Shown here: positions 1-64,000 of the stretch, piece after piece
How the letters are laid out: each line of letters opens with the position of its first letter
How positions within the stretch are numbered: position 1 is the stretch's first letter
DNA from: Nitrosospira sp. Nsp2
Lineage (GTDB): Bacteria; Pseudomonadota; Gammaproteobacteria; Burkholderiales; Nitrosomonadaceae
Assembly: GCF_003050965.1 (NCBI RefSeq)
Contig: NZ_QAOU01000002.1
Coordinates: forward strand, 248,001 to 312,000
Direction of reading: 5' to 3'
DNA: 64,000 nt
Notes under the pieces: model-generated
What the model was told of the DNA's origin: nothing
What the model saw: only the letters and a program-made list of their open reading frames with translations
Database searches by the model: none
Translations under genes and position numbers: made by a program

Positions 1-1
1 C

Positions 2-1399
2 GACGTGGTTTACGTTAACAAGCCCTACCTCGATATGGTCGGGATGTCCGCGTGCGAGCTCATGCCCAATGGCTGGCGATCCATACTCCACCCCGAGGAT
101 GCGTCGGCTTATCTCGCGGCGCTGGATCGTGCGAAACGCGAGCGGGGCCGCTTGCGACATCGAGTCCGGGTAAAGACTGCGTGGGGAGAATGGCGCTGGC
201 TGAAGTCGTACGCGCTGCCGTGGTTCACCGCCGGGGATGAGTATGCGGGGCATGTCGGCGTGTCGATCGATATTACCGAGGCGGTCAATGCCGAAACAGC
301 CCTGCTGGAAGCGGACCGGCGCAAAGACGAGTTTCTGGCCACGCTCGCGCATGAGCTGCGAAACCCGCTGGCACCGATTTCGAACGCGCTGGCGCTGATT
401 GGGCGCCCCGACGGCGAATCGGCGGTCCCTCATCTGCTGCCGGTAATCAGCCGCCAAGTCAACTATATGGTCCGGCTGGTGGATGATTTGCTGGAGATAT
501 CGCGAATTACCAGCGGGAAGGTCGAACTGCGGCGCGCCGCGACTGATTTAAATGGGGTGCTGCGCAATAGTGTCGAGGCCAGCATGGCGTTTATCGAGGA
601 GAACCGGCATAAACTGGACCTGCACATTCCCGAGACACCGCTGATCGTTTACGGAGACCCGGTCCGTCTTGAGCAGGTGTTCACCAATCTGCTCAATAAT
701 GCGGCAAAATATACGCCCAACGGCGGCAAGATCTGGGTGAGTGCAAGGCAGGAGGGCGACGCTGCCGTTGTATCCGTGCGCGACAACGGGATCGGCATAC
801 TGCCGGCCATGCTGCCTCGGCTGTTTGATCTGTTCGCGCAGGAGCGCCGCAATGGGGCCGCGACGCAGGAGGGCCTGGGCATCGGCCTCAATCTGGTCCA
901 GCGGTTGGTTGATATGCATGGCGGATCTGTTGAAGCCAAAAGCGCAGGCAAGGACCAGGGCACGGAAATCATCGTGCACCTGCCGTTGTCGCAAACGTCG
1001 GAAAAACGCGCCGCGCCGGAAACCATCCCTACCCCGGCCCCGGGGATACGTGTGCTGGTGGTGGACGACAACCATGATGCAGGTGAAGTCCTGGCAATGC
1101 TGCTGGAGTCGATGGGCTTCGTGGCGCAGGCCGTCGACAGCGGCCCGGCGGCGCTCGCGGCCCTGCCCGACTACCAGCCGAACGTGATCCTGATGGATAT
1201 CGGCATGCCGGGGATGAATGGTTACGAAGTGGCCCGACGTATTCGGGAAGAGCCGCAGTACCATCATATCAAGCTCGTCGCGCTCACAGGCTGGGGCCAG
1301 GAAAAGGACCGTGTGATGTCGCGCGAAAGCGGCTTTGATCACCATCTTACCAAACCCGTCGATTTTAAAATCCTCAAAGGACTGATCACGTCTATGTAA
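2..1399 (+). CDS. PAS hybrid sensor histidine kinase, 5' partial
   Basis: A hybrid two-component sensor whose beginning lies outside the window; the frame is open from base 2. Counting from the GTG at base 5, residues 1-92 look like the end of a PAS_3 fold (the W-R-W-L stretch and the VSIDITEA exit). A HisKA domain follows with the phosphoacceptor His116 in HELRNPL, then a HATPase domain with N box (NLLNNAAKYT), DNGIGI and GLGIGL motifs. A C-terminal receiver domain carries the phospho-acceptor Asp398 in LMDIGMPGMNGYE and the conserved lysine in LTKP. The signal sensed is unknown. The receiver tail (TGWGQEKD...LTKP) closely resembles that of the kinase at 19,383-21,734, so the two are probably paralogues. 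Confidence 0.93.
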   Translation, partial: DVVYVNKPYLDMVGMSACELMPNGWRSILHPEDASAYLAALDRAKRERGRLRHRVRVKTAWGEWRWLKSYALPWFTAGDEYAGHVGVSIDITEAVNAETALLEADRRKDEFLATLAHELRNPLAPISNALALIGRPDGESAVPHLLPVISRQVNYMVRLVDDLLEISRITSGKVELRRAATDLNGVLRNSVEASMAFIEENRHKLDLHIPETPLIVYGDPVRLEQVFTNLLNNAAKYTPNGGKIWVSARQEGDAAVVSVRDNGIGILPAMLPRLFDLFAQERRNGAATQEGLGIGLNLVQRLVDMHGGSVEAKSAGKDQGTEIIVHLPLSQTSEKRAAPETIPTPAPGIRVLVVDDNHDAGEVLAMLLESMGFVAQAVDSGPAALAALPDYQPNVILMDIGMPGMNGYEVARRIREEPQYHHIKLVALTGWGQEKDRVMSRESGFDHHLTKPVDFKILKGLITSM

Positions 1400-1802
1400 G
1401 CCCTCCCCAAGTCTACCTAATTCCTCCCGTTTCCGTTTCCCCAGCCTGCCCCTAGCGCGATACGACTGCATCCGCTAGCGCGATAGGCTGCGTCCGTTCT
1501 GCTTTTTTACCATGGCTCGGCGAAGCGGCTCGGACGCAAACTGCCTTCTCCCTTATCCCCCTTCTTACTCCCCTCACGACTGTTGTGTGCGTTACTGCAC
1601 GGTTTCGCGGCGGAGTTGATTTTAGTCTGGGTATCTGAGCAGCGTGTAATTCTGGCCTTCTGAGATTTTCCAGACATTCGCCCGACTCAGGTTTGACGGG
1701 CGACGCATTTTCGCTTCTCATTCGTCCATCTCATCGGGCCCGCTGCCAATCACTGGGCTGTTTGATTGGATCGACATATTTGACTCTTTGAGGAGAAAAA
1801 GC
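1400..1802. other. Intergenic region with short tandem repeat
   Basis: No gene is visible. At 1452-1496 a 22-23 bp unit beginning CTAGCGCGATA is repeated twice with small differences. The start of the next gene is set by AGGAG at 1791-1795. I see no clear terminator for the kinase. Confidence 0.5.
1452..1496. repeat. Two-copy imperfect direct repeat, period 23
   Basis: CTAGCGCGATA occurs at 1452-1462 and 1475-1485. Both copies are followed by a related CTGC(A/G)TCCG tail. Its role is unknown. Confidence 0.6.
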
Positions 1803-2690
1803 ATGGTTTCGCATAAACGTTTAAATGAACAGGTAATCGTCATTACCGGGGCCTCAAGCGGAATCGGGTTGGCCACGGCATTGCTTGCGGCTGCGCAGGG
1901 GGCAAGGCTGGTCCTTATCGCGCGCAGCGGAGAAACGCTTAAAACGCTCACGGCGAGGATAACGGGCGACGGCGGAGAGGCTTTACATATCGTGGCGGAT
2001 GTCGGGGACCGGCAGAAAATGGAAGGCGCAGCTCAGGAGGCTGCCGATCGGTTCGGCGGGATCGATACTTGGGTAAACAATGCCGGCGTCTCCATCTATG
2101 GACGCCTGGATGAAGTGAGCGAAGCCGACAGCAGGCGCCTGTTTGATACTAACTTCTGGGGCGTAGCAAATGGTTCGCTCGCGGCTTTGCCTCATCTCAA
2201 GCGCAGCGGAGGCGCCCTCATCAATGTGGGCAGCGAAGTATCGGAAGCCGTCGTGCCTTTTCTCGGTATGTACGCAGCATCCAAACATGCCGTCAAGGGC
2301 TTCACTGATGCGCTGCGGGTGGAAATCGAAGAGCTCGATGAATCCCCGGTTTCCATCACGCTGATCCAGCCTTCGGCTGTCGATACCCCCTTTCCGCACC
2401 ATGCTAAAAACTATATGGATAGGGAGCCGAAGCTGCCTCCCCCGGTGATCGAGCCAGAGCAAGTCGCCGAAGCCATCCTGAAAGCGGCGACGGAAGGGGG
2501 AAGGGATGTCAAAGTCGGAGCGATGGCGGTTGTCAATACTACAATATCTAAGCTGATGCCGGGCATTGGCGACAAGATGTCTGTGAAGCGCGGAATGAGT
2601 CAGCGGGGAGACACGCTGCCGCTACATCCGGAAGGTACATTGTTCCAACCAGGAGAAGCAGGAACTGCTCGCGGCCAAGCGCCTGCCTGA
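1803..2690 (+). CDS. Short-chain dehydrogenase/reductase (SDR)
   Basis: A 295-residue classical SDR oxidoreductase. The Rossmann nucleotide-binding motif TGASSGIG lies near residue 14, NNAG near residue 91, and the catalytic Tyr-x-x-x-Lys in YAASKHA near residue 156, with an upstream Ser in INVGSEVS. The substrate cannot be read from sequence. The C-terminal extension after about residue 250 is typical of stress-associated SDRs annotated as short-chain alcohol dehydrogenases. The ATG at 1803 is chosen because AGGAG ends 7 bases before it; an in-frame TTG at 1788 lies upstream of that ribosome site and is unlikely. The gene stands alone between a sensor kinase and a KGG stress gene. Confidence 0.9.
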   Translation: MVSHKRLNEQVIVITGASSGIGLATALLAAAQGARLVLIARSGETLKTLTARITGDGGEALHIVADVGDRQKMEGAAQEAADRFGGIDTWVNNAGVSIYGRLDEVSEADSRRLFDTNFWGVANGSLAALPHLKRSGGALINVGSEVSEAVVPFLGMYAASKHAVKGFTDALRVEIEELDESPVSITLIQPSAVDTPFPHHAKNYMDREPKLPPPVIEPEQVAEAILKAATEGGRDVKVGAMAVVNTTISKLMPGIGDKMSVKRGMSQRGDTLPLHPEGTLFQPGEAGTARGQAPA

Positions 2691-2778
2691 ACCGCCATGA
2701 CAACCGTGGCCGGTCATTCAAATGCCATGGAGCGTCATAAGTACAAATGAGTTTGATTTTTTCCGTATATGTGTGCCG

Positions 2779-2813
2779 CCGTACATAAAAGCGGTTTTCC
2801 CCTTACTAAGATG
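2779..2813 (+). promoter_or_regulatory. Putative stress promoter, copy 1
   Basis: CCGTACAT, 20 nt, then TAAGATG. It matches the shared element GCG(A/T)ACAG-N20-TAGGATG with two mismatches in the upstream box and one in the downstream box. It lies 125 bp before the KGG gene at 2938. Confidence 0.5.
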
Positions 2814-2937
2814 GGACCATGTCTGGGCTTCGACCCTGGGCAGGCTTTCGCAGGCACTATCCGCTGGGGCGGCGACCTCAGAGAGCAGGCCGGATGCCAG
2901 CGGAAATTTCTTAAATCTGAATATACAGGAGATTATC

Positions 2938-3216
2938 ATGGCCTCAACAACAAAAAGCGGTGGCCAAAGCAAGCGCGGTTTTGCTTCCATGGACGAAGAA
3001 AAGCAACGGGAAATAGCCAGCAAGGGCGGCAAAGCGGCCCATGAAAAAGGGACGGCGCATGAGTTCGACTCTGAAGAGGCCCGCGCGGCGGGTCGCAAAG
3101 GAGGAGAAGCGTCCCGTGGCGGCAGAAGCGGGGGTTCGGGCAGCCAGTCATCTTCTCGCGGCGCCTCATCGGCGCAGCATGCAAAGGCAGCCAGCCCAAG
3201 CCATAAAAAGTCTTAA
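2938..3216 (+). CDS. KGG-repeat stress protein
   Basis: A 92-residue, strongly hydrophilic protein of the KGG (stress-induced bacterial acidophilic repeat, con-10/YciG-like) family. It has the core GFASMDEEKQREIASKGG, a linking HEKGTAHEFDSEEAR, and a second GRKGGEASRGG repeat, then a Ser/Gly-rich tail. Family members are associated with general stress and desiccation, but no biochemical activity is known. There is no signal peptide, so it is probably cytoplasmic. The ATG at 2938 follows an AGGAG-like site (caggag at about 2926-2931); the frame is open further upstream but without a family match. A rho-independent terminator follows immediately. Paralogues lie at 3819 and 29,304. Confidence 0.88.
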   Translation: MASTTKSGGQSKRGFASMDEEKQREIASKGGKAAHEKGTAHEFDSEEARAAGRKGGEASRGGRSGGSGSQSSSRGASSAQHAKAASPSHKKS

Positions 3217-3230
3217 TAGGACCCAGGAAA

Positions 3231-3254
3231 AAAGGCGAGAGGACTCGCCTTTTT
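3231..3254 (+). terminator. Rho-independent terminator
   Basis: AAAGGCGAG pairs with CTCGCCTTT around an AGGA tetraloop and the stem runs into a T tract. It ends the KGG gene at 2938-3216. Confidence 0.85.
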
Positions 3255-3656
3255 GGCTTGATTTCACCGCAACGCTTCACCCCACGCCTCACCCCAGCGC
3301 TTCCATATCAGCGTAGCCGTTATCTATCCTGCACGGTTCTGCTCAGGTTAATCCCTCCCCCGGCGCGTTCCGGAAAGTGCACGGCGCGCTGAACCCTGCA
3401 CCCATCAACTACTTCTCGTCATATTTTTTCACGCGACTGCGACAAACGGCGGAAACATCCGCAGTGCGCAAAGCTACGCCTTTTCATGCGTCCTGAATAA
3501 ATATTCGCCCGCCCTGTTCGTTCCCTGGGTCTGCCTTCTGCAGCAGCCCCCCCTGAAGCAGCCGGTATGGGGCGTTTAATCCCGATGTCATGCCGCCGCC
3601 ATTATGCCTGACGACCTGTTCCCGCTTCATGTCGGACAGGGCCTGTCGGCATGTGT

Positions 3657-3695
3657 GCTGGCGAACAGAGCAAAGCTATTTGACCCTTTAGGATG
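3657..3695 (+). promoter_or_regulatory. Putative stress promoter, copy 2
   Basis: GCTGGCGAACAGAGC at 3657-3671, with GCGAACAG at 3661-3668, 20 nt spacing, and TAGGATG at 3689-3695. TGGCGAACAGAGC is identical at 7431 and 12,386. The KGG gene at 3819 is the next gene downstream. Confidence 0.7.
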
Positions 3696-3743
3696 AATTA
3701 TTCTCCGTCTTTAGATGGCTGAGATAAGGCCCCCGAAAATTTC

Positions 3744-3761
3744 ATATGAGACCGCTCATAT
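3744..3761. promoter_or_regulatory. Perfect inverted repeat in leader
   Basis: ATATGAG-ACCG-CTCATAT, a 7-bp stem with a 4-nt loop, between the putative promoter and the KGG start at 3819. It could be an operator or a leader hairpin. Confidence 0.45.
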
Positions 3762-3818
3762 CGCCCGATCTATATAAAGTAAAGGGAGTTCATTGAGTGT
3801 TGAATGAGGAGATTTATC

Positions 3819-4268
3819 ATGGCTTCAGACAAAGATAAAGATCAAGGAAAAAGCGCCGCTAACGGCAACAGCGGTACAAGCAAGCGCGGCTTTGCTTCAA
3901 TGGATGATGAAAAGCAGCGCGAGATAGCCAGCAAGGGAGGCAAAGCCGCTCATGAGAAGGGCACCGCGCATGAGTTCACCTCTGAAGAAGCCCGGGAAGC
4001 TGGCAGAGCCGCCCATGCGAAAGGCAACGCTCATGAGTTCGATTCCGAAGAGGCTCGCGAAGCCGGCCGCAAGGGCGGCAAGGCGGCTCATGAAAGGGGC
4101 ACGGCGCATGAGTTCAATTCGGACGAAGCTCGCGAAGCGGGCCGTAAGGGCGGCGAGGCGTCCCGTGAAAACAGGAGCGGCAGTTCCGACAGCCAGGCGC
4201 CTTCCTCACGCGGAGGCTCATCCGCGCAGCATGCCAGGACCAGCCGCCAGAGCCCGAAAAACGGTTGA
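3819..4268 (+). CDS. KGG-repeat stress protein, expanded
   Basis: A 149-residue paralogue of the KGG protein at 2938, lengthened by internal duplication. The core GFASMDDEKQREIASKGG is followed by successive AHEKGTAHEF, AHAKGNAHEF and AHERGTAHEF units with EAREAGR linkers, giving about four KGG-like repeats instead of two. The protein is hydrophilic with no signal peptide or membrane segment. The ATG at 3819 follows a GAGGAG site at about 3806-3811. One unit has lost its KGG (GRAAHAKG), which suggests repeat decay after duplication. The gene probably shares its promoter type with several other stress genes in the window. Confidence 0.88.
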   Translation: MASDKDKDQGKSAANGNSGTSKRGFASMDDEKQREIASKGGKAAHEKGTAHEFTSEEAREAGRAAHAKGNAHEFDSEEAREAGRKGGKAAHERGTAHEFNSDEAREAGRKGGEASRENRSGSSDSQAPSSRGGSSAQHARTSRQSPKNG

Positions 4269-4449
4269 GGAACCTCTGAACGCGGCCTCGCGGGGTTGGC
4301 TACCGCAAAGCGAATAAATAGAAGCGTTGCTGTAAATTGTTCACGCGGCCGGGGCGGTGTCTGATGATCGCGAATCGCTGGGTAGCCTTCCTCGACAGCC
4401 CATTCCTCGTGCCGTCGCCTGGTGCTTTACGCTTTTTCTTTGTGCGTAA

Positions 4450-4482
4450 ACGTACGGAACGGCAGCGTGATCTGAGTAGGAT
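4450..4482 (+). promoter_or_regulatory. Putative stress promoter, divergent copy
   Basis: ACGTACGG, 19 nt, TAGGAT. It resembles the shared element but has two mismatches and one base less spacing. It lies about 40 bp before the secreted Gly/Gln-rich gene at 4524. Confidence 0.35.
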
Positions 4483-4523
4483 AAGACGTACAGCAATTTC
4501 GCTGGACTTACTGGAGACAGATC

Positions 4524-4904
4524 ATGAAGCACAGTTTTCTTCTCAAAAATACGGCACGAATTGCAACACTGGCAAGTGTTATCGTTTTCGGCTTCAGCGG
4601 CGCAGCGTACGCGGCGGGCGCGGGAGACCAAACCGGGCAAGGTGGTGACATGTCCGGGCATGGGGGGCCTGTAGACCGCTCGCAGGCGGGGCAATCCGGT
4701 CAAGGCGGATCGTCGTCGATGCAGGGTGGCCAAGGACAAAGACAGGGGCAGGGGCAGGGTGGTATGCGCTCGGGCCAAGGCTCATCAGGGCAGGGCTCAG
4801 GTTCCTCCACGCAACAAGGCTCCGGCTCTTCCGGGCAGTCGGGTTCCACGGGTCAGGGCTCCGGCTCATCCGGGCAATCCGGGGGATCTGGCGGAGGATA
4901 TTAA
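4524..4904 (+). CDS. Secreted Gly/Gln/Ser-rich low-complexity protein
   Basis: A 126-residue protein with a clear Sec signal peptide: a basic start, a hydrophobic core around residues 10-28 and an Ala-rich cleavage region (GAAYAAGAG). The mature part is almost entirely Gly, Ser and Gln in short repeats such as GQGSGSSGQSG. No enzymatic domain is visible. It is probably intrinsically disordered and periplasmic or surface-located. The layout matches the secreted Gly/Ser-rich protein at 12,541, and both sit behind a copy of the shared stress-promoter element. Function unknown. GGAG at about 4512-4515 supports the start. Confidence 0.7.
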   Translation: MKHSFLLKNTARIATLASVIVFGFSGAAYAAGAGDQTGQGGDMSGHGGPVDRSQAGQSGQGGSSSMQGGQGQRQGQGQGGMRSGQGSSGQGSGSSTQQGSGSSGQSGSTGQGSGSSGQSGGSGGGY

Positions 4905-5234
4905 GGAAGCAGGGAAAAAGCCCCACGGGGGGCGCGGGCAGGGTTCACGGGATGAGATGCGCCAAAGGCGACGGCGCGAATGGCTAATCCAATCGGTGAT
5001 CCTAGCCAGGATCCTGACAAAGGCAGACATTCCCGGGGCCGGAACCGTTCGGCCGTTCGGCCATTCCGGTTACGGCGCAATTCAGCGCTCTCCCCGCCCC
5101 CCGCCCGGGCCCGCGTCGAGCCGTATACCAGGCCGGTATCTACGGATCGCCGTTAACATGCTGCCCTGCTGCCGATTCAGGTGCCGAGCGTGCGTTGCCT
5201 TCGTTGCCCTCAGGGGAGCAGTACGAGCAGTACA
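4905..5234. other. GC-rich convergent intergenic region
   Basis: It separates two convergent genes. It holds a minus-strand terminator at 4915-4933 and GC-rich repeats such as TTCGGCCGTTCGGCC near 5048. No gene seen. Confidence 0.45.
4915..4933 (-). terminator. Minus-strand rho-independent terminator
   Basis: Read on the minus strand, GCCCC-CCGT-GGGGC is followed by TTTTT. It could end transcription from the glycosyltransferase gene at 5235-6491, about 300 bp downstream of its stop. Confidence 0.55.
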
Positions 5235-6491
5235 TCACGTCCCGCGGTTATCCTGTCCGTCTACCGGTTTGCGTCCCGCCTTTAAAATCATGCGTTTGAC
5301 ATTGGGGGGAGGCAATCGCGCTTCATCGTCCGCGATTTCCGCTGCCGCGCCCTCACTAGATGTTTCGATCTGCCCACTCGCTTTGCGGGCAGCCCTTTCG
5401 GTTTCCACCTCCGTGAACAGGCGACGCATTTGCTCCGCGGTATCCTCCCAGGAACTGGTCGCTATGAGCCTGCGCATTGCCTCGATTTTCCCGGTTCGTT
5501 GCCCGGGCGTCGCGTTAAGCGCGCTCTCGCACGCCGCAATAAACTCGTTCGCGTCGGCGGCAATGGAGACGGCTTCCCCATAAAGTTCGATGACGTCCGC
5601 AATATCGGTGCTGATGATGGGCAGTTCCGCAGCCATATATTCCAGGGTCTTGGTTGGACTGATGAATCGGGTGGACTGGTTGCGCGCAAACGGGAGCAGG
5701 CATACATCCCAGCCGGCGAGAAACCTCGGCAGGTCATCGTAGGGTTGCTGACCTAGATAATGTATGTTCGGCCGTCGCGGAAGATCCGCCTCATCGATTT
5801 TAACCACTGGCCCGACGAGGATTATCTGCCAATCGGGGTGCGCGTCGGCAAGCACGGCGAGCAGCGCCATATCGAGGCGTTCATCGATTACACCGTAGTA
5901 TCCCAGGCGAGGCCGGGGAATGGCCGCATGTGCGGGATGGCTCTTGGAGCGGTCCCGTGCGTGAGCAAAGTGGGCAACATCCACGCTGCTGGGGAAGCAG
6001 TGAACGTTATGATGCCGCTCGCGCTTTGCCCTGAAGAGGCTTGGCCCCCCCGTGAACACGATATCCGCTTCCTTGAACAACGCATTTTCCCGCTGCAGCA
6101 GTTGCTTGGGCGAGTTTTTGAATGCGGCCAACTCGTCCATGCAATCGTAAACCACAAGGCCCGGGCTTAACTCGTCCATTAACGGTAACGCCATCGGCGT
6201 GTAAAACCAGACCATATGGTCCGGGTAGTCGATTCCCAACTGGCGCGCCAATGGCTGCAAATAGGGCAACTGGTCGTCGTGGAAACCATGAGTTTCCACA
6301 GGTGTGTGCGGTGTCCAGACAATCACATTGGGATGGGGCTCGGAAATCGCCGCCAGATGCTTTTTGGGGTGAAATACGGGTTCTTCGAAGAAAAGAATCC
6401 GGTAATGCGCCGCGAGGCGCGAGAGCAGATGCTGAGGGCGCTGATGGACAAAATTCCATCGCAGGTGCGACATGACGATAATATTTTGCAT
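5235..6491 (-). CDS. GT-B fold glycosyltransferase (family 1/4-like)
   Basis: A 418-residue cytoplasmic glycosyltransferase. The N-terminus (SHLRWNFVHQRPQHLLSRLA) is typical of a group annotated as glycosyltransferase family 1 or TuaH-like. The C-terminal Rossmann half holds the donor-binding SPTKTLEYMAAELPIIST region near residue 280. It probably transfers a nucleotide sugar to an exopolysaccharide or cell-wall glycan; donor and acceptor are not deducible. The start ATG at 6491 has CGGAG a few bases upstream. The gene stands alone, facing the secreted Gly-rich gene. The last 40 residues are charged and poorly conserved. Confidence 0.82.
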   Translation of the reverse strand: MQNIIVMSHLRWNFVHQRPQHLLSRLAAHYRILFFEEPVFHPKKHLAAISEPHPNVIVWTPHTPVETHGFHDDQLPYLQPLARQLGIDYPDHMVWFYTPMALPLMDELSPGLVVYDCMDELAAFKNSPKQLLQRENALFKEADIVFTGGPSLFRAKRERHHNVHCFPSSVDVAHFAHARDRSKSHPAHAAIPRPRLGYYGVIDERLDMALLAVLADAHPDWQIILVGPVVKIDEADLPRRPNIHYLGQQPYDDLPRFLAGWDVCLLPFARNQSTRFISPTKTLEYMAAELPIISTDIADVIELYGEAVSIAADANEFIAACESALNATPGQRTGKIEAMRRLIATSSWEDTAEQMRRLFTEVETERAARKASGQIETSSEGAAAEIADDEARLPPPNVKRMILKAGRKPVDGQDNRGT

Positions 6492-6646
6492 ACTATCTCC
6501 GGGGCATATGCATGAGCCTCTCTGTGAGACATATGCGGCAAATCATAACAGTACGCCTGGGCGGGCCGGCACCAAAGGGTCGGGCTCCGCTCCAGGCGGT
6601 AAACGGCAACAGGTTAAAGAGGATTGAGCCTTCGTGTTGAAAGGCG

Positions 6647-7141
6647 TTATTCCTCCATCAACTCCTCTTTTCGCTGCGCCATTTCGGCTCCAATTTCTTC
6701 AAGATCTACCTTGGCTTTTTCGACCTTGGGGAATATCTCGTTCTGTTCCTCTTCGACGTGATGATTAACATACTCGCCCAGTACCTTAACGGTCGCGTCG
6801 AACATGGGATCAGACGCGCCCATGGATTGGATCTGCGCGATCAGATCCTTGGCTGAGTTATGCTCGACCATGGCTTCGTTCATCAGGTCATCATCGTCGA
6901 TGGCCTCTCGAGCAGCGGGGTAGAAGATTTCTTCTTCCAGTTGCGCATGGATGGTCAGCTCCTTGCAAATTTGCGCCGCCAGCTCTTCCTTGCCTGCTTC
7001 CTCGTTCTTTTTGCTCAGCTTCTCGAATTCCTTGAACATTTTTTTGACCTTGGCGTGGTCCGCGGTCAGCAATTTGATCGCATCATTTTTGGTACGGCGT
7101 GTAGTGGTTTTTGCAGTAGAGGTGCCTTGCGTTGTAGGCAT
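6647..7141 (-). CDS. Hemerythrin HHE domain protein
   Basis: A 164-residue soluble protein with a four-helix hemerythrin-type HHE domain. Iron-ligand candidates are the His in LTADHAKV, the His/Glu in HAQLEEEIFYP, the His in VEHNSAKD, and HHVEEEQNEIFP near the end. Such proteins bind a di-iron centre and are linked to oxygen, nitric oxide or oxidative-stress sensing. The Lys/Thr-rich N-terminus is disordered. The ATG at 7141 has GGAG upstream; the frame stays open for 49 more codons but that part lacks family similarity and would overlap the putative promoter at 7246-7280. Confidence 0.88.
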   Translation of the reverse strand: MPTTQGTSTAKTTTRRTKNDAIKLLTADHAKVKKMFKEFEKLSKKNEEAGKEELAAQICKELTIHAQLEEEIFYPAAREAIDDDDLMNEAMVEHNSAKDLIAQIQSMGASDPMFDATVKVLGEYVNHHVEEEQNEIFPKVEKAKVDLEEIGAEMAQRKEELMEE

Positions 7142-7245
7142 GATAGTTCTCCGTTGATTATGGTTGGTTATACAGTCGGCTGTATGTAATGTGGCCGATT
7201 GCCAATGCGTAACGAATTCATGACAGGCATGTATCCGATGAGCTG

Positions 7246-7280
7246 AAGGATACGCAGGGCCAGCTGAACCTTCTGTTCGC
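7246..7280 (-). promoter_or_regulatory. Putative stress promoter, minus strand (hemerythrin)
   Basis: On the minus strand CTGGCGAACAGA is followed, 20 nt after GCGAACAG, by TATCCTT. The upstream box shares an 11-base core with the copies at 3659, 7431 and 12,386; the -10-like box is weaker. It lies about 105 bp before the hemerythrin start. Confidence 0.6.
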
Positions 7281-7432
7281 CAGACCACACTCGCGTCAAT
7301 TCGGAGTGTGTGCCCTGAACACGCGCTCCAGGCGCCTCGAAAACGCGACTTTTTGCGCCCTTTCCGCGTTACAGAAGGGGGAGGAGGGAAGGCTGCGCCT
7401 TGATTTCGATTTCGACGCCTGAATGTATGATG

Positions 7433-7467
7433 GCGAACAGAGCGATGCCGGTTTGCCGTTTAGGATG
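7433..7467 (+). promoter_or_regulatory. Putative stress promoter, orphan copy
   Basis: GCGAACAG (within TGGCGAACAGAGC), 20 nt, TAGGATG. It is the same in both boxes as the copy at 3661-3695. The next plus-strand gene starts 390 bp later, so the product may be a long structured leader or a non-coding RNA. Confidence 0.65.
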
Positions 7468-7523
7468 CGGTTGAATTTCGGCTTTCGATGGTTCTTTTAT
7501 GGCCTCCTCAGCTCAGGTCGCAG

Positions 7524-7546
7524 ATTGGGCCAGTTTCGGGCCCAAT
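7524..7546. other. Strong RNA hairpin downstream of orphan promoter
   Basis: ATTGGGCC and GGCCCAAT form a perfect 8-bp stem around a 7-nt loop. No T tract follows, so it is not a simple terminator. Confidence 0.5.
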
Positions 7547-7856
7547 GGGACAGTGCAGGGAAACAAGCTTATGAAAGTCAACGCCTCATCCGAGGACCGG
7601 TGTCAATGCCGGCGGACTGAATGCCGGATGGGGCACGCGCCTGGGCTGCGGACCAGCATGGCGGCAAATCCCATCCGGGAAACCCCCTTCCTTTGATTAA
7701 GGACTGCAAGCGGTTGTAGCCCGGCCTGTAGACGGACCTTATAGCGATGCGAACGATACCGGATACTGCGCCACACTGCGCCCTTCAAACGTTCCATGCT
7801 CACCCCATGTTTCACTTCGTAACGGGTATCCAAAAATCATCCATGCTGGACTCGAT

Positions 7857-10109
7857 ATGAAACAAGCGAAAAAACCCGCGCGCGGGGAAGAACTGGCGCT
7901 ATGGGGCGGACTCGAATGCACCGTGAACCGGGTGGCCGACGAATACTTCAGCCAGCTCGCGCGCAACGGACACCTCGAGCGCCTGTGCGATCTGGAGCGG
8001 TTCGCCAGCCTTGGCATCCGCGCGATCCGCTACCCGGTGCTATGGGAGCATATGGCGCCCGATGGAGTCGATCAAATCAACTGGCAATGGTCCGACGCGC
8101 GCTTGCCCGAATTGCAGGCCCGGGGCATTATGCCAATCGTGGGCCTGGTGCACCACGGCAGCGGCCCGAAGTACACCAGCCTGACCGATCCGAATTTCCC
8201 CGAACAGCTGGCTGCCTTTGCCGCGGCAGTGGCGCGGCGGTATCCCTGGGTGGAGTATTACACGCCGGTGAATGAACCGCTCACAACGGCCCGCTTCAGC
8301 GGACTGTATGGATTGTGGTATCCCCATGGTCGAGACGATGCGGTCTTTATCGAGGCGTTGTTGAACCAGTGCCGCGCAGTGGTGTTATCCATGCGCGAGA
8401 TTCGCCGGGTGACCCCCCAGGCAAAACTGGTGCAGACCGACGACCTGGGCAAGACCTACAGTACCGCGCGACTGTCCGACGTGGCGGAATTCTATAATGC
8501 ACGCCGCTGGCTGGGGTGGGATCTCCTGTGCGGAGCAGTAGGGGTGGCGCATCCGTTATGGGAGTATCTGACCAGCACGGGCATCCCTGCGTCGCGGCTG
8601 CTCTGGTTCAAGGACAACCCGTGCGTGCCCGATATTATCGGCATCAACTATTACGTCACCAGCGAGCGGTGGCTGGATAACCGCCTCGAACGCTATCCCG
8701 GTCACCATGTTACTGATTATCGCGGCCATCGCTTTGTCGATATCGAGCCCGCGCGCGTGCTCGCGACGCCGACACCAGGGGTCGGGCCGCTGCTTGAAGA
8801 AGCCTGGGGCCGGTACCGGGTGCCGCTCGCGGTTACCGAGGCGCACATCGACGCGCGCCGCGAGGATCAGATGCGCTGGCTGGTTGAAATCTGGGAGGCG
8901 GCAAGGAAGGCAAGGCAGCAGGGCGTTGACGTGCGCGCGGTCACGGTATGGGCGCTGCTGGGTTCATATGACTGGAACTGTCTCGTTACGCAATGCAGAG
9001 GGTATTACGAGCCCGGTCCTTTCGATGTGCGGTCGGGCAAGCCCCGACCCACGGCTGTCGCCGCCCTTATGCGCGACCTCGCGGCAGGACGTCCGTTATC
9101 TCACCCGGTGTTGAAAGGGCAGGGATGGTGGCGCCGCCCGGGCCGCCTCACCTGCGCGCCGGTGGCTACGGGCACCGCTGTTGCTTCCCTGTATCCCGAG
9201 CACCATCAGGCAACCGATGAGAGCGTGCAGCCGATTCTCATCACAGGCGCAAGCGGCACATTGGGGAGGGCGTTTGCGAAAATCTGCGAGGAGCGGAACC
9301 TCACCTACAAGCTGTTGAGCCGCCAGGAACTGGATATTGCAGTCCAGGACTCCGTGGATTTGGCCGTGTCGCGCTACCAGCCGTGGGCAATCATCAACGC
9401 CAGCGGCTACGTGCAGGTGGACAATGCCGAGCATGAATTCGAACGTTGCTTCCGCGAGAATGTGCTGGGGCCCGCGGTTCTTGCCGGCGTTTGCAAGATG
9501 CGAGGCATCCAGCTGCTGACGTACTCCAGCGATCTCGTATTCGACGGGGGTCAGCGCTTCCCTTACCTGGAGAGCCACACCGTCAAGCCATTGAATAACT
9601 ATGGAAGGAGCAAGGCCGAGGCGGAACGCAGGGTCCGGGAAACCTGCCCCGACGCGCTGGTGGTGCGCTCCAGCGCATTTTTCGGGCCATGGGACAATTA
9701 CAATTTCATTACCCTCGCCTTGAAAGCGCTGGCGGACGGCCAACCATTTCCTGTCTCGACAGACATCACCATTTCACCCACCTATGTGCCAGACCTGGTG
9801 CATGCCAGCCTGGATCTGCTTATCGACCGGGCAGCGGGAATCTGGCACTTGACTAACGCGCATGCGCTCACCTGGGCAGAGCTTGCCGCCATGGCTGCCG
9901 AAAAAGCGGGCATCGACAACGCCGGCCTGGTTGCGCGCGCCAGTCATGAGCTTGGCTATGCCGCGGCTCGTCCCGCCTACAGCGCGCTCTCCAGCGAGCG
10001 GGGCATTATTCTGCCGACGCTCGACAACGCCCTGGACCGTTATTTGGCGTCCAGACGGCAAGAAATGGCGATGGAGTCAACGGAGAAAGCCACCGGCATG
10101 CGTAAATAA
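7857..10109 (+). CDS. Glycosidase (GH1-like) fused to RmlD-like sugar reductase
   Basis: A 750-residue two-domain protein. Residues 1 to about 420 form a (beta/alpha)8 glycosidase of GH1 type, with the putative acid/base Glu140 in TPVNEPLT and the putative nucleophile Glu328 in LAVTEAHID. From about residue 458 a Rossmann domain of the RmlD (dTDP-4-dehydrorhamnose reductase)/extended SDR family follows: ITGASGTLG, a YSSDLVFDGG segment, and the catalytic YGRSK near residue 582. There is no signal peptide, so it is cytoplasmic. It may couple hydrolysis or binding of a glycan to nucleotide-sugar reduction, but this is inference. No good ribosome site precedes the ATG at 7857. The following ABC exporter may be functionally linked. 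Confidence 0.82.
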   Translation: MKQAKKPARGEELALWGGLECTVNRVADEYFSQLARNGHLERLCDLERFASLGIRAIRYPVLWEHMAPDGVDQINWQWSDARLPELQARGIMPIVGLVHHGSGPKYTSLTDPNFPEQLAAFAAAVARRYPWVEYYTPVNEPLTTARFSGLYGLWYPHGRDDAVFIEALLNQCRAVVLSMREIRRVTPQAKLVQTDDLGKTYSTARLSDVAEFYNARRWLGWDLLCGAVGVAHPLWEYLTSTGIPASRLLWFKDNPCVPDIIGINYYVTSERWLDNRLERYPGHHVTDYRGHRFVDIEPARVLATPTPGVGPLLEEAWGRYRVPLAVTEAHIDARREDQMRWLVEIWEAARKARQQGVDVRAVTVWALLGSYDWNCLVTQCRGYYEPGPFDVRSGKPRPTAVAALMRDLAAGRPLSHPVLKGQGWWRRPGRLTCAPVATGTAVASLYPEHHQATDESVQPILITGASGTLGRAFAKICEERNLTYKLLSRQELDIAVQDSVDLAVSRYQPWAIINASGYVQVDNAEHEFERCFRENVLGPAVLAGVCKMRGIQLLTYSSDLVFDGGQRFPYLESHTVKPLNNYGRSKAEAERRVRETCPDALVVRSSAFFGPWDNYNFITLALKALADGQPFPVSTDITISPTYVPDLVHASLDLLIDRAAGIWHLTNAHALTWAELAAMAAEKAGIDNAGLVARASHELGYAAARPAYSALSSERGIILPTLDNALDRYLASRRQEMAMESTEKATGMRK

Positions 10110-10267
10110 GCACCACGCCGGTGCCGTGGCCGGCAGGCACGGCTGTCGCGCGACTGCCAGGAGTTCTTACACACGACGCTATATATATCAGGGACCGCAA
10201 TCAGCGACCGGAAAACATTCACAGGCGGTCGCCAGTTCGACTTTAACCCAATCAAAAAGGCAACGTT

Positions 10268-12097
10268 ATGTTCGCATTCTTTGAACAGCTTGTACGACCC
10301 ACCGATGTACCCGTCAAGCCGCCGCCTTCAGGCTTGCTGGCTTTCTACTGGCACTTTGTCAGCCAGACCAAGGGTCTTTATGCCGCCTTGTTTGCGACTG
10401 GCCTGGCAGTCGCACTGATCGATACCCTGGTCCCGGTATTCATCGGCCACTTCGTGCAGATCATGGAGGCGTCCGCGCGGCCAGAGGCATTGCACGATGC
10501 TATTCCCATGCTGATCGGCATGTCGCTGCTGGTACTGATCGGCAGGCCCCTGGCAGTCCTGATAGACAGCTTCATTCGCCATAACGCGGTGGTGCCGGGC
10601 GTGACCAGCCTGATCCGCTGGCAGAGCCACTGGCATGTCGTCCGGCAGAGTTGGACGCTGTTTCAGAACGACTTCGCGGGGCGCATCGCAAACCGGGTAA
10701 TGAACACGAGCGACGCGGTTCGGGAATGCGTCGTATCGAGTATCCATGCGGTCTGGTATATCGCGGTCTACGGTGCCTCGGCATTATTCCTGATGGGCTC
10801 TGCCGATTGGCGGTTGGCGATTCCCACCGCGTTATGGTTCATTTCGTACATATTTTTCCTTCACTACTTCGTACCCCGCATGCGTGACCTGTCCAGGCAC
10901 AGCAGTGAACGAAGCTCGATACTGATGGGTCGGGTGGTGGACAGCTATACGAATATCCTTACCGTCAAGCTGTTCTCGCGCGCGACCGATGAAGACGCGT
11001 ATGTGCGCGAAGCAATCGAGGATCACACTGGCGCAATAGCGGCGCACATGCGTCTGATAACCAAATTCACCACCACATTGGCGTTGCTGAACGCGCTTTT
11101 ATTGGTGGGCACCTCCTCCATCGGACTGCTGTTGTGGTCCCAGGGAGTGCTTGAAGCGGGGATCGTGGCGATGGCAGTTCCGCTGGCCTGGACGATAGCA
11201 AATACGGCCGGATGGGTCAGTTGGGAGATGAACCGAGCCTTCGAAAACATCGGCGTGGTGCAGGACGGCATGGAAACCATCGCCGTAGTGAACACGATGC
11301 CCGATCGCCCGGCGGCACGTAATTTGGACGTGAGTACAGTCCATGGCGAAATCAGGTTCGAAAGGCTGACCTTCACTTATGGCCGCAGCGATGGCCGCAA
11401 GGTACTGGATAGCCTCAACTGCACCATCCGCCCGGGCGAACGCGTTGGATTGGTCGGAAGCTCCGGCGCCGGAAAATCGACGCTCATCAATCTGTTGCTG
11501 CGCTTTTACGAGATCGAGGCTGGGGGTATCCGGATTGATGGCCTGGATATCCGGGAATTGACACAGGACAGCTTGCGTCGCGCGATCGGGGTCGTGGCTC
11601 AGGATACCTCGTTGCTGCACCGTTCCATCGCGGAAAACATTGCTTATGGCAGTACCGGGGCGACGCCGGCGCAGATTGCGGCGGCCGCCCGGCGCGCGCA
11701 GGCGCACGACTTCATCGTGAGCCAACGGGACTGGAAAGGACGGATCGGCTACGATGCGCACGTGGGCGAGAGAGGGGTGAAGCTCAGCGCAGGGCAAAGG
11801 CAGCGCATCGCAATTGCCCGCGTTGTGCTGAAGAATGCCCCCATTCTGTTGCTCGACGAGGCTACCTCGGCGCTCGACAGTGAAGTGGAACTTGCGATTC
11901 AGGATCAGTTGCTCGGATTGATGGAGGGCAAGACGGTCATCGCTATCGCGCACCGCCTTTCGACCATTGCCTGCCTTGACCGGCTGCTGGTGCTGAACGA
12001 CGGACGCATCGTGGAACAGGGCACCCATGAGGAGCTTCTGCAGCTTAACGGCCAATATGCCATGCTCTGGCGCCACCAGTCCGGCGGATTCCTGTGA
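10268..12097 (+). CDS. ABC exporter, fused permease and ATPase
   Basis: A 609-residue half-transporter of the ABCB/MsbA type. An N-terminal six-helix membrane domain spans about residues 25-330. The ATPase domain has Walker A GSSGAGKST near residue 397, a Q-loop near VVAQDTS, the signature LSAGQRQRIAIAR near residue 504, Walker B ILLLDEATSALD and a switch His in AIAHRLST. Such proteins act as homodimers exporting lipids, glycolipids, peptides or drugs; the substrate is unknown. It begins 158 bp after the glycosidase-reductase gene in the same orientation, so a shared role in glycan or lipid-linked sugar export is possible. AAAGG about 10 nt upstream is a weak ribosome site. Confidence 0.92.
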   Translation: MFAFFEQLVRPTDVPVKPPPSGLLAFYWHFVSQTKGLYAALFATGLAVALIDTLVPVFIGHFVQIMEASARPEALHDAIPMLIGMSLLVLIGRPLAVLIDSFIRHNAVVPGVTSLIRWQSHWHVVRQSWTLFQNDFAGRIANRVMNTSDAVRECVVSSIHAVWYIAVYGASALFLMGSADWRLAIPTALWFISYIFFLHYFVPRMRDLSRHSSERSSILMGRVVDSYTNILTVKLFSRATDEDAYVREAIEDHTGAIAAHMRLITKFTTTLALLNALLLVGTSSIGLLLWSQGVLEAGIVAMAVPLAWTIANTAGWVSWEMNRAFENIGVVQDGMETIAVVNTMPDRPAARNLDVSTVHGEIRFERLTFTYGRSDGRKVLDSLNCTIRPGERVGLVGSSGAGKSTLINLLLRFYEIEAGGIRIDGLDIRELTQDSLRRAIGVVAQDTSLLHRSIAENIAYGSTGATPAQIAAAARRAQAHDFIVSQRDWKGRIGYDAHVGERGVKLSAGQRQRIAIARVVLKNAPILLLDEATSALDSEVELAIQDQLLGLMEGKTVIAIAHRLSTIACLDRLLVLNDGRIVEQGTHEELLQLNGQYAMLWRHQSGGFL

Positions 12098-12540
12098 TTC
12101 CGCCTGATTCAATGCCAGTGGTGTCCGCCCTGCGTGCGCAATCAACGGCTGTTCTAGTCCCCTGATTCCCCTGGGTCTTCGTCCCCTGGGTCTTGGCGCC
12201 AGCTTTCTGCTGAAGTCGGCGCGTTGGCATCCATAAATGCGCGCCATCGTCTCAAGAAGCCTGAGCAACAAAATCTACTCTTCTGTCATTAATCGTCATT
12301 ATTCTTTACGCATATCCACGCCCCGCCATCTTAGCGCCAAAAAAAACAAGACCCGATTTTCCGTCGCATTGAGGGGAACGTACGCTGGCGAACAGAGCTA
12401 AACGCTTTCGGGGACTAGCATGACATCCCTCGCCGCATGCAGTTTCTTTTTTCTAAAATAGGGCCTCGTCATATACGAATTGCCCTTTAGTAAAATGACG
12501 CGGCTCCAGATATCTTCGATGACTAAAACAGGAGGAGCAG
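12098..12540. other. Intergenic region with stress promoter
   Basis: It holds repeated CCCCTGGGTCTT motifs around 12,172-12,195 and a clear copy of the shared promoter element at 12,388-12,422. No gene seen. Confidence 0.5.
12388..12422 (+). promoter_or_regulatory. Putative stress promoter, copy for secreted Gly/Ser protein
   Basis: GCTGGCGAACAGAGC, with GCGAACAG at 12,388-12,395, then 20 nt and TAGCATG. The upstream 15 bases are identical to the copy at 3657-3671. The gene starts at 12,541. Confidence 0.68.
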
Positions 12541-13026
12541 ATGAAAGATATAGCGGTATCCATAAAAACTTGCGCCGTCGTGGTTGCTGCCGCAAGCCTC
12601 GCCTTTGGAAGTCTGGCTCACGCGGCAGGAGGATCGGACAAGGACGAAGGCAAGAGGACGTTGAGCCGTGAGACAACACATGGGAATGAAAGTACCCTCG
12701 GCACCACCGAACCCGGTACTTCCGGAAGCGGCGCATCACAAGGTTCCGGCAATAAAAGCAAGCCGCAAGGGGGCGCCCTAGGGGGGTCCTCGACCGATAA
12801 ATTCAGCAACACGGATACCGGTGGCGGCGGAAGCGGTTCTGGTGCACCGTTGCAGGGCGGTGTTACAACCAACAAGCAGGGGACTTCCGGTGGAGCCAAC
12901 AGCGCAGGTGGAATGCGCGGCACGGTTGGCAAGGACGCCGGGGCGGGACCCCATTCGGGATCTGGCACCGGCAGCGGTTCCGGTAGCGGCAGTGGTTCCA
13001 GCAGTGGTTCGGGTACGGGCAGATGA
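12541..13026 (+). CDS. Secreted Gly/Ser-rich low-complexity protein
   Basis: A 161-residue protein with a Sec signal peptide (MKDIAVSIKTC, hydrophobic core, cleavage near AHAAGG at residues 26-29). The mature chain is Gly, Ser and Thr rich and ends in GSGSGSGSGSSSGSG-type repeats. No known domain. It resembles the secreted protein at 4524 in design but not in exact sequence. It is probably disordered and exported to the periplasm or cell surface. AGGAGGAG at 12,531-12,538 is a strong ribosome site that sets the start. Function unknown. Confidence 0.72.
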   Translation: MKDIAVSIKTCAVVVAAASLAFGSLAHAAGGSDKDEGKRTLSRETTHGNESTLGTTEPGTSGSGASQGSGNKSKPQGGALGGSSTDKFSNTDTGGGGSGSGAPLQGGVTTNKQGTSGGANSAGGMRGTVGKDAGAGPHSGSGTGSGSGSGSGSSSGSGTGR

Positions 13027-13277
13027 AATCGCGGTTTCCCTAAGTATTCCCTCAGGTTTCATCAGTTCCTATCAGCTTCCATCAGCTTCCATGGGGCAGG
13101 CAAAGGAATACCACGGCCTGTCCCACGCTAGAAAGAGCACTTGGCAATAATCCGATTCAATAGCAAAAACACCACTAAAGACGAGAATGGACCTGGATTG
13201 TAACGGACGGTCCATCCACACTCACTCTTCATCGTCTCCTCTCAATACAACCCCCCATACTTCCGTAGGAGGAAAAA

Positions 13278-14435
13278 ATGGCGCTTAACTTACTTCAAGA
13301 CAAAGGCATTTCACTTGACAGGCAGCGGTTCACCTGGAAGGAACTGATACAACCCCCCATCAGCAAGCTGGATGACGACGCTTTCACTCGCGTCCGCGTT
13401 ATCCTGATGAACGGCATAGAGATGGAAGCGCTGCGTTTCTCGCATTCGTGCGCGCGCATGAATAACGACTTGAGGCTGCCGCTGGCAAAGGTCCGGCGGG
13501 TAGAGCACCACCAGGCTTCAATGGTGAATAACCTGCTCGGCGCCGATCACTCGACACTCGAGACGACCATAGGCTATGAACAGGTTGCAATCGAGGTTAC
13601 GGCGGTTGTGGCCCAGAACGAGCCTGACGAGTACCTGGCCCAGCTTTATCGCTTCGGCATGCTGGAGGATTTTGACCATCTCTACCGCTATACCGCGCTG
13701 CTTGACCGGCTGGAAGGCAAGGACGCCAACAATATCCTTCAATCCTATACGGACATCGTGCCGGGACGGCCGACTTCAGTGGAACATCGCGCGCCCGCGG
13801 ACGACTTGCGCGAACACTACAACCGGACTCAGGCGGCATTTATTTCAAAGCTGCACGCACTTACGATTCTGTCCAGCGAACAGCAAACCCACAATTTCTA
13901 CATGAACGTGGGGCCGCTGTACGCGGACCCGGTCGCGCGCCAGCTGTACGCGGAAATAGCATCGATAGAGGAACAGCACGTAACGCAATACGAGTCGATG
14001 ATCGATCCGAACGAGACCTGGCTGGAGAAATGGCTGCTGCATGAGGCAACCGAGGTTTATAACTATTACGGCTGCGTGCAGCAGGAGTCCGACCCGCATG
14101 TGAAGGCGATCTGGGAACGCTGCCTCGACTATGAGCTGGGACATCTGGAGCTTGTACGCGAACTATTCAAGAAGTACGAGCGCCGCGACCCGGCGGAAGT
14201 TCTTCCCGCGGAACTGCCCGAGCCTATCAACTATGCCAGCCAGCGCGAGTTTGTGCGTAAAGTGCTCAGTGAGGAAGTTGACTTACGCGCCCGCGGGACC
14301 CAGATCGTTGACAAAAGCCAGGAGGGCCGCGAGTCGCAGGAATACCGCGAGCATATGAACTCTTCGGGCTCGCCATCGGAAATCGTCGCGGCCGGCTACC
14401 AATGGTCGCCTGGCGCGGAACTTGTCCGCTCGTGA
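13278..14435 (+). CDS. Ferritin-like fold protein (large)
   Basis: A 385-residue, largely helical soluble protein. It contains E-x-x-H motifs typical of ferritin/rubrerythrin-like carboxylate di-iron centres: EEQHVTQYE near residue 235 and ELGHLE near residue 291, each with additional Glu residues one helix away (HEATEVYNYYG; EMEALRFSH). I cannot name a characterised family member. Its start at 13,278 follows AGGAGG at 13,267-13,272. It is followed after 51 bp by a second ferritin-like gene in the same direction, so the two are likely co-transcribed. A role in iron handling or peroxide defence is inference. Confidence 0.7.
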   Translation: MALNLLQDKGISLDRQRFTWKELIQPPISKLDDDAFTRVRVILMNGIEMEALRFSHSCARMNNDLRLPLAKVRRVEHHQASMVNNLLGADHSTLETTIGYEQVAIEVTAVVAQNEPDEYLAQLYRFGMLEDFDHLYRYTALLDRLEGKDANNILQSYTDIVPGRPTSVEHRAPADDLREHYNRTQAAFISKLHALTILSSEQQTHNFYMNVGPLYADPVARQLYAEIASIEEQHVTQYESMIDPNETWLEKWLLHEATEVYNYYGCVQQESDPHVKAIWERCLDYELGHLELVRELFKKYERRDPAEVLPAELPEPINYASQREFVRKVLSEEVDLRARGTQIVDKSQEGRESQEYREHMNSSGSPSEIVAAGYQWSPGAELVRS

Positions 14436-14486
14436 TCCATAGGTTCCGGGTGGACCCCCTTTTAGACACAATTCAGGAGATCAATC

Positions 14487-15221
14487 ATGGAAAGAAGTAC
14501 AGATGTGGGACTCAATCGCACCGGCGTCGATATGTCGCCGATCGATACGAAGGAAATGCTCGCGCTGAGCCGCGCCACACCTGCGTCATCCGGCGGGGAC
14601 GAAACGTCAATGGCTGCAGTGCGCAGGGAATATAACGCTGAAGCGGAAGATCTAGGCTCCATTCCGCCGCCGGGGACCCTCAAAGGTGTCGCCAGCACGG
14701 CAATGCAGAAACTGACGGGCAAGAACCCTGAAGCCTTTATTGACAAACTTGGTTGTCGGCTTGCCTTCGAACGTACTGGTGTCCGGCTTTATGACGCACT
14801 GATCGCCAAGTGTTCAACCGCGCCCGGGGCTGATATCCAGGTCCCGCTCGATACCTTATGGACCTTTCGCAACCAGGAGTTACAGCACTTCAAGCTCGTC
14901 GAGGCTGCCATACGTTCGATCGGCGCTGACCCCACCGCGCAGACGCCTTCCGCGGACGTCGATGGAGTGGCGTCGATGGGCCTGATTCAAGTACTGACCG
15001 ATCCCCGGACGTCGGTGGCGCAATGCCTGGAGGCTATTCTTATCGCGGAACTGGCGGATAACGATGCATGGCAGATGCTCATCCTTTTGGCTGAAAAAAT
15101 GGGGATGAACGATATGGCGCGTGATTTCAGGGTCGCACTCAACGAGGAGGACAACCACCTCATGCATGTCCGCCAATGGTACAAGCAGCTAGTACTTGAG
15201 GACGCTTCGCTCGCTTCTTAG
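14487..15221 (+). CDS. Ferritin-like fold protein (small)
   Basis: A 244-residue protein with a helical bundle after a disordered N-terminal 75 residues. Candidate metal ligands are the Glu in AFERTGVRLYDAL, ELQHFKLVE (E-x-x-H), the Glu in ILIAELADNDAW and EEDNHLMHV near the C-terminus, which is the ferritin-like pattern of four helices each giving a Glu or E-x-x-H. It has no signal peptide. It lies directly downstream of the 385-residue ferritin-like protein. GGAG at about 14,474 supports the ATG at 14,487. The substrate is unknown. Confidence 0.7.
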   Translation: MERSTDVGLNRTGVDMSPIDTKEMLALSRATPASSGGDETSMAAVRREYNAEAEDLGSIPPPGTLKGVASTAMQKLTGKNPEAFIDKLGCRLAFERTGVRLYDALIAKCSTAPGADIQVPLDTLWTFRNQELQHFKLVEAAIRSIGADPTAQTPSADVDGVASMGLIQVLTDPRTSVAQCLEAILIAELADNDAWQMLILLAEKMGMNDMARDFRVALNEEDNHLMHVRQWYKQLVLEDASLAS

Positions 15222-15547
15222 GGAGGCTTGCCATCAGGTGCAATCGAGGGCGACCGGCGGCAAGGGAAGGCCGGTCGCTCATCGCGTCGTATTTTCTGCG
15301 TCTTGCAGCTCCTATTAGCGCGTATAACCGCGCGTAAAATCGCATATGGCAGCGCAGGGTGCGGCGCCAGTTGCCTGCCGGGTTTCCGCAGAAATGTCTT
15401 CCGCGGAAAGGGCTTACTGAGGGGTTTAATAAGAGGCTGGCGGTGGAGGAATGTCACGCCGGAATCAACGCCACATTCCTCTCTCATTTCGCACATGGCG
15501 CAGATAAAGCCCGAGCGGGACTTTACCCCGGCTTGCTTCAGGTCCCG
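15222..15547. other. Convergent intergenic region
   Basis: It contains a strong hairpin (15,250-15,278) that could terminate the ferritin-like genes. Nothing else is recognised. Confidence 0.45.
15250..15278 (+). terminator. Strong hairpin, possible terminator
   Basis: GCGACCGGC and GCCGGTCGC form a perfect 9-bp stem around an 11-nt loop, 29 bp after the stop of the ferritin-like gene. Only a short T tract follows at a distance (TATTTT), so termination efficiency is uncertain. Confidence 0.5.
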
Positions 15548-16066
15548 TTAGCGCTTATCGCCAGATGAGCCCTGGATTTTTTGGGCATGCTCCAGATGGG
15601 AGACAAGCGCCGGGCGCACCTTGACGAGAAGGGCCTTCAGCTCTTCATTCTTGACGTTTGGCACCAGCTTGGTATCAGCCACGTCGATGACCTGTTGGTG
15701 GAGCTTGATTTCTGCGTCGATATAGGCTTTGTCGAATTCTTTTCCGCTCAGGTTCTTCAGTTTGTCGAGGTTCTTTTTGCCGTCGGCTTTCAGGCTCTTG
15801 CTGATGGGATTATCCTCGGGCGTCACCTTAAGTTTGGTTACCAGGTCCGTCGCCTGTTTATTCACGTCGGTGTGCTCGCCGATCATGCGGTGGGCGAAGG
15901 CGTGAACATCTTCATTCGATGCTTTCTTTTTCGCGAGCTCCCCATTTTCAATATCAACCTGATTGGCGGTCACTACAATGTGGGCGATTTGCGCATCATT
16001 GAGCTCGCCGGCCATGGCAAATGCCGGAAACATCAGGGTCGCTGCAAACACGAGTACTTTTTTCAT
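15548..16066 (-). CDS. DUF4142 periplasmic protein
   Basis: A 172-residue exported protein of the DUF4142 family. It has a signal peptide (MKKVLVFAATLMFPAFAMAG, cleaved about residue 19) and a helical ferritin-like body with VEIENGELAKKK-type and HMIGEHTDVN-type segments and a late VSHLEHAQ. DUF4142 proteins are predicted ferritin-like periplasmic proteins associated with stress; their activity is unknown. The ATG at 16,066 has GGAG upstream on the minus strand. A minus-strand copy of the shared promoter element lies about 95 bp upstream, tying it to the KGG and BON genes. Confidence 0.88.
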   Translation of the reverse strand: MKKVLVFAATLMFPAFAMAGELNDAQIAHIVVTANQVDIENGELAKKKASNEDVHAFAHRMIGEHTDVNKQATDLVTKLKVTPEDNPISKSLKADGKKNLDKLKNLSGKEFDKAYIDAEIKLHQQVIDVADTKLVPNVKNEELKALLVKVRPALVSHLEHAQKIQGSSGDKR

Positions 16067-16161
16067 TTTTAATCTCCTTATTGATGATGAGACGCGCCGC
16101 GATAAGCGGCGTAATATGCCGGGCGCTTATCTTGATAACTTGATAACAGCTCCGGCCCGGC

Positions 16162-16196
16162 AATGATGAGCCGTTAGTTGGGCAGTTTCTGTACGC
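16162..16196 (-). promoter_or_regulatory. Putative stress promoter, minus strand (DUF4142)
   Basis: On the minus strand GCTAGCGTACAGA (GCGTACAG core), then 20 nt, then CATCATT. The 13-base upstream box is identical to that before the BON gene at 18,436-18,448. Confidence 0.55.
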
Positions 16197-16334
16197 TAGC
16201 ATACAAAACTACCCTTAGTTAAAACAGGGTCTTAGCTCCGGCCTGTGCGCTACCGCACCGAACCAGGGACCATGGCGCGCGAGAATGCGAACAGGCGCTA
16301 TTGCCGAATAATATTATGTATGCAGGAGCCATTA

Positions 16335-16616
16335 ATGGACAATTCCTCGGACAGACAGGCGGATGAATTGAAGGATGACGAACCGGCGGATCAGCCCGCC
16401 GAGCAGCAAGTGGACCAGGCAACGGATGAATCGAGTGAAGGCGTACCCGTCAGCGAAGAGACTCACGGGAACAGAGTGGGAGAGAAGATAGAGAATCGCG
16501 CGTCCAAGAAACAGGAAACGCGCGAGGAAGCAAAGTCCGTCAGCGGCACCGAGCCGCATCATGATCCCAGAAATGAGAGCCCGGACTCGGGCCCGGCGCC
16601 GCTTGACCGGTATTGA
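16335..16616 (+). CDS. Small acidic, disordered protein
   Basis: A 93-residue, highly charged protein rich in Asp, Glu, Gln and Ser with no hydrophobic segment and no domain I recognise. AGGAG at 16,324-16,328 sets the start; the frame is open further upstream but without a ribosome site. A GCGAACAG sequence lies at 16,287-16,294, but its downstream box falls only 15 bp before the start, so its use as promoter is doubtful. It could be a small stress-induced hydrophilin-like protein; that is inference from composition. Confidence 0.55.
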   Translation: MDNSSDRQADELKDDEPADQPAEQQVDQATDESSEGVPVSEETHGNRVGEKIENRASKKQETREEAKSVSGTEPHHDPRNESPDSGPAPLDRY

Positions 16617-16791
16617 TATAAACGGAAGGGGCGGGTGCCGCCCTGGGGTATTGCCCCTCGGTATCGCCCTTCAGCCAGCGGGTCCGGATGGCGGCTAACG
16701 GCGGAAGGCCCGCGCAGCCGATAACGCGGCTGACAGGTGTAGTTGGAGGGCGCCCGGGGGCGCCGCGGATGCGGGTCCCCACATCTCTTTT

Positions 16792-17748
16792 CTATAAATC
16801 GAGGTCCACCCCCAACGCAGCATGATCCGATGCGGATACGTCCGGCCCCGTGACGGTCGGGAATTGGGTAATGGGTTGAGCACCTTCTTTTACAGCAATG
16901 CCTCGATCCCATGTATCCCACGCCGCTCAAAACCATAACCCGTAATCTTCGGCCGAAGCGCTTCGGATACGAAGATATAGTCCAGCTGAGTCAATTTCGG
17001 CCGCCCGGCTCCGGCATCCTCGTAATAATGGGTATAACGCTGTTGATCGGTAGAGTCGGGTCGATGACGGGTGCAAACCATTTTTCTGCAAGAGGGGATG
17101 CAGCGAACCGAAGGCGCTGCTGGTATCCTCGTTCATATCTCCCATGACAACAGCGTATTGACGGGCCAGGTCGTAGCGATCGACAGTCGAGGCGACTGCG
17201 CGGGCTTGCTCCAGTCGTTTTGCGGCCGATTCCTCCGCCGCCCCCATCTGGCTCTTGAAGTGATTGCAGAGCACGTGGATGCGCGTGTTCTCGTCGCGGT
17301 CAATTGCAAGCTCCAGGCAGTGACGGCTGAAGACACGGCGGTTCGTTCCCGGCACCAGATTGAAGACATGCGTGATGAGGTTTGTCATGTGGTAGCGGGT
17401 GAGGCAGCCAATATCGATTCCGCGCGGGTCATTGGGACTGTCAATGGCGATATATTCGCCGTACGACGTGGCGGCGACACTGCGGTTGAAAACGCGCAGC
17501 ACCTCCATGCCTTCGACTTCGATTGCGCAAAAAATGTCCGCGTTGACAAAGTTCACTACCAGCGCGGTATTCATGCGTTGCTGGTCGCTGAAATCCTCGA
17601 AGCGGGATAGGATCAGCCCGCTCCAGCTGCTGCGGCCTTTGGCTTGCCGGTTGATGCGGAAACCGGTGCGGCCTGTATGTCTATCCTCGCGCCGGAACGG
17701 TCCGGAATCCCCCAGCAATCTCCACTTACCAGTGAATAGGATTGACAA
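16792..17748 (-). pseudogene. Endonuclease/exonuclease/phosphatase family gene, frameshifted and truncated
   Basis: A decayed EEP-fold (DNase I-like) gene. The largest piece contains the family segment FEDFSDQQRMNTA...VNFVNADIFCAIEVE, then IDSPNDPRGIDIG, CNHFKSQ and VVMGDMNED. The frame then shifts near 17,050 to give LTQLDYIFVSEAL, and shifts again near 16,885 to give TVTGPDVSASDHAALGVDLDL, ending at a stop at 16,792. The N-terminus is also missing: the usual (T/A)xN(L/I)EN start of the family is not found upstream. Catalytic residues survive in separate pieces, so no intact enzyme can be made. An intact gene of the wider fold lies at 33,059. Confidence 0.75.
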
Positions 17749-17761
17749 TCATTCTCATTAG
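17743..17761. promoter_or_regulatory. Fur-box-like sequence
   Basis: Read on the minus strand, AATGAGAATGATTGTC matches 13 of 16 positions of the Fur consensus core AATGATAATCATTATC. It lies at the edge of the decayed EEP gene and upstream of an uncharacterised plus-strand stretch. Confidence 0.5.
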
Positions 17762-18507
17762 CGTTACTGTATTTGCGGGACTGTAGCGGATAGTGTTGCT
17801 GAAGCTAAAATTAATTGGGATAAGGGGAACAAACTTGATACAGAATCGGGGAAAATCAAACGAGAAACCGCCGGTCAGCTTGCTGCTGGCTGTACTATCA
17901 TGGCTTACTACCCGATCCCGTCCAAGCGCGGCGCGGACCGATGCCGACCGGGTAACCCGGACGGCGATCGCTCATCATTTCCAGCTTCTTGTTCTGCATC
18001 CGGCGTCGGACAGCATCGATATCGAAGCGGGCATCTACATGGCTGAGCGGGCGGGAGTGGATGCGAGCGATCTGCTTGCGCGTTTCGCGGGTATTACCGG
18101 CCGGCTCCACTAAACCCTGGTCAACCTTTTGCCAGCGTGCCACCAATTTCCATGCCGGGATCAGCCAGACCCCACCGTCACTTTCATGCCACCGGCCCTT
18201 CAAAGCCTCACGTCGCGCGCGTGAGGACTTACTGACAGGCTCCTTAGTAATCGCCACCGGTTTGCGCTTCATGGACGCGGAACCACTCAGTTCCTGCAGC
18301 GACGGAAAGGGCGGAGGCCTTATCTTCGTGCCGGAACGCCTGCCTGCCTCTGTCCCGGCCATTCCACCTCCCCGACAACGCTCAACCCTCAACCCTTTTG
18401 CCTGCCCAATTACTGCTGGCCTCGACCCTGCGTTCGCTAGCGTACAGACATGAAACGCTAACAGCACGAGTATGACTCTACCATTCTATTCTTAAAAAGG
18501 AGAAGTC
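17749..18507. other. Region without a certain gene
   Basis: Behind the Fur-like box a plus-strand frame at 17,793-18,113 (GTG start, 106 residues) and a minus-strand frame from 18,272 down to 17,898 overlap. Neither has a domain I can name, and either could be real or a remnant. The right end holds the BON-gene promoter element at 18,440-18,474. Confidence 0.4.
18440..18474 (+). promoter_or_regulatory. Putative stress promoter (BON lipoprotein)
   Basis: GCTAGCGTACAGA with core GCGTACAG at 18,440-18,447, then 20 nt, then GAGTATG. It lies 34 bp before the BON gene start, a fitting distance. Confidence 0.58.
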
Positions 18508-18882
18508 ATGAAAATATCGAAATCCCTCCCGTCATTCGCGGTAGTTCTGATGGCTGCAGTGCTGGCGGGTCCTATTTCTGGTTGTGCCACCAAGTCGGAG
18601 CGCTCTACCGATCGTTCTTCAGAGCGTTCTTCCGAGCGTCCCTCGGGCGTAGGTGAATATGTAAGTGATTCGGTCATTACGACCAAAATAAAATCAAAGC
18701 TGGCAACGGCAGATGATGTCAGCGCGGTCCATATCAAGGTGGATACAGACAAGAACGGCGTGGTGGTGCTGAGCGGCACCGCTAAAAGCAAGGCTGAAGC
18801 GGATAAAGCGCATGCGATAGCCCATTCCGTGGAAGGCGTCACCAAGGTTATCAACAATATCAGGATCAAGAAGGAAGACTAA
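18508..18882 (+). CDS. BON-domain lipoprotein
   Basis: A 124-residue outer-membrane or periplasmic lipoprotein. Residues 1-25 are a lipoprotein signal with lipobox ISGC. A Ser/Arg-rich linker with repeated SERSSERS follows, then a single BON domain (about residues 52-122: VSDSVITTKIKSKLATAD...VVLSGTAKSKAEADKAHAIAHSVEGVTKVINNI). BON domains bind phospholipid and are common in OsmY-like osmotic or envelope stress proteins. AAGGAG upstream sets the start. The gene has its own copy of the shared stress-promoter element. Confidence 0.92.
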   Translation: MKISKSLPSFAVVLMAAVLAGPISGCATKSERSTDRSSERSSERPSGVGEYVSDSVITTKIKSKLATADDVSAVHIKVDTDKNGVVVLSGTAKSKAEADKAHAIAHSVEGVTKVINNIRIKKED

Positions 18883-19382
18883 CTCCGGACCGGGGTGCAG
18901 TCCGTCGCGAACAATTGAGCGGCGGCCAGGTGTTGCTGCGCCCCTCCTGACTTTCCGCCCCACGGCGCCATGGACATATACGTCCATGACGTGCCAAGGC
19001 GGAATCCCCCATATGTCCCCCATATCTCCCGCACCCGATCAACCAATGCGAGCGGCGCGGCTTTTTGCCTGAAGCGTGCCCGTGACCCAATGGAACGGCA
19101 GCCGGCACATCCGTTTCCCGCCCCGGGTCTTGCCAGTTGATGCATTTGCTGTTCAGGGAACCTGATCCAACGCTCATCCCCTCATCTCTGCAACGCCCTT
19201 TTCGCGCCCCCCGGCCGACGCGGTACGTGCGGCCATGGGCAAAAGAGGACCGCGCGCGCGGGACGGACCATTAAGCGCTCATGCACGCCCGCAATTTTGC
19301 CTGTAACAGAACCGCAATTTTGCCTTGTACACAGGACAAAAGCCCTGCACAATATGGGGATATTCGGCCAGGAGTCGTAACA
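18883..19382. other. Intergenic region
   Basis: No gene is supported. Short CCCCCATAT repeats occur around 19,004-19,030. An upstream in-frame extension of the next kinase (from 19,281) exists but lacks a ribosome site; AGGAG at 19,370-19,374 marks the true start. Confidence 0.4.
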
Positions 19383-21734
19383 ATGTCCGACGAAAATTCC
19401 ATGACAGGGCGCGGAGCCACGCTCGACAGAGTTCCGGGTATCGAGGTGTTGTCCCGGCGCATTTCGCGTGCCGAAGATTTTCGGGGCGAAAACCGCGCGC
19501 TCACCATTCTCGCGCATGAGCTTGCGAATAATCCGCGTAATCTGTTGCACAAGTTGGCAGAGCTCGCATGCGAGCTCTGCCGGGCTGATTCGGTCGGCGT
19601 CAGTATTTTTGAATATGATGGCACTTGCCGGGGGCATGTTTGCGCCGGGCTTGTGGCGCAATACCTGGATGGCACGAAAAACCATCTCCACAACTCATGC
19701 GGAATCATGGCCGTTCATGACGCCCCCGTTCTGTTACAGCACCCTGCCAGCCTGTTCCCTCGTTCTCTCGATATTCAGCCACCGGTCGTGGAAGCGCTGC
19801 TGGTGCCATTTTTTGACGAGGAACAACCCGCAGGCACGATATGGGGGACGGTGCATTCGGGAGGGCGGGCATTTGATACGGAAGACCTCCGCTTGATGAC
19901 AAGCCTCTCAAATTTTGCCTCGGCTGGGCACCGGCTCAGGCATTCCATGGATGAGGGCACCAACGTACGCAATGTTCTTGAAAGGCATATGGAACAACGC
20001 ACGCAAGCGTTGTCATTGGCAAACAGCACGCTTCAATATCAGATATCAGAACGCGAGAGGATCGATGCGACATTGCGGAAAACGCAGAAACAGCTCGAGG
20101 CCGAGGTTGCCGCCCTGAACCGGTTGCATGAGCTCAGCACCAGTCTTTTAACGATCCCCGACCTGCCCTCCGCGTTGACTGAAATATTGCAGGCGGCCAC
20201 CGAATTGCACCAGGCCGACATGGGATACATCCGCTTGTACGATCCGGAAAGAAAAGTCCTTTCGATTGAGGTGCATCAGGGTTTTGACGACGAATTCATC
20301 GACCGCTTCAAGACGGTCGATGGCAGCGACGATTCGCCCTGCGCCCGCGCGCTTCGCACAAGGCGTCGGGTGATGGTTGAAGATATTCACGCTGAGGAGC
20401 AATCCGCCATTGACTTGCACGCAGCGGAGCTGGGCCAATACCGCGCCATTCAAACCACGCCTTTATACAGCCGCGAGGGAAAGCCGCTGGGCGTCCTGTC
20501 CATCCATTTCCGGTTTCCTCATGCGGCAGCGGAACAGCGATCAGGGATACTTGACCTGTTCGCGCGACAAGCGGCCGATTTGATCGAAAGTCTGCGCATC
20601 ACCGAGCAGCTCAGGGATGCCGACCGGCGCAAGGATGAGTTCATTGCCACGCTTTCGCATGAATTGCGCAATCCGTTGGCGGCAATCGACAGTTCAGCCA
20701 CGCTTCTGGAGTACGCGCATCTCGACAGCGCCAAGCGCGATTGGGCTCTCCAGGTGGTTCGGCGGCAGTGCAGGACCATGAAGATCCTGCTGGATGACCT
20801 TCTCGATGTTTCGCGCTTCACCCTGGGCCGGGTAACGCTGCAAAAACAGAATATCGCCTTGACTGTGCTTATCGACTCCGCCATCGAAACGACACAATCT
20901 CTTATGGATGAAGCCAGCCATACCTTATCGGTCACGAAGCCGCCGCCGTCGCTGATGGTTCACGGCGACCCGATCCGGCTGACTCAGGTTTTCTCCAATT
21001 TGTTATCCAATGCGGCAAAGTATACCGATCCGGGCGGCAAGATCACCCTCGACGTGCAGTCAACCCCCGCAGGCGTAACGGTAAGTGTCGAGGATAATGG
21101 CATTGGCATCGAGCCAACGTGCCTGGAGGAAATTTTTGGCATGTTTTCTCAGGCGAAGGGCAAACGCCATGCGCTGGCCGGGGGACTGGGTATCGGGCTC
21201 GCGCTGGTGCGAGCCATCGCGGAACTGCATGGCGGTCGGGTTTATGCCACCAGCCAGGGCATTGGTCAGGGCAGCGCCTTTCATGTCCATTTGCCTGTGG
21301 CGCAACCGGAGATCGGGCGGGGCGTGCCGCAGACGGCGCGGACGTCGCCGTCAGATCCGGAACCTCCAGCAAAAAAAGGATGCCGTATCCTTGTGGCTGA
21401 CGATAACGAGGCGGCGGCAATGGCTGTTTCCATGCTCCTGCAGCGTGACGGCCACGAGATCCTGATAGTGAATGACGGCGCCTCCGCTGTACAGGAGGCC
21501 GAGCGATTTCAGCCGCACATTGCTCTGCTCGATATCGGGATGCCGCATCTATCGGGCTATGAAGTCGCGCGCCAGATCCGCGCCGCTCCATGGGGATCGG
21601 CCATACGCCTGATCGCGGCTACCGGATGGGGCCAGGAAAAGGACAAGAAACTGGCGGAGGAGGCAGGTTTCGATGCCCACCTCACCAAGCCCATCAATTT
21701 CAAGGACCTGCTGGCCCTGATCGCAGATCAATAA
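19383..21734 (+). CDS. GAF-GAF hybrid sensor histidine kinase
   Basis: A 783-residue cytoplasmic hybrid kinase with no membrane segment. A first GAF-like domain covers about residues 35-190 (ELCRADSVGVSIFE...). A coiled-coil linker (about 195-255) joins it to a second GAF domain (about 260-410, LHQADMGYIRLYDPE). HisKA carries the phospho-His in HELRNPLAAID near residue 426. HATPase has FSNLLSNAAKYT, DNGIGI and GLGIGLALV. The C-terminal receiver has the phospho-Asp in ALLDIGMPHLSGYE near residue 718 and the TKP lysine. It probably senses a small cytoplasmic ligand or redox state. AGGAG 8 bases before 19,383 fixes the start. Confidence 0.92.
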   Translation: MSDENSMTGRGATLDRVPGIEVLSRRISRAEDFRGENRALTILAHELANNPRNLLHKLAELACELCRADSVGVSIFEYDGTCRGHVCAGLVAQYLDGTKNHLHNSCGIMAVHDAPVLLQHPASLFPRSLDIQPPVVEALLVPFFDEEQPAGTIWGTVHSGGRAFDTEDLRLMTSLSNFASAGHRLRHSMDEGTNVRNVLERHMEQRTQALSLANSTLQYQISERERIDATLRKTQKQLEAEVAALNRLHELSTSLLTIPDLPSALTEILQAATELHQADMGYIRLYDPERKVLSIEVHQGFDDEFIDRFKTVDGSDDSPCARALRTRRRVMVEDIHAEEQSAIDLHAAELGQYRAIQTTPLYSREGKPLGVLSIHFRFPHAAAEQRSGILDLFARQAADLIESLRITEQLRDADRRKDEFIATLSHELRNPLAAIDSSATLLEYAHLDSAKRDWALQVVRRQCRTMKILLDDLLDVSRFTLGRVTLQKQNIALTVLIDSAIETTQSLMDEASHTLSVTKPPPSLMVHGDPIRLTQVFSNLLSNAAKYTDPGGKITLDVQSTPAGVTVSVEDNGIGIEPTCLEEIFGMFSQAKGKRHALAGGLGIGLALVRAIAELHGGRVYATSQGIGQGSAFHVHLPVAQPEIGRGVPQTARTSPSDPEPPAKKGCRILVADDNEAAAMAVSMLLQRDGHEILIVNDGASAVQEAERFQPHIALLDIGMPHLSGYEVARQIRAAPWGSAIRLIAATGWGQEKDKKLAEEAGFDAHLTKPINFKDLLALIADQ

Positions 21735-21899
21735 GCTTGTGTTGCCAGACCCCGCGTCCAACCAGACCTGCAGTGAGACGTCTGTTATTTCCCTTGGGTA
21801 AAACGGTCGTTGGGTTAGCCATCCAGACCAACGCGATAACCCCGGGACACACCGCAATCGGATCACGCCGCGCTAATTAGGACCCGCAATAGCCAATCC

Positions 21900-23456
21900 T
21901 CATAACATCCAGTCTATGGGCAGCAGCGAAATAATCCAGACCCGTGCGCGTTGCCAGAAAGTTGTGCCCGGTTCGACATCGTGCCGCACCTGCTCTCCGT
22001 CCCTGCGCTCGACCCAATAAAGCTGCCCGGTATCGGACAGACCAACCTCGTAAGTCTTGCCCGGAATATTGTCACGGAATGCATCTGCGATTAGCTGTGC
22101 CAGCGTAGGGCTATTGATGACAAATCCCATTTCCGTGTTAATGGCTGCAGAACGCTGATCGAAGTTGAAGGAGCCCACGAAAACGCGCGAGCGATCCACC
22201 GCGAAGGTTTTTGCATGCAGGCCCGAAAAAGAACTGCCGATTGATCCGGCGCCATGAGATTCCGGGAGGGTGGGTGACAGATGCCGGGATTCGTAGAGCC
22301 TTACACCCGCCTTGAGGAGGGGTTTGCGCCACTTTGCGTATCCCGAATGGACGAGCGTTACATCGGTGGCCTCCAGCGAGTTGGTGAGTATCCGGATTTG
22401 AACACCCTGTTCCGCCAATGCTACAAATGAAGCGACGCCGGCCGCGGCGGGCACGAAATAGGGCGAAATGAGATCAACTTCAGTCGCGGGTTTGCCAATA
22501 ATCTGTTTCAGCTTGTGTCGCAGCAGGGCTTCCGGCGCCGCCTTACCCAGGCCCTTTGCCGGATCGTCGCTGGTGATCTGCATCGTGACCCACTCAAGGG
22601 GCAGCTGGCCTTCGAGCAGTTTGTGCATCAATGGAGAATCGCGTACGGCGCTTATATATGCCAAGGTCGCGGGATCATTTTTGACGCGTGAGGTAGCAGC
22701 GGCAAGTTCGGCGATTGAATCGGAAGCAACCGGGGAAACGATACGATCGAGCGGATAGGACGATTCGCTGGTCCAATAACGATCAAAAGTATTTGACACG
22801 TCATGAACGACCGGCCCCGCGGCCATGATATCGAGATCCGCAAACAGTTGGCCGCCGGCGGCGCCGAAATACTGATCCCCAATATTGCGTCCACCCACGA
22901 TGGTGACCTGATTATCGGCAGTGAACGACTTATTGTGCATCCGGCGGTTTGCCCGGGCGAAGTCGAAAATGTACGTAAGTAGGCGCGCTCTCCGTGTGAC
23001 GAAGGGATTGAACAGCCGAACTTCGATATTCGGGTGGGCGTCGAGCTCGGCGAGGATTGTGTCGAGTCCCGATGCGTTGGCGTCATCCAGCAGCAACCGC
23101 ACGCGAACACCACGCTCTGCCGCCTCGTAGAGACCATTGAACAGCAAGGTTCCGGTCGTATCTTTATGCCAGACGTAATACTGGACATCGAGAGAGCGCT
23201 CGGCAGCACGCATCAGTAGCGCTCGTGCGGCAAAGGCATCGAGGGCGTGCCGAAGCGGATAGATGCCGGAATAACCGGGATTGGCAGCCACTCGCGGAAT
23301 AACCGCCTTCCCAAGCTGGCTATCGGCGGTATCCCGAAAGGCAACGGAAGTGGTGCGGTTTTCCTGGGACGGTAAAAGCGCGCATCCGCTCAGGCTCGCA
23401 CCCAGGCAGAGAATAAGAACGGGAAGCAAAACGGAAAGCCGCTTATGCCTGCTCAT
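21900..23456 (-). CDS. Phospholipase D / cardiolipin synthase-like lipoprotein
   Basis: A 518-residue phospholipase D superfamily protein with two HKD motifs: HNKSFTADNQVTIVGGRN and, later, HAKTFAVDRSRVFVGSFNFDQRS. The N-terminus is a lipoprotein signal (LPVLILCLGASLSGC), so it is probably anchored in the cell envelope. The architecture resembles ClsC/YmdC-type cardiolipin synthases, which condense two phospholipids, but hydrolase activity is also possible. I chose the ATG at 23,456 because the signal peptide begins there; the frame stays open to 23,600 with no signal-like sequence. It lies 181 bp downstream of the NADH dehydrogenase gene on the same strand. Confidence 0.88.
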   Translation of the reverse strand: MSRHKRLSVLLPVLILCLGASLSGCALLPSQENRTTSVAFRDTADSQLGKAVIPRVAANPGYSGIYPLRHALDAFAARALLMRAAERSLDVQYYVWHKDTTGTLLFNGLYEAAERGVRVRLLLDDANASGLDTILAELDAHPNIEVRLFNPFVTRRARLLTYIFDFARANRRMHNKSFTADNQVTIVGGRNIGDQYFGAAGGQLFADLDIMAAGPVVHDVSNTFDRYWTSESSYPLDRIVSPVASDSIAELAAATSRVKNDPATLAYISAVRDSPLMHKLLEGQLPLEWVTMQITSDDPAKGLGKAAPEALLRHKLKQIIGKPATEVDLISPYFVPAAAGVASFVALAEQGVQIRILTNSLEATDVTLVHSGYAKWRKPLLKAGVRLYESRHLSPTLPESHGAGSIGSSFSGLHAKTFAVDRSRVFVGSFNFDQRSAAINTEMGFVINSPTLAQLIADAFRDNIPGKTYEVGLSDTGQLYWVERRDGEQVRHDVEPGTTFWQRARVWIISLLPIDWML

Positions 23457-23637
23457 CGCAGGAGCCGGTTCCGGGAACCCGCTTAACCAGCTGGACACCC
23501 AGCCTGCCGACCAGCCTGATGCATTTCTCGATTCATTGCGGCGCCTGCATGGATGTCGGGTCTGAAAAGCCAATTCAGGTATTCCGGATTTGTGTAGCAT
23601 CTTCGTGCTTCCGCGTTATTAAACCAGCATTCAATGA

Positions 23638-24921
23638 TCATTCATTCTCCTTGCCGTGCTGATGCGGGCGCGGCCTGATAATCATTCTCAAGGATTGGTC
23701 CCTGGTGAAAAAAGCCACTGCCCAGTTGGCTACTGTCATGAACCGATTGCGATAGGTGATCAGGGAAAAAAGATGCACGAACAGCCACGTCACCCACGCG
23801 ACGAACCCCTGAAAATGCACCGCGGGTTTTGGAAGGTCCGCTACGGCCTTGTTTCTTCCGATAATGGCCAGCGATCCTTTGTCGTGGTATGCAAACGGCG
23901 TCAATGGCTGGTCATGGAGCATCGCGATAAGATTTGCGGCCAGATTTTCGCCTTGCTGAAGCGCTACTTGCGCCAATTGCGGATGCCCATGCGGAAAATT
24001 TCTGTCGGAGGTCAGCAGACACGTGTCACCTATAGCATAGATGTTCCGGGTTCCAACGACCTTGTTATATTCATCCGTCAGCAAGCGATTACCCCATCCA
24101 TAACTTTCTTTGGGCATTCCCTCGAATACTCTCGAGGTCACGCCAGCGGTCCAGAACAGGATTTTTGTCTCAATGGTTGTTCCGTCCGCAAAGACTACCA
24201 TATCGTTTACATAATCTTTTACCTGGGTGTTCAGACGTACTTCAACCCCCATTTTTCGCAGCATGGCATAGGCGTATTTTTGCGATTTTTCGCTCATTGC
24301 GCTCAATAGCGTGGATGAGCCATCAACCAGATAGATTCGCGGCTGAAGACCAATCAACTCCGGATAATCCCTGTGCAGGATAGTGTTTCGCATCTCCGCC
24401 AGCATCCCCGCAATTTCCACGCCGGTGGGTCCCCCGCCGGCGATCACAACCGAAAACAGCTTTTTTTTCTTTGTTTCGTCCAGATCAATAGTTGCTTCTT
24501 CCATTTTTTGAAGCATGTAATTTCGTATTTCTATCGCGTCGTCCACCGTCTTCATCGGCAGCGCCGCCCGACGGATATTTTCCATGCCGAAATAATTGGT
24601 CTCGGTGCCTGTGGCGAGCACAAGATAATCATAGGACAGCTCTCCGGTGGACAGAAGCACCTTGTGGTCTTCGGGCATCACCTTTTGCAGCTTGCCCAAC
24701 CGGAAGCGAATGTTCTCCTTGCCATGGAATAACTTCCGGAACGGATACGTAATATTGGAGGCATCCAGGAAGCCGGTGGCTACCTGATACAGGAGAGGAG
24801 GAAAAAGATGGTAGTTGTGGAGATCGACCAGCGTGACATGAAAATGCCCTGCCTCGGCCAAATGCTTGACCAGGTTCAATCCCGCGAAACCGCCTCCAAT
24901 AATTACAATTTCTGTTTTCAT
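23638..24921 (-). CDS. ndh: Type II NADH dehydrogenase (NDH-2)
   Basis: A 427-residue FAD flavoprotein that oxidises NADH and reduces quinone without pumping protons. The N-terminal FAD-binding motif IVIIGGGFAGLNLVKHL, a second NADH-binding motif VVIAGGGPTGVEIAGMLAE near residue 165, and the FAD-contacting IYAIGDTC near residue 295 are all present. The C-terminal 60 residues (FQGFVAWVTWLFVHLFSLIT) form an amphipathic/hydrophobic membrane anchor typical of the family. It acts on the cytoplasmic face of the inner membrane. The length is normal. The gene is followed on the same strand by the PLD-type lipoprotein. Confidence 0.93.
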   Translation of the reverse strand: MKTEIVIIGGGFAGLNLVKHLAEAGHFHVTLVDLHNYHLFPPLLYQVATGFLDASNITYPFRKLFHGKENIRFRLGKLQKVMPEDHKVLLSTGELSYDYLVLATGTETNYFGMENIRRAALPMKTVDDAIEIRNYMLQKMEEATIDLDETKKKKLFSVVIAGGGPTGVEIAGMLAEMRNTILHRDYPELIGLQPRIYLVDGSSTLLSAMSEKSQKYAYAMLRKMGVEVRLNTQVKDYVNDMVVFADGTTIETKILFWTAGVTSRVFEGMPKESYGWGNRLLTDEYNKVVGTRNIYAIGDTCLLTSDRNFPHGHPQLAQVALQQGENLAANLIAMLHDQPLTPFAYHDKGSLAIIGRNKAVADLPKPAVHFQGFVAWVTWLFVHLFSLITYRNRFMTVANWAVAFFTRDQSLRMIIRPRPHQHGKENE

Positions 24922-25208
24922 TGTTCAGGTATAAGCGGGGTAGCTCCTGTGGCTTTGACTGCCGGGCCGGGCGCGGGTTCGGACAGTGAGCTGTACTCAT
25001 TACAGGTAGAGTCCACCGAACTGCGCCCAGCGCTATGTCTCAGCTTCCGCCACCCGTTGGCTGTCCAGTGCATTGCACAGAGATCAGGTTCGGCGGCATA
25101 GGGATGAGTAATATTGGGACGAGTAACGCGTATGCCACGGTTTCGCCAAGCTCAAGTTACAGGCCAATCGCAGCGGGGGGGAATGCGTGGAATCGTTTAC
25201 GCTGCAGG

Positions 25209-25613
25209 TCAGTCTGGTTTCACGGCCAGGCGACCGCTGCCGAGGAATACGATCGCAAGTCCGGATAAAAGGAAAAAGGCCTGCAGTTCCAGTGTCCAGC
25301 CACCCGTGTTCGTCAGCGCGAATAGCTGGGACCGGTGAGCCAATCCAAGCGCAAATAACATGTTGCCGGCAATGAACAGGCCGCCAATACGCGAGTAGAC
25401 GCCCAGAATAACCATCACTGCCCCGACGACCTCGCCAAGATAAACTCCGTACGCCAGGAACGACGGCAGGTTGGAGGATACGAGCATTTTTCTGATGGAA
25501 TCAAGAGACCCGGAATTTAGGACCTTATGTACGCCATGAAACAGTATCAGGACGCCCACCATGAGGCGTACGATCAATTTTCCCAGGTCATCATAGCGAG
25601 ACAATTTAAGCAT
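25209..25613 (-). CDS. DoxX family membrane protein
   Basis: A 134-residue inner-membrane protein with four predicted helices. The N-terminal helix LGKLIVRLMVGVLILFHGVHKV and GEVVGAVMVILGVYSRIGGLFIAGNMLFALGLAH are characteristic of DoxX/YphA. DoxX family proteins have been linked to quinone or thiosulfate redox reactions and oxidative stress, but the function of this subgroup is not established. It lies upstream of the NDH-2 gene on the same strand, with about 290 bp between them, so co-regulation is possible but not shown. Confidence 0.88.
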   Translation of the reverse strand: MLKLSRYDDLGKLIVRLMVGVLILFHGVHKVLNSGSLDSIRKMLVSSNLPSFLAYGVYLGEVVGAVMVILGVYSRIGGLFIAGNMLFALGLAHRSQLFALTNTGGWTLELQAFFLLSGLAIVFLGSGRLAVKPD

Positions 25614-25961
25614 GGTGTGACTCCCCTCGATTCAACAAAACGTTATATTGCTGCCGCCGGCCATTATCCTGGCAGACTTCTGTTTCGGCTGAAGCATCAC
25701 GATGTTGCGGTTTTGGGCCATGACGAATCCAGGGCTCATCTTGATTCAGAAATGTCATCGCCTCATACTAACCCAAACATGATGAGCATGCTGTGCGATA
25801 CGAATAGCGACGTTCCTGGTCGACTTCCCCCGGCCACCGATCAGCAGCGGTTCCACGCGCGTCCATTCATCCATCTCATCGGTCCAAGGGTAGACAGGCG
25901 GGATGCATCGGAGGCCATGTGCTTCATTTTCAGCCGGTCACCGCGTATGGAAGGATTACGA
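25614..25961. other. Intergenic region
   Basis: No gene is supported between the DoxX start and the FMN reductase remnant. Small frames exist on both strands but show no domain. Confidence 0.35.
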
Positions 25962-26394
25962 ATGGTGCCGCTTAAGCTGCCCATCATCATTTTCGGCGCG
26001 CGTCCTATGCCGAGCCGGAACGTCCGATTCTGCAGCATTATCGCCGCGAACATACGAAGCGTTGGCGGCAAGCGTTGACGCGGCGGACGCGTATGTGTTC
26101 GTTACCCCCGGGTACAATTTTAGGCCGCCGCCATCGCTGCTGAACGCGCTGAAATACGTGTACAAAGAAGTGGAACTACAAGCCCTGGTCATTGTCAGTT
26201 ATGGTGGCGTTTCAGGTGGCGTGCATTCCGCACTGGTGGAAGAGATCACGCTGACCACGCTAAAGATGATGCCCATGGTCGAGACCGTGAGCGAGCAGAA
26301 TATTGCCAGGTGCATCCATGCGAACAACAATCTTGTGCCGACTGGGCATCACCTGCATGGGGCGGAATCGCTATTGAACGAGTCATATAAATGA
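25962..26394 (+). pseudogene. NADPH-dependent FMN reductase remnant
   Basis: It starts as ATG...KLPIIIFGARP, the beginning of the flavodoxin-like FMN reductase family (IIFGSTRPGR), then a central stretch normally about 50 residues long is missing. Family sequence resumes in another frame as AEPERPILQHYRREHTKRW, then shifts again to ASVDAADAYVFVTPGYNF...LLNALKYVYKE and SYGGVSGG. At least one internal deletion and two frame changes mean no functional enzyme is made. The FMN-binding T/S-R-P-G-R loop is lost. Confidence 0.75.
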
Positions 26395-26480
26395 AATGGG
26401 CGCTGGCGCTGAAAACGACGAAGCAATGAGCAATTTGTGTCCGGGCATCTGCATGACAATTTCTTCCGCTTCCCACTGAT

Positions 26481-26933
26481 ATGCCGCGCCTCGGGGCTTT
26501 GCTTGAGTTGTCACGTGACCATCATAGCGCGCTGGTAATGGGGCGCGACGCCAGGCGCGCGGCTGCTGCTAATGACAGTGCCGTCTGGTTGGAGACCATT
26601 GCCCGCGTGGAAGAGTACTGGCGCCGCAACATGTCCGCGCACTTCGTTGAGGAGGAACGGCTGATAGAACTTGCCGGGGAGAAGCTCGACGCAGATGCGG
26701 TGGCGCGCGTTCTTTCCGATCATGCCGAACTGCGAATACTGGCTGCGGGACCTTGTTCGCTTGAGCCGCGGGCGCGGCTGAGGCGCTTCGGCGAACTCCT
26801 CAGCGCGCATGTGCGCTATGAGGAACGCGTATTTTTTCCACAGCTTGAACCGCATGCTTGCACCGCAAGCGCAACTTCAACAGACCCGCTGAGCCCGAAC
26901 CCGGCTTACCCTCATACAATTCCAGAAAGGTGA
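26481..26933 (+). CDS. HHE/hemerythrin-like protein
   Basis: A 150-residue helical protein with hemerythrin-type His/Glu signatures: SRDHHSAL near residue 12, NMSAHFVEEERLI near residue 52, LSDHAELRIL near residue 80 and SAHVRYEERVFFPQLE near residue 109. It probably binds a di-iron or other metal centre. The last 25 residues are disordered. It is followed 6 bp downstream by the gene at 26,940, so the two form an operon. I see no strong ribosome site at the ATG at 26,481. Confidence 0.82.
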   Translation: MPRLGALLELSRDHHSALVMGRDARRAAAANDSAVWLETIARVEEYWRRNMSAHFVEEERLIELAGEKLDADAVARVLSDHAELRILAAGPCSLEPRARLRRFGELLSAHVRYEERVFFPQLEPHACTASATSTDPLSPNPAYPHTIPER

Positions 26934-26939
26934 CATCTC

Positions 26940-27557
26940 ATGAAATTCCCCGACTTCTATGAACTTGCTCCCGTCATACCTACGCGTGATCCGTTTGCGG
27001 AGATGCTGGGCGCGGCGCAAGATGGGATGCTGGAGTACAGCTACGTGGATGCCGTGCGTCTGGCGGGGCATTCCTGTCCGACCGTGGCGGGCGCCTTCCT
27101 GATGGGTCGCGCCGCCCTGGCCGCGCTATATCCGGAAGAACCTGCTGAAAGAGGAGCGATTGCCGTGCACATGCCCGCGCCCGAACACGAGGGCACCACC
27201 GGTGTCATGGCGCAGGTGCTGACTTTGCTCACGGGCGCGGCCGCGGATAACGGTTTTCACGGGATCCAGGGACGATTCAGGCGCAAGGGCTTACTCAGCT
27301 TTGCCGAGCAGCGTGAAGGCGAGGCAATCATCTTCAAGCGCCTCGATACGGGCACGGCAGTGGCGGTGGAACTCGACGTTTCGCTGGTGCCGGGCGATCC
27401 GGCACAGGGTGGACGTCTGATGGCTATCCTGCAAGACCGCGCGGACGCTTCACAGCGCGGCGCATTCGCCGACGCGTGGCAGGCGCGCGTCCGACGGTTG
27501 CTGCTGGAGTTTGCAGATGACCCGAGGGTATTTCGCGTCACACCTGTGGCGACGTGA
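26940..27557 (+). CDS. FmdE-like protein, function unknown
   Basis: A 205-residue soluble protein. Its segment VRLAGHSCPTVAGAFLMGRAALAAL resembles the metal-binding GH-x-CP motif of FmdE-type proteins, in which His and Cys bind zinc or another metal; the rest has no clear match in my knowledge. It has no signal peptide or membrane helix. The AGGTGA site and the 6-bp gap from the hemerythrin-like gene indicate co-translation, which suggests a shared metal or redox role. Low certainty for family, high for being a real gene. Confidence 0.6.
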   Translation: MKFPDFYELAPVIPTRDPFAEMLGAAQDGMLEYSYVDAVRLAGHSCPTVAGAFLMGRAALAALYPEEPAERGAIAVHMPAPEHEGTTGVMAQVLTLLTGAAADNGFHGIQGRFRRKGLLSFAEQREGEAIIFKRLDTGTAVAVELDVSLVPGDPAQGGRLMAILQDRADASQRGAFADAWQARVRRLLLEFADDPRVFRVTPVAT

Positions 27558-27581
27558 CGGCACGGCGCTTACACACTTCGA

Positions 27582-27613
27582 CTTCGCGCCAAGCGCCAAG
27601 GTGAGGCGCGAAG
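27582..27613. terminator. 9-bp inverted repeat between convergent genes
   Basis: CTTCGCGCC and GGCGCGAAG form a perfect 9-bp stem with a 14-nt loop between two convergent genes. It could act as a bidirectional terminator, although no long T tract follows. Confidence 0.45.
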
Positions 27614-27658
27614 ATCAAGCGCCAGGGACAAGCGAGAAAGTTGAACGGTATTAAACCC

Positions 27659-28207
27659 TCAGTGCTGAGGGACTGAGCCGCGCCATGCTCCGGTTTCTTT
27701 TCCCCGGTTTTCAAGAAATTCCTTGAAACGCCGGAGATCGCCCTTCGTGCGCATCTTCACAATCCCCAACGCATCCGCGACTTCTTCAAGGAAGCCCTTG
27801 GGTCCGTATTCCATTTTCAGCACGATCCGGGTCCTGGAATCGGATAGCTCGTAGAAGCTCACCACCCCGCTATTCTGCACCCCACCGGTACTGCGCCAGG
27901 CAATCCGCGTATCTGGCACCTGTTCGGTTATTTCCGCGTCCCATTCTTCCTCTTTACCCCCGATTTCGGCACGCCAGTGCAAGTGGGTGTCATCCAATTG
28001 ACGTACTTCACGCACGCCTTCCATGAACTTGGGAAAATCCTCGAATTGAGTCCACTGGTTGTACGCGGTGCTTACAGGCACATCGATTTCGATGGTTTCT
28101 TCGATCGTTGACAGGTTATGGCCAGACTCGCGCGATCTTCTGAGCTGTTTGGATAACATCACTCCGCCGGCGGCCATGGCAGCCAGCGTTACAATTTTTC
28201 CTAGCAT
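27659..28207 (-). CDS. SRPBCC/polyketide-cyclase-like membrane-anchored protein
   Basis: A 182-residue protein with an N-terminal hydrophobic segment (IVTLAAMAAGGVMLS), then a START-like SRPBCC domain (about residues 35-150): IEIDVPVSTAYNQWTQFEDFPKFMEGVREVRQ, WDAEITEQVPDTRIAWRS and FLEEVADALGIVKMR. This subgroup (cyclase/dehydrase) is commonly found with stress genes; the ligand is unknown. AGGAG abuts the first ATG at 28,213, so the second ATG at 28,207, six bases from the site, is the better start. A consensus-like promoter lies just upstream. Confidence 0.87.
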   Translation of the reverse strand: MLGKIVTLAAMAAGGVMLSKQLRRSRESGHNLSTIEETIEIDVPVSTAYNQWTQFEDFPKFMEGVREVRQLDDTHLHWRAEIGGKEEEWDAEITEQVPDTRIAWRSTGGVQNSGVVSFYELSDSRTRIVLKMEYGPKGFLEEVADALGIVKMRTKGDLRRFKEFLENRGKETGAWRGSVPQH

Positions 28208-28229
28208 TTTCATCTCCTCTTTTCCTCAG

Positions 28230-28257
28230 ATTATAGACCCGCTTCACCACTCGCCAA
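28230..28257 (-). promoter_or_regulatory. Sigma-70-type promoter (SRPBCC gene)
   Basis: On the minus strand TTGGCG, 16 nt, TATAAT. It lies just upstream of the ribosome site of the SRPBCC gene and would give a very short leader. Confidence 0.6.
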
Positions 28258-28488
28258 GCCCGGTATTCTCCGTTCGCTTTCCTGGAAAAAACGGCAATAA
28301 CAATAAAGTGATTGCGAATACAGTCACCGGTCTATAGGTCAACAATATCCTTCCTTGCCCCCATTATCTGTGCGGTGGTCAACGTAACGCAAGTTTCGTG
28401 AAGAAAAAAGAACGATCGCGTTTTCAGATGCAACTTTTTTGAACATGCTTGTGCTTTCAGGACGCTGCGTCCGACTGCTATTCCAGGA

Positions 28489-29128
28489 TCAATCCGATTT
28501 TCTTTCTAGCGCAGGAGCATCTTGATACGCCCTGGAGTCCTCCAGTGGAATGTCTATTATGAAGGTTGTTCCCCGGTTTACTCCGCTATCGACTCCAACA
28601 CTTCCGCCATGGCTTTCCGCGACACTGCAAACATACGGCAAGCCTATACCCCAGCCCTCCTTGTTCCCTGATTTTGCAACCTCTGCTCTATGGAATACCT
28701 GAAATATCCTTGACTTGTTCGGGAGGAATAGAATTTCCTTCGTTATGCGCGCACAATAGCAGGCGCTCATTTAGGGAATCAGTTTTAATTCGAATAGGGG
28801 TATCGGGACGGCCGTATTTCACTGCATTGCCAACAATATTTTCGATTGCCCTTTTCATTGCCTCTCGGTCCCACCAGCCTTTAGCCATATTGCCAATAAA
28901 TTGAAAGCGCGGGCCGCGCGGGACACTGAACTGATCGTGTACCTCCTTCACGAGCTCTTGTATGTCGAATTCTTCAAGACGAAGGTGCAATCGCTCTCCG
29001 GTTTGAAATTTTACGGAATCGAGCAAATCTTGAATCATTCCATCGAGCATTCTTCTGGCAGTTTGAGAAAGTTTATCAGGATCGAGATTCTGGTCCGTTG
29101 CCAAGGTCACAATCGTCATATTACTCAC
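28489..29128 (-). pseudogene. Sensor histidine kinase remnant, frameshifted
   Basis: The C-terminal part of a kinase. It begins within the dimerisation helix (ARRMLDGMIQDLLDSVKFQTGERL), lacking the phospho-His segment and any sensor domain. HATPase motifs follow: IENIVGNAVKYG and CAHNEGNSIPPEQ. The frame then shifts near 28,720 to IFQVFHRAEVAKSGNKEGWGIGLPYV and SHGGSVGVDS. The two halves fit a single HATPase domain, so a one-base-type frameshift plus loss of the N-terminus inactivated the gene. Confidence 0.75.
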
Positions 29129-29303
29129 GTGTTAATAATAATTTCGCTCGAGTCGGTAATACCGTAACAAAACGTCTCCCAGCACACAGACCCAGCATAA
29201 GACAAAGTCCAATATGCTGCAACGCCCCGAAGAAGGGAACGCTCCAAGAGAGCAAAATTCGTAAGAGGGAGGTTCTTTAATCACTCAAACCTTCGGAGAT
29301 AAT

Positions 29304-29615
29304 ATGAGTTCAAATCAAGACAAGGATAGCAACAAAAAGGGTGACACCAGCAATCGTGGCTTTGCTTCGATGGACGCAGACAAGCAGCGGGAAATAGCCA
29401 GCAAGGGCGGCAAAGCGGCACATGAGAAGGGTACGGCTCACGAGTTCGATTCCGACGAGGCTCGGGAGGCCGGCAAGAAAGGAGGGGAGCACAGTCATGG
29501 CGGGGAAAAATCGGACGACCGTGGCGGTAGTAAGGAAGGCTCTTCCTCTTCAACGCGAGGCGGTTCTCAGGAGCAGCACGCCAAAGCCGGCAGCCAAAGC
29601 CATAAGAACAAGTAA
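29304..29615 (+). CDS. KGG-repeat stress protein, third copy
   Basis: A 103-residue KGG-family protein: GFASMDADKQREIASKGG, AHEKGTAHEFDSDEAREAG, KKGGEHSHGG, then a Ser/Gly-rich tail ending QSHKNK. It is close to the copies at 2938 and 3819. No signal peptide. GGAG at about 29,294-29,297 precedes the ATG at 29,304. A weak version of the shared promoter element (GCACACAG, 20 nt, CAATATG) lies at 29,182-29,216. Confidence 0.88.
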   Translation: MSSNQDKDSNKKGDTSNRGFASMDADKQREIASKGGKAAHEKGTAHEFDSDEAREAGKKGGEHSHGGEKSDDRGGSKEGSSSSTRGGSQEQHAKAGSQSHKNK

Positions 29616-29827
29616 CAGTGAAAGACGGGAAGGGCTGCTTCACCGAGCCCTTCCCTGCCTAATACTTCGTAAAAAGGCGCTGGAAGATCACCTCAGGCCT
29701 TATAAATGAGACTGCGACAAACGAGATGCCGGATGGATAAGCCAATTATTCTTCGGGGAACATATTTCTTAGCTGTTGCTGGACGGGTGGGGCTCATCGC
29801 AACCCCTTGATGAAGGTTAGGAAAAGT

Positions 29828-29867
29828 AATAGCTCGACGCCGGTGCGCGCCGAGCTATTTTTTTTAC
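29828..29867 (+). terminator. Strong rho-independent terminator
   Basis: AATAGCTCG pairs with CGAGCTATT around a GC-rich 14-nt loop, followed by a run of eight or more T. It lies 213 bp after the KGG stop and could instead end an independent small RNA. Confidence 0.8.
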
Positions 29868-29953
29868 AATACAGGGTGCTTCCCTTGTTTGGCTTGATGC
29901 ACTGAAACCGCGCAGAGAGCCATCGCTAGGTTCTTTAGCTGCAGCTATAAATA

Positions 29954-30074
29954 TTAATGAAAAATACACCCCGCGGATGAGGTCGCCGTTTTGCTATCAG
30001 GCAACGCCTTGAGTGCGGCATCAACGTAATACTTACCTATAAGCCTCAGGATGTTTATCGTTGTCGTGAATCAC
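29954..30074 (-). pseudogene. Small frame with ribosome site, interrupted after 13 codons
   Basis: On the minus strand GAGGAG at 30,080-30,085 is followed five bases later by GTG at 30,074 and 13 codons (IHDNDKHPEAYR), then a stop. A one-base shift gives a continuing protein-like stretch (GKYYVDAALKALPDSKTATSSAG) ending at 29,954. It may be a short gene with a frameshift, 30 bp downstream of the Crp/Fnr gene. No family known. Confidence 0.3.
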
Positions 30075-30103
30075 GGTAACTCCTCTGTTAATCGGATCAA
30101 GAT

Positions 30104-30868
30104 TTAATAACCATGCGCTTTTTTTAGTACGGCACGGGAATGCCGGACAGGGTCGGCACAAGGTTCGTTCAACAGCAAGCGGTCGTATTCCTTTTTGAGC
30201 GCTGCGTAACCTTCGCCTACCCGATCTTCCAGGAGTTTTCGATTCACCACCGTTATGTGTCTCCGCCGATATTGTATGGCGCCTTCCCGCTGCAATATGG
30301 AGGCCGCCTCGCTCACACTCTCGCGACGCGCCCCGATCATGGTGCTGACGAATTCATGGGTCATAACCATGGAGTCACCTGATAAACGATCCAGCGTCAT
30401 CAGGAAAAACGCGCACAGCTTTTGCTCAGTAGTTTGGCAAGCTTCTACCACGGACTGCTCCGTTTGAAGAAGCAACGCGTGACTGAAACGTAACAATCGC
30501 TGCTGTAAGACGCCCCCGGCCTCGAATTCCTTTCTTAAAATCTTTGCTTTAATCCGATACCCGTATCCAGGATTTTGTACCACGACGGTGGCGGGCGGGC
30601 TATTGCCAGCTAATAAAAGGAATATGTCCTCCACCCCCTCATTGCCAGTCATTGAAACGCGTTTGGAGATACCGGACTTACGGTTGTACATCCGTGCAAC
30701 GATGCAGGTTGCGGGGAAATAGAGCTGGCTTGATCTGGCTCCGGGTTCCTGGATGACTTGACCAAGCGGCATGTCGACCCATTCAAGAAACGGTAGCAAT
30801 CGCATGAATTCTTCATCGGGGAGAACGGCAAGAATCTTGTTTTGCCTTGGGCTGTGCAAAAATCGCAT
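30104..30868 (-). CDS. Crp/Fnr family transcriptional regulator
   Basis: A 254-residue regulator. An N-terminal cyclic-nucleotide-binding-like beta-roll (about residues 10-130) is followed by a dimerisation helix and a C-terminal winged helix-turn-helix (MTHEFVSTMIGARRESVSEAASILQREGAIQYRRRHITVVNR). The N-terminal Cys cluster of Fnr is absent, so it is not an oxygen-labile FNR. This subgroup is often annotated as a CRP-like regulator of unknown effector. AGGAG abuts the ATG at 30,874; the second ATG at 30,868 is six bases away and preferred. An inverted repeat upstream may be its own operator. Confidence 0.9.
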   Translation of the reverse strand: MRFLHSPRQNKILAVLPDEEFMRLLPFLEWVDMPLGQVIQEPGARSSQLYFPATCIVARMYNRKSGISKRVSMTGNEGVEDIFLLLAGNSPPATVVVQNPGYGYRIKAKILRKEFEAGGVLQQRLLRFSHALLLQTEQSVVEACQTTEQKLCAFFLMTLDRLSGDSMVMTHEFVSTMIGARRESVSEAASILQREGAIQYRRRHITVVNRKLLEDRVGEGYAALKKEYDRLLLNEPCADPVRHSRAVLKKAHGY

Positions 30869-30901
30869 TGACATCTCCTCTTGCTGAATAGAATTTAGGA
30901 A

Positions 30902-30924
30902 GTTACTAATGCCAACGTAGTAAC
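30902..30924. promoter_or_regulatory. Inverted repeat upstream of Crp/Fnr gene
   Basis: GTTACTA-N9-TAGTAAC, perfect 7-bp arms, 34 bp before the Crp/Fnr start. It is a candidate operator for autoregulation. Confidence 0.45.
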
Positions 30925-30996
30925 CACTAAGTTATTTATTCCGATCAAGCTCAATGCTTCGACGAGTGTGGAGTCCCCCTCCCTTTTATAATCTCA

Positions 30997-32298
30997 TCAG
31001 ATTTCTGCAATTGGCGGGGCGCCGCCTGAGATCAATTCGATCCAGAACACGCTTCCCACCCCAACGGTGCTCTCAACACCAATGTTCCCTTCCATCATTT
31101 CGACCAATTTCCTGGTTACGGTTAAACCAATACCCGTACCTTTTTCACTACCCGATTCCTGACCAAGACGGTTGTAGGCCTGGAACAGCTGTGCCAGCTT
31201 TTCCGGGGGCAACCCTATGCCCGTATCCTTGACGCTGACGCGAATTCGCCCTTGACTGCTTCGGTTGCACTCCACCGTCACTGTTCCGCCTTCACGGTTG
31301 TACTTGATCGCATTGGAAAGAAGATTGATAAGGATCTGCTTCAGCCTGGTTCGGTCCGCATATACAAACGAATGCACATCATTATGCGGTAAACCCAAAT
31401 GGACACCCTTCACCTGCGCCGCCGGCTTTATCATTGAGAGGCATTCACTCAGGACCTCAAATAGCGGCAGCACTTCCCGCACCATTGATAGCTTTCCGGA
31501 TTCAATCACTGCAAGGTCTAGTATTTGATCAATCAGCTTTGACTGATGTCGCCCTGCTTTAAGAATCTCAAGAATGCCAGCAAGCTGGGAGGATTGTAGG
31601 GGTTGCATCTCGAGCTCCAGCAATTGCGCATAGCCGAGGATGGAGTTCAGCGGTGAACGCAGCTCATGGCAGAGAGTGGAAACAAAATCCGTTTTGGCGA
31701 GGCTGGCATTTACAGCAGAGGCTTTGGCGTTATTTAACTCTGCCACGGTCCGAATCGCGCTCAAACGTAGTTCCAGCTGATCCATGACCAAGGAGGCTAA
31801 ATCGCGCAGATTCTCGATTTCCAGCTCGCCCAAAATCCGGGGCTTTTTGTCAATCACGCACAGCGTGCCTAAGTTAAAGCCGTCGGTTGTGGTCAACGGG
31901 ACGGCCGCGTAAAAGCGCAGGCCCAGCCCACCGGCAACAAGCGGGTTGGATAAGGCGCGGGCATCGTTGGCAGCATCCTCAATAACGTACGGGCCGTTCT
32001 GTAATATGGCTGATGCACACAGCCCGAGGTCACGCCCCGTTTCGGTTGCATCCAGTCCATGGTGGGACTTAAACCATATCCGATCTGTATCCACAATACT
32101 GACTATTGCAATCGGCACTCCGAACAAGCGAGCCGCCAGCGCAGTAATTCGATCGTAAGCGCCATCTGGAGGGGTATCCAATATGTCGTAACGTCTTACC
32201 GCTTGCAGACGCTTGGCCTCATCCATTCGGGCATGGGAGGGAACTGCGGGAATTAACGATCGGGGATTGGGGTGATTCAGGCCAGGCGAGGAAAACAT
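30997..32298 (-). CDS. GAF-domain sensor histidine kinase
   Basis: A 433-residue cytoplasmic kinase without receiver domain. An N-terminal GAF domain covers about residues 25-165 (DILDTPPDGAYDRITALAARLFGVPIAIVS...LGLCASAI...LGTLCVID). HisKA has the phospho-His in CHELRSPLNSILG, and HATPase has INLLSNAIKYN, DTGIGLPPEKL and GTGIGLTVTRKLVE. No membrane segment. A TTG at 32,307 opens the frame, but GGGAG followed about 10 nt later by the ATG at 32,298 makes the ATG the likelier start. A partner regulator is not adjacent; a receiver-domain remnant lies upstream at 32,679-33,045 on the other strand. Confidence 0.9.
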   Translation of the reverse strand: MFSSPGLNHPNPRSLIPAVPSHARMDEAKRLQAVRRYDILDTPPDGAYDRITALAARLFGVPIAIVSIVDTDRIWFKSHHGLDATETGRDLGLCASAILQNGPYVIEDAANDARALSNPLVAGGLGLRFYAAVPLTTTDGFNLGTLCVIDKKPRILGELEIENLRDLASLVMDQLELRLSAIRTVAELNNAKASAVNASLAKTDFVSTLCHELRSPLNSILGYAQLLELEMQPLQSSQLAGILEILKAGRHQSKLIDQILDLAVIESGKLSMVREVLPLFEVLSECLSMIKPAAQVKGVHLGLPHNDVHSFVYADRTRLKQILINLLSNAIKYNREGGTVTVECNRSSQGRIRVSVKDTGIGLPPEKLAQLFQAYNRLGQESGSEKGTGIGLTVTRKLVEMMEGNIGVESTVGVGSVFWIELISGGAPPIAEI

Positions 32299-33058
32299 AA
32301 GTAGCAAACTCCCTTATTCAAACGTGTTTTAAACGGAGAAAACAGGTTACTTGGGTTTTGCGACTCACTATAATTTTAGCTCGAAAAAGTACTGGTTGGG
32401 AAGCTGCCGGAATCAGGTTATTGTCTTGAAAAGCGGCGCGATGCTACAGAAACGGGAGAAATCCTTTGATGCGCCTTTTCGCTTCGGGAAAGCGCTGTGT
32501 ATGAGAACACGCGGGGATGTTCAATCAACCGGGAGATTCTAAATAAGCATTATCTATACGTAGTGTATTGCGTTGTCCACATCGGCTTGCCGGCGTCCTT
32601 CTTTAAGCAAGGACAGAATTGCAGTATCTAACGCAATGAGCTCTAAATGGAAATCAACAATCGCTCGCTATCGGAACGAAGATACTGATCATTGACGATA
32701 AGCTGGAGGTTCTGGAACTTACGCGGCTCCATGTTGATCCCCTACAAGGCAGAGGTATCTGCCGCTCCTGGTGCTGCGGAAGGATCAGACCAGGTACAGA
32801 GGCACAGGCCCGACGTATTGGCAGCCACATTGGTACGCCCCATATGGATGGCTACCAACTCATTCGAGACGTAAGGAATCTTCCTGCATCCATGGCTGGT
32901 CAGACCCCAGCTGTCGCCCTCAGTGCATTCACTCGTCCGTAAGACCGCAACAGAGCAATTAATGCCGGTTCTCGAAGACAGCTTTCCAGGCCTGTTGACA
33001 TGCATGTCTTGATCGACACGCTTGCAAGTGTGACAGGGCAGGTAGGCCGCTGAAACTC
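32299..33058. other. Intergenic region with receiver-domain remnant
   Basis: Apart from the decayed receiver domain at 32,679-33,045 nothing supported is seen. Small frames at 32,351-32,542 have no ribosome site or family. Confidence 0.4.
32679..33045 (+). pseudogene. Response-regulator receiver domain remnant
   Basis: Pieces of a receiver domain in changing frames: KILIIDDKLEVLELTRL at the start, RPDVLAAT around 32,809, MDGYQLIRDVRNLPASMAGQTPAVALSAFTR around 32,844-32,938, a stop, then DRNRAINAG and RPVDMHVLIDTLASVTGQ-like sequence. The order fits the C-terminus of a hybrid PAS kinase. Several frameshifts and a deletion of the phospho-Asp region mean it is not functional. Confidence 0.6.
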
Positions 33059-33760
33059 TCAATCCGTTTTGATGACCGCCTTCAATGGCAGATGATCGGA
33101 TGCAATACGCGCGAGTTGGCTCGTATGAGCCTCCACCTTCTGGAGTCGACGCCGGGGATGCACCCATAGGCGGTCCAAGGCCATGAAAGGCCAGCGCGAC
33201 GGAAATGTCGGGCAGTGCGGCGTGGATTTGAAGTGCGCGTGCAGCCACCGCAGGGGGCGGCCCCACAGGAACCATTCGTTCAGGTCGCCCAGCAATACAT
33301 AAATATCGGTAAGACCAATATCGAACAGCTTAAGAAGCTCGCGCACCTGATGACGCCGCTCGCCAGGCATCAGTCCGAGATGGGTCGCTACTATTTGCAC
33401 CCGCCGACCATTGCCGTCAAGCGTGACATTGAGCGCTCCGCGAGGCTCGCGCCCGGGCAGGCTCAGGTCAACCGGGTTAGAGGCCAGTATAGGAAGTCTC
33501 GTCAATATCGCATTGCCGTAATGCCTGCTTTCGCGCATAAGGTTGGGTCCGGCAATAGCCGTTAGTCCGGTTTTTCCCGCGAGGTAGTCCAGCAGATCGC
33601 AACCATCGACATCGTGGTGCTCCACTTCCTGCAGGGCCACCACGTCCACATCCAGTTCCTTCAGTACACCCGCGATGCGGCCGGGTTCGAAGCGCCCGTC
33701 GGTTCCGATGCATGCGTGGATATTATAGGTGGCAACGGTCAGGGACATTGTGCGGCTCAA
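33059..33760 (-). CDS. Endonuclease/exonuclease/phosphatase family protein
   Basis: A 233-residue EEP-fold protein. Metal-binding and catalytic motifs are in order: VATYNIHACIG (Asn), VVALQEVE (Glu), VATHLGLMPGER (His), VLLGDLNEW (Asp, Asn) and ASDHLPL (Asp, His). Such proteins cleave phosphodiesters in nucleic acids or phosphoinositide-like lipids. No signal peptide. Its ATG overlaps the stop of the upstream PLD-VTT gene by four bases, so the two are translationally coupled. Association with a phospholipase D suggests lipid or envelope phosphodiesters, but that is inference. Confidence 0.9.
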   Translation of the reverse strand: MSRTMSLTVATYNIHACIGTDGRFEPGRIAGVLKELDVDVVALQEVEHHDVDGCDLLDYLAGKTGLTAIAGPNLMRESRHYGNAILTRLPILASNPVDLSLPGREPRGALNVTLDGNGRRVQIVATHLGLMPGERRHQVRELLKLFDIGLTDIYVLLGDLNEWFLWGRPLRWLHAHFKSTPHCPTFPSRWPFMALDRLWVHPRRRLQKVEAHTSQLARIASDHLPLKAVIKTD

Positions 33761-35961
33761 TCAGTTTCTGCTCTCAGGCGCGAAGCCCTGCGCCGGTTTT
33801 CCCACCGCCAGATCGCCCAACCGCTCGCGATGAGAATTGCGACGACGGCTGCCAGCGTCGCGAAGGCGAGAAGATTGGGTTTCTCGATGGCCGCGGCTAG
33901 TCGTTCGGTAAAGACGGACATGCCGATAATGCCGGGCAGGAGCCCGATGGCGCTGCCAAGGACGAAGTCGCGGAAGCGGATGCGCGACGCCCCAGCAACC
34001 ATGTTGATAACCGTGAATGGCGCGAGCGGAATGATCCGGACGATGATGATAGTCATAAGACCGCGGCGGGCCAATCGCCTGTTCAGTTCCCCGAGCTTGC
34101 GACCGGCAAATCGGCGCACGGTGTTACGGCCGAGTAGATAACCAAGCGAGAAAGTGAGCATCGCGCTTAATAATGCGCCGACGAGAGAATAAAGGAAGCC
34201 TTGCAAGGGACCGAAGACCAGACCGCATACAATGATGAGCACAGTAAGGGGGAACGCGACCAGACCCGCGATGACAAAAGTGGCGAGTGCCAGGAATGGC
34301 GCGCTCGGCGCCTGTTTAAGTTCAATCCCGAGGGCTGTGAGCGTCTCAATGTTGATCCATTCCTTGAGAGGCGACCAGCTCCAGGCGATTGCAAGCGCAA
34401 GAACGACGAGAAGTGTGACGATAATCAGTGTAAGGTGATTGCGAGCCGGTTCGCGCTCTTCCTCGGGCACAAACCCATTGATCAGCTCGTCGGGATTGAT
34501 CGGCTGGTCGGGGTCTATGACCTGGGTATCGGGCACCAGTTCGTCCATCTCCGGCGTTACCTTCAGTTGCATCGGTCGGAGGCTGCGGCCCGGGCCAGAC
34601 AAGCATTCAATGGCTCGGATCAATGAACCCTCGTGTTCAAAAGCGGCTGCGATTTCTGCCGGATCCTTGCCGAGATGTTCCCCCAGCAGTCGATGACGGA
34701 AAGCCGCCACCGCATTTTGAATGCGCACTTCTCCATTGGCCTCAATTACCAGATCGCATTCCGTGTCGACCCCCATGGAGCGATTGTTGAGATTCGCCGA
34801 ACCGATACGCAGGAGTTCGTCATCGATGAGGATGATTTTGGAGTGAACATTGACACAATCGTCGTCCAGGCCTGGCACCTCCGGCCAGTAGAGGCGCAAA
34901 CGGTTGTAATGGTCGGCGTTAAGCAGTTGCTTGAACAAACGCTCGCGCAGCACGTCCATGGTACTTTGAGACAGCCAGCCTGCGGTTTGCACCGGAAGCA
35001 CGATGACGATTTCCGGGCCATCGGGATCTTCCAGGCGTCGCTGCAAAGCAGCTACCACCTTATTGGCGGTAAAATATTGCGCCTCGATATAAATCGCCTT
35101 GTGCGCCGCCGCAATCGCGTCCAGCAGGAGCGGCTCGATCTCGCGCACCTCAGCCTGGTTCTCGTATGCGGGTACCGTGCGGGCTATCGCAACCGGAGTG
35201 TTTTCCAGATCGCAAGAGAGGTACTGCGGCCAATAGCTCGGTCCGGAAGGGACGTGAGGCGTGTCCACTGCTTGCCCGGTGGCGAGCATCCAGCGTTCAC
35301 GCGCCAGGTCGCCGAGCGTGATAGCGATAGGGCCGCGTACCATCATCTGGATATCGTGATACGGTTGTGGCACGGGTCCGGAGCCAAGATCACAGCGGCG
35401 GAGGTCATCAGGCCGGTGCTCGGGCGTATCCCAGCGGCCGGTTGTCAAATCCAGACCACCCACGAAAGCCACCTTGTCGTCCACGACGACAATTTTCTGG
35501 TGATGAGAGCCACCCGGCGGATACCGGTCATCCAGATGAAAGTGCAGCCGCGGATGAGCTGTCCATTCTTCCTTGAGCAGGGGCAGCCACTCGCGATCTG
35601 CCGCCATGAGCATGGGAAAGTCCCAATCCAGCACGTGAATATGCAGTTGATCGTTGCGCTTGAGCATGCTGTTGAGAAACGCCGCCAGCGTGAAGGGAAA
35701 GCCGTCGGGTTCGTGTTCCCGCACCAGTTCCACCCGGCTATCGATATCCCACGCGATAATCAGAACGGAACGCTGAGCCTGTTTGACCACCTCGCGAAAG
35801 GCACGAAAATACTCGGCGCCATCCACCAGAAACGCGACCCGGTCGGCGTGCTCGATGCGCCAGCAGTTCCTGCCCGGATTAAGGATAGGGGACCGCCCGG
35901 CATCGCCGGGCTCTTCGCCGTTTTCCTTGTCCGCGTCAATTGTCGGGGAAGGCTGTTCCAT
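33757..35961 (-). CDS. Phospholipase D domain fused to VTT/DedA membrane domain
   Basis: A 734-residue membrane protein. The N-terminal 500 residues are a PLD superfamily phosphatidyltransferase/hydrolase with two HKD motifs: HHQKIVVVDDKVAFVGG (His154-x-Lys156) and HSKIILIDDELLRIGSANLNNRS. After an acidic linker, residues about 515-720 form a VTT (SNARE-associated/DedA-type) membrane domain with several helices and the conserved loop GLVFGPLQGFLYSLVGALLSAMLTFSLGYLLGR. This fusion is known in bacteria; it probably modifies and moves phospholipids at the inner membrane. It overlaps the downstream EEP gene by four bases. The second PLD protein of the window (21,900) is of a different type. Confidence 0.92.
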   Translation of the reverse strand: MEQPSPTIDADKENGEEPGDAGRSPILNPGRNCWRIEHADRVAFLVDGAEYFRAFREVVKQAQRSVLIIAWDIDSRVELVREHEPDGFPFTLAAFLNSMLKRNDQLHIHVLDWDFPMLMAADREWLPLLKEEWTAHPRLHFHLDDRYPPGGSHHQKIVVVDDKVAFVGGLDLTTGRWDTPEHRPDDLRRCDLGSGPVPQPYHDIQMMVRGPIAITLGDLARERWMLATGQAVDTPHVPSGPSYWPQYLSCDLENTPVAIARTVPAYENQAEVREIEPLLLDAIAAAHKAIYIEAQYFTANKVVAALQRRLEDPDGPEIVIVLPVQTAGWLSQSTMDVLRERLFKQLLNADHYNRLRLYWPEVPGLDDDCVNVHSKIILIDDELLRIGSANLNNRSMGVDTECDLVIEANGEVRIQNAVAAFRHRLLGEHLGKDPAEIAAAFEHEGSLIRAIECLSGPGRSLRPMQLKVTPEMDELVPDTQVIDPDQPINPDELINGFVPEEEREPARNHLTLIIVTLLVVLALAIAWSWSPLKEWINIETLTALGIELKQAPSAPFLALATFVIAGLVAFPLTVLIIVCGLVFGPLQGFLYSLVGALLSAMLTFSLGYLLGRNTVRRFAGRKLGELNRRLARRGLMTIIIVRIIPLAPFTVINMVAGASRIRFRDFVLGSAIGLLPGIIGMSVFTERLAAAIEKPNLLAFATLAAVVAILIASGWAIWRWENRRRASRLRAETD

Positions 35962-36439
35962 TTTGTATCCGGACCGCTGTGGTATGCTTTATTGGGTTGC
36001 AATCTGGCTCGAATGTTCCCGCTTATCGTTTATTTGGAGACCCCCAAAAGCGCCTGGATACGGCTACCGGTCTGTCGGAGAGGTAAGGCTCATACTTATC
36101 CGTATATCCGGAAGTATGTCGGTATGCGCGATGTATCTCTGTACGAAGTCGTACATAACAGGGGTGGAATGTCCACCGCCAGCTCAAACGCACGCGGCGG
36201 TAAGCCGGTATCACAACTCTGGGCCCCAGAAGTCCAGAAACCCGCTTCTAGAAACGTCCTTCTGTTCTCTAGCGCACAGCGACGCGAGAAAGGGTGTGCG
36301 AAGGTGGCGGACACGAAAACAGTAGAAACAACTCTCCTGCTGCATAGGCGAGGGGCCTAGGGGCCTAGGGGCCTTGGGCCTTGGGCCTAGGGTCCGCGGG
36401 ATCTACTTGTTATCTATCCGGTAATCCGTGGAGCCCGCC
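35962..36439. other. Divergent intergenic region
   Basis: It lies between divergent genes. It holds a GCGCACAG box at 36,272 with only a poor partner 20 nt downstream, and a short G/C-rich repeat at 36,352-36,389. No gene supported. Confidence 0.4.
36352..36389. repeat. Short tandem repeat GGGGCCT(A/T)
   Basis: Five units of 8 then 7 bp: GGGGCCTA twice, GGGGCCTT, GGGCCTT and GGGCCTA, just upstream of the ThDP-enzyme gene. Likely to vary in copy number. Confidence 0.65.
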
Positions 36440-38206
36440 ATGAAACAAAACGTCAGCGATTTTCTCGTCAGCCGCCTGTCGGAATGGGGCGTCAAGCGCA
36501 TATTCGGCCTTCCCGGGGACGGCATCAATGGCATCATGGGCGCGATGGGACGCGCCCAGGACAAGCCTGAATTCATCCAGGTAAGGCACGAAGAAATGGC
36601 TGCGTTCATGGCCTGCGCGCACGCGAAGTTCACCGGCGAGGTCGGGATTTGCCTGGCCACGTCCGGGCCGGGTGCAATCCATCTGTTGAACGGACTGTAC
36701 GACGCCAAGCTCGATCACCAGCCGGTGGTCGCCATTGTGGGTCAGCAGCAGCGCACGGCCCTTGGGGGCAGTTACCAGCAGGAAGTCGATCTTGTCTCAC
36801 TGTTCAAGGATGTCGCGCACGAATACGTTCATATTGTGACCACGCCGGCGCAAATGAGGCATGTGCTGGATCAGGCCATCCGTATCGCGCGGGCGGAGCG
36901 GACCGTGTGTTGCGTGATCATCCCCAACGATCTTCAGGACATGGAGTTCGAAAATCCCCCCCACGAGCACGGTACGGTTCATTCCGGCGCGGGTTATAGC
37001 GCTCCGCGGGTCGTTCCTCAGCCCGAGGACTTGCAACGGGCAGCGGATGTGCTCAACGCCGGCTCGAAGGTTGCCATCCTGGTTGGCGCCGGTGCATTGG
37101 ACGCGACCGATGAAGTTATTCAAGTCGCCGAGCTGCTGGGAGCCGGTATCGCGAAGGCCCTGCTGGGAAAAGCCGCAGTACCGGATAATCTGCCGTACGT
37201 GACGGGCGCGATCGGACAGCTGGGTACGAAGCCGAGCTACGAGATGATGATGGGATGCGATACGCTCCTGATGATCGGATCGAGCTTTCCCTACTCTGAA
37301 TTTCTTCCCGAGGAAGGGCAGGCACGAGGGGTGCAGATCGACGTTACCGGCCGCATGATGAGCATCCGCTACCCCATGGAGGTGAATCTGGTGGGTGATA
37401 GCGCCGAAACATTGAAGCTGCTGATTCCACTCCTGACACGAAAGGAAGATCGCGCGTGGCGCAAGCGCCTCGAACGGAGTATCGCGGAATGGTGGCAAAC
37501 GGTGGAGGCGAGGGCGCTGGAGCCGGCTGATCCGATTAATCCGCAGCGGGTCTTCCTTGAGTTGTCGAGCCGCCTGCCGGACAACTGCATCCTGTGCGGC
37601 GACTCCGGTTCTTCCACTTACTGGTATGCCCGTGACGTGAGGCTTCGCCGGGGGATGATGGCTTCGCTCTCAGGCGGACTCGCTACCATGGGATCGGCCG
37701 TCCCCTACGCAATTGCGGCCAAATTTGCTCATCCCGACAGGGTAGTGGTTGCCATGGCGGGGGATGGCGCCATGCAAATGAACGGTCTGAACGAACTCAT
37801 CACGATAGGCAAGTACTGGCGGCGCTGGAGCGATCCGCGTCTGATCATACTTGTGCTGAATAACCGCGACCTGAATCTGGTGACGTGGGAACAGCGCGCA
37901 ACAGAAGGCGATCCGAAATTCGACGAGGCGCAGAATCTTCCGGATTTCCCCTACGCGGACTACGCAAAACTGATCGGCCTGCATGGCATTCGCGTCGATC
38001 GGCCCGATGATCTTGCAGCTGCCTGGGACTTCGCCTTTATCGCGGATCGACCGGTAGTGCTGGAGGCGTGTACAGATCCGAACGTGCCTCCGCTGCCACC
38101 TCACATCACGCTGGAACAGGCGAGAGCGTACGCATCGGCCATCATGCGTGGCGACTCGAACTCCGCCGAGATTATCAGAGCCACTGTGAAGCAGCTTTTT
38201 GCGTAA
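36440..38206 (+). CDS. Thiamine diphosphate-dependent enzyme (pyruvate oxidase/acetolactate synthase-like)
   Basis: A 588-residue three-domain ThDP enzyme. The pyrimidine-binding domain has GLPGDGINGIMGAM and the catalytic Glu in VRHEEMAAFMA. A central FAD/nucleotide-binding-like domain follows, then the pyrophosphate domain with AGDGAMQMNGLNELITIGKY...LNN, the GDG-x-NN Mg/ThDP motif. The arrangement fits the pyruvate oxidase (PoxB-like)/acetolactate synthase superfamily; the substrate, probably a 2-oxo acid, cannot be fixed. GGAG at 36,430-36,433 supports the ATG at 36,440; a GTG at 36,428 is also in frame. Monocistronic. Confidence 0.9.
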   Translation: MKQNVSDFLVSRLSEWGVKRIFGLPGDGINGIMGAMGRAQDKPEFIQVRHEEMAAFMACAHAKFTGEVGICLATSGPGAIHLLNGLYDAKLDHQPVVAIVGQQQRTALGGSYQQEVDLVSLFKDVAHEYVHIVTTPAQMRHVLDQAIRIARAERTVCCVIIPNDLQDMEFENPPHEHGTVHSGAGYSAPRVVPQPEDLQRAADVLNAGSKVAILVGAGALDATDEVIQVAELLGAGIAKALLGKAAVPDNLPYVTGAIGQLGTKPSYEMMMGCDTLLMIGSSFPYSEFLPEEGQARGVQIDVTGRMMSIRYPMEVNLVGDSAETLKLLIPLLTRKEDRAWRKRLERSIAEWWQTVEARALEPADPINPQRVFLELSSRLPDNCILCGDSGSSTYWYARDVRLRRGMMASLSGGLATMGSAVPYAIAAKFAHPDRVVVAMAGDGAMQMNGLNELITIGKYWRRWSDPRLIILVLNNRDLNLVTWEQRATEGDPKFDEAQNLPDFPYADYAKLIGLHGIRVDRPDDLAAAWDFAFIADRPVVLEACTDPNVPPLPPHITLEQARAYASAIMRGDSNSAEIIRATVKQLFA

Positions 38207-38389
38207 TGGGGGATGGTACGTCGCGCGGCGCCAGGATCTCCCGCTGGCAATCGCTTTTTGGGCGAAGCATTACATTAAATTGACTTATAACGCGCTCAGC
38301 TCGTGACGCGAAAATCGAAAGTACCGGCCAATCTTTTTTTAGAGCAATACCACCGAGAGCTCCCGAACGCCATGGCGCCACCGCGCGCT

Positions 38390-39982
38390 TCAGTTTGCCA
38401 GCCCCAACTCGGCCGTGAATTCATTCGTGAAGATTTGCCGCACGACGGCATTTTCCATAAGGGTATGGCGAGCGGCAAGCCATTGGTCAACAGCCTCGCC
38501 GCCATAACGGTTTCGCACCCGCTCCGGCGTGAGGAAGGTGTTATATTTCCCCCAGTGAAGCGTAAAGGGAATGCCGGCGGCATCAAGCTCGTTCCAGACT
38601 GTATTATAGAACTCCCGGGTTTCGGAGGTATTTACCGCATCCATCTCCATCACCGCCGTTGTATCGAAACGGGTGAAGCCCAACAGCGCTTTAGTGCCTT
38701 TAACAAAACGATGGGACAGGATGAGTGGCAGAACCAGCCTGGAACGTTTGTATAGATCGAATGCAATCTCCATCGCCTCGACTGCCCTTGCCACGGGTAG
38801 TCCGACGCCGCAGGCCAGGGTTTTGCCCAGGGTCTTTTCGCCGCGAAAGAGGTCGCGGATAATTGCTTTCTTGAAATAGGGCGCGAATTCCTGGTTTACC
38901 TGGCTGTTGAGCAAGGGCACCGCGAGTTTGTTGAGCGGACTGGGGATACGGCCTACTAACGCCCCCATCACGTCCAGCCCCGAAGCACCCAGGCCAGGCT
39001 CGCCGGTATTCCAGGGTGGAGGAACGTATGAGGCGGGGTCGTAGGCGGTTTCGTACATGACGAGAACGATCGCCTTGTCAGGCGGCGTTCCCTCGTTGGG
39101 ATTGTAGAAGATTTCAAAATGGTAGGGATTGTCTCTGGGAATATCGAGCGCCTCTGCCGGGAGGGGGATAAGGGTCGGATCGCATGCGGCGATCGCTGCC
39201 TTGAGCGTTGCATCGTAGGGATGCCGGAAGCGGATTGCGTTGAGCGCGAAAAGATCGCGCGTCTCGATCATGATGCCGTGAACGATTCCAAACGAGCCCA
39301 GACTTACCAGCGCGGCGTTGAACAGGATGTCGTCCCGGATGAATTCCGCGCCGACGCTCTCGGGAAAATCAGGACTCATGACGGGATAGCTCTTGCGCTC
39401 CAGATAGACATTACGGTTGGGACCGGTGAGCAGATGCAAACCGACAACCATCTCCTGCATGGCTCCAAAGTTGAAGGCGCTGCCATGGGTACCGGTTGAA
39501 AGCGCGCCCGCCAATGTTTGCCCGTTGTTGGATCCGCAACCCTTGATGGACAGATTGGCGGCAAAGAGATAATCATTCAGCGCCGCGACCGAGTTGCCAC
39601 ATTCGACGAAACGCAATTTCACGGGATCGCCAGCATAAGCCGGATTCGTCAGCTTCCCTGGGACCTCAAACGCCAGCCGCAGCGCCACGTTGTCGATGAG
39701 ACGGCCCGCGGTAACCGCAACCGTGCTCAGCGACCACAGCGCACCGTGCGCCCGAAGTGACCTGCCATCGTTTACGCAGGCCTGGATGATGCCCTGCAGT
39801 TCCTTCGTCGCCGAATTATATGTTTCAAAAGGTGCCTTGCCGCCCCTGTCGATGTCAAAGACATATTCCCCGTCGATTACCTGCTCGTAGGACTCATGCC
39901 TCCCTGTTTCCAGGTGACGGCGCACGAAGGAGCTTCGTGTGCCCCCCGAGCGCGCGGGTTCGCTTTCATTTCCGTCTGGCAT
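38390..39982 (-). CDS. FAD-linked sugar-lactone oxidase-like protein
   Basis: A 530-residue flavoprotein of the VAO/FAD_binding_4 class with C-terminal D-arabinono-1,4-lactone oxidase-like region. The FAD part (about residues 55-240) contains LRAHGALWSLS, FVECGNSVAALNDYLFAANLSIKGCGSNNGQTLAGALSTGTHG and FGIVHGIMIETRDLF. The C-terminus has FTLHWGKYNTF, the family's HWGK motif. It probably oxidises an aldonolactone or polyol with oxygen or a dye as acceptor. No signal peptide. It stands convergent with the ThDP enzyme. Confidence 0.86.
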   Translation of the reverse strand: MPDGNESEPARSGGTRSSFVRRHLETGRHESYEQVIDGEYVFDIDRGGKAPFETYNSATKELQGIIQACVNDGRSLRAHGALWSLSTVAVTAGRLIDNVALRLAFEVPGKLTNPAYAGDPVKLRFVECGNSVAALNDYLFAANLSIKGCGSNNGQTLAGALSTGTHGSAFNFGAMQEMVVGLHLLTGPNRNVYLERKSYPVMSPDFPESVGAEFIRDDILFNAALVSLGSFGIVHGIMIETRDLFALNAIRFRHPYDATLKAAIAACDPTLIPLPAEALDIPRDNPYHFEIFYNPNEGTPPDKAIVLVMYETAYDPASYVPPPWNTGEPGLGASGLDVMGALVGRIPSPLNKLAVPLLNSQVNQEFAPYFKKAIIRDLFRGEKTLGKTLACGVGLPVARAVEAMEIAFDLYKRSRLVLPLILSHRFVKGTKALLGFTRFDTTAVMEMDAVNTSETREFYNTVWNELDAAGIPFTLHWGKYNTFLTPERVRNRYGGEAVDQWLAARHTLMENAVVRQIFTNEFTAELGLAN

Positions 39983-40023
39983 AACCTGGTTTCCTTTATC
40001 CGCTCAGCAGCGTTTACAAGCGC

Positions 40024-40431
40024 TCACGATATCCCGCGTGACCTTTTTCGCGCTCCGGGCAGGATCCCCGGCCTTGTCGGCGGCGCTTTGCAACGGAAAC
40101 GCACCTGGGTCGGCATCCATAATCCCAGCGTGACAACTCCGACGTAATCGTGCAGCCACGTGCGGAAGACAACCACGTCGTTAATGCCCTGACCGTGACA
40201 CTCCGCTGAAAGAACCTGGGGATGGAGCAGAAGCCCCCAGAAAAAGGCATGCATGGTTTTCGACTGGTACTCGGCGGTCTGGCCCTCGGTCCGGATCGGG
40301 TCGGAATCCGGGACGGTGACGTGATAAGTGGCGCAGCCGGGCAATATGAGAAGTGCGGTCAGGCATGCGACCACCCAACCGGACCGAACATATCCTTTTG
40401 TGGCAACGGCTTCGTCATTCCCGAATTTCAT
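40024..40431 (-). CDS. Bor-like lipoprotein
   Basis: A 135-residue lipoprotein with lipobox LILPGC after residue 35 (CATYHVTVPDSDP). The body HAFFWGLLLHPQVLSAECHGQGINDVVVFRTWLHDYVGVVTLGLWMPTQVRF fits small Bor-type envelope lipoproteins in its spacing of hydrophobic segments and the late TLGLWMP motif; I would call the relation probable, not certain. AGGAG at 40,438-40,442 sets the start. It begins 10 bp after the stop of the Pro-rich gene upstream, so both are likely one transcript. Confidence 0.7.
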   Translation of the reverse strand: MKFGNDEAVATKGYVRSGWVVACLTALLILPGCATYHVTVPDSDPIRTEGQTAEYQSKTMHAFFWGLLLHPQVLSAECHGQGINDVVVFRTWLHDYVGVVTLGLWMPTQVRFRCKAPPTRPGILPGARKRSRGIS

Positions 40432-40441
40432 GCCACGCTCC

Positions 40442-41110
40442 TTAGGGTTTTGTTCGTGGAGGGGATCCATTTTGTGGCGCAGGCGCTTTCCCCGTGGCGT
40501 AGCTGTTCTGCCTTGGGAGCTGGCCATTAATGGTATAGATGGGGCATGGCTGAGAAGAGCCTGGCGCTGCCAGCGAGCGTGTTGATGTGATCTTGACCAG
40601 ACGCCGTGCCGGTGGGCTCGACGGCGTTCCGGGGCCGGCGTTTTCAGCCAGGCTGGGCGGATCGCAGACTTCGTAGCCATTGAATTTGTGAAGAGGCGTC
40701 TCTCGAGGCATATAACTCCCGGGAAACTGGAACCCGTAAGGGTTATTAAACCCGGCTCCATTATTCATGGGTAGTGGCATGGGCAGCATGACAATCGGTC
40801 TGCCTGCCCAATTCCCCTGTTGCCCATATTGTCCATATTGATGATTGCCGTAAGGGGAGGCAGGATATGGCGGAGCCGGCGGGAACTGACCAGGCGGTAC
40901 TGGCGACCCATGCATAAGAGGGCCTGCTCCGATCATACCCGACGGGACCTCACCTGTGATTCCGGAACTCGCAAAAGAATCCGGTTCCTGAGCAGATGCC
41001 TGGCTGGAATGAGCCAGACCAGTCAAAAACAGCAGTGCGAAACGTTTGATCACGATGTCGCTGTCAAACCGAATTCGAGTGAAAAGGAAGGGCGAATACG
41101 ATGCAATCAT
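40442..41110 (-). CDS. Secreted Pro/Gly-rich protein
   Basis: A protein of up to 222 residues, rich in Pro, Gly, Asn and Tyr (PPAPPYPASPYGNHQYGQYGQ, PMPLPMNNGAGFNNPYG) with no known domain. A hydrophobic stretch KRFALLFLTGLAHSSQASAQEP looks like a signal peptide with cleavage at SASAQ; the true start may be a GTG just before it at about 41,053 instead of 41,110. It precedes the lipoprotein gene by 10 bp. Function unknown. Confidence 0.5.
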   Translation of the reverse strand: MIASYSPFLFTRIRFDSDIVIKRFALLFLTGLAHSSQASAQEPDSFASSGITGEVPSGMIGAGPLMHGSPVPPGQFPPAPPYPASPYGNHQYGQYGQQGNWAGRPIVMLPMPLPMNNGAGFNNPYGFQFPGSYMPRETPLHKFNGYEVCDPPSLAENAGPGTPSSPPARRLVKITSTRSLAAPGSSQPCPIYTINGQLPRQNSYATGKAPAPQNGSPPRTKP

Positions 41111-41321
41111 ATACTGATCCTATTTATAGCACTCGTGTGGAAATATTCAATTCTTCCTGTGCCCGGGCGGTGAGACCATTACGACCGACATCAAGAGAAA
41201 TAAAGGAAGCTAACTCGTCAAAGCTGAACCATCATGGATGTGGCCAGTAAAATTTAGAGTAACGCGAGAATTACCCGCAGTGGTGTCGCGGTTGTACGTA
41301 TAAATTTTCCTATAAAACCTG

Positions 41322-41349
41322 TTGACATTCGGTAGTAACGCTGTACAAT
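41322..41349 (+). promoter_or_regulatory. Consensus-like sigma-70 promoter
   Basis: TTGACA at 41,322-41,327, 16 nt, TACAAT at 41,344-41,349. An inverted repeat AATCCA-TATGG-TGGATT (41,353-41,369) overlaps the expected start site and may be an operator. Confidence 0.72.
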
Positions 41350-41355
41350 ACGAAT

Positions 41356-41458
41356 CCATATGGTGGATTGTTGTGCACGTAGTAAACATATTCGACGACA
41401 CGACAGGAATCCACCAACAAAGATAAGCAGAGATCAAACCCGCGCGAGCGGGTTTTTT
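41356..41458 (+). ncRNA. Candidate small RNA at prophage border
   Basis: The predicted transcript, about 100 nt, has no open frame with ribosome site. TGGTGGATT (41,361-41,369) pairs perfectly with AATCCACCA (41,408-41,416), extended by GTTGTG with CACGAC, then an intrinsic terminator (41,436-41,458). The upstream AATCCA could compete for the same arm. Promoter, structure and terminator together support a small RNA; its target is unknown. Confidence 0.5.
41436..41458 (+). terminator. Rho-independent terminator
   Basis: AAACCCGC-GCGA-GCGGGTTT with a following T tract. It ends the candidate small RNA. Confidence 0.85.
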
Positions 41459-41554
41459 ATTGCACGTTCGTCCAGGTTTCGCGTCGTTCATGTGACCCGG
41501 CTCTTCTGGCTCGGCGGGTATACGTAACGGTAAATAAAGTTGATGGTAGCTATC

Positions 41555-41580
41555 AAAACCCGCCTCGAGCGGGTTTTTTT
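41555..41580 (+). terminator. Rho-independent terminator
   Basis: AAAACCCGC-CTCGA-GCGGGTTTT with T tract. The stem is nearly identical to that at 41,436. Confidence 0.85.
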
Positions 41581-41607
41581 GTTTCTACCGCGCTGTACGG
41601 GCGAACG

Positions 41608-41660
41608 CCTGCCAGCTAAGGCATGCATTTCCCCGCAAGCATGCATGGGCAGGTTTTTTT
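41608..41660 (+). terminator. Long terminator-like hairpin
   Basis: CCTGCC pairs with GGCAGG, with a GCATGCAT repeat inside on both sides, followed by seven T. It lies immediately before the first phage gene. Confidence 0.6.
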
Positions 41661-41694
41661 ACGCAAGGCGATCACTACCCAACCATTAAATCAA

Positions 41695-42078
41695 ATGATC
41701 AGTCCAGCAATCACAGCAATAATCATCGCAGTGCTGGCCGCCCTGGCGTTTGTCGGAGGATTCGCGGTAAGCGACTGGCGGTCAACGGCAGAGATACGGC
41801 GGCTCAATTCCGATAACGCCATGTTATCGGCCTCGAACAATAAATGCGCAGAGGATATTCAGTCGGTGCGCACCGCGATGGATGCCTTAATCGCAACTTC
41901 GGCAACAAGAGAGAAAAATGCGGCCACTGCGATGCGGAACGCGGGCGCGGCAGCGGCAAAACATGTCCGCAGGGCAAAAGATATACGCTCGCTCGGGCCT
42001 GTGGCGCCCCAGTACCATTGTGAAGCCATTGCACGAGAGCAGTCAGACTATATACGTACCCGCCGCCAGAATTATTAG
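41695..42078 (+). CDS. Rz-like i-spanin
   Basis: A 127-residue protein with one N-terminal transmembrane helix (ITAIIIAVLAALAFVGGFAVSDW) and a long charged, helical periplasmic part (STAEIRRLNSDNAMLSASNNKCAEDIQ). This is the layout of the inner-membrane spanin subunit Rz, which with a small outer-membrane lipoprotein disrupts the outer membrane at lysis. The lipoprotein partner is the next gene at 42,146. The start is uncertain: an upstream ATG at 41,623 lies inside the terminator-like hairpin; ATG 41,695 directly precedes the helix. Confidence 0.68.
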   Translation: MISPAITAIIIAVLAALAFVGGFAVSDWRSTAEIRRLNSDNAMLSASNNKCAEDIQSVRTAMDALIATSATREKNAATAMRNAGAAAAKHVRRAKDIRSLGPVAPQYHCEAIAREQSDYIRTRRQNY

Positions 42079-42145
42079 CGCAGGTGTGCGACCCGCGCAT
42101 CAACTCCGTGATGCTTGCTTTCCTGCTTATCTGTGAGATTTGAAA

Positions 42146-42481
42146 ATGACACCTGAAACTCGCCCGATCTTGATACCCGTCGTTGTGATTCCCGTTCTAT
42201 TGGCCAGCCTGTTAAGCGGTTGTGCCGGCAAGCCAATCATCCGAACCGAAGTCGTGGAAAAACCGGTCGCCGTGCCTTGCGCGGTGCGGACGCCGCCAGA
42301 GTGCAAGTCGCGGTATGCAACGGACCGGCTTTCAGTAAAGGACGATGCCTTGCTCATCAACAGGGCATTGCGCGCCGAAATAGAGGAACGATGGGCTTGC
42401 GAAATCAAGCTGCTGGCAGCGGTCAGAGGATGTGGCAAGGGGATGCAATCCACGCCCGAGACTGAACACAGCGGACTATGA
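42146..42481 (+). CDS. Rz1-like o-spanin lipoprotein
   Basis: A 111-residue protein with a lipoprotein signal ending LLASLLSGC, then a short Pro-containing chain (KPIIRTEVVEKPVAVPCAVRTPPEC). This is consistent with the outer-membrane partner of the i-spanin upstream. In many phages Rz1 is embedded inside Rz; here it is a separate gene, 67 bp after it, and the C-terminal 60 residues are longer than usual. Its ATG follows a TTG start alternative at 42,140. The stop overlaps the start of the terminase small subunit by four bases. Confidence 0.66.
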   Translation: MTPETRPILIPVVVIPVLLASLLSGCAGKPIIRTEVVEKPVAVPCAVRTPPECKSRYATDRLSVKDDALLINRALRAEIEERWACEIKLLAAVRGCGKGMQSTPETEHSGL

Positions 42482-43029
42482 GCGGAACGGAAAGTGACGC
42501 GGCAGCGAAAGGTCTATCAAGGAATTCCACAAGCACGGCCAGCACGTCATCAGGCCGAAAAGGCGCTCCGACAATAAAAACACCGGAACTACTGGAGGCG
42601 ATCCTTGCCGGGATTTCTCTCGGCAAATCGGCACGCACAATGTGCGTCGAAGTTGGTATCAGCCAAAGGGTGTTATGGAACTGGCTGGCAAACGACCAGG
42701 AACTCATGCGCAATTACCTGCGGGCAAAGGAATTATGCGTGGACGCCTATGCGGAGGAGATCATCGAGATTTCGGATGACGGATCGCGAGATGTCCATAT
42801 CGACGAGAAGGGACGGGAAGTCGTCAACCGCGACGTAATTGCCCGCGCGCAATTGCGGATCGATGCGCGCAAGTGGTACGCGGCGAGGCTGGCCCCAAAG
42901 AAATATGGGGATAAATTGCCCGTGACGCACGAAGCCGCTGATGCAAGGAAGCCCGTTATGCACAGCGTCGAGGTGACTTTCGTAGCACCGGCGGAGTCCG
43001 GCACGAACCCGGAGCCCCTGAAGCCGTGA
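42478..43029 (+). CDS. Terminase small subunit
   Basis: A 183-residue DNA-packaging protein. After a disordered Ser/Thr-rich start, residues 35-95 form a helix-turn-helix region (LEAILAGISLGKSARTMCVEVGISQRVLWNWLAND), as in small terminases that recognise phage DNA and load the large subunit. The C-terminal part is helical (AQLRIDARKWYAARLAPKKYGDKL). Position between lysis and large terminase genes supports the call. ATG overlaps the preceding stop (ATGA). Confidence 0.85.
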   Translation: MSGTESDAAAKGLSRNSTSTASTSSGRKGAPTIKTPELLEAILAGISLGKSARTMCVEVGISQRVLWNWLANDQELMRNYLRAKELCVDAYAEEIIEISDDGSRDVHIDEKGREVVNRDVIARAQLRIDARKWYAARLAPKKYGDKLPVTHEAADARKPVMHSVEVTFVAPAESGTNPEPLKP

Positions 43030-43056
43030 CCACCCTCATTTATCCTTCGTTTCGCC

Positions 43057-44310
43057 GTGGCCGTGCATAAAGCAGAGTTTCCTGAAAAACTGAGGTTCCT
43101 GTTCCATCCCGCGCGTTACAAGGTTTTATACGGCGGACGAGGCGGCGCAAAAAGCTGGGGCGCCGCCAGAGCATTACTGATACAGGCCGCAGCGACCCCG
43201 CTGCGCATCCTGTGCGCGCGGGAGTATCAAAATTCGATTGTCGAATCCGTGCATCATTTGTTGCAGGCCCAGATCAGTGCGCTCGACCTGGCCACGTTCT
43301 ACGAGGTGCAGAACAGCATGATCCGAGGGGCCAATGGCTCGGAATTCGTGTTCGCCGGATTGCGCAACAATGTCGCTAAAATCAAGTCGTTCGAGGGTGT
43401 AGACCGGGTATGGGTGGAAGAAGCACAAACGGTGAGCAAGTCGAGCTGGGATACGCTCATTCCAACCATCCGAAGGGAACGCTCGGAAATCTGGGTTACA
43501 TATAACCCGGAACTCGAAACCGACGAGACTCACCAGCGCTTCGTCGTACACCCACCCGCTGGGGCTGCAGTGGTAAAGATCAACTGGAATGACAACCCGT
43601 GGTTTCCCGATACCCTGCGGCGGGAAAAAGACGAACTCAAGGGTCGCGATCCCGATGCGTATCAGAACATATGGGAAGGGAATTGCCGGGTAGCGCTTGA
43701 CGGCGCAGTCTACGCGAGGGAACTCCGGCAGACCCAAGCGGAAGGGCGCATCCGAAGCGTGCCTCATGATGCGGCGAAGGCCGTTCACACGTTCTTTGAC
43801 CTGGGCTGGGCGGACAACACCAGCATATGGTTTGCCCAGACGGTCGGGAACGAGCTCAGGCTGATCGATTATTACAGCAACAACCAGATGCCGATACAGC
43901 ATTACATCGGAATACTGCAAAACAAGGGCTATATGTACGGGACAGACTGGCTGCCGCACGACGCCAAGGCAAAGACGCTGGCGACAGGGCGAAGCATAGA
44001 GGAAATCATGCATGCGGCCGGACGCAAGGTGAGGATCGTGCCGAACCTTTCGGTTTCAGATGGAATAAACGCAGCGAGAACCGTGCTGAACCGTTGTTAT
44101 TTTGACGAACAGAAATGCGCCGAGGGCCTGCAGAGCCTGAGGCATTACCGCTATGAGGTGGACAGTGACACGAAACAGTTTAGCGGGCGCCCATTGCACG
44201 ATTATCACAGTCACGCAGCCGATGCTTTCCGCTACTTTGCGCTTTCTATTGAAGAGGAACGGCCGGTGGCTAGCGCCCGCGGCGTCCGCATGACCGGATG
44301 GCGTGCCTGA
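43057..44310 (+). CDS. Terminase large subunit (PBSX-like)
   Basis: A 417-residue packaging ATPase and nuclease. Walker A is YGGRGGAKS at residues 25-33, Walker B is DRVWVEEAQ around residues 113-121. The C-terminal RNase H-like nuclease part has FFDLGWADNTS, LPHDAKAKTLATGRS and HDYHSHAADAFRY with the expected acidic residues. It matches PBSX-type terminases in length and motifs. It starts with GTG at 43,057; no strong ribosome site is visible. It cuts concatemeric DNA and drives it into the procapsid. Confidence 0.93.
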   Translation: MAVHKAEFPEKLRFLFHPARYKVLYGGRGGAKSWGAARALLIQAAATPLRILCAREYQNSIVESVHHLLQAQISALDLATFYEVQNSMIRGANGSEFVFAGLRNNVAKIKSFEGVDRVWVEEAQTVSKSSWDTLIPTIRRERSEIWVTYNPELETDETHQRFVVHPPAGAAVVKINWNDNPWFPDTLRREKDELKGRDPDAYQNIWEGNCRVALDGAVYARELRQTQAEGRIRSVPHDAAKAVHTFFDLGWADNTSIWFAQTVGNELRLIDYYSNNQMPIQHYIGILQNKGYMYGTDWLPHDAKAKTLATGRSIEEIMHAAGRKVRIVPNLSVSDGINAARTVLNRCYFDEQKCAEGLQSLRHYRYEVDSDTKQFSGRPLHDYHSHAADAFRYFALSIEEERPVASARGVRMTGWRA

Positions 44311-46100
44311 TGGGAGCGCCCATTACCAGGAACATATCGGTCGAGGCCTATGACGGCATCTGCCGGGATATTCGCGAGCAACCCAAGTGGCGCCCGGATG
44401 CGGATACCGACTGCGATTATTACGATGGCGCACAAATCAGCGCCGAAGTCATGCAGCGGCTGAAGAATGCCGGCATTCCGCAGCAGGATTCGAATCTGAT
44501 CAAGCCAACGGTTAACGCAGTGCTGGGATTGGAAGCCAGAAGCCGGACGGATTATCGCATCTCGTCCGATGACGAGAGCCAGGCCGAGATAGCGCAGGCG
44601 CTCTCCGCGAAGATCAAGGAAGTGGAGACTGAATCGCGCGCAGACCGCGCCATGTCTGATGCCTATTCGAGCATGATGCGCTCCGGCATCGGCTGGGTCG
44701 AGGTGTCGCGGGAGTTTGATCCGCTAAAGTACCCGTACCGGGTGCGCGAGGTACACCGCAACGATATCTACTGGGACTGGACCTCGCGTGAACCGGACCT
44801 GTCTGATGCGCGCTACCTCCGCCGGGACAAATGGGTGGATAGGGTCCAGGCGGCGATGATGTTCCCGGAGCAGTCCGCGCTGGTGGAAAACACGTGGAAC
44901 GGGTGGGCAAAAACCGACGTTTACGACGGCACCGATACTCACATGGTGCGGGCATTTGAGGTCGAGCAGGCCTGGGGGCGCACGCACGAAGACTACCTGA
45001 ACCGCAATGCGGGCATGGTGCGGCTTTCGGAATTATGGTATCGGCATTATGAGGAAGGATATGTGCTCGCCCTTCCGGACGGCAACATGCTGGAATATCG
45101 CGAGGATAATCCCTACCATGTGGCGGCGTTGACGCAGGGCTTGGTGCAGGCGCAAAAAACGTTATTGCAAAGGGTCCGGGTTTCGATCTGGCTGGGACCT
45201 CACAAGCTCATGGATTCACCTTCTCCCTTTCCGCACGGGAATTTTCCCTACATCCCCTTCTGGTGCTTCCGCAAGGACAGGAGCCGCGCCCCTTACGGCC
45301 TGATTCGGGACATGCGCGGACCCCAGGATCAGATTATCGATCTGGACATTCTGCTCTACGAGATCCTCAACTCGGTCAAGGTGGAGATCGATAACGACGC
45401 GCTGGATTTAAGCCAGAACACCTACCAGGAAGTGGCGCAGAACATCAGCAGCCTGCGTTCCATGACGGTATTGAATGCGAACCGCCGCAATGCGAACGGA
45501 TTCAGGGTAACGCGCGAACATGCGCTCGCATCTCAGGTGTTTCAGCTTGTTCAAGAGCGCAAGCGACGCATTGAAGAGGTCGGTGGCGTTTACCGCGCCA
45601 TGCTGGGAGCGTCGACAGACGCCTCCAGCGGGATCGCCATCAGCAATCTGGTTGAGCAGGGCTCGACCGTGCTGGCCGAGCCGAACGACAATTTCCGCTA
45701 CGGGCGGCGCCTGGTCGGGCAACAGCTCCTGGCTATTCTCATTGCTGACCTGGCGGGCAAAACTTCCGCTATCGCCGTTAACCAGGGCGCTGGCCGGAAG
45801 CTGGTGTACTTCAACCGGCGAGTAATCACGGATGCCGGCCCCGAACTGGAGAACGACGTTACAACCGCCCAGGTCAAGGTGTTGCTGGAAGACATTCCGG
45901 CCACCCCCAGCTTCAGGGCGCAACAGCTGCAGGCGTTCAGCCAGGTGGTCCAGTCGGCCCCTCCGGCTTACCAAAAGGTCCTGTATCCGGCCATGCTCGA
46001 GCTGTCTGATGTACCCAATCGGCATGAGCTGGCAAACCAGTTGCGGCAAGTCGCTGGCATAGGCGTTGGACCCAGCGGACAGGAACCGCAAAAGCAGTGA
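44310..46100 (+). CDS. Portal protein
   Basis: A 596-residue portal-type protein that forms the dodecameric DNA gateway of the capsid. It is recognisable from the DYYDGAQISAEVMQRLKNAGIPQQDSNLIKPTVNAVLGLE start, the central SPFPHGNFPYIPFWCFR region, and VGGVYRAMLGASTDASSGIAISNLVEQG, as in portals of P22/epsilon15-like podoviruses. The C-terminal 60 residues are Gln/Pro-rich. The ATG at 44,310 overlaps the terminase stop by one base (TGATG); an ATG at 44,298 is also in frame. Confidence 0.88.
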   Translation: MGAPITRNISVEAYDGICRDIREQPKWRPDADTDCDYYDGAQISAEVMQRLKNAGIPQQDSNLIKPTVNAVLGLEARSRTDYRISSDDESQAEIAQALSAKIKEVETESRADRAMSDAYSSMMRSGIGWVEVSREFDPLKYPYRVREVHRNDIYWDWTSREPDLSDARYLRRDKWVDRVQAAMMFPEQSALVENTWNGWAKTDVYDGTDTHMVRAFEVEQAWGRTHEDYLNRNAGMVRLSELWYRHYEEGYVLALPDGNMLEYREDNPYHVAALTQGLVQAQKTLLQRVRVSIWLGPHKLMDSPSPFPHGNFPYIPFWCFRKDRSRAPYGLIRDMRGPQDQIIDLDILLYEILNSVKVEIDNDALDLSQNTYQEVAQNISSLRSMTVLNANRRNANGFRVTREHALASQVFQLVQERKRRIEEVGGVYRAMLGASTDASSGIAISNLVEQGSTVLAEPNDNFRYGRRLVGQQLLAILIADLAGKTSAIAVNQGAGRKLVYFNRRVITDAGPELENDVTTAQVKVLLEDIPATPSFRAQQLQAFSQVVQSAPPAYQKVLYPAMLELSDVPNRHELANQLRQVAGIGVGPSGQEPQKQ

Positions 46101-46144
46101 CGCGGAACGGAAAGGCAATCACAAACTAACGGGATGGCTACGCA

Positions 46145-46744
46145 ATGATTCGATTACTGTATGATACGACTATTGGCGGCGTGAGGTTCGGGCAGGGCGC
46201 ACTTGTCGAACTTGATTCGGCAATGGAGGATGGGCTGATAGCGGAAGGCGACGCTACCAGGGCAATAAATTTTTCATCGATTGGCGTGCTCCCGGTGCGC
46301 ATCGCTCAATCGTTCGCGCCGGTAATACGCAGTTCGGATAATGCCACAGATACCGGTTGGGTCATCCTTGCCTCCATCATTGTTCCGGCAGGAACGATGG
46401 GGGCGAACAGCAAGCTAGTCATTGTAAGCGACTGGACTTACACAAGCTCGGCGAGCGTTAAAACACTGGCCATGGATTGGGGAGGCAGTAACGTGTCAGG
46501 GCCGGCTTATACAACCACGGCGGGTACGAAGCTCATGATGGAAATTTTTAACGCCAATAGCCTGACCGCGCAAAGGATACTCAACACGTCCACCTTCGCG
46601 ACTACCCCGTCGGCTCACACATCGACATTCAAAGATACAACCGCAAATGTCGCGATCGATCTCAAAGTGAGATGGAGCGCAAACATTGCGAATGAGAATA
46701 TTACTCTGCTCGGCTATTCAATCTGGCATTACCCGGGGGTCTGA
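46145..46744 (+). CDS. Phage protein of unknown function
   Basis: A 199-residue protein. The second half is beta-rich with alternating Ser/Thr and small residues (NSKLVIVSDWTYTSSASVKTLAMDWGGSNVSG), like virion decoration or receptor-binding proteins. No family recognised. Its stop overlaps the next gene's ATG by one base, so it is tightly linked to the glycosidase and may be a partner or a capsid/tail surface protein. Confidence 0.65.
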   Translation: MIRLLYDTTIGGVRFGQGALVELDSAMEDGLIAEGDATRAINFSSIGVLPVRIAQSFAPVIRSSDNATDTGWVILASIIVPAGTMGANSKLVIVSDWTYTSSASVKTLAMDWGGSNVSGPAYTTTAGTKLMMEIFNANSLTAQRILNTSTFATTPSAHTSTFKDTTANVAIDLKVRWSANIANENITLLGYSIWHYPGV

Positions 46745-47964
46745 TGGATTATCCAGTTATCAACGGCCGCAGTGAATCTTACCCGACACGGCATTATGGG
46801 GGGCATTACACGGGCGGATCAGTCATGACGTTTTGCGAGAACGCAGATTTGCTTGTACCTGATGCAAAGGTACGGGGAATGCCAAACTCGCCCGTAACCG
46901 TGTTATCTGAAAATCCGATTTCCGTCGCGCCCGAGTTTTTTGGAATGCACGCCAACAGGCGCGCATTTGATCGGCTGCCGGGAATCATGCTCAAGACCGT
47001 GCGGGGGCATGACCTCCAAAACGGGAAGGGACGCTGGAGATTCATCGAAACGAGCGACAATACGTGGACTTTCACCGATCTGGATGCGTGGGTCAATACC
47101 CATTACGACGCGGGAAGGGACCTGCTTTTCACGCTTTATGGCACGCCGACGTGGGCATCTGCAAGGCCCACCGAAATAGGGGCTTACGGGCCGGGCAATC
47201 CCGGTACCCAGGCCGAACCGGCGGACATGACAAAGTGGGACCGGTTTTGTGCCAAGATCGCTTCCCGGTACCGGGGAAAGATCAAGTACTACGAGGTCTG
47301 GAACGAGCCCAACATGTATAACGACGGCACCGCTCCTATCCCGGGAACTACTTTTTTCTTTTCCGGCACCTTCGCCAAGCTGGCTGAAATAGTGCGACGC
47401 GCGAACATAGCGATCAAGGCGGTGGATCCCACCGCAAAGATCGTGAGCCCCGCTGTCACGAACTGGGCAGCAAAGGCGGGGCAGAGCGCCGAAAACTACT
47501 TTACTGGAATGATGGCGGCCCCGACAGGTGACGGTTCGACAACCATGAAGGATTGGGTGGACATCGTTGGCGTGCACCTCTACCTGTCATCTGGCAACAG
47601 CACAGCGGATCTGGCGGGGATGATTGACCGGGTCAACGCAGCCAAGGCAGCGGCGGGCGTGTCGTCAATGGAAACATGGGATACCGAGAGCGCACCTATT
47701 GCGCCCAATGCATCCGCACTAAGTGATGACCAGCTCGACCGCTACCTGACACGATTCATGGTCACCGCAGCGGCGAAGGGCATTGCGAGGACAATGTACT
47801 ATCAGTGGGACAATGACGTGATGGGATTTCGCGAAAGAATAAATATCGGCGGTCGTTGGAACGCGCTGCGTGAGCTGCTTCTTAGCGGCTCAATACTTTC
47901 CGCCTCCAAGTTGTTCGATGGAAGATTGATCTACAGGACCAGCACAGGAACCACCATCGTCTAG
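46744..47964 (+). CDS. Phage glycoside hydrolase (GH-A clan, GH39/GH5-like)
   Basis: A 406-residue protein with a (beta/alpha)8 glycosidase core. The acid/base candidate is Glu188 in YYEVWNEPN and the nucleophile candidate is Glu315 in ETWDTESAP; HLYLSSGNS lies between them. The first 60 residues are a separate small domain (VINGRSESYPTRHYGGHY). There is no signal peptide, as expected for a virion-bound enzyme. It is located between portal and scaffold, an unusual place. It may depolymerise host surface polysaccharide or be cargo carried by the phage. A terminator-like hairpin follows. Confidence 0.8.
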   Translation: MDYPVINGRSESYPTRHYGGHYTGGSVMTFCENADLLVPDAKVRGMPNSPVTVLSENPISVAPEFFGMHANRRAFDRLPGIMLKTVRGHDLQNGKGRWRFIETSDNTWTFTDLDAWVNTHYDAGRDLLFTLYGTPTWASARPTEIGAYGPGNPGTQAEPADMTKWDRFCAKIASRYRGKIKYYEVWNEPNMYNDGTAPIPGTTFFFSGTFAKLAEIVRRANIAIKAVDPTAKIVSPAVTNWAAKAGQSAENYFTGMMAAPTGDGSTTMKDWVDIVGVHLYLSSGNSTADLAGMIDRVNAAKAAAGVSSMETWDTESAPIAPNASALSDDQLDRYLTRFMVTAAAKGIARTMYYQWDNDVMGFRERINIGGRWNALRELLLSGSILSASKLFDGRLIYRTSTGTTIV

Positions 47965-47987
47965 AAGCGTTATCTCTCACTGATCAG

Positions 47988-48010
47988 GCCGCTCTCGAGC
48001 GGCTTTTTTT
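47988..48010 (+). terminator. Hairpin with T tract
   Basis: GCCGCT-CTCG-AGCGGC followed by seven T, after the glycosidase gene. It could limit transcription into the scaffold gene or be bypassed by antitermination. Confidence 0.75.
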
Positions 48011-48134
48011 ATTCCAGATTCAGTTGTACCGATTTGGGTGCCACTGAAAACGGGGACGCGCTCACGGCGAGACCGCAGTTTTATCAATCCTGCTTCGGCA
48101 GGCCCGCTCACTGGGTAAAGCAGTAGGAGGAATG

Positions 48135-49097
48135 ATGGAAGTCGAACAGCTTACGGATGAACAAATCGCAAACCTGACGCGGGAACAGATCGAGATGCTC
48201 GAGAACGATCCCCATCAGCTCGTTGAGATTCTCGGCGTAACGAACTTATCAGGAGAAACCCGCAGAAAAAAACCTGAACGGGAAGAAGACGGCAGCGAGC
48301 CCGACAACACCAGCAGCCCCACAGATGAGCTTGACCCTGTCGTGCTGAACAAGAGCGGAAAGGGAGTTATTCCTTACGAGAAACACAAGCAGTTGAGGGT
48401 GGAGAATTCAGCGCTACGCGAGCAGTTAGAGACCGCACAAACGAGTCTCGAAGAGCTTCTGAAGCAGAAGGACGAGGCGAAAGGGGCTGACATTGCCGTA
48501 GCGGATGATGCAATTACAAAGCATCTTGAAGCACTGAAACGGGATATGCCCGAACTCCACCAGGTAATCAGTGCTGTGCTTGAAGGGAGCCGAAAGCAGG
48601 GCGAGAAGCTGGAAAAAACGCTTGAAGAATTTAAACGCGAAAAGGAGGAATCCGAACGGGCGAGTGAATCAAGCGTAGCCGAGCAGGTTGCCGAAGCGAA
48701 GGACAATAACCCCGATCTGGTGCACTGGGAGATCAACGATCCGGAAGCCTGGGACGAAGCCTTGAAGCAGGATGAAATTCTGCGGACCAATAGCAAGTGG
48801 ATAAACAAGCCCTACGCTGAACGGTTCGATGAAGTCGTCCGTCGCGTCAGAGCGGTTATGCCCGAAGCTTCGGCACCAAAGAAAGCAGCCGATCCGGAAA
48901 AGCTTAAAGCGGACGCGAAAGCAAAGCTTGATGCTGCTCCGGTGAGGAAACCCACAACCCTATCGGATATCCAGGGCGGAGCCAATCCAGCCTCTGAGCG
49001 GGAGCGACTGGAGAATTTGAGTCCGTTTGAATTGACTCAAAAGCTCATGAAGATGCCCCCGCATCAGTCGGCAGCCCTGAGAGCCGAACTTGAATAA
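48135..49097 (+). CDS. Scaffolding protein
   Basis: A 320-residue acidic, coiled-coil-rich protein. Residues about 85-190 are strongly helical (HKQLRVENSALREQLETAQTSLEELLKQKDE; KLEKTLEEFKREKEESERASE), and the C-terminus is short and amphipathic. This composition and the position directly before the major capsid gene are typical of an internal scaffold that guides procapsid assembly. AGGAGG at 48,125-48,130 precedes two in-frame ATGs at 48,132 and 48,135; the second has the better spacing. Confidence 0.82.
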   Translation: MEVEQLTDEQIANLTREQIEMLENDPHQLVEILGVTNLSGETRRKKPEREEDGSEPDNTSSPTDELDPVVLNKSGKGVIPYEKHKQLRVENSALREQLETAQTSLEELLKQKDEAKGADIAVADDAITKHLEALKRDMPELHQVISAVLEGSRKQGEKLEKTLEEFKREKEESERASESSVAEQVAEAKDNNPDLVHWEINDPEAWDEALKQDEILRTNSKWINKPYAERFDEVVRRVRAVMPEASAPKKAADPEKLKADAKAKLDAAPVRKPTTLSDIQGGANPASERERLENLSPFELTQKLMKMPPHQSAALRAELE

Positions 49098-49108
49098 GGA
49101 TTTTTGCA

Positions 49109-50380
49109 ATGGCTGAAACAAGCATAACAAGCGGCAGTTCCCTCGCAATAAAACATTACAGTGCCGCCCTCTTCGCCAATACGCTGAGGGGCGCCACGGC
49201 AATGGAAAACCTCGTGGGACCGGTCGAGCCCACCTCGGCAATGCAGAACATCGCGGGTCAGACACAACCCGGCATGCCGGTGGTCCGGATCGATAATTTG
49301 ATGAAAGGCGCGGGTGATGCCGTGTCGCTGGATCTGGTCGATACCATCGGCGGTGAGCCATTGATGGGCGACGTCAACCGGGAAGGCCGGGGCAGTGCGC
49401 TCTCGTTCTCTTCAATGGAAATCAAGATCGATCTGTCGAGCAAGGTGATCGATGCTGGTGGATCGATGTCGCAGCAACGCACCAAGCACCAACTGCGTGA
49501 GATCGCCCTCGCACAGCTGTCCGGCTATTTCCCCAGACTGAGCGCGCAAACCGCGCTGGTGCATCTGGCCGGCGCCCGTGGATCACAGACGGGAAGCGAT
49601 TGGGTGATTCCGCTGCAATCCGCCACCAACTTCTCCTCGGTAATGGTGAATCCGGTCAAGGCGCCGACCTATAACCGCCATTATGTGGTCAATGGCGCTA
49701 ATCTGACGCAAGGCGGGCAGCAGCTCGGGTCTATCGTTTCTACCGACGCCCTGAAGCTGGCGCATCTGGATCTTCTCCGCAAGAAGATCGACGACATGGA
49801 CCAGCCCCTGCAGGCGGTAAAGCTGGCCGGGGACCGGGCAGCCCAGACCTCGAAAATGTGGGTCTTCCTTGCCACGCCCAACCAGTATTCCATTCTTCTG
49901 TCGGAAGGCTCGCTACGCGCGTTTCAGCAAAATGCGGTTAATCGCGCCGCTTATCTCGACACCCGCCATCCGCTGTTCGCGGGCGAGGTCGGAATGTGGA
50001 ATGGCATCCTTGTAATCAAGAATGAGCGCGCCATCCGCTTTTTGCCCGGGGAGTCCACCAAGGTCGTCACGGCCCTCAATGCCGCCACTGCGACGGAAAC
50101 CGACCAGGTTATCAACGCCGCGCTGGCCTCCGGGTTCGCGGTGGAACGCGGCTTGCTGCTCGGGGCACAAGCACTCGGCGTTGCGTACGGCAAGACCAAA
50201 GTCAGTGGCATGCAGTATGGCTGGAAAGAGCACTGGTACAACTTCGAAAGCAATCTGGAAGTCATGGGCGAGGTGGTGTATGGGCACATGAAGACCCGCT
50301 TTTCGACGGACGATGGTACCGGTTCCAGGGTTCCCACTGACTTTGGCGTTATCGCGATTGATTCCGCCGTGCCGCTCTGA
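49109..50380 (+). CDS. Major capsid protein (N4-gp56-like)
   Basis: A 423-residue HK97-fold-type capsid subunit of the N4 gp56/DUF4043 group: ITSGSSLAIKHYSAALFANTLRGATAMENLVGP, MPVVRIDNLMKGAGDAVSLDLVDTIGGEPLMGD, ALAQLSGYFPRLSAQTALVHLAG and AYGKTKVSGMQYGWKEHWYNFESNLEVMGEVVYGHMKTRF. It follows the scaffold gene by 11 bp. AAGGA precedes the ATG. It would make the icosahedral shell. Its length is normal for the family. Confidence 0.88.
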   Translation: MAETSITSGSSLAIKHYSAALFANTLRGATAMENLVGPVEPTSAMQNIAGQTQPGMPVVRIDNLMKGAGDAVSLDLVDTIGGEPLMGDVNREGRGSALSFSSMEIKIDLSSKVIDAGGSMSQQRTKHQLREIALAQLSGYFPRLSAQTALVHLAGARGSQTGSDWVIPLQSATNFSSVMVNPVKAPTYNRHYVVNGANLTQGGQQLGSIVSTDALKLAHLDLLRKKIDDMDQPLQAVKLAGDRAAQTSKMWVFLATPNQYSILLSEGSLRAFQQNAVNRAAYLDTRHPLFAGEVGMWNGILVIKNERAIRFLPGESTKVVTALNAATATETDQVINAALASGFAVERGLLLGAQALGVAYGKTKVSGMQYGWKEHWYNFESNLEVMGEVVYGHMKTRFSTDDGTGSRVPTDFGVIAIDSAVPL

Positions 50381-50412
50381 TCCATATAATCGGCTGTTAT
50401 TTAGATTTAATA

Positions 50413-50449
50413 ATCAACTTTAATGGATAATCTTAAGTTGATAATTTTT
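50413..50449 (+). terminator. AT-rich hairpin after capsid gene
   Basis: ATCAACTT pairs with AAGTTGAT, followed by five T, just before the ribosome site of the next gene. It may be an attenuator that lowers expression after the abundant capsid gene. Confidence 0.55.
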
Positions 50450-50460
50450 AAGGAGTTTAA

Positions 50461-50901
50461 ATGGCTACGCATAGCGCACCAGATTTGAATACCAAACCCT
50501 TGCCCATGGGCGGATATGGCAATGCGGCACTGGTTTATGGATCGGTTACACCCACCTCAGGCGCCGTGGCAAGCGTTTACCGCCCGGTCAGGATTCCGGC
50601 GGGCATGACCGTCACCGGGCTCAAGATCAACAATGATGACCTGGATGCGGGCGGAACCTTATTCGCGGTAAAAATCGGCTACACACCGGTTAGCGCTGCG
50701 GATGGACCTGTGGGCGATGACGACTACTTCTCGCCTGCAACGACGATTCTTTCCGCACCCAACCTTACCGACCTGCGTTTCCCGCCACTCAAGTTCGAGA
50801 AAGATGTGTACGTGGACCTCACCGTCACCGTTGCGGCGACAACGTTTGTCGGAGGCACGATCACGGCAATCGTTACGGGAGATGCCACCGGCGTCAAATA
50901 G
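50461..50901 (+). CDS. Probable capsid decoration protein
   Basis: A 146-residue beta-rich protein directly downstream of the major capsid gene: VYRPVRIPAGMTVTGLKINNDDLDAGGTLFAVKIGYTP, LKFEKDVYVDLTVTVAATTFVGGTITAIVTGD. Position and size fit a head decoration or stabilisation protein; I do not recognise its exact family. AAGGAG precedes the ATG at 50,461. Confidence 0.62.
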   Translation: MATHSAPDLNTKPLPMGGYGNAALVYGSVTPTSGAVASVYRPVRIPAGMTVTGLKINNDDLDAGGTLFAVKIGYTPVSAADGPVGDDDYFSPATTILSAPNLTDLRFPPLKFEKDVYVDLTVTVAATTFVGGTITAIVTGDATGVK

Positions 50902-50982
50902 CAGGCAGGCATCGCGGCTCAGCGCGATCAAACGGGTGACCTCCGCCGAAAGGCGCGTCGCCCTTTTTTATGGAGTCAGAGA

Positions 50983-51351
50983 ATGCCGCAAGTGAAATAT
51001 ATAGGGTCAAGCGTCAAGACGGACAGCATCAGCGGAATCGGGCTTCGCTGGGAGCCCGGCCAGGTACGTAATGTGACGGCAGAGGTGGCCGAACGGCTGC
51101 TCGCGTTTACCGATACCTGGGTACGAGAGCAGGCCGGGAAAGCACTTGATGTTGAACCGGTCGGGTTGGCGGAGGCAGAAAAACCAGTTGAAGAACCGCT
51201 CCCCGTCATCGACTTTCACGCCATGGATAAGACGGCATTGGTTGAGTTTGCCGAGGATAAGTATAACGAACGGCTGGATAAGCGACTGAGCGAAGAGACG
51301 ATCCGGCACAAGGTCATCACCCTGTTCACTAAACACGAGATGGCTGACTGA
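50983..51351 (+). CDS. Phage protein of unknown function
   Basis: A 122-residue protein. The first 50 residues (VKYIGSSVKTDSISGIGLRWEPGQVRNVTAEVAERLLAF) resemble small head-tail region proteins; the C-terminus is an acidic helix (MDKTALVEFAEDKYNERLDKRLSEETIRHKVITLF). Probably structural. Its stop TGA overlaps the next ATG by one base. Confidence 0.65.
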   Translation: MPQVKYIGSSVKTDSISGIGLRWEPGQVRNVTAEVAERLLAFTDTWVREQAGKALDVEPVGLAEAEKPVEEPLPVIDFHAMDKTALVEFAEDKYNERLDKRLSEETIRHKVITLFTKHEMAD

Positions 51352-51683
51352 TGCCTTTTACCTGTCAATCAGTCGTGGACCTGGCCCGAATACCGCTTAA
51401 CGATGCAGACCAGGCGCGGTACCCGGACAGCACCCTGCTGCTCTTTGTCAATCATGCCCTGCTGCAGATTCTCAAGCGTCGGCCCGATCTGTTCATAGGG
51501 CAGTTCGGCAACCCGCTTCATGGGCAGAACGGCCTGGCCGACGCCTTTCCTCTTCCCGCGGAATACGTTCAAACAATAGCGGATTACGTAACGGCAAGGG
51601 CCGAGATGACCGACGACGAGCACGTGAACTCGGGACGCGCAGGCGTATTCATGCAACTTTTTGACGCGGAGGCTCAGCCGTGA
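51351..51683 (+). CDS. Head-tail adaptor-like phage protein
   Basis: A 110-residue helical protein: VVDLARIPLNDADQARYPDSTLLLFVNHALLQILKRRPDLF and FPLPAEYVQTIADYVTARAEMTDDEHVNSGRAGVFMQLF. Proteins of this kind (often DUF6682-like) sit at the head-tail junction in podovirus modules; I assign the role by position. GTGA overlap with the following gene. Confidence 0.68.
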   Translation: MPFTCQSVVDLARIPLNDADQARYPDSTLLLFVNHALLQILKRRPDLFIGQFGNPLHGQNGLADAFPLPAEYVQTIADYVTARAEMTDDEHVNSGRAGVFMQLFDAEAQP

Positions 51684-52303
51684 AGCTGTGGAGCGATCTA
51701 TATGATCTGGTGACGCCGGATTTGCCGGGTTGTGCATTCGCAGCGGTGAACAGCGCCTTGCGACAGTCAGCCATTGTTTTCTGCGCGCAGTCTTTGGCGT
51801 GGCAGGAAGAGCATCCGCCGGTTGCGGTACAGGCGGAAACCGCGGAGTACGCTTTTATCCCGCCCACTGGGGCCGCAGTGCACGCGATAACGTATGCCCG
51901 GTTCAATGGGAAGGAAATAAGTCCGCATACGGGTGAACTCAATTTTACAACCAGAGATTGGCGCAATCAAACGGGGACACCCGAATACGTACTGGGTGGG
52001 CCCACATCATTGCGACTGGTACCCGAGCCTGACGCCGGAGGAACGCTGACCATCACCGTGGCGTTGAAGCCGTCCGCGTCTTCCGCAGGCATCGACGAGC
52101 ACCTGTTCAACGAATATCGGGAAGCGATCGTTCATGGAGCCCTGGCGCGCCTGATGCTGTCCCCAAAGAAGCCTTATACCAATACGCAACTCGCGCAATA
52201 TCATCAGCAGCAATTCTTGATCCAGACAGCGATGGCAGGAACGCGGGCGGCAAGGAATTTCACCCGCGGCCCGTTACGAACCGCCATCCTGAGAAGAGGA
52301 TAG
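51680..52303 (+). CDS. Phage head-completion/adaptor protein
   Basis: A 207-residue protein. The N-terminal half has aromatic and hydrophobic helices ([22 protein letters not shown]) and a beta-rich middle ([12 protein letters not shown]); the C-terminus ends Arg-rich ([20 protein letters not shown]). GTG start overlapping the preceding stop. The structural role is deduced from its place between the adaptor and tail-collar genes. Confidence 0.65.
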
Positions 52304-52307
52304 CGCC

Positions 52308-53207
52308 ATGGGGCTTCGGTTTTCAAATTTTGGCAAAGCGGTCGTCGCCTCGGCCCCCAACGGAACAGCCGGGCTGAGCTTCACGGTAGAGGCGGGGAAA
52401 GGGCTTCTTTTTCCGGCGCTCGGGGCGGGGGATTATTTTTACGGAATTTTCAAGGACGCTTCCGGCAACCGGGAAATCGTGAGGATCGAGGCGCGCAGCA
52501 GCGATAGCCTCACCATTGCGCCGAGCGGGCGCGGGCTGGACGGCACCGCGGCCAGAACCTGGGCGGCGGGAGATTATTTTGTCGCCGGTTTAACGAATGC
52601 CGCGCTGCAGGAGTCGCTATCAAATCCGGCCCTGATTGCGTTAGGGGCCCTGCCATCGTCTGCTGGCAAGTTACCATATTTTACCGGCAACGCCACGGCG
52701 GCGCTCACGGAACTGACCCCATTTATCCGGACCCTGCTTGACGATGCGGATGCGGCATCGGCACGGTTGACGTTGGGGGTGCCGACAGCGGTTGCCGCTC
52801 TCATACCATCCGGTACGGTCATGTCCTTTTTCCAGGCTGCCGCCCCGGTTGGCTGGACACAGATCACAACGCATCACAACAAGGCGTTGCGGGTAGTTGG
52901 TGGTGCTGGCGGCGGTTCCGGCGGCTCCGTGTCCTTTACGGCTGCATTCACCTCCCTAGGGATCAGCGGGGCTATCGGCGCTACTACCCTAACAACAGCA
53001 CAGATTCCTGCGCACAGCCACGCAATTCCTTACGGCTTTGCCGGAGCAGACGCAGGCTCTACAGTGGGAACGACAAATAACACGCAGGGTGCCATCTCGA
53101 CAAATAACAGTATCGGCGGCGGAGGATCACACTCACATTCTTTCACCGGTACAGCGATTAACCTTGCAGTGCAGTACGTAGACATGATTATAGCGAGCAA
53201 AGATTAA
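52308..53207 (+). CDS. Tail-collar domain protein
   Basis: A 299-residue tail or baseplate-fibre protein. The C-terminal half contains the phage tail-collar motif: [21 protein letters not shown]...KALRVVGG and the His-rich HSHAIPYG...HSHSFTG pair with a Gly/Ser linker. The N-terminal half is beta-rich ([24 protein letters not shown]). Such proteins may bind the host receptor or assist fibre folding. Its stop overlaps the following ATG by one base (TAATG). Confidence 0.85.
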
Positions 53208-53554
53208 TGAGAACTTGTGTAGCTGACTGCCCCCTTGGGGCCAAGTGCGAAGAGGTCAAGATGGAATACGGGAAACCGGTTCTCTATCGTTGCCCCTGGT
53301 ATGTGCAGATTCGAGGCGTGGATACGAATACCGGTCAAGAGACAGGGACCTGGGGTTGCGCCATCACCTGGATGCCCACCCTGATGATCAACACGGCAAA
53401 CGAGTCGCGTAAAAGCGTTGCCGCTATCGAATCATTCCGCAATGAGATGGTTAAGCAAGGCGCACAGACACAACAGATGCTGCTGGTGGCGGCACGACCC
53501 CCAAACCGGGAACAAGACGGTAAAACCCTGGAACAGGCCCAGATATGCGAGTAA
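53207..53554 (+). CDS. Phage Cys-containing protein of unknown function
   Basis: A 115-residue protein. The N-terminus has four Cys in CVADCPLGAKCEE...RCPWY, a possible metal or disulfide site; the rest is helical (ESRKSVAAIESFRNEMVKQGAQTQQMLLV). No family recognised. It overlaps the next gene by ten bases. Confidence 0.6.
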   Translation: MRTCVADCPLGAKCEEVKMEYGKPVLYRCPWYVQIRGVDTNTGQETGTWGCAITWMPTLMINTANESRKSVAAIESFRNEMVKQGAQTQQMLLVAARPPNREQDGKTLEQAQICE

Positions 53555-54126
53555 CGATCATTCGAGATGACAGTGTTGTCGGAGTGGACGGCGTATTCAG
53601 ACGGGTTGACCTGTCGGCGTTGCCTGCGCGAATTCGCGCGCTGCAATGGAATGGCGTAAGCGGCCATGTCGAGTACGACCATGGTGCAAACACAACTTTG
53701 CATGATCTGGCGGCCTTCCAGACGTTCGTCGACCTGTGGAATACGGCTGCGCCGCAACCGCCCGTTCCTCCCGGCGCTCGGCAGATGACAGCCGCCGCGC
53801 TCGCGAGAATCGATAGCGCCTATGAGGCGGCTGTCAAGGCGATGACCAAAAGTTACCCTGGCGACGAAGTCGGGAGTTGGCCGCAGCAGGAGGCGGAAGC
53901 CCGAGCCTGGTTAATGGATTCAAGGGCCAGCACGCCCTGGATCGACGCAGCAGCTGCGGGGCGGGGAATTGACAAGGCCGCGCTGATTGCCAAGATCATC
54001 ACGAAAGCGTCGCTGTTCACGCCCGCGCATGGTCAACTCACGGGCAAACGGCAAAAACTGCGCGATGAAATTATCGCGCTCGGCGACAACCCGACCCAAC
54101 AGCAATTGGACGCGATTCAGTGGTGA
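53545..54126 (+). CDS. Phage tail-region protein
   Basis: A 193-residue protein. The start VTIIRDDSVVGVDGVFRRVDLSALPARIRALQWNG..GHVEYD resembles small tail-assembly or fibre-assembly proteins of prophages; the remainder is helical (ALARIDSAYEAAVKAMTKSYPGDEVGSWPQQEAEARAWL). Assignment is by that N-terminal pattern and position. A terminator-like hairpin follows at 54,154. Confidence 0.6.
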   Translation: MRVTIIRDDSVVGVDGVFRRVDLSALPARIRALQWNGVSGHVEYDHGANTTLHDLAAFQTFVDLWNTAAPQPPVPPGARQMTAAALARIDSAYEAAVKAMTKSYPGDEVGSWPQQEAEARAWLMDSRASTPWIDAAAAGRGIDKAALIAKIITKASLFTPAHGQLTGKRQKLRDEIIALGDNPTQQQLDAIQW

Positions 54127-54153
54127 CGAGACCAACCATACTTCATCCGACTC

Positions 54154-54179
54154 AAACGCGGCGTTGCCGCGTTTTTTTT
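54154..54179 (+). terminator. Rho-independent terminator-like hairpin
   Basis: AAACGCGGC-GTT-GCCGCGTTT, 9-bp stem with tract of T. It separates the tail genes from the lysis cassette. Confidence 0.85.
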
Positions 54180-54229
54180 GCAACGACTTAATGGTTCTTA
54201 TTCAAACATATTACTTCGGAGAAATCATC

Positions 54230-54421
54230 ATGACCATGTACCAGCGCAAACGCATCCAGTTGATCAAGGAAGCGATAGATAAAAAAAACGCGGCAGCCGA
54301 TGCCGACGTGGACAGTTTGCTTGAGCGCTTCATAGCGTCGAAATGGACCGCTGCCATATCGATTGCCGTTTTATCGGCCGCTGCCCTGTTTGCGGTTGTC
54401 GCCCTGTGGAATCTGTTCTGA
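54230..54421 (+). CDS. Small membrane protein, holin candidate
   Basis: A 63-residue protein with one C-terminal transmembrane helix (WTAAISIAVLSAAALFAVVALWNLF) after a charged N-terminus (YQRKRIQLIKEAIDKKNAAADADVDSLLERF). Its small size, single helix and place in front of a lysozyme gene make it a holin or holin-regulator candidate. GGAG at 54,218-54,221 precedes the ATG at 54,230. I cannot assign a holin class. Confidence 0.55.
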   Translation: MTMYQRKRIQLIKEAIDKKNAAADADVDSLLERFIASKWTAAISIAVLSAAALFAVVALWNLF

Positions 54422-54423
54422 TC

Positions 54424-54723
54424 ATGGCCCCCGACGATAGCGAGCAACGGCCTGAGAGGCGTCGCGGCCCTTCCACGTATACGCTGTCCTTTGGAGGAAT
54501 TATCGCCGTAGCAGGTCTTGCGGCATCGGGGGTGGCGACATATAACTCCGTGCAAAACGACATCGCAAGCCTGAAACGAGGAGAACTTTACCAGGAAAGA
54601 ACAAATGAGCGCCTGAGCGATGAGATGAAATCGCTCAGAATCGAGCAGCGCGAAACCATGAGGGAGTTCAACGAGAAGCTCGACAGGATCATCGATCAGT
54701 GGCCCCGGGGGAGGAAGCTATGA
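54424..54723 (+). CDS. Membrane/coiled-coil lysis protein candidate
   Basis: A 99-residue protein with one transmembrane helix (FGGIIAVAGLAASGVATYNSV, about residues 23-43) followed by a charged coiled coil (LYQERTNERLSDEMKSLRIEQRETMREFNEKLDRIIDQW). The layout resembles holin or i-spanin-like proteins. It starts 2 bp after the preceding stop, and its own stop overlaps the next ATG (ATGA). Confidence 0.58.
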   Translation: MAPDDSEQRPERRRGPSTYTLSFGGIIAVAGLAASGVATYNSVQNDIASLKRGELYQERTNERLSDEMKSLRIEQRETMREFNEKLDRIIDQWPRGRKL

Positions 54724-54989
54724 GGTATCTCCTCGGAGCCGTGTTTCTCGCCTCATGCACCACGCTAACGCCTTCAGCGATGGACAACGCATCAATCGAA
54801 CAGCACGCGCCTGCTTCCACGCCTGCGCCACCGGTTTCCGAAAGCGAGCAGGAAGCCCGCAAGCCGAAACCCAAGGCGTCGTTGCCCACGCCGGCGCCCG
54901 AGGTATCGTCTTGCGCCAACCTGAAGATGCCAGACCTCAAAGAAACAATAAGGGCAAAGCTCGACTGTATTTCAGAAAACGCCAAATGA
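54720..54989 (+). CDS. Small lipoprotein in lysis cassette
   Basis: An 89-residue lipoprotein: MRYLLGAVFLASC with lipobox Cys13, then a Pro/Ser/Glu-rich chain (PASTPAPPVSESEQEARKPKPK). It may be an o-spanin partner of the coiled-coil protein at 54,424. If so, this would be a second spanin-like pair in addition to 41,695/42,146. It starts in ATGA overlap with the preceding gene. Confidence 0.55.
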   Translation: MRYLLGAVFLASCTTLTPSAMDNASIEQHAPASTPAPPVSESEQEARKPKPKASLPTPAPEVSSCANLKMPDLKETIRAKLDCISENAK

Positions 54990-55037
54990 TGTTCATGCGC
55001 CGCTGCGGCGAGACGCTGAACATGAAGGAGCGCTCAA

Positions 55038-55577
55038 GTGATTAAACCATCGATTACAGAATCACGGTCCGCATTGGCGGCGCTGGCGCTCGCCGCCTCA
55101 ACACTGGTCGGGATTGCCCTGCATGAAGGTTATAAGGAACAAGCCTATATCCCGGTGCCGGGCGACGTACCCACCATCGGGTTTGGCACAACCTCCGGCG
55201 TCCGAATGGGTGACAGAACAACACCGGAGCGTTCCCTTGTCCGTTTGCTTGGCGAAGTCGAGGATGTTTATGCTGCAGGCGTTAAAAATTGCGTAACCGT
55301 GCCTCTCTACCCGCATGAGTTCGAGGCGTTTGTAAGGTTGGCCTATAACATTGGTGTGCCGACGTTTTGCCGCAAGGCCAAGCCTGGAAAGCCGGCCAAT
55401 CTGATCGACCTGATCAATGCTGAAAAGTATGCGGAGGCCTGCGCGCGCATCGAGGCGTTCAAGTATGGGCCGGGAAGAAAAGTATTGCCCGGTCTTGTCA
55501 AGCGTCGAGCTGAAGAGCGGGCAATTTGCGAAGGAAAAAAATCCGGCGAACCTGCAATAGCAGTGTCCCGGAATTAG
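55038..55577 (+). CDS. Phage endolysin, GH24 lysozyme
   Basis: A 179-residue muramidase that cuts peptidoglycan at lysis. The catalytic Glu is Glu30 in LHEGYKEQAYIPVPGDVPTIGFGTT, with Asp43 and Thr46 in the same motif; TTPERSLVRLLGEVEDVYAAGV and YPHEFEAFVRLAYNIG are typical. An Ala/Leu-rich N-terminal stretch (ALAALALAASTLVGIAL) could act as a signal-arrest-release segment. GTG start at 55,038 with AAGGAG upstream. Normal length. Confidence 0.92.
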   Translation: MIKPSITESRSALAALALAASTLVGIALHEGYKEQAYIPVPGDVPTIGFGTTSGVRMGDRTTPERSLVRLLGEVEDVYAAGVKNCVTVPLYPHEFEAFVRLAYNIGVPTFCRKAKPGKPANLIDLINAEKYAEACARIEAFKYGPGRKVLPGLVKRRAEERAICEGKKSGEPAIAVSRN

Positions 55578-55589
55578 GATCTGGCCAAA

Positions 55590-57623
55590 GTGAGCGCTTT
55601 CAGAATCTCAGGTTTCTCCGGCTTGGTGCCAAGACTGGCAAAGCAGTTGCTGGCGCCTTATCAAGCACAGATCGCGACGAATTGCGATCTTACGTCCGGC
55701 GATTTGCGCCCTAGAAGCGGCCCCAAAGCGGTGTTCGCTCCCGTCATCAACAATGACATCGTTTCCATGTTTCGCATGGAAAAAGACGGCAACGAAAAGT
55801 GGCTGGCATGGGACAGGGATGTTGACGTGGCACGCTCTCCCGTCGCGGGGAATACATCGCGGCGCTTTTACTATACCGGAGACGGCGAACCGCGCGTCTC
55901 GGACTACGAAACCGCGACCCGGGGCACGGGGCCTTATCCTTCGGGTTGTTTTGTGTTGGGCGTCACGCCGCCACTTAAAGCGCCTGCAATATCCATATCC
56001 GGCGGAGCGGGAGCAGTGGTAACGCGTGCCTACGTGTGCACTTTTGTCACGCCATGGGGTGAGGAGTCGAAACCTTCCCCGGCTGCTACCGCGACGGCGA
56101 ACGCCGATGCGGCATGGATGCTTTCCAATCTTGATACGGCCCCGCCCAATAGCGGGACGGTGACGGGGGCAAGCCGAAACACGCCGCTGCCGGGACATGT
56201 CGAGGTCATGCTGGACAGCGTTTTTGGCCTGCGGGCGCATGAGGAAATTACATTTGCATCGGTTTCAGGCATGACAGACCTGAATGCCACCTTTGCGATT
56301 CATAGCGTCAACGCGGGCACCAACAAAATCGTGGTGCCGCTTTCGACCACACAAATCTATATCGCAGGCGGGACGTGGGCACGCAAGGCTCCGCATAACA
56401 CCCACGGGATGATCAAGCGGATATACCGCACGCTCTCCACGTCGGAAGCCACCGAGTATCACTATGTCGCTACGATTCCGGCAATCGCCACTGCCTATAC
56501 CGATACGGCGAGCGACGAAGACGTCGCCTTGGGAGAAATTCTTCCTTCTGCCAACTGGGAGATGCCACCGGCCGACCTGAAAGGCATTCTGATTTTGCCA
56601 AATGGAGTCGCCGCGGGGTTTTCAGGCAACGAAGTCCATTTTTCCGAGCCCTTCAAGCCATACGCATGGCCCACAGCTTATCGCCAGACTTACGACCAGG
56701 ACATAGTCGCCATCGGCTTCACAGGCACCACCCTGGTCGGGATGACACAGGGGAACCCCTTCACCATTACCGGGGTGGAGCCGGTGACAATGGGTGGGGG
56801 CATGGAAAAGCTTGGCGTGGCGTGGCCGTGCATGGCCAAGCGCGGCGTGGCGAGTTTTGCCTTCGGAGTGGGCTACCCCGCGCCGCAGGGGATGGTCATC
56901 ATCGGCGCGAGCAGCGACATCGTCACCAACGACCTTTTCACCCAGAAGGAATGGTCGGAATTGAACCCGCGGACCTTTATCGCCGCTTCCGCCGATAACC
57001 GGTATTACTGCGGGTATACCATCGACGACAGTTCACTCATGTTCGTGATCGACAAGACCGAGAGGGCCTCTTTTATCCGGATCAATCAGCGCATCAGCTG
57101 TATATGGACGGACCCGGCCACGGGCAGGCTGTATGTGGCAGCGGAGAAGAAAATTTACGAATGGGAAGGTGATGCGGGAAGCAAACTTTCCTACGAGTGG
57201 AAGAGCAAAAAGTTCGTTACCACACCGCCGGTGAATTATGGCGCGGCCAAGATAGATGCCGACTTCGATGTGTCGGAGGCGGAATTGGCAGCGACACAAG
57301 CTGCCCATGACTCAGCCATTGCCGCTAATCGGGCAGTAATCACCCAACGAGGCATGGATGATGGGCTGGCTGATCCAGGCTTGGGTGAATACGCCATTGG
57401 AGGCGATGCGATGGATGAAATTCCGCCATTGATTGCCGACTCCCTGCAATTCCAGCTCTGGGCCGATGGCGCGTTGAAATTCACCAAGAAGGTCAGCAAC
57501 AACCGAGCCTTCCGGCTTCCCGCCGGCTATAAGGCGGATAACGTGGAAATCGTGTTATCAGGCAATGTGAAGGTTACGGGCGCCGTACTGGCTGAGACGA
57601 TGGATGGGCTAAAGCAGGCGTAG
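55590..57623 (+). CDS. Large phage tail/virion protein
   Basis: A 677-residue beta-rich protein with repeated aromatic and Gly turns, such as GDGEPRVSDYETATRG, VGYPAPQGMVIIGASSD, and IDDSSLMFVIDKTERASFIRINQRISCIWTDPATGRLYVAAEKKIYEWEGD. It resembles propeller-like tail-hub or nozzle proteins of podoviruses, but no exact family is recalled. Starts with GTG-type codon at 55,590, 12 bp after the lysozyme stop. It is the largest structural protein of the module. Confidence 0.7.
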   Translation: MSAFRISGFSGLVPRLAKQLLAPYQAQIATNCDLTSGDLRPRSGPKAVFAPVINNDIVSMFRMEKDGNEKWLAWDRDVDVARSPVAGNTSRRFYYTGDGEPRVSDYETATRGTGPYPSGCFVLGVTPPLKAPAISISGGAGAVVTRAYVCTFVTPWGEESKPSPAATATANADAAWMLSNLDTAPPNSGTVTGASRNTPLPGHVEVMLDSVFGLRAHEEITFASVSGMTDLNATFAIHSVNAGTNKIVVPLSTTQIYIAGGTWARKAPHNTHGMIKRIYRTLSTSEATEYHYVATIPAIATAYTDTASDEDVALGEILPSANWEMPPADLKGILILPNGVAAGFSGNEVHFSEPFKPYAWPTAYRQTYDQDIVAIGFTGTTLVGMTQGNPFTITGVEPVTMGGGMEKLGVAWPCMAKRGVASFAFGVGYPAPQGMVIIGASSDIVTNDLFTQKEWSELNPRTFIAASADNRYYCGYTIDDSSLMFVIDKTERASFIRINQRISCIWTDPATGRLYVAAEKKIYEWEGDAGSKLSYEWKSKKFVTTPPVNYGAAKIDADFDVSEAELAATQAAHDSAIAANRAVITQRGMDDGLADPGLGEYAIGGDAMDEIPPLIADSLQFQLWADGALKFTKKVSNNRAFRLPAGYKADNVEIVLSGNVKVTGAVLAETMDGLKQA

Positions 57624-57662
57624 CGGGCGTAGGAGTATTGCATTGAAAGAATTGGAAGCGTG

Positions 57663-57691
57663 AGCCGCCAGCTTGCTGAGCGGCTTTTTTT
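57663..57691 (+). terminator. Terminator-like hairpin
   Basis: AGCCGC-CAGC-TT-GCTG-A-GCGGCT with seven T following. It lies between the 677-residue protein and the next small gene. Confidence 0.8.
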
Positions 57692-57714
57692 ATGGCTATC
57701 AGAAGGAGAACCAA

Positions 57715-58098
57715 ATGGCGAAATACGCTCATGCAGATGTGTTGGACGGAGGTCTAAACGCAATACAGAATAATGCGACCCAAATGCTGCTGCTCAAGGC
57801 CTACTCCCCCGCGGACAATTACACCACCGTTAGCGGGAACGCGATCTGCACCGTCAACATGGCCGCTGCCGACTACACCCTGTCCGGGCCCGACGGAGCA
57901 GCGCGCGTTCTCACCGTTGCGGCCAAGAGCGGAACCGCATCCGCAAACTCCGGTCCTGCGCCGGACTTGCATATCGCTTTTACGAACGGCGCAAACAAAG
58001 TACTGATGGTGACAGATGAGACATCTGACCAGGTAGTGACGAGCGGCAACACCATCAACTTTCCTAACCTCACCTACACCAGCAACCAGCCGGCCTAG
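57715..58098 (+). CDS. Phage protein of unknown function
   Basis: A 127-residue beta-rich protein: KYAHADVLDGGLNAIQNNATQMLLLKAYSPADNYTTV and later VLTVAAKSGTASANSGPAPDLHIAFTNG. AAGGAG at 57,703-57,708 marks the ATG at 57,715. Probably a structural protein; no family recognised. Confidence 0.62.
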   Translation: MAKYAHADVLDGGLNAIQNNATQMLLLKAYSPADNYTTVSGNAICTVNMAAADYTLSGPDGAARVLTVAAKSGTASANSGPAPDLHIAFTNGANKVLMVTDETSDQVVTSGNTINFPNLTYTSNQPA

Positions 58099-58189
58099 AG
58101 AACCTCATAGACCTCGCGCTACAGCCGGGGGCACCAGGCAACAGTGCGGCGATACCGGGTTGAGCTGGCAAAAAAGAGGATTTTACACA

Positions 58190-58576
58190 ATGGCACTCAT
58201 AAAAACGGCGAGAACACTCGTTTCGACCGCTTCAAATGCGGCAGGGGCCGCGACACGCGGCAGGCTCAACATGAATCTGGCGCAGGGCGGCGGGTTTTTG
58301 ACAATCAAGATGACGAATGGCGTCACCGGGCCTGCGGTGCAATGTGTGTGCAATATTCTTGTCGCTCACAGTTCCACCTTACCTGCCGCGGCTTCGGCGG
58401 GAGCAGACTGGAAAATAATTGCATCGTATGGCGGTGGCACCATGCCCAACGCCACGACCGAGGTTGGCATCCCGATTGATCCGGCCATCATGTGCCTCGA
58501 AGTGGAATTCACCGGCAACACGGGCCAGGCGGTGACGGTCGAGGCATATCTAAGCGAACTGACCATGGCGGTTTAA
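58190..58576 (+). CDS. Phage protein of unknown function
   Basis: A 128-residue protein with a Ser/Thr/Ala-rich N-terminus (ALIKTARTLVSTASNAAGAATRGRLNMNLAQGGGF) and beta-rich end (VGIPIDPAIMCLEVEFTGNTGQAVTVEAYLSEL). Likely a virion component; similarity in style to the gene at 57,715. AGAGGA upstream supports the ATG at 58,190. The next gene starts immediately after its stop. Confidence 0.6.
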   Translation: MALIKTARTLVSTASNAAGAATRGRLNMNLAQGGGFLTIKMTNGVTGPAVQCVCNILVAHSSTLPAAASAGADWKIIASYGGGTMPNATTEVGIPIDPAIMCLEVEFTGNTGQAVTVEAYLSELTMAV

Positions 58577-60307
58577 GTGGCGCTATCGCTATCGCAGAGG
58601 TTTTTAAAACAGCCTCAGCATGCAGCGCCGCTGGATCCCAATCACCCGCTGTTCAAGGACATTGTATTCGCGTATTCCGCAGGGCGGGGGTTGCTCGACG
58701 GGAAGCATCCCGGCAAATCAGGGTCTTTTGCCGGGACGATGCTATATGGATATGGCGCAAACGGGAAACACGTCCGGACCGGCGCGGCGAACAGCCATCT
58801 GGCCTTCCCGAATATCGACGATTACAACGTGCTGGGCGAGGTCACGGCAGTTGCACTTATTCGTCAGGCTAGCGCAACCTCGCAAGGGTCAATCGTCCAT
58901 AAGGCCGAGACATCCGGTGGAACGAACACGCCATTCGGGCTTCTGGTCGAATCCACCGGCGCGATATCCTTTAACAGATCCAACGCAGGCGGCAGCACAC
59001 CCTTCCGCGTCTGGGCCAGTGCCGCCACCCTGGCGGTCAATCAACTAGCGGTGATCGCGGCCACGCAGGGCGGCGAAATATCCGTTCCGCCAAAATTCTT
59101 TATTGATGGCGGCTTCGATAGCGGAACCCCAACCGGGTTATACGGCGGCACCGGGACTGGCGCGCCGACGCCGACGTCCGTATCGCTGAAACTCGGCAAC
59201 CGCACCGACAATTTTTCTCGTTTCAGTGGCGAGATATACGATGTCATCATCCTGAAAAGGGTGCTTTCCGCATCAGAGATTGCGGATCTGTCGAGAAACG
59301 TATGGGCAATTTGGCAAGCGCCTTCCAGACGGTTATGGGTTATTGCCGCGGAAACCAACCTAACCGGCACAGCCTTTGGGCAGAGCAATAGCGCCGGGCT
59401 TGGCAATATTGCCCAGGTGCACGGGCTTCGCGCCCCGGCCTCGACACAGGCAAATCCGAGCGGCGCAGATGCGATCACCTTGAGCATGGTCATTGACCTA
59501 GCGCGCGCTGAAATCATTCATGGAAATTCCGCCGGCACCGCGGGAGTTACCCAGAATCACTTTCTGCCGGCTGTGCCCATTGCCGCCCCCGTTCAGCATG
59601 CTATCTGGGCCACCGAGGCAGTCACGCAAAAACATATTGCTGCTGCCGCCAGCGCTAAGCAAGAAAATGAGAGCAGCGGCGGCAAAATTGCGCGCGGCAT
59701 CGGCAATTTTGTCCCTCAGCCGGCCATCCAGCAGAACGCCAATGGAGCAGGGTCCGTCAGCCAGACTCACATTCTGTCCGGCATTGCCACCTTCGCTCAG
59801 CACGGCATCCGGGTGGCCGAGGCAATCACGCAAAACCATATTGCTGCTGGCGCCAGCGCTACGCAAGAAAACGAGAGCAGCACCGGCAAAATTGCGCGCG
59901 GCATCGGCAATTTTGTTCCTCAGCCGGCCATCCAGCAGAACGCTAACGGAGCAGGATCCGTCAGCCAGACTCACATTCTGTCCGGTACGGCCGCAGGCCA
60001 GATAAATAACGCCGCCGACGCGTCGCTTGGAGGCGAACGCATCATCGAGACGGAGCTGCTTACGCGCATCGCTTCAGCCCCTGTTGCGTCCGTCAAGAAA
60101 CCAGGCATACCCGTCGGAACCCCGATGTGGCTGAAAACAACAATGGAAATTTTGACCGGGCGGCGCGGAAATCGCGTGGAAGTGCCCAAGTTCCAGGAAT
60201 TGACTTTTTCCGCCGTTCCCACCAAAGGGGAGTGCGAGGCGTTATACCGCTATATCAATGCCGTCCGGCACTCACTGGAGCAGATCATTAAAAGATTGGA
60301 CAGCTAA
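58577..60307 (+). CDS. LamG/lectin-like tail protein with tandem repeats
   Basis: A 576-residue protein starting with GTG at 58,577. Residues about 20-250 form a concanavalin A-like/LamG-type beta sandwich (GLLVESTGAISFNRSNAGGSTPFRVW... FSGEIYDVIILKRVLSASEIADLSRNVW). Residues about 341-470 carry two copies of a 68-residue unit with TQ(K/N)H and SQTHILSG motifs. The C-terminus (YRYINAVRHSLEQIIKRL) is helical. Such proteins usually bind sugars on the host surface as tail fibre or appendage components. Confidence 0.75.
   Translation: MALSLSQRFLKQPQHAAPLDPNHPLFKDIVFAYSAGRGLLDGKHPGKSGSFAGTMLYGYGANGKHVRTGAANSHLAFPNIDDYNVLGEVTAVALIRQASATSQGSIVHKAETSGGTNTPFGLLVESTGAISFNRSNAGGSTPFRVWASAATLAVNQLAVIAATQGGEISVPPKFFIDGGFDSGTPTGLYGGTGTGAPTPTSVSLKLGNRTDNFSRFSGEIYDVIILKRVLSASEIADLSRNVWAIWQAPSRRLWVIAAETNLTGTAFGQSNSAGLGNIAQVHGLRAPASTQANPSGADAITLSMVIDLARAEIIHGNSAGTAGVTQNHFLPAVPIAAPVQHAIWATEAVTQKHIAAAASAKQENESSGGKIARGIGNFVPQPAIQQNANGAGSVSQTHILSGIATFAQHGIRVAEAITQNHIAAGASATQENESSTGKIARGIGNFVPQPAIQQNANGAGSVSQTHILSGTAAGQINNAADASLGGERIIETELLTRIASAPVASVKKPGIPVGTPMWLKTTMEILTGRRGNRVEVPKFQELTFSAVPTKGECEALYRYINAVRHSLEQIIKRLDS
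59597..59986 (+). repeat. In-frame tandem repeat, 204-bp unit
   Basis: Two in-frame copies with a period of exactly 204 bp (59,597-59,800 and 59,801-59,986, the second slightly shorter), encoding the 68-residue repeats of the lectin-like protein. Central stretches are nearly identical in DNA. Confidence 0.88.
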
Positions 60308-60310
60308 AAA

Positions 60311-60913
60311 TTGAATACTCAACTTATTGCGTTGCTGAAGGCGAACATGGGTGTGCCCTTGACCTGGGATTTGGCTGCGGATATTTACGTCGCAGCCGGC
60401 CGGATCGAAACGTTGGTGAATCCGAGCAACATTGAACAGATTCGCCCTGTAATTTATGAGGACACGGTATTTGCGCGAGAGCGCATGGAAGATATTGTCC
60501 ATGAAATGAAACTGCTTCATCAGGCCCATTGGAACGAGACGGAGGCGCATCGGCACGGGCTGGCGCTCAATCCCGACTATGACATGTTTTACCGTTACGA
60601 GCGTGCGGGCCGGTATGTTCTGTTCACCCTGAGAAACGATGGGAGATTACAGGGAAATTGCGCGCTGTACCTGGACAAAAGCACCCATACGCAAACCCTT
60701 ATCGCGACGGAAGACACACTTTATCTGCTGCCGGAAGCCCGCAAGCGCGGCGCTGCAAGACAGTTTGTCGAGTACTGCGAAAACGCATTGAAGTCGCTGG
60801 GCGTGAAGGAAATCAACGTTTCCGTCAAAACAGTGAACAAGGCTGGGCGGTTTTTCCGCATGCTTGGCTATCGCCACGTTGAAAACGGATTGAGCAAAAT
60901 ATTGGAGGACTGA
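60311..60913 (+). CDS. GNAT family acetyltransferase-like protein
   Basis: A 200-residue protein. Residues about 85-195 look like a GNAT fold: NGRLQG-type beta strands, TEDTLYLLPEARKRGAARQFVEYCENALKSLGVKEINVSV with the acetyl-CoA-binding R-x-x-G-x-A loop, and NKAGRFFRMLGYRHVENG. The N-terminal 80 residues carry a separate helical part. It is located among virion genes. TTG at 60,311 is the first start; an internal ATG at 60,347 with AAGG upstream is an alternative. Confidence 0.72.
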   Translation: MNTQLIALLKANMGVPLTWDLAADIYVAAGRIETLVNPSNIEQIRPVIYEDTVFARERMEDIVHEMKLLHQAHWNETEAHRHGLALNPDYDMFYRYERAGRYVLFTLRNDGRLQGNCALYLDKSTHTQTLIATEDTLYLLPEARKRGAARQFVEYCENALKSLGVKEINVSVKTVNKAGRFFRMLGYRHVENGLSKILED

Positions 60914-60914
60914 G

Positions 60915-62057
60915 ATGTGCGCACCGAAGATACCCAGACCGGACCCGGCTATAGGCGAAGCCGCGAAGCAACAGGCGCAAATCGCGCAAGCAATGTCGGA
61001 GATCGCAAAGGATCAATTGGCGTGGGAAAGAGAACGGGCAAAGGTACAGGATCCGCTGGTTGAGAAAATCGTCAATCAGCAAATCGGCTCGGGCGACGCA
61101 AACGCCGTGCGGTCGGAAGAGCAATGGAAGATTTACCGCAACCTTTTCGCTCCCCTGGAAGAGCGCATGGTGCGAGATGCGAACGACTTCGACTCGGAGG
61201 AGCGCAAGGATCGGATGGCTGCACAGGCCGGGGCGAACGTGGCGCGAGGATACGAGGGTGCGCTGGCGTCAAACCTGCGCGCAATGGAACGCATGGGCGT
61301 AAACCCGAACTCCGGCCGATTTCAGTCCCTGACGCATGAAATCAACCTGAGCCGCGCAAAGGACACCGCCGGGGCGATGAATCAGGCCAGGCTCGACACA
61401 GAACTGCAAGGCATGGCATTGCGCGAAGGGGCCGCCAAATTTGGACGCAACATGCCCAATACGGGGCTCGCCGCTGATGCGGCTGCCCTGAGTGCCGGTA
61501 ACTCGGGCGTTGGAAACCTGGCGGCAGGTTCGAGTATCCGCAACGCAAACATGAATTCAGCGCAAAACTGGCTCGGCGGCGCCACCAATGCAAACAGCTT
61601 GTCCGGGAATCTGTTGCTAGGCCAGCACCAGGCACAGCTCGATGCGTGGCAAGCGCGGCAGAATTCATTGAACAGTGCCCTGGGCGGACTCGGCAGCCTT
61701 GCCGGAACGCTGGGCGGCGCATACCTCATGAAAGGACTGCGCAAGGGGGGCGTCATACGAGGTTACAGGGCTTATACTTTCAAACCCCGAGGTTATAACT
61801 ATGGATTGGCATCCCTCAAACGCAGGGGTTACACAGCGGGCGGCCTCCTGAATGGCCCAGGCTCCGGCACCAGCGATTCGATTCCGGCTGATATCGAGGG
61901 GGTACAACCTATCCGGCTTTCGAATGGCGAAGCCGTGCTGAACAAGAAAGCGGTGGAGCTCGTGGGAGAGGATTTCATTCACCGTGTTAATGCAGGAGGA
62001 CTTGGCATGACAAAGGGGCGGAATGCAAACATCACGAACAAGGGAGATGGAAAATGA
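60915..62057 (+). CDS. Internal virion protein candidate
   Basis: A 380-residue protein, helical in the first 200 residues (AAKQQAQIAQAMSEIAKDQLAWERERAKVQ), Gly/Ala-rich in the middle, with a C-terminal GLLNGPGSGTSDSIPADIEGVQPIRLSNGEAVLNKKAVELVG motif that recurs in phage internal or ejection-associated proteins. GGAGG at 60,904-60,908 precedes the ATG. The stop overlaps the next gene by four bases (ATGA). Confidence 0.7.
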   Translation: MCAPKIPRPDPAIGEAAKQQAQIAQAMSEIAKDQLAWERERAKVQDPLVEKIVNQQIGSGDANAVRSEEQWKIYRNLFAPLEERMVRDANDFDSEERKDRMAAQAGANVARGYEGALASNLRAMERMGVNPNSGRFQSLTHEINLSRAKDTAGAMNQARLDTELQGMALREGAAKFGRNMPNTGLAADAAALSAGNSGVGNLAAGSSIRNANMNSAQNWLGGATNANSLSGNLLLGQHQAQLDAWQARQNSLNSALGGLGSLAGTLGGAYLMKGLRKGGVIRGYRAYTFKPRGYNYGLASLKRRGYTAGGLLNGPGSGTSDSIPADIEGVQPIRLSNGEAVLNKKAVELVGEDFIHRVNAGGLGMTKGRNANITNKGDGK

Positions 62058-62827
62058 TTAGCGGCCTGGGGGCATTTGCGGGCGGGCTATCCGACGGGAT
62101 GCGCGTCGGCCAGGATATGAAATTACGGCAGCAATACGTCGATGAGCAGAAAAAAGCCAATGAGCGTGATGCGGAAGTGCATCAGGCGCGGATGGATGCG
62201 CTTAACCTCTACAGGCTAAAGCGCAACCGGCTGAGGGCTGCCAATGATGAGATAACAGCCGGATGGGGTCTGCCTGCCCCGCAGCGAGCGCCACCCATCG
62301 CGCCCGGGTTGAAGGACATATCAGCGAACGCACCAGTAATGAAACACCCGCGTGCCCCGGGGCTTTCCAGCGTGAACAAACGGCCTTCGCTCCCGGCAGT
62401 TTCATCCGATGAAATAATCGGCAAACGGATGTTGACCGGCAACCTGCTGGAAGACCCGGATGAGCTGACGCGCATGGCAAGCATCTATAAGAAACATGGT
62501 GTTCTGGACGAAATGGCTCCCTGGATGAACGAAGCCTATGGCGCAAAGAAAAGGGGTATTCCAGATGCGTTGCATCTATTGCTGAGTGGCGATGGCAAGG
62601 GAGCGGCACAGGTCCTGAGAAACGGGGGAATAAAGCTCGCCGACGACCCCGTGCGCACCAATCCGGATGATCCGCTAAATAATAGCTGGAAATTCAGTTT
62701 CGAAGATGGACGAGAACGAGATATTAATTTGAAGGGAATTGCAAGAAAGTTTTTCCCAAGTGACTATCTCTATCCTAACGGGATGAATAGCCCTTCTAAC
62801 GAGGAATCGCTTACGCGATTCTATTAG
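62054..62827 (+). CDS. Virion protein, probably truncated at module end
   Basis: A 257-residue protein with a charged coiled N-terminus (MKLRQQYVDEQKKANERDAEVHQARMDAL) and Pro-rich linker (PAPQRAPPIAPGLKDISANAP). The base composition changes to AT-rich in its last 60 codons, and its stop lies inside the opposite-strand FkbM gene (17-bp overlap). The C-terminus therefore may have been replaced at a recombination junction. No family recognised. Confidence 0.6.
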   Translation: MISGLGAFAGGLSDGMRVGQDMKLRQQYVDEQKKANERDAEVHQARMDALNLYRLKRNRLRAANDEITAGWGLPAPQRAPPIAPGLKDISANAPVMKHPRAPGLSSVNKRPSLPAVSSDEIIGKRMLTGNLLEDPDELTRMASIYKKHGVLDEMAPWMNEAYGAKKRGIPDALHLLLSGDGKGAAQVLRNGGIKLADDPVRTNPDDPLNNSWKFSFEDGRERDINLKGIARKFFPSDYLYPNGMNSPSNEESLTRFY

Positions 62828-63665
62828 ATATGCTAAAGATATTTTCTTTAACGTACACAAAATCCCGGTCCAATTTCGAAATCGCAGCTAGGAAAGTAAG
62901 TGAAGTTCTTTCTTTCGGTAGCATCCAGTCATGTAGTTCAATAATCAACACGGGAAACCGATCGATCCATTCAGTATTCTTTGAGAACAGCTCGCTTTCA
63001 AATCCCTCAATGTCGATTTTTATTATGAAGGGCTCCAATTTCTTTGACTCTGCATCTTTAATAATGGAGTTGATAGAACGCATAGTTAAGTTTCCAGTGG
63101 GGTTTGCGGCAACTTGAAAGGCGTTATTGCCTAGTCCCACGTCGATTAGGGTCCCACGCGTGTCAGTACTTGCCACAGCTGCTTCATAAAACTCGACGCT
63201 CTGTGATGCATTGTTAATTCTCGCTTGTTGAATATTAGCTTTATCCGGCTCAATCGCAATAATGCTGGCGAAAGGATAGGTCTGAGAAAAATACTTCGTT
63301 GCTAATCCAATATTCGCGCCACAGTCGACAATTAGTGGAGAAATTCCTTTGCTCTCTAGAGTCTGGTAATACACATCAACCTCGTTTCTACGCCTCAGGT
63401 CCTTAAAACTATAATCATGATCTAAATAGATTTGTTTAGTTGTACACCAGTCAATCGCGTCTCTGATCTGAACAGTAAATATAGATTTTTTGTGACGATC
63501 AAACGCTAGCTGAACCTTGCAAAAGGGCGGAGAAATTAAAAGAAACCGCTTACGGCTAAAAAAAAAGTTTACAAAGCTCTTCGCCCATATTTTAGAAAAC
63601 TTTAGGATTGTGGCTGGCTCAAATAACGAGTAAGTGCACGGACGGGTATGCGTTGTTCTTAGCAT
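62811..63665 (-). CDS. FkbM family methyltransferase
   Basis: A 284-residue SAM-dependent methyltransferase of the FkbM group: motif I VDCGANIGLATKYFSQTYP near residue 111, IAIEPDKANIQQARINN, and IIKIDIEGFESELFS near residue 218. These enzymes methylate sugars or polyketides, often in polysaccharide gene clusters. The gene is markedly AT-rich compared with its surroundings, an indication of horizontal transfer. There is no clear ribosome site at ATG 63,665. It faces the phage module and overlaps its last gene. Confidence 0.88.
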   Translation of the reverse strand: MLRTTHTRPCTYSLFEPATILKFSKIWAKSFVNFFFSRKRFLLISPPFCKVQLAFDRHKKSIFTVQIRDAIDWCTTKQIYLDHDYSFKDLRRRNEVDVYYQTLESKGISPLIVDCGANIGLATKYFSQTYPFASIIAIEPDKANIQQARINNASQSVEFYEAAVASTDTRGTLIDVGLGNNAFQVAANPTGNLTMRSINSIIKDAESKKLEPFIIKIDIEGFESELFSKNTEWIDRFPVLIIELHDWMLPKERTSLTFLAAISKLDRDFVYVKENIFSISNRIA

Positions 63666-64000
63666 AATTACTTATTTACGCGTGTTGCGTTAACGCGCCT
63701 CATTTTGAGCGGCTGATAATAGGTATCAAGGATTTTGCGAATGTTCGAGTAACGGAAGCTAAAATCCAATCTGAACCTCACCACAAGAATTTTATTGTGG
63801 CTATCTTAGCTCTTCTATTATAGGTGAATGCTCTAACAGAACTGTAGCTCTTCGTACATACCGATTCGATACCCAAGCAAAAGCTCGGGTGCTATTTTAT
63901 CGACGGTCTTTGTAGTTAAGGGTTACCCGCGATATTATCTGGAACGGGGTTCCCCGTGGCCCCAATCAGGCGGATAAATGAGCCAAGCGATATCGAGTGC
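63666..64000. other. AT-rich end region with weak hairpins
   Basis: Hairpins CCACAA...TTGTGG at 63,781-63,800 and near 63,872-63,891 are visible. A possible partial plus-strand gene starts at ATG 63,978 (MSQAISS...), behind AGGCGGA, but only seven codons are in the window, so no call is made. Confidence 0.35.

Follow-up and report, generated by a model that had tools for sequence, protein, structure and literature searches.

The window, i.e., the whole stretch of 64,000 nucleotides of Nitrosospira sp. Nsp2 DNA that was analysed, carries a group of mostly small, stress-type genes interspersed with copies of a short element that is treated here as a predicted operator; the enrichment of stress-type genes beside such sites was assessed by eye and by Pfam. 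The features are as follows, with Pfam bit scores for the proteins and scores of the site matrix described below for the sites:

2770..2785, plus strand: predicted operator TGTGTGCCGCCGTACA, matrix 15.4, -10-like TAAGAT at 2807-2812, would serve the KGG gene at 2938
2938..3216, plus strand: KGG-repeat stress protein (PF10685, 57.3 bits)
3652..3667, plus strand: predicted operator TGTGTGCTGGCGAACA, matrix 21.1, -10-like TAGGAT at 3689-3694, would serve the KGG gene at 3819
3819..4268, plus strand: KGG-repeat stress protein (PF10685, 87.7 bits), start set by eye, ORF scan from 3804
4441..4456, plus strand: predicted operator TGTGCGTAAACGTACG, matrix 19.7, right half ending in ACG instead of ACA, -10-like TAGGAT at 4477-4482 at a spacing of 19 nt (N19)
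4524..4904, plus strand: small secreted Gly/Ser-rich ORF without Pfam family
6647..7141, minus strand: hemerythrin HHE-domain protein (PF01814, 57.5 bits)
7274..7289, minus strand: predicted operator TGTGGTCTGGCGAACA, matrix 25.5, -10-like TATCCT at 7247-7252, would serve the hemerythrin gene
7424..7439, plus strand: predicted operator TGTATGATGGCGAACA, matrix 20.0, -10-like TAGGAT at 7461-7466, faces the gene at 7857
7857..10109, plus strand: glycosyl hydrolase family 1-like and RmlD-like protein (PF00232, 36.4 bits; PF04321, 189.8 bits)
12379..12394, plus strand: predicted operator CGTACGCTGGCGAACA, matrix 20.4, left half starting CGT, -10-like TAGCAT at 12416-12421
12541..13026, plus strand: secreted Gly/Ser-rich ORF without Pfam family
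15548..16066, minus strand: DUF4142 secreted protein (PF13628, 137.6 bits)
16190..16205, minus strand: predicted operator TGTATGCTAGCGTACA, matrix 28.4, -10-like CATCAT at 16163-16168, would serve the DUF4142 gene
18431..18446, plus strand: predicted operator CGTTCGCTAGCGTACA, matrix 19.6, left half starting CGT, -10-like GAGTAT at 18468-18473, would serve the BON gene
18508..18882, plus strand: BON-domain protein (PF04972, 71.7 bits; 59.2 bits against the OsmY model, under its cut-off of 174)
30104..30874, minus strand: CRP/FNR-superfamily regulator of the RRES type, helix MIGARRESVSEAA (PF13545, 47.9 bits), candidate binder

The first-pass annotation had described a repeated two-box element in front of these genes. 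The identical copies of TGGCGAACAGAGC at 3659, 7431 and 12386 on the plus strand were found again, as were those of GCTAGCGTACAGA at 18436 (plus) and 16188-16200 (minus), and the site at 2780, with which its range began, proved real. The statement that a TA(N)(N)AT box follows at exactly 20 nt in each case was slightly too strong: the spacing holds with TANNAT at 3661, 7433 and 12388 and with TATCCT at 7280 on the minus strand, and the hexamers at that distance are CATCAT at 16195 (minus) and GAGTAT at 18441. The copy at 7431 is real and, as a correction, points away from the hemerythrin gene, towards 7857; the hemerythrin gene would be served by the minus-strand site at 7279. This divergent pair is repeated in genome G001 (locus L019). 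Among the weaker candidates that had been listed, 4450 was borne out (19.7, with its -10 at N19), 36272 was marginal (9.3 on the minus strand, without a -10), and 16287 (-12.9) and 29182 (2.1) were not upheld. No site was found for the third KGG-like gene, at 29304 (best matrix score 2.1), and a plasmid search with positions 2700-7900 gave no match.

In the window there are 15 copies of the box GCGWACAG versus 4.5 expected, and none of 100 shuffles reached 15. At nine of these copies (830-837, 13876, two at 13.9 kb, 16287, 20556, 46403, 49973 and 58787) no -10-like hexamer stands at N20, and the matrix does not score them as hits. The matrix, of 23 columns, was built from 25 unique sites, all from other species and lying before relatives of the hemerythrin, DUF4142 and BON genes. 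Above a score of 15 it found eight sites in the window, all at 2.7-18.5 kb, versus a mean of 0.1 and a maximum of one in 20 first-order Markov shuffles. On the 762-kb contig C2, it gave 33 hits above 13 versus 1.8 expected. It had been proposed to check whether such hits sit in promoters or everywhere; on C2, which makes up 22% of the genome, promoters prevailed, 30 of the 33 hits being intergenic where 80% of the sequence was called as coding, and all 20 hits above 17 being intergenic as well. Genes on C2 were called by our own hexamer caller, under which the site at 2780 scored as coding, probably within a false ORF. From C1 and C4, 400 kb were sampled; this sample is sparser in sites than C2 and yielded eight hits above 12 versus 1.1, seven of them with a -10. 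In the counts for C2, for C1/C4 and for the 80 loci discussed below, a dyad matching on both strands gives two hits.

A 46-position site model, itself weak and scored in this genome at 150 of 671 candidates, gave at least 22 hits with E values up to 10. Eleven of these 22 lie on C2, so that C2 overstates the genome-wide density. Among the candidates scored, the near-perfect palindrome at 16190..16205 was the top match of the genome (E 2.3e-4), and the model missed the window sites at 2780, 4451 and 18441, three of eight. All five DUF4142 matches of the genome are on C2, and one of the five has a site above 11.

The full site is a 16-bp palindrome, TGTNCG-N4-CGNACA, of which the repeated box forms the right half. 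The strict form occurs only five times on C2, because left halves there are degenerate, and its preference for a gap of 4 is weak on this contig (five versus three for gap 5). A -10-like hexamer lies 20 nt past CGWACAG, which places the centre of the TGT-N10-ACA dyad 41.5 nt before the predicted start. Class II CRP sites are centred at -41.5 in the available text of two papers (PMC10882989, PMC5957442), and the element shares with such promoters the dyad at this position, a -10 hexamer and a sharp phase at N20. The hexamer lies outside the matrix columns; xAxxxT was present at N20 in 23 of the 30 intergenic hits on C2, and among 76 sites near named regulators it stood at N20 in 59%, at N21 in 21% and at each of the remaining offsets in 0-11%.

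This arrangement bears on the reading of the two boxes as the -35 and -10 elements recognised by an alternative sigma factor, extracytoplasmic or not, which the first-pass annotation had offered beside that of an activator. The fixed spacing, the stress-type genes and the nine Sigma70_r2 matches of the genome would suit a sigma factor. However, the upstream box is not an asymmetric -35 element but half of a dyad with a conserved TGT..G on its opposite side, the downstream box is an ordinary xAxxxT, and the sites follow one CRP/FNR subfamily. A gap of 20 nt after GCGWACAG is also long for a -35/-10 spacer, and none of the nine sigma genes lies in the window. We therefore regard the sigma-factor reading as scarcely credible, and a shared control element of the activator kind before stress-type genes is strongly supported.

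The element is conserved in the genus and beyond it. Across 23 genus genomes, 83 loci were fetched for matches to the hemerythrin, DUF4142 and BON proteins, and CGWAC(A/G)GA was found upstream in 40 of them: 16/23 for hemerythrin, which takes in the gene described here, 10/30 for DUF4142 and 14/30 for BON, which takes in paralogs. When these 40 upstream sites were aligned, the left half TGT..G emerged though it had not been sought. At 80 named homologous loci elsewhere, the matrix gave 103 hits above 11, spread over 61 loci, versus 1.1 in shuffled sequence and none with the reversed matrix. Sixteen dyads of the form TGTNxy-N4-y'x'NACA were counted at the same loci, of which CG alone stands out (43 versus 0.8), its excess being confined to gap 4. 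The 46-position model, applied order-wide, matched at E up to 0.1 in at least 14 of 41 genomes, this one included; at three of 17 site-model hits outside the genus, a matrix score above 11 was absent. The exact pattern GCGWACAG-N20-TANNAT occurred at 29 places in 20 of the 61 genomes searched, and many of these look like chance, judging by covering and downstream ORFs, because such a pattern takes no account of the left half.

As likely cognate proteins we propose those CRP/FNR regulators whose helix reads RRE(S/G)(V/I). Seven genes for them were found in the genome, one of them in the window; an RRESVTQ regulator is encoded on C5 at about 192.2 kb. The C-terminal CRP-type HTH (PF13545, cut-off 27) was recognised in the window regulator and in an RREGIT paralog (50.8 bits), whereas the cyclic-nucleotide domain (PF00027) was unreported for the former and fell below cut-off in the latter (23.4 vs 27.5 bits). 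The AlphaFold2 model of the window regulator (pLDDT 83.1) predicts the N-terminal beta-roll sensor domain and long dimer helix of the CRP/FNR family, with GlxR and CRP as nearest solved folds (GlxR 4cyd: 221 aligned columns, TM 0.68 by query and 0.77 by target); the regulator profile A2 also matched 4cyd over query residues 25-219 (E 1.1e-8).

Within the genus, 36 of 72 genes of the RRE(S/G)/SRES type have a site above 13 no more than 900 bp away, versus none of 26 other CRP/FNR genes (Fisher p 6.5e-7). In many other Beta- and Gammaproteobacteria, too, the element lies close to genes for these putative activators. The dyad might instead be bound by a regulator of another family, the RRE-type genes being merely among its targets: the other 36 of the 72 genes have no site within 900 bp, including every one of the 22 in the universal RRESVTQAALKL clade, and most sites at the named loci do not face the regulator gene (of the 88 hits above 12, only 15 have an RRE-type regulator as their longest downstream ORF). 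Nevertheless, TGT-N10-ACA at -41.5 is CRP/FNR geometry, and a site is present at 61 of 80 homologous loci, yet beside none of the 26 other CRP/FNR genes, which makes a binder from another family very improbable. As to which CRP/FNR protein may act, FNR-like (AEETV) and HREAVT regulators are not favoured, with a nearby site in 0/17 and 0/7, respectively. The window regulator is not favoured as sole controller, since it has no operator within 900 bp and a close ortholog was not seen in each of the genomes. The best single candidate is the paralog with the RREGIT helix, at about 642.8 kb on C2. Each of the 22 genomes in which it was looked for has it, and in 20 of these 22 it has sites no more than 900 bp away. 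The right ends of those sites differ (CGTACATA, CGTACCGA and CGCACAAA), so its control of CGWACAGA sites stays putative.

The E. coli CRP operator has the consensus TGTGA-N6-TCACA, and R185 is the helix arginine of CRP. The element shares the TGT-N10-ACA frame and, as far as the sources cited above describe it, the class II centre at -41.5, and the regulators share the CRP-like predicted fold and HTH. In contrast, half-site positions 5-6 are CG here, and the RRE(S/G)(V/I) helix lacks an arginine equivalent to R185. Dyads with A at position 5, four of the 16 counted and all symmetric at position 6, occurred once at the 80 loci and once on C2, versus 43 and five for CG. Cyanobacterial NtcA, with the consensus GTA-N8-TAC, uses the same frame, and a site like TGTACGCTAGCGTACA is compatible with both; however, half-site position 4 is G/A/T/C in 40/27/17/2 of 86 half-sites here, a set in which the CG after position 4 is given by construction. 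The best score of the NtcA equivalog model, for one of the four regulators scanned, was 20.9 bits, against a cut-off of 244.95.

We consider it highly probable that the element is the operator of an activator subfamily of the CRP/FNR superfamily, acting in class II fashion on a stress-type regulon; that the protein binds, that its effect is to activate and not to repress, which paralog is at work and what the signal may be are matters of inference. A dimer of an RRE(S/G)(V/I)-type regulator would bind the 16-bp dyad at -41.5, occupy the place of the -35 box and recruit RNA polymerase to promoters having a -10 hexamer only. Targets would include KGG, hemerythrin, DUF4142, BON, DUF308 and DUF2383 genes, with OsmC and DUF883 genes reached through weaker sites, and some regulators of the subfamily would carry the operator before their own gene or a neighbour's. 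The same operator and protein family could also serve repression at many sites, given that some sites lie between divergent genes, where they could be autorepressor sites, and that the C2 dyad at 642.74 kb, beside the RREGIT gene, matches on both strands. A repressor needs no single phase, whereas the sharp N20 phase and a dyad in the -35 place form an activating arrangement, and widespread repression thus appears unlikely.

A description of this operator or regulon was not found among the literature matches listed, as far as their available text extends. General stress regulons are those of RpoS, sigma-B and EcfG, with which the present set overlaps in gene kinds (OsmC, BON, KGG, DUF308 and DUF883); unlike them, its common element is a predicted activator operator and not a sigma-factor promoter. 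It is conceivable, although we hold this tentatively, that an undescribed CRP/FNR branch forms an independent general stress switch, in which several sensors would feed one operator at -41.5, with seven genes here and relatives through Beta- and Gammaproteobacteria, in a role like that of RpoS, sigma-B or EcfG elsewhere. The element is very probably the half-site of a little-studied CRP/FNR branch, set at the textbook activating position in this ammonia-oxidising bacterium. A large unnamed regulator subfamily would thereby gain a concrete DNA code and a target set across many genera, and families known only as DUFs (DUF4142, DUF883, DUF2383 and DUF308) would be joined to a single co-regulated stress set, which makes the regulator, its signal and the stress response of slow-growing ammonia oxidisers directly testable.

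The element that the first-pass annotation had read as GCG(A/T)ACAG-N20-TAGGATG, under the control of a sigma factor or activator of stress genes, belongs to a 16-bp palindrome, TGTNCG-N4-CGNACA, which is held in fixed phase to a -10-like hexamer, enriched, conserved, and linked to one subfamily of CRP/FNR regulators. The strings and coordinates reported for it were re-read in the sequence and are correct. In the 3.46-Mb genome (21 contigs, with the window at bases 248001-312000 of contig C2), GCGWACAG was enriched in the window (15 observed, 4.5 expected), and GCGWACAG-N20-TANNAT occurred four times genome-wide, three of them inside the window, compared with once for the reversed control pattern.

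The dyad emerged from footprinting of 450 bases upstream of loci from 23 genomes of the genus (23 hemerythrin, 30 DUF4142 and 30 BON loci, paralogs counted in), in which a core CGWAC(A/G)GA was required at most 220 nt from the start. This core was present in 16/23, 10/30 and 14/30 loci, respectively, and absent from the other 43, many of which are distant paralogs. With the 40 sites aligned on the core, positions -10 to -8 read TGT and position -5 reads G, neither of which had been requested, and a hexamer 20 nt downstream has A at its second and T at its sixth position. TGT-N10-ACA forms an inverted repeat. If this hexamer is placed at -12 to -7, the dyad would be centred at -41.5, like the class II CRP sites described in PMC10882989 and PMC5957442, with the start here inferred from the hexamer.

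A 23-column matrix of the operator was trained on 25 unique sites from other species, with own and same-species loci excluded and regions without the core unable to feed the training. In the window, 10 matches scored above 9, where 0.8 were expected, and 8 scored above 15, where 0.1 were expected. Own copies of training genes account for three of these eight; of the five new sites, two belong to KGG genes, two to secreted Gly/Ser-rich ORFs and one to the promoter that faces the gene at 7857. The counts for C2 are given below.

Matrix matches on contig C2
Score above 11: 41 matches, 3.0 expected, 36 intergenic
Score above 13: 33 matches, 1.8 expected, 30 intergenic
Score above 15: 25 matches, 0.7 expected, 24 intergenic
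Score above 17: 20 matches, 0.4 expected, 20 intergenic

The -10 hexamer is not part of the matrix, and xAxxxT was found exactly at N20 in 23 of the 30 intergenic C2 matches above 13, other offsets reaching 0-10%. A 400-kb sample of contigs C1 and C4 held 8 matches above 12 (1.1 expected), seven with the -10.

Sites on C2 precede KGG (three sites), hemerythrin, DUF4142, BON, DUF308 and DUF2383 genes, and weaker ones, scoring 12.2 and 12.4, precede OsmC and DUF883 genes; inspection by eye added one AsmA-like gene as well as the gene of the RREGIT regulator. Other C2 targets, partly judged by eye, are not evidently stress genes, namely a pyridine-nucleotide oxidoreductase, an FAD-kind oxidoreductase, a hydrolase, kinase-like and acyltransferase-like proteins, and unknowns. 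On other own contigs, sites were found upstream of a second BON gene and of genes that, on inspection by eye, look copper-protein-, RecQ-, Lon- or NRAMP-like. A third KGG-like gene of the window (by eye) showed no acceptable operator, its best matrix score being 2.1. The hemerythrin scored 94.7 bits with the model of the PA2171 ribosome-binding persister family, a resemblance far under the cut-off of 190. The operator upstream of the 750-residue ORF is also present in G001, another genome.

Genes of the window
6647-7141, hemerythrin
7857-10109, 750-residue ORF with a glycosyl hydrolase family 1-like part and an RmlD-type part
10268-12097, ABC exporter gene, next after the preceding ORF
29304-29615, third KGG-like gene (by eye), near the regulator below and a histidine-kinase-like ORF
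30104-30874, RRE(S/G)(V/I)-type CRP/FNR regulator, one of seven in the genome

PF13545 matched nine proteins of the genome, eight of them above cut-off; of these eight, one carries the helix HREAVT and the other seven share RRE(S/G)(V/I) and a long N-terminal signature. The RREGIT and RRESVTQAALKL clades were both found in 22/22 genomes examined. Across the genus, matrix matches above 13 within 900 bp of regulator genes were confined to groups of this subfamily.

Regulator genes with a site nearby
RRES: 11/45
RREGIT: 20/22
SRESVA: 5/5
FNR-like: 0/17
HREAVT: 0/7
Others, including one broken piece of an RREGIT gene: 0/2

Linkage thus amounted to 36/72 RRES, RREGIT and SRESVA genes versus 0/26 remaining CRP/FNR genes, with a p of 6.5e-7 that is only nominal because related genomes are not independent. 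Sites adjacent to RREGIT differ in their last bases (CGTACATA, CGTACCGA, CGCACAAA), which may mark separate sub-regulons. At L151 and L138 (G007, G009) and L170 (G007), loci of other genomes, RRES- or SRES-type genes adjoin a receiver-domain gene with an operator in its upstream region, and two-component signalling may therefore be connected with the system.

Modelled with AlphaFold2 (pLDDT 83.1), the window regulator was closest to the structures of GlxR and CRP, a likeness of predicted fold. Its nucleotide pocket matched weakly in the Pfam scan, so that cAMP is a doubtful ligand. The regulator helix lacks the arginine R185 of CRP, and such a loss would be consistent with the looseness of the half-site at its fourth position.

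Beyond the genus, the best 80 loci of 592 confirmed relatives were considered. The nearest named relative of the window's CRP/FNR regulator, at 66% identity, comes from a Nitrosospira metagenome bin, on which basis the genome would be that of a Nitrosospira-type ammonia oxidiser. A site above 11 was found in 61/80 of these loci, and in 59/73 of those not titled Nitrosospira or Nitrosovibrio, including Variovorax, Collimonas, Undibacterium, Aeromonas, Rhodanobacter and Thiocystis. Since matrix bias was to be avoided, all 16 dyads TGTNxy-N4-y'x'NACA were counted in the 80 named loci: CG occurred 43 times (0.8 expected) and the runner-up twice, and when the gap was varied from 0 to 12, a gap of 4 yielded 43 occurrences and the other lengths 0-2. 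For C2, the count was 5 for CG (0.2 expected) and 0-1 for the other dyads, with a weak gap preference. The longer consensus of the named loci was TNTGTNCGCTAGCGNACANA. Two places in the own genome contain near-perfect palindromes TCTGTTCG-N4-CGAACAGA that are matched on either strand; a single dyad may therefore act for a pair of promoters.

Near-perfect palindromes in the own genome
L229, ~1506-1511 (contig C1, 886.8 kb), both strands
L235, ~1506-1511 (contig C7, 72.1 kb), both strands

In the named homologous loci, sites precede OsmC-, BON-, CsbD- and PRC-barrel-like genes; for hits of the site model outside the genus, the downstream genes, judged by eye, were BON genes (two), one DUF883-like gene and a regulator with the N-terminal sequence of the subfamily. 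We infer that the RRE-type CRP/FNR subfamily binds the dyad, acts as an activator, and answers stress.
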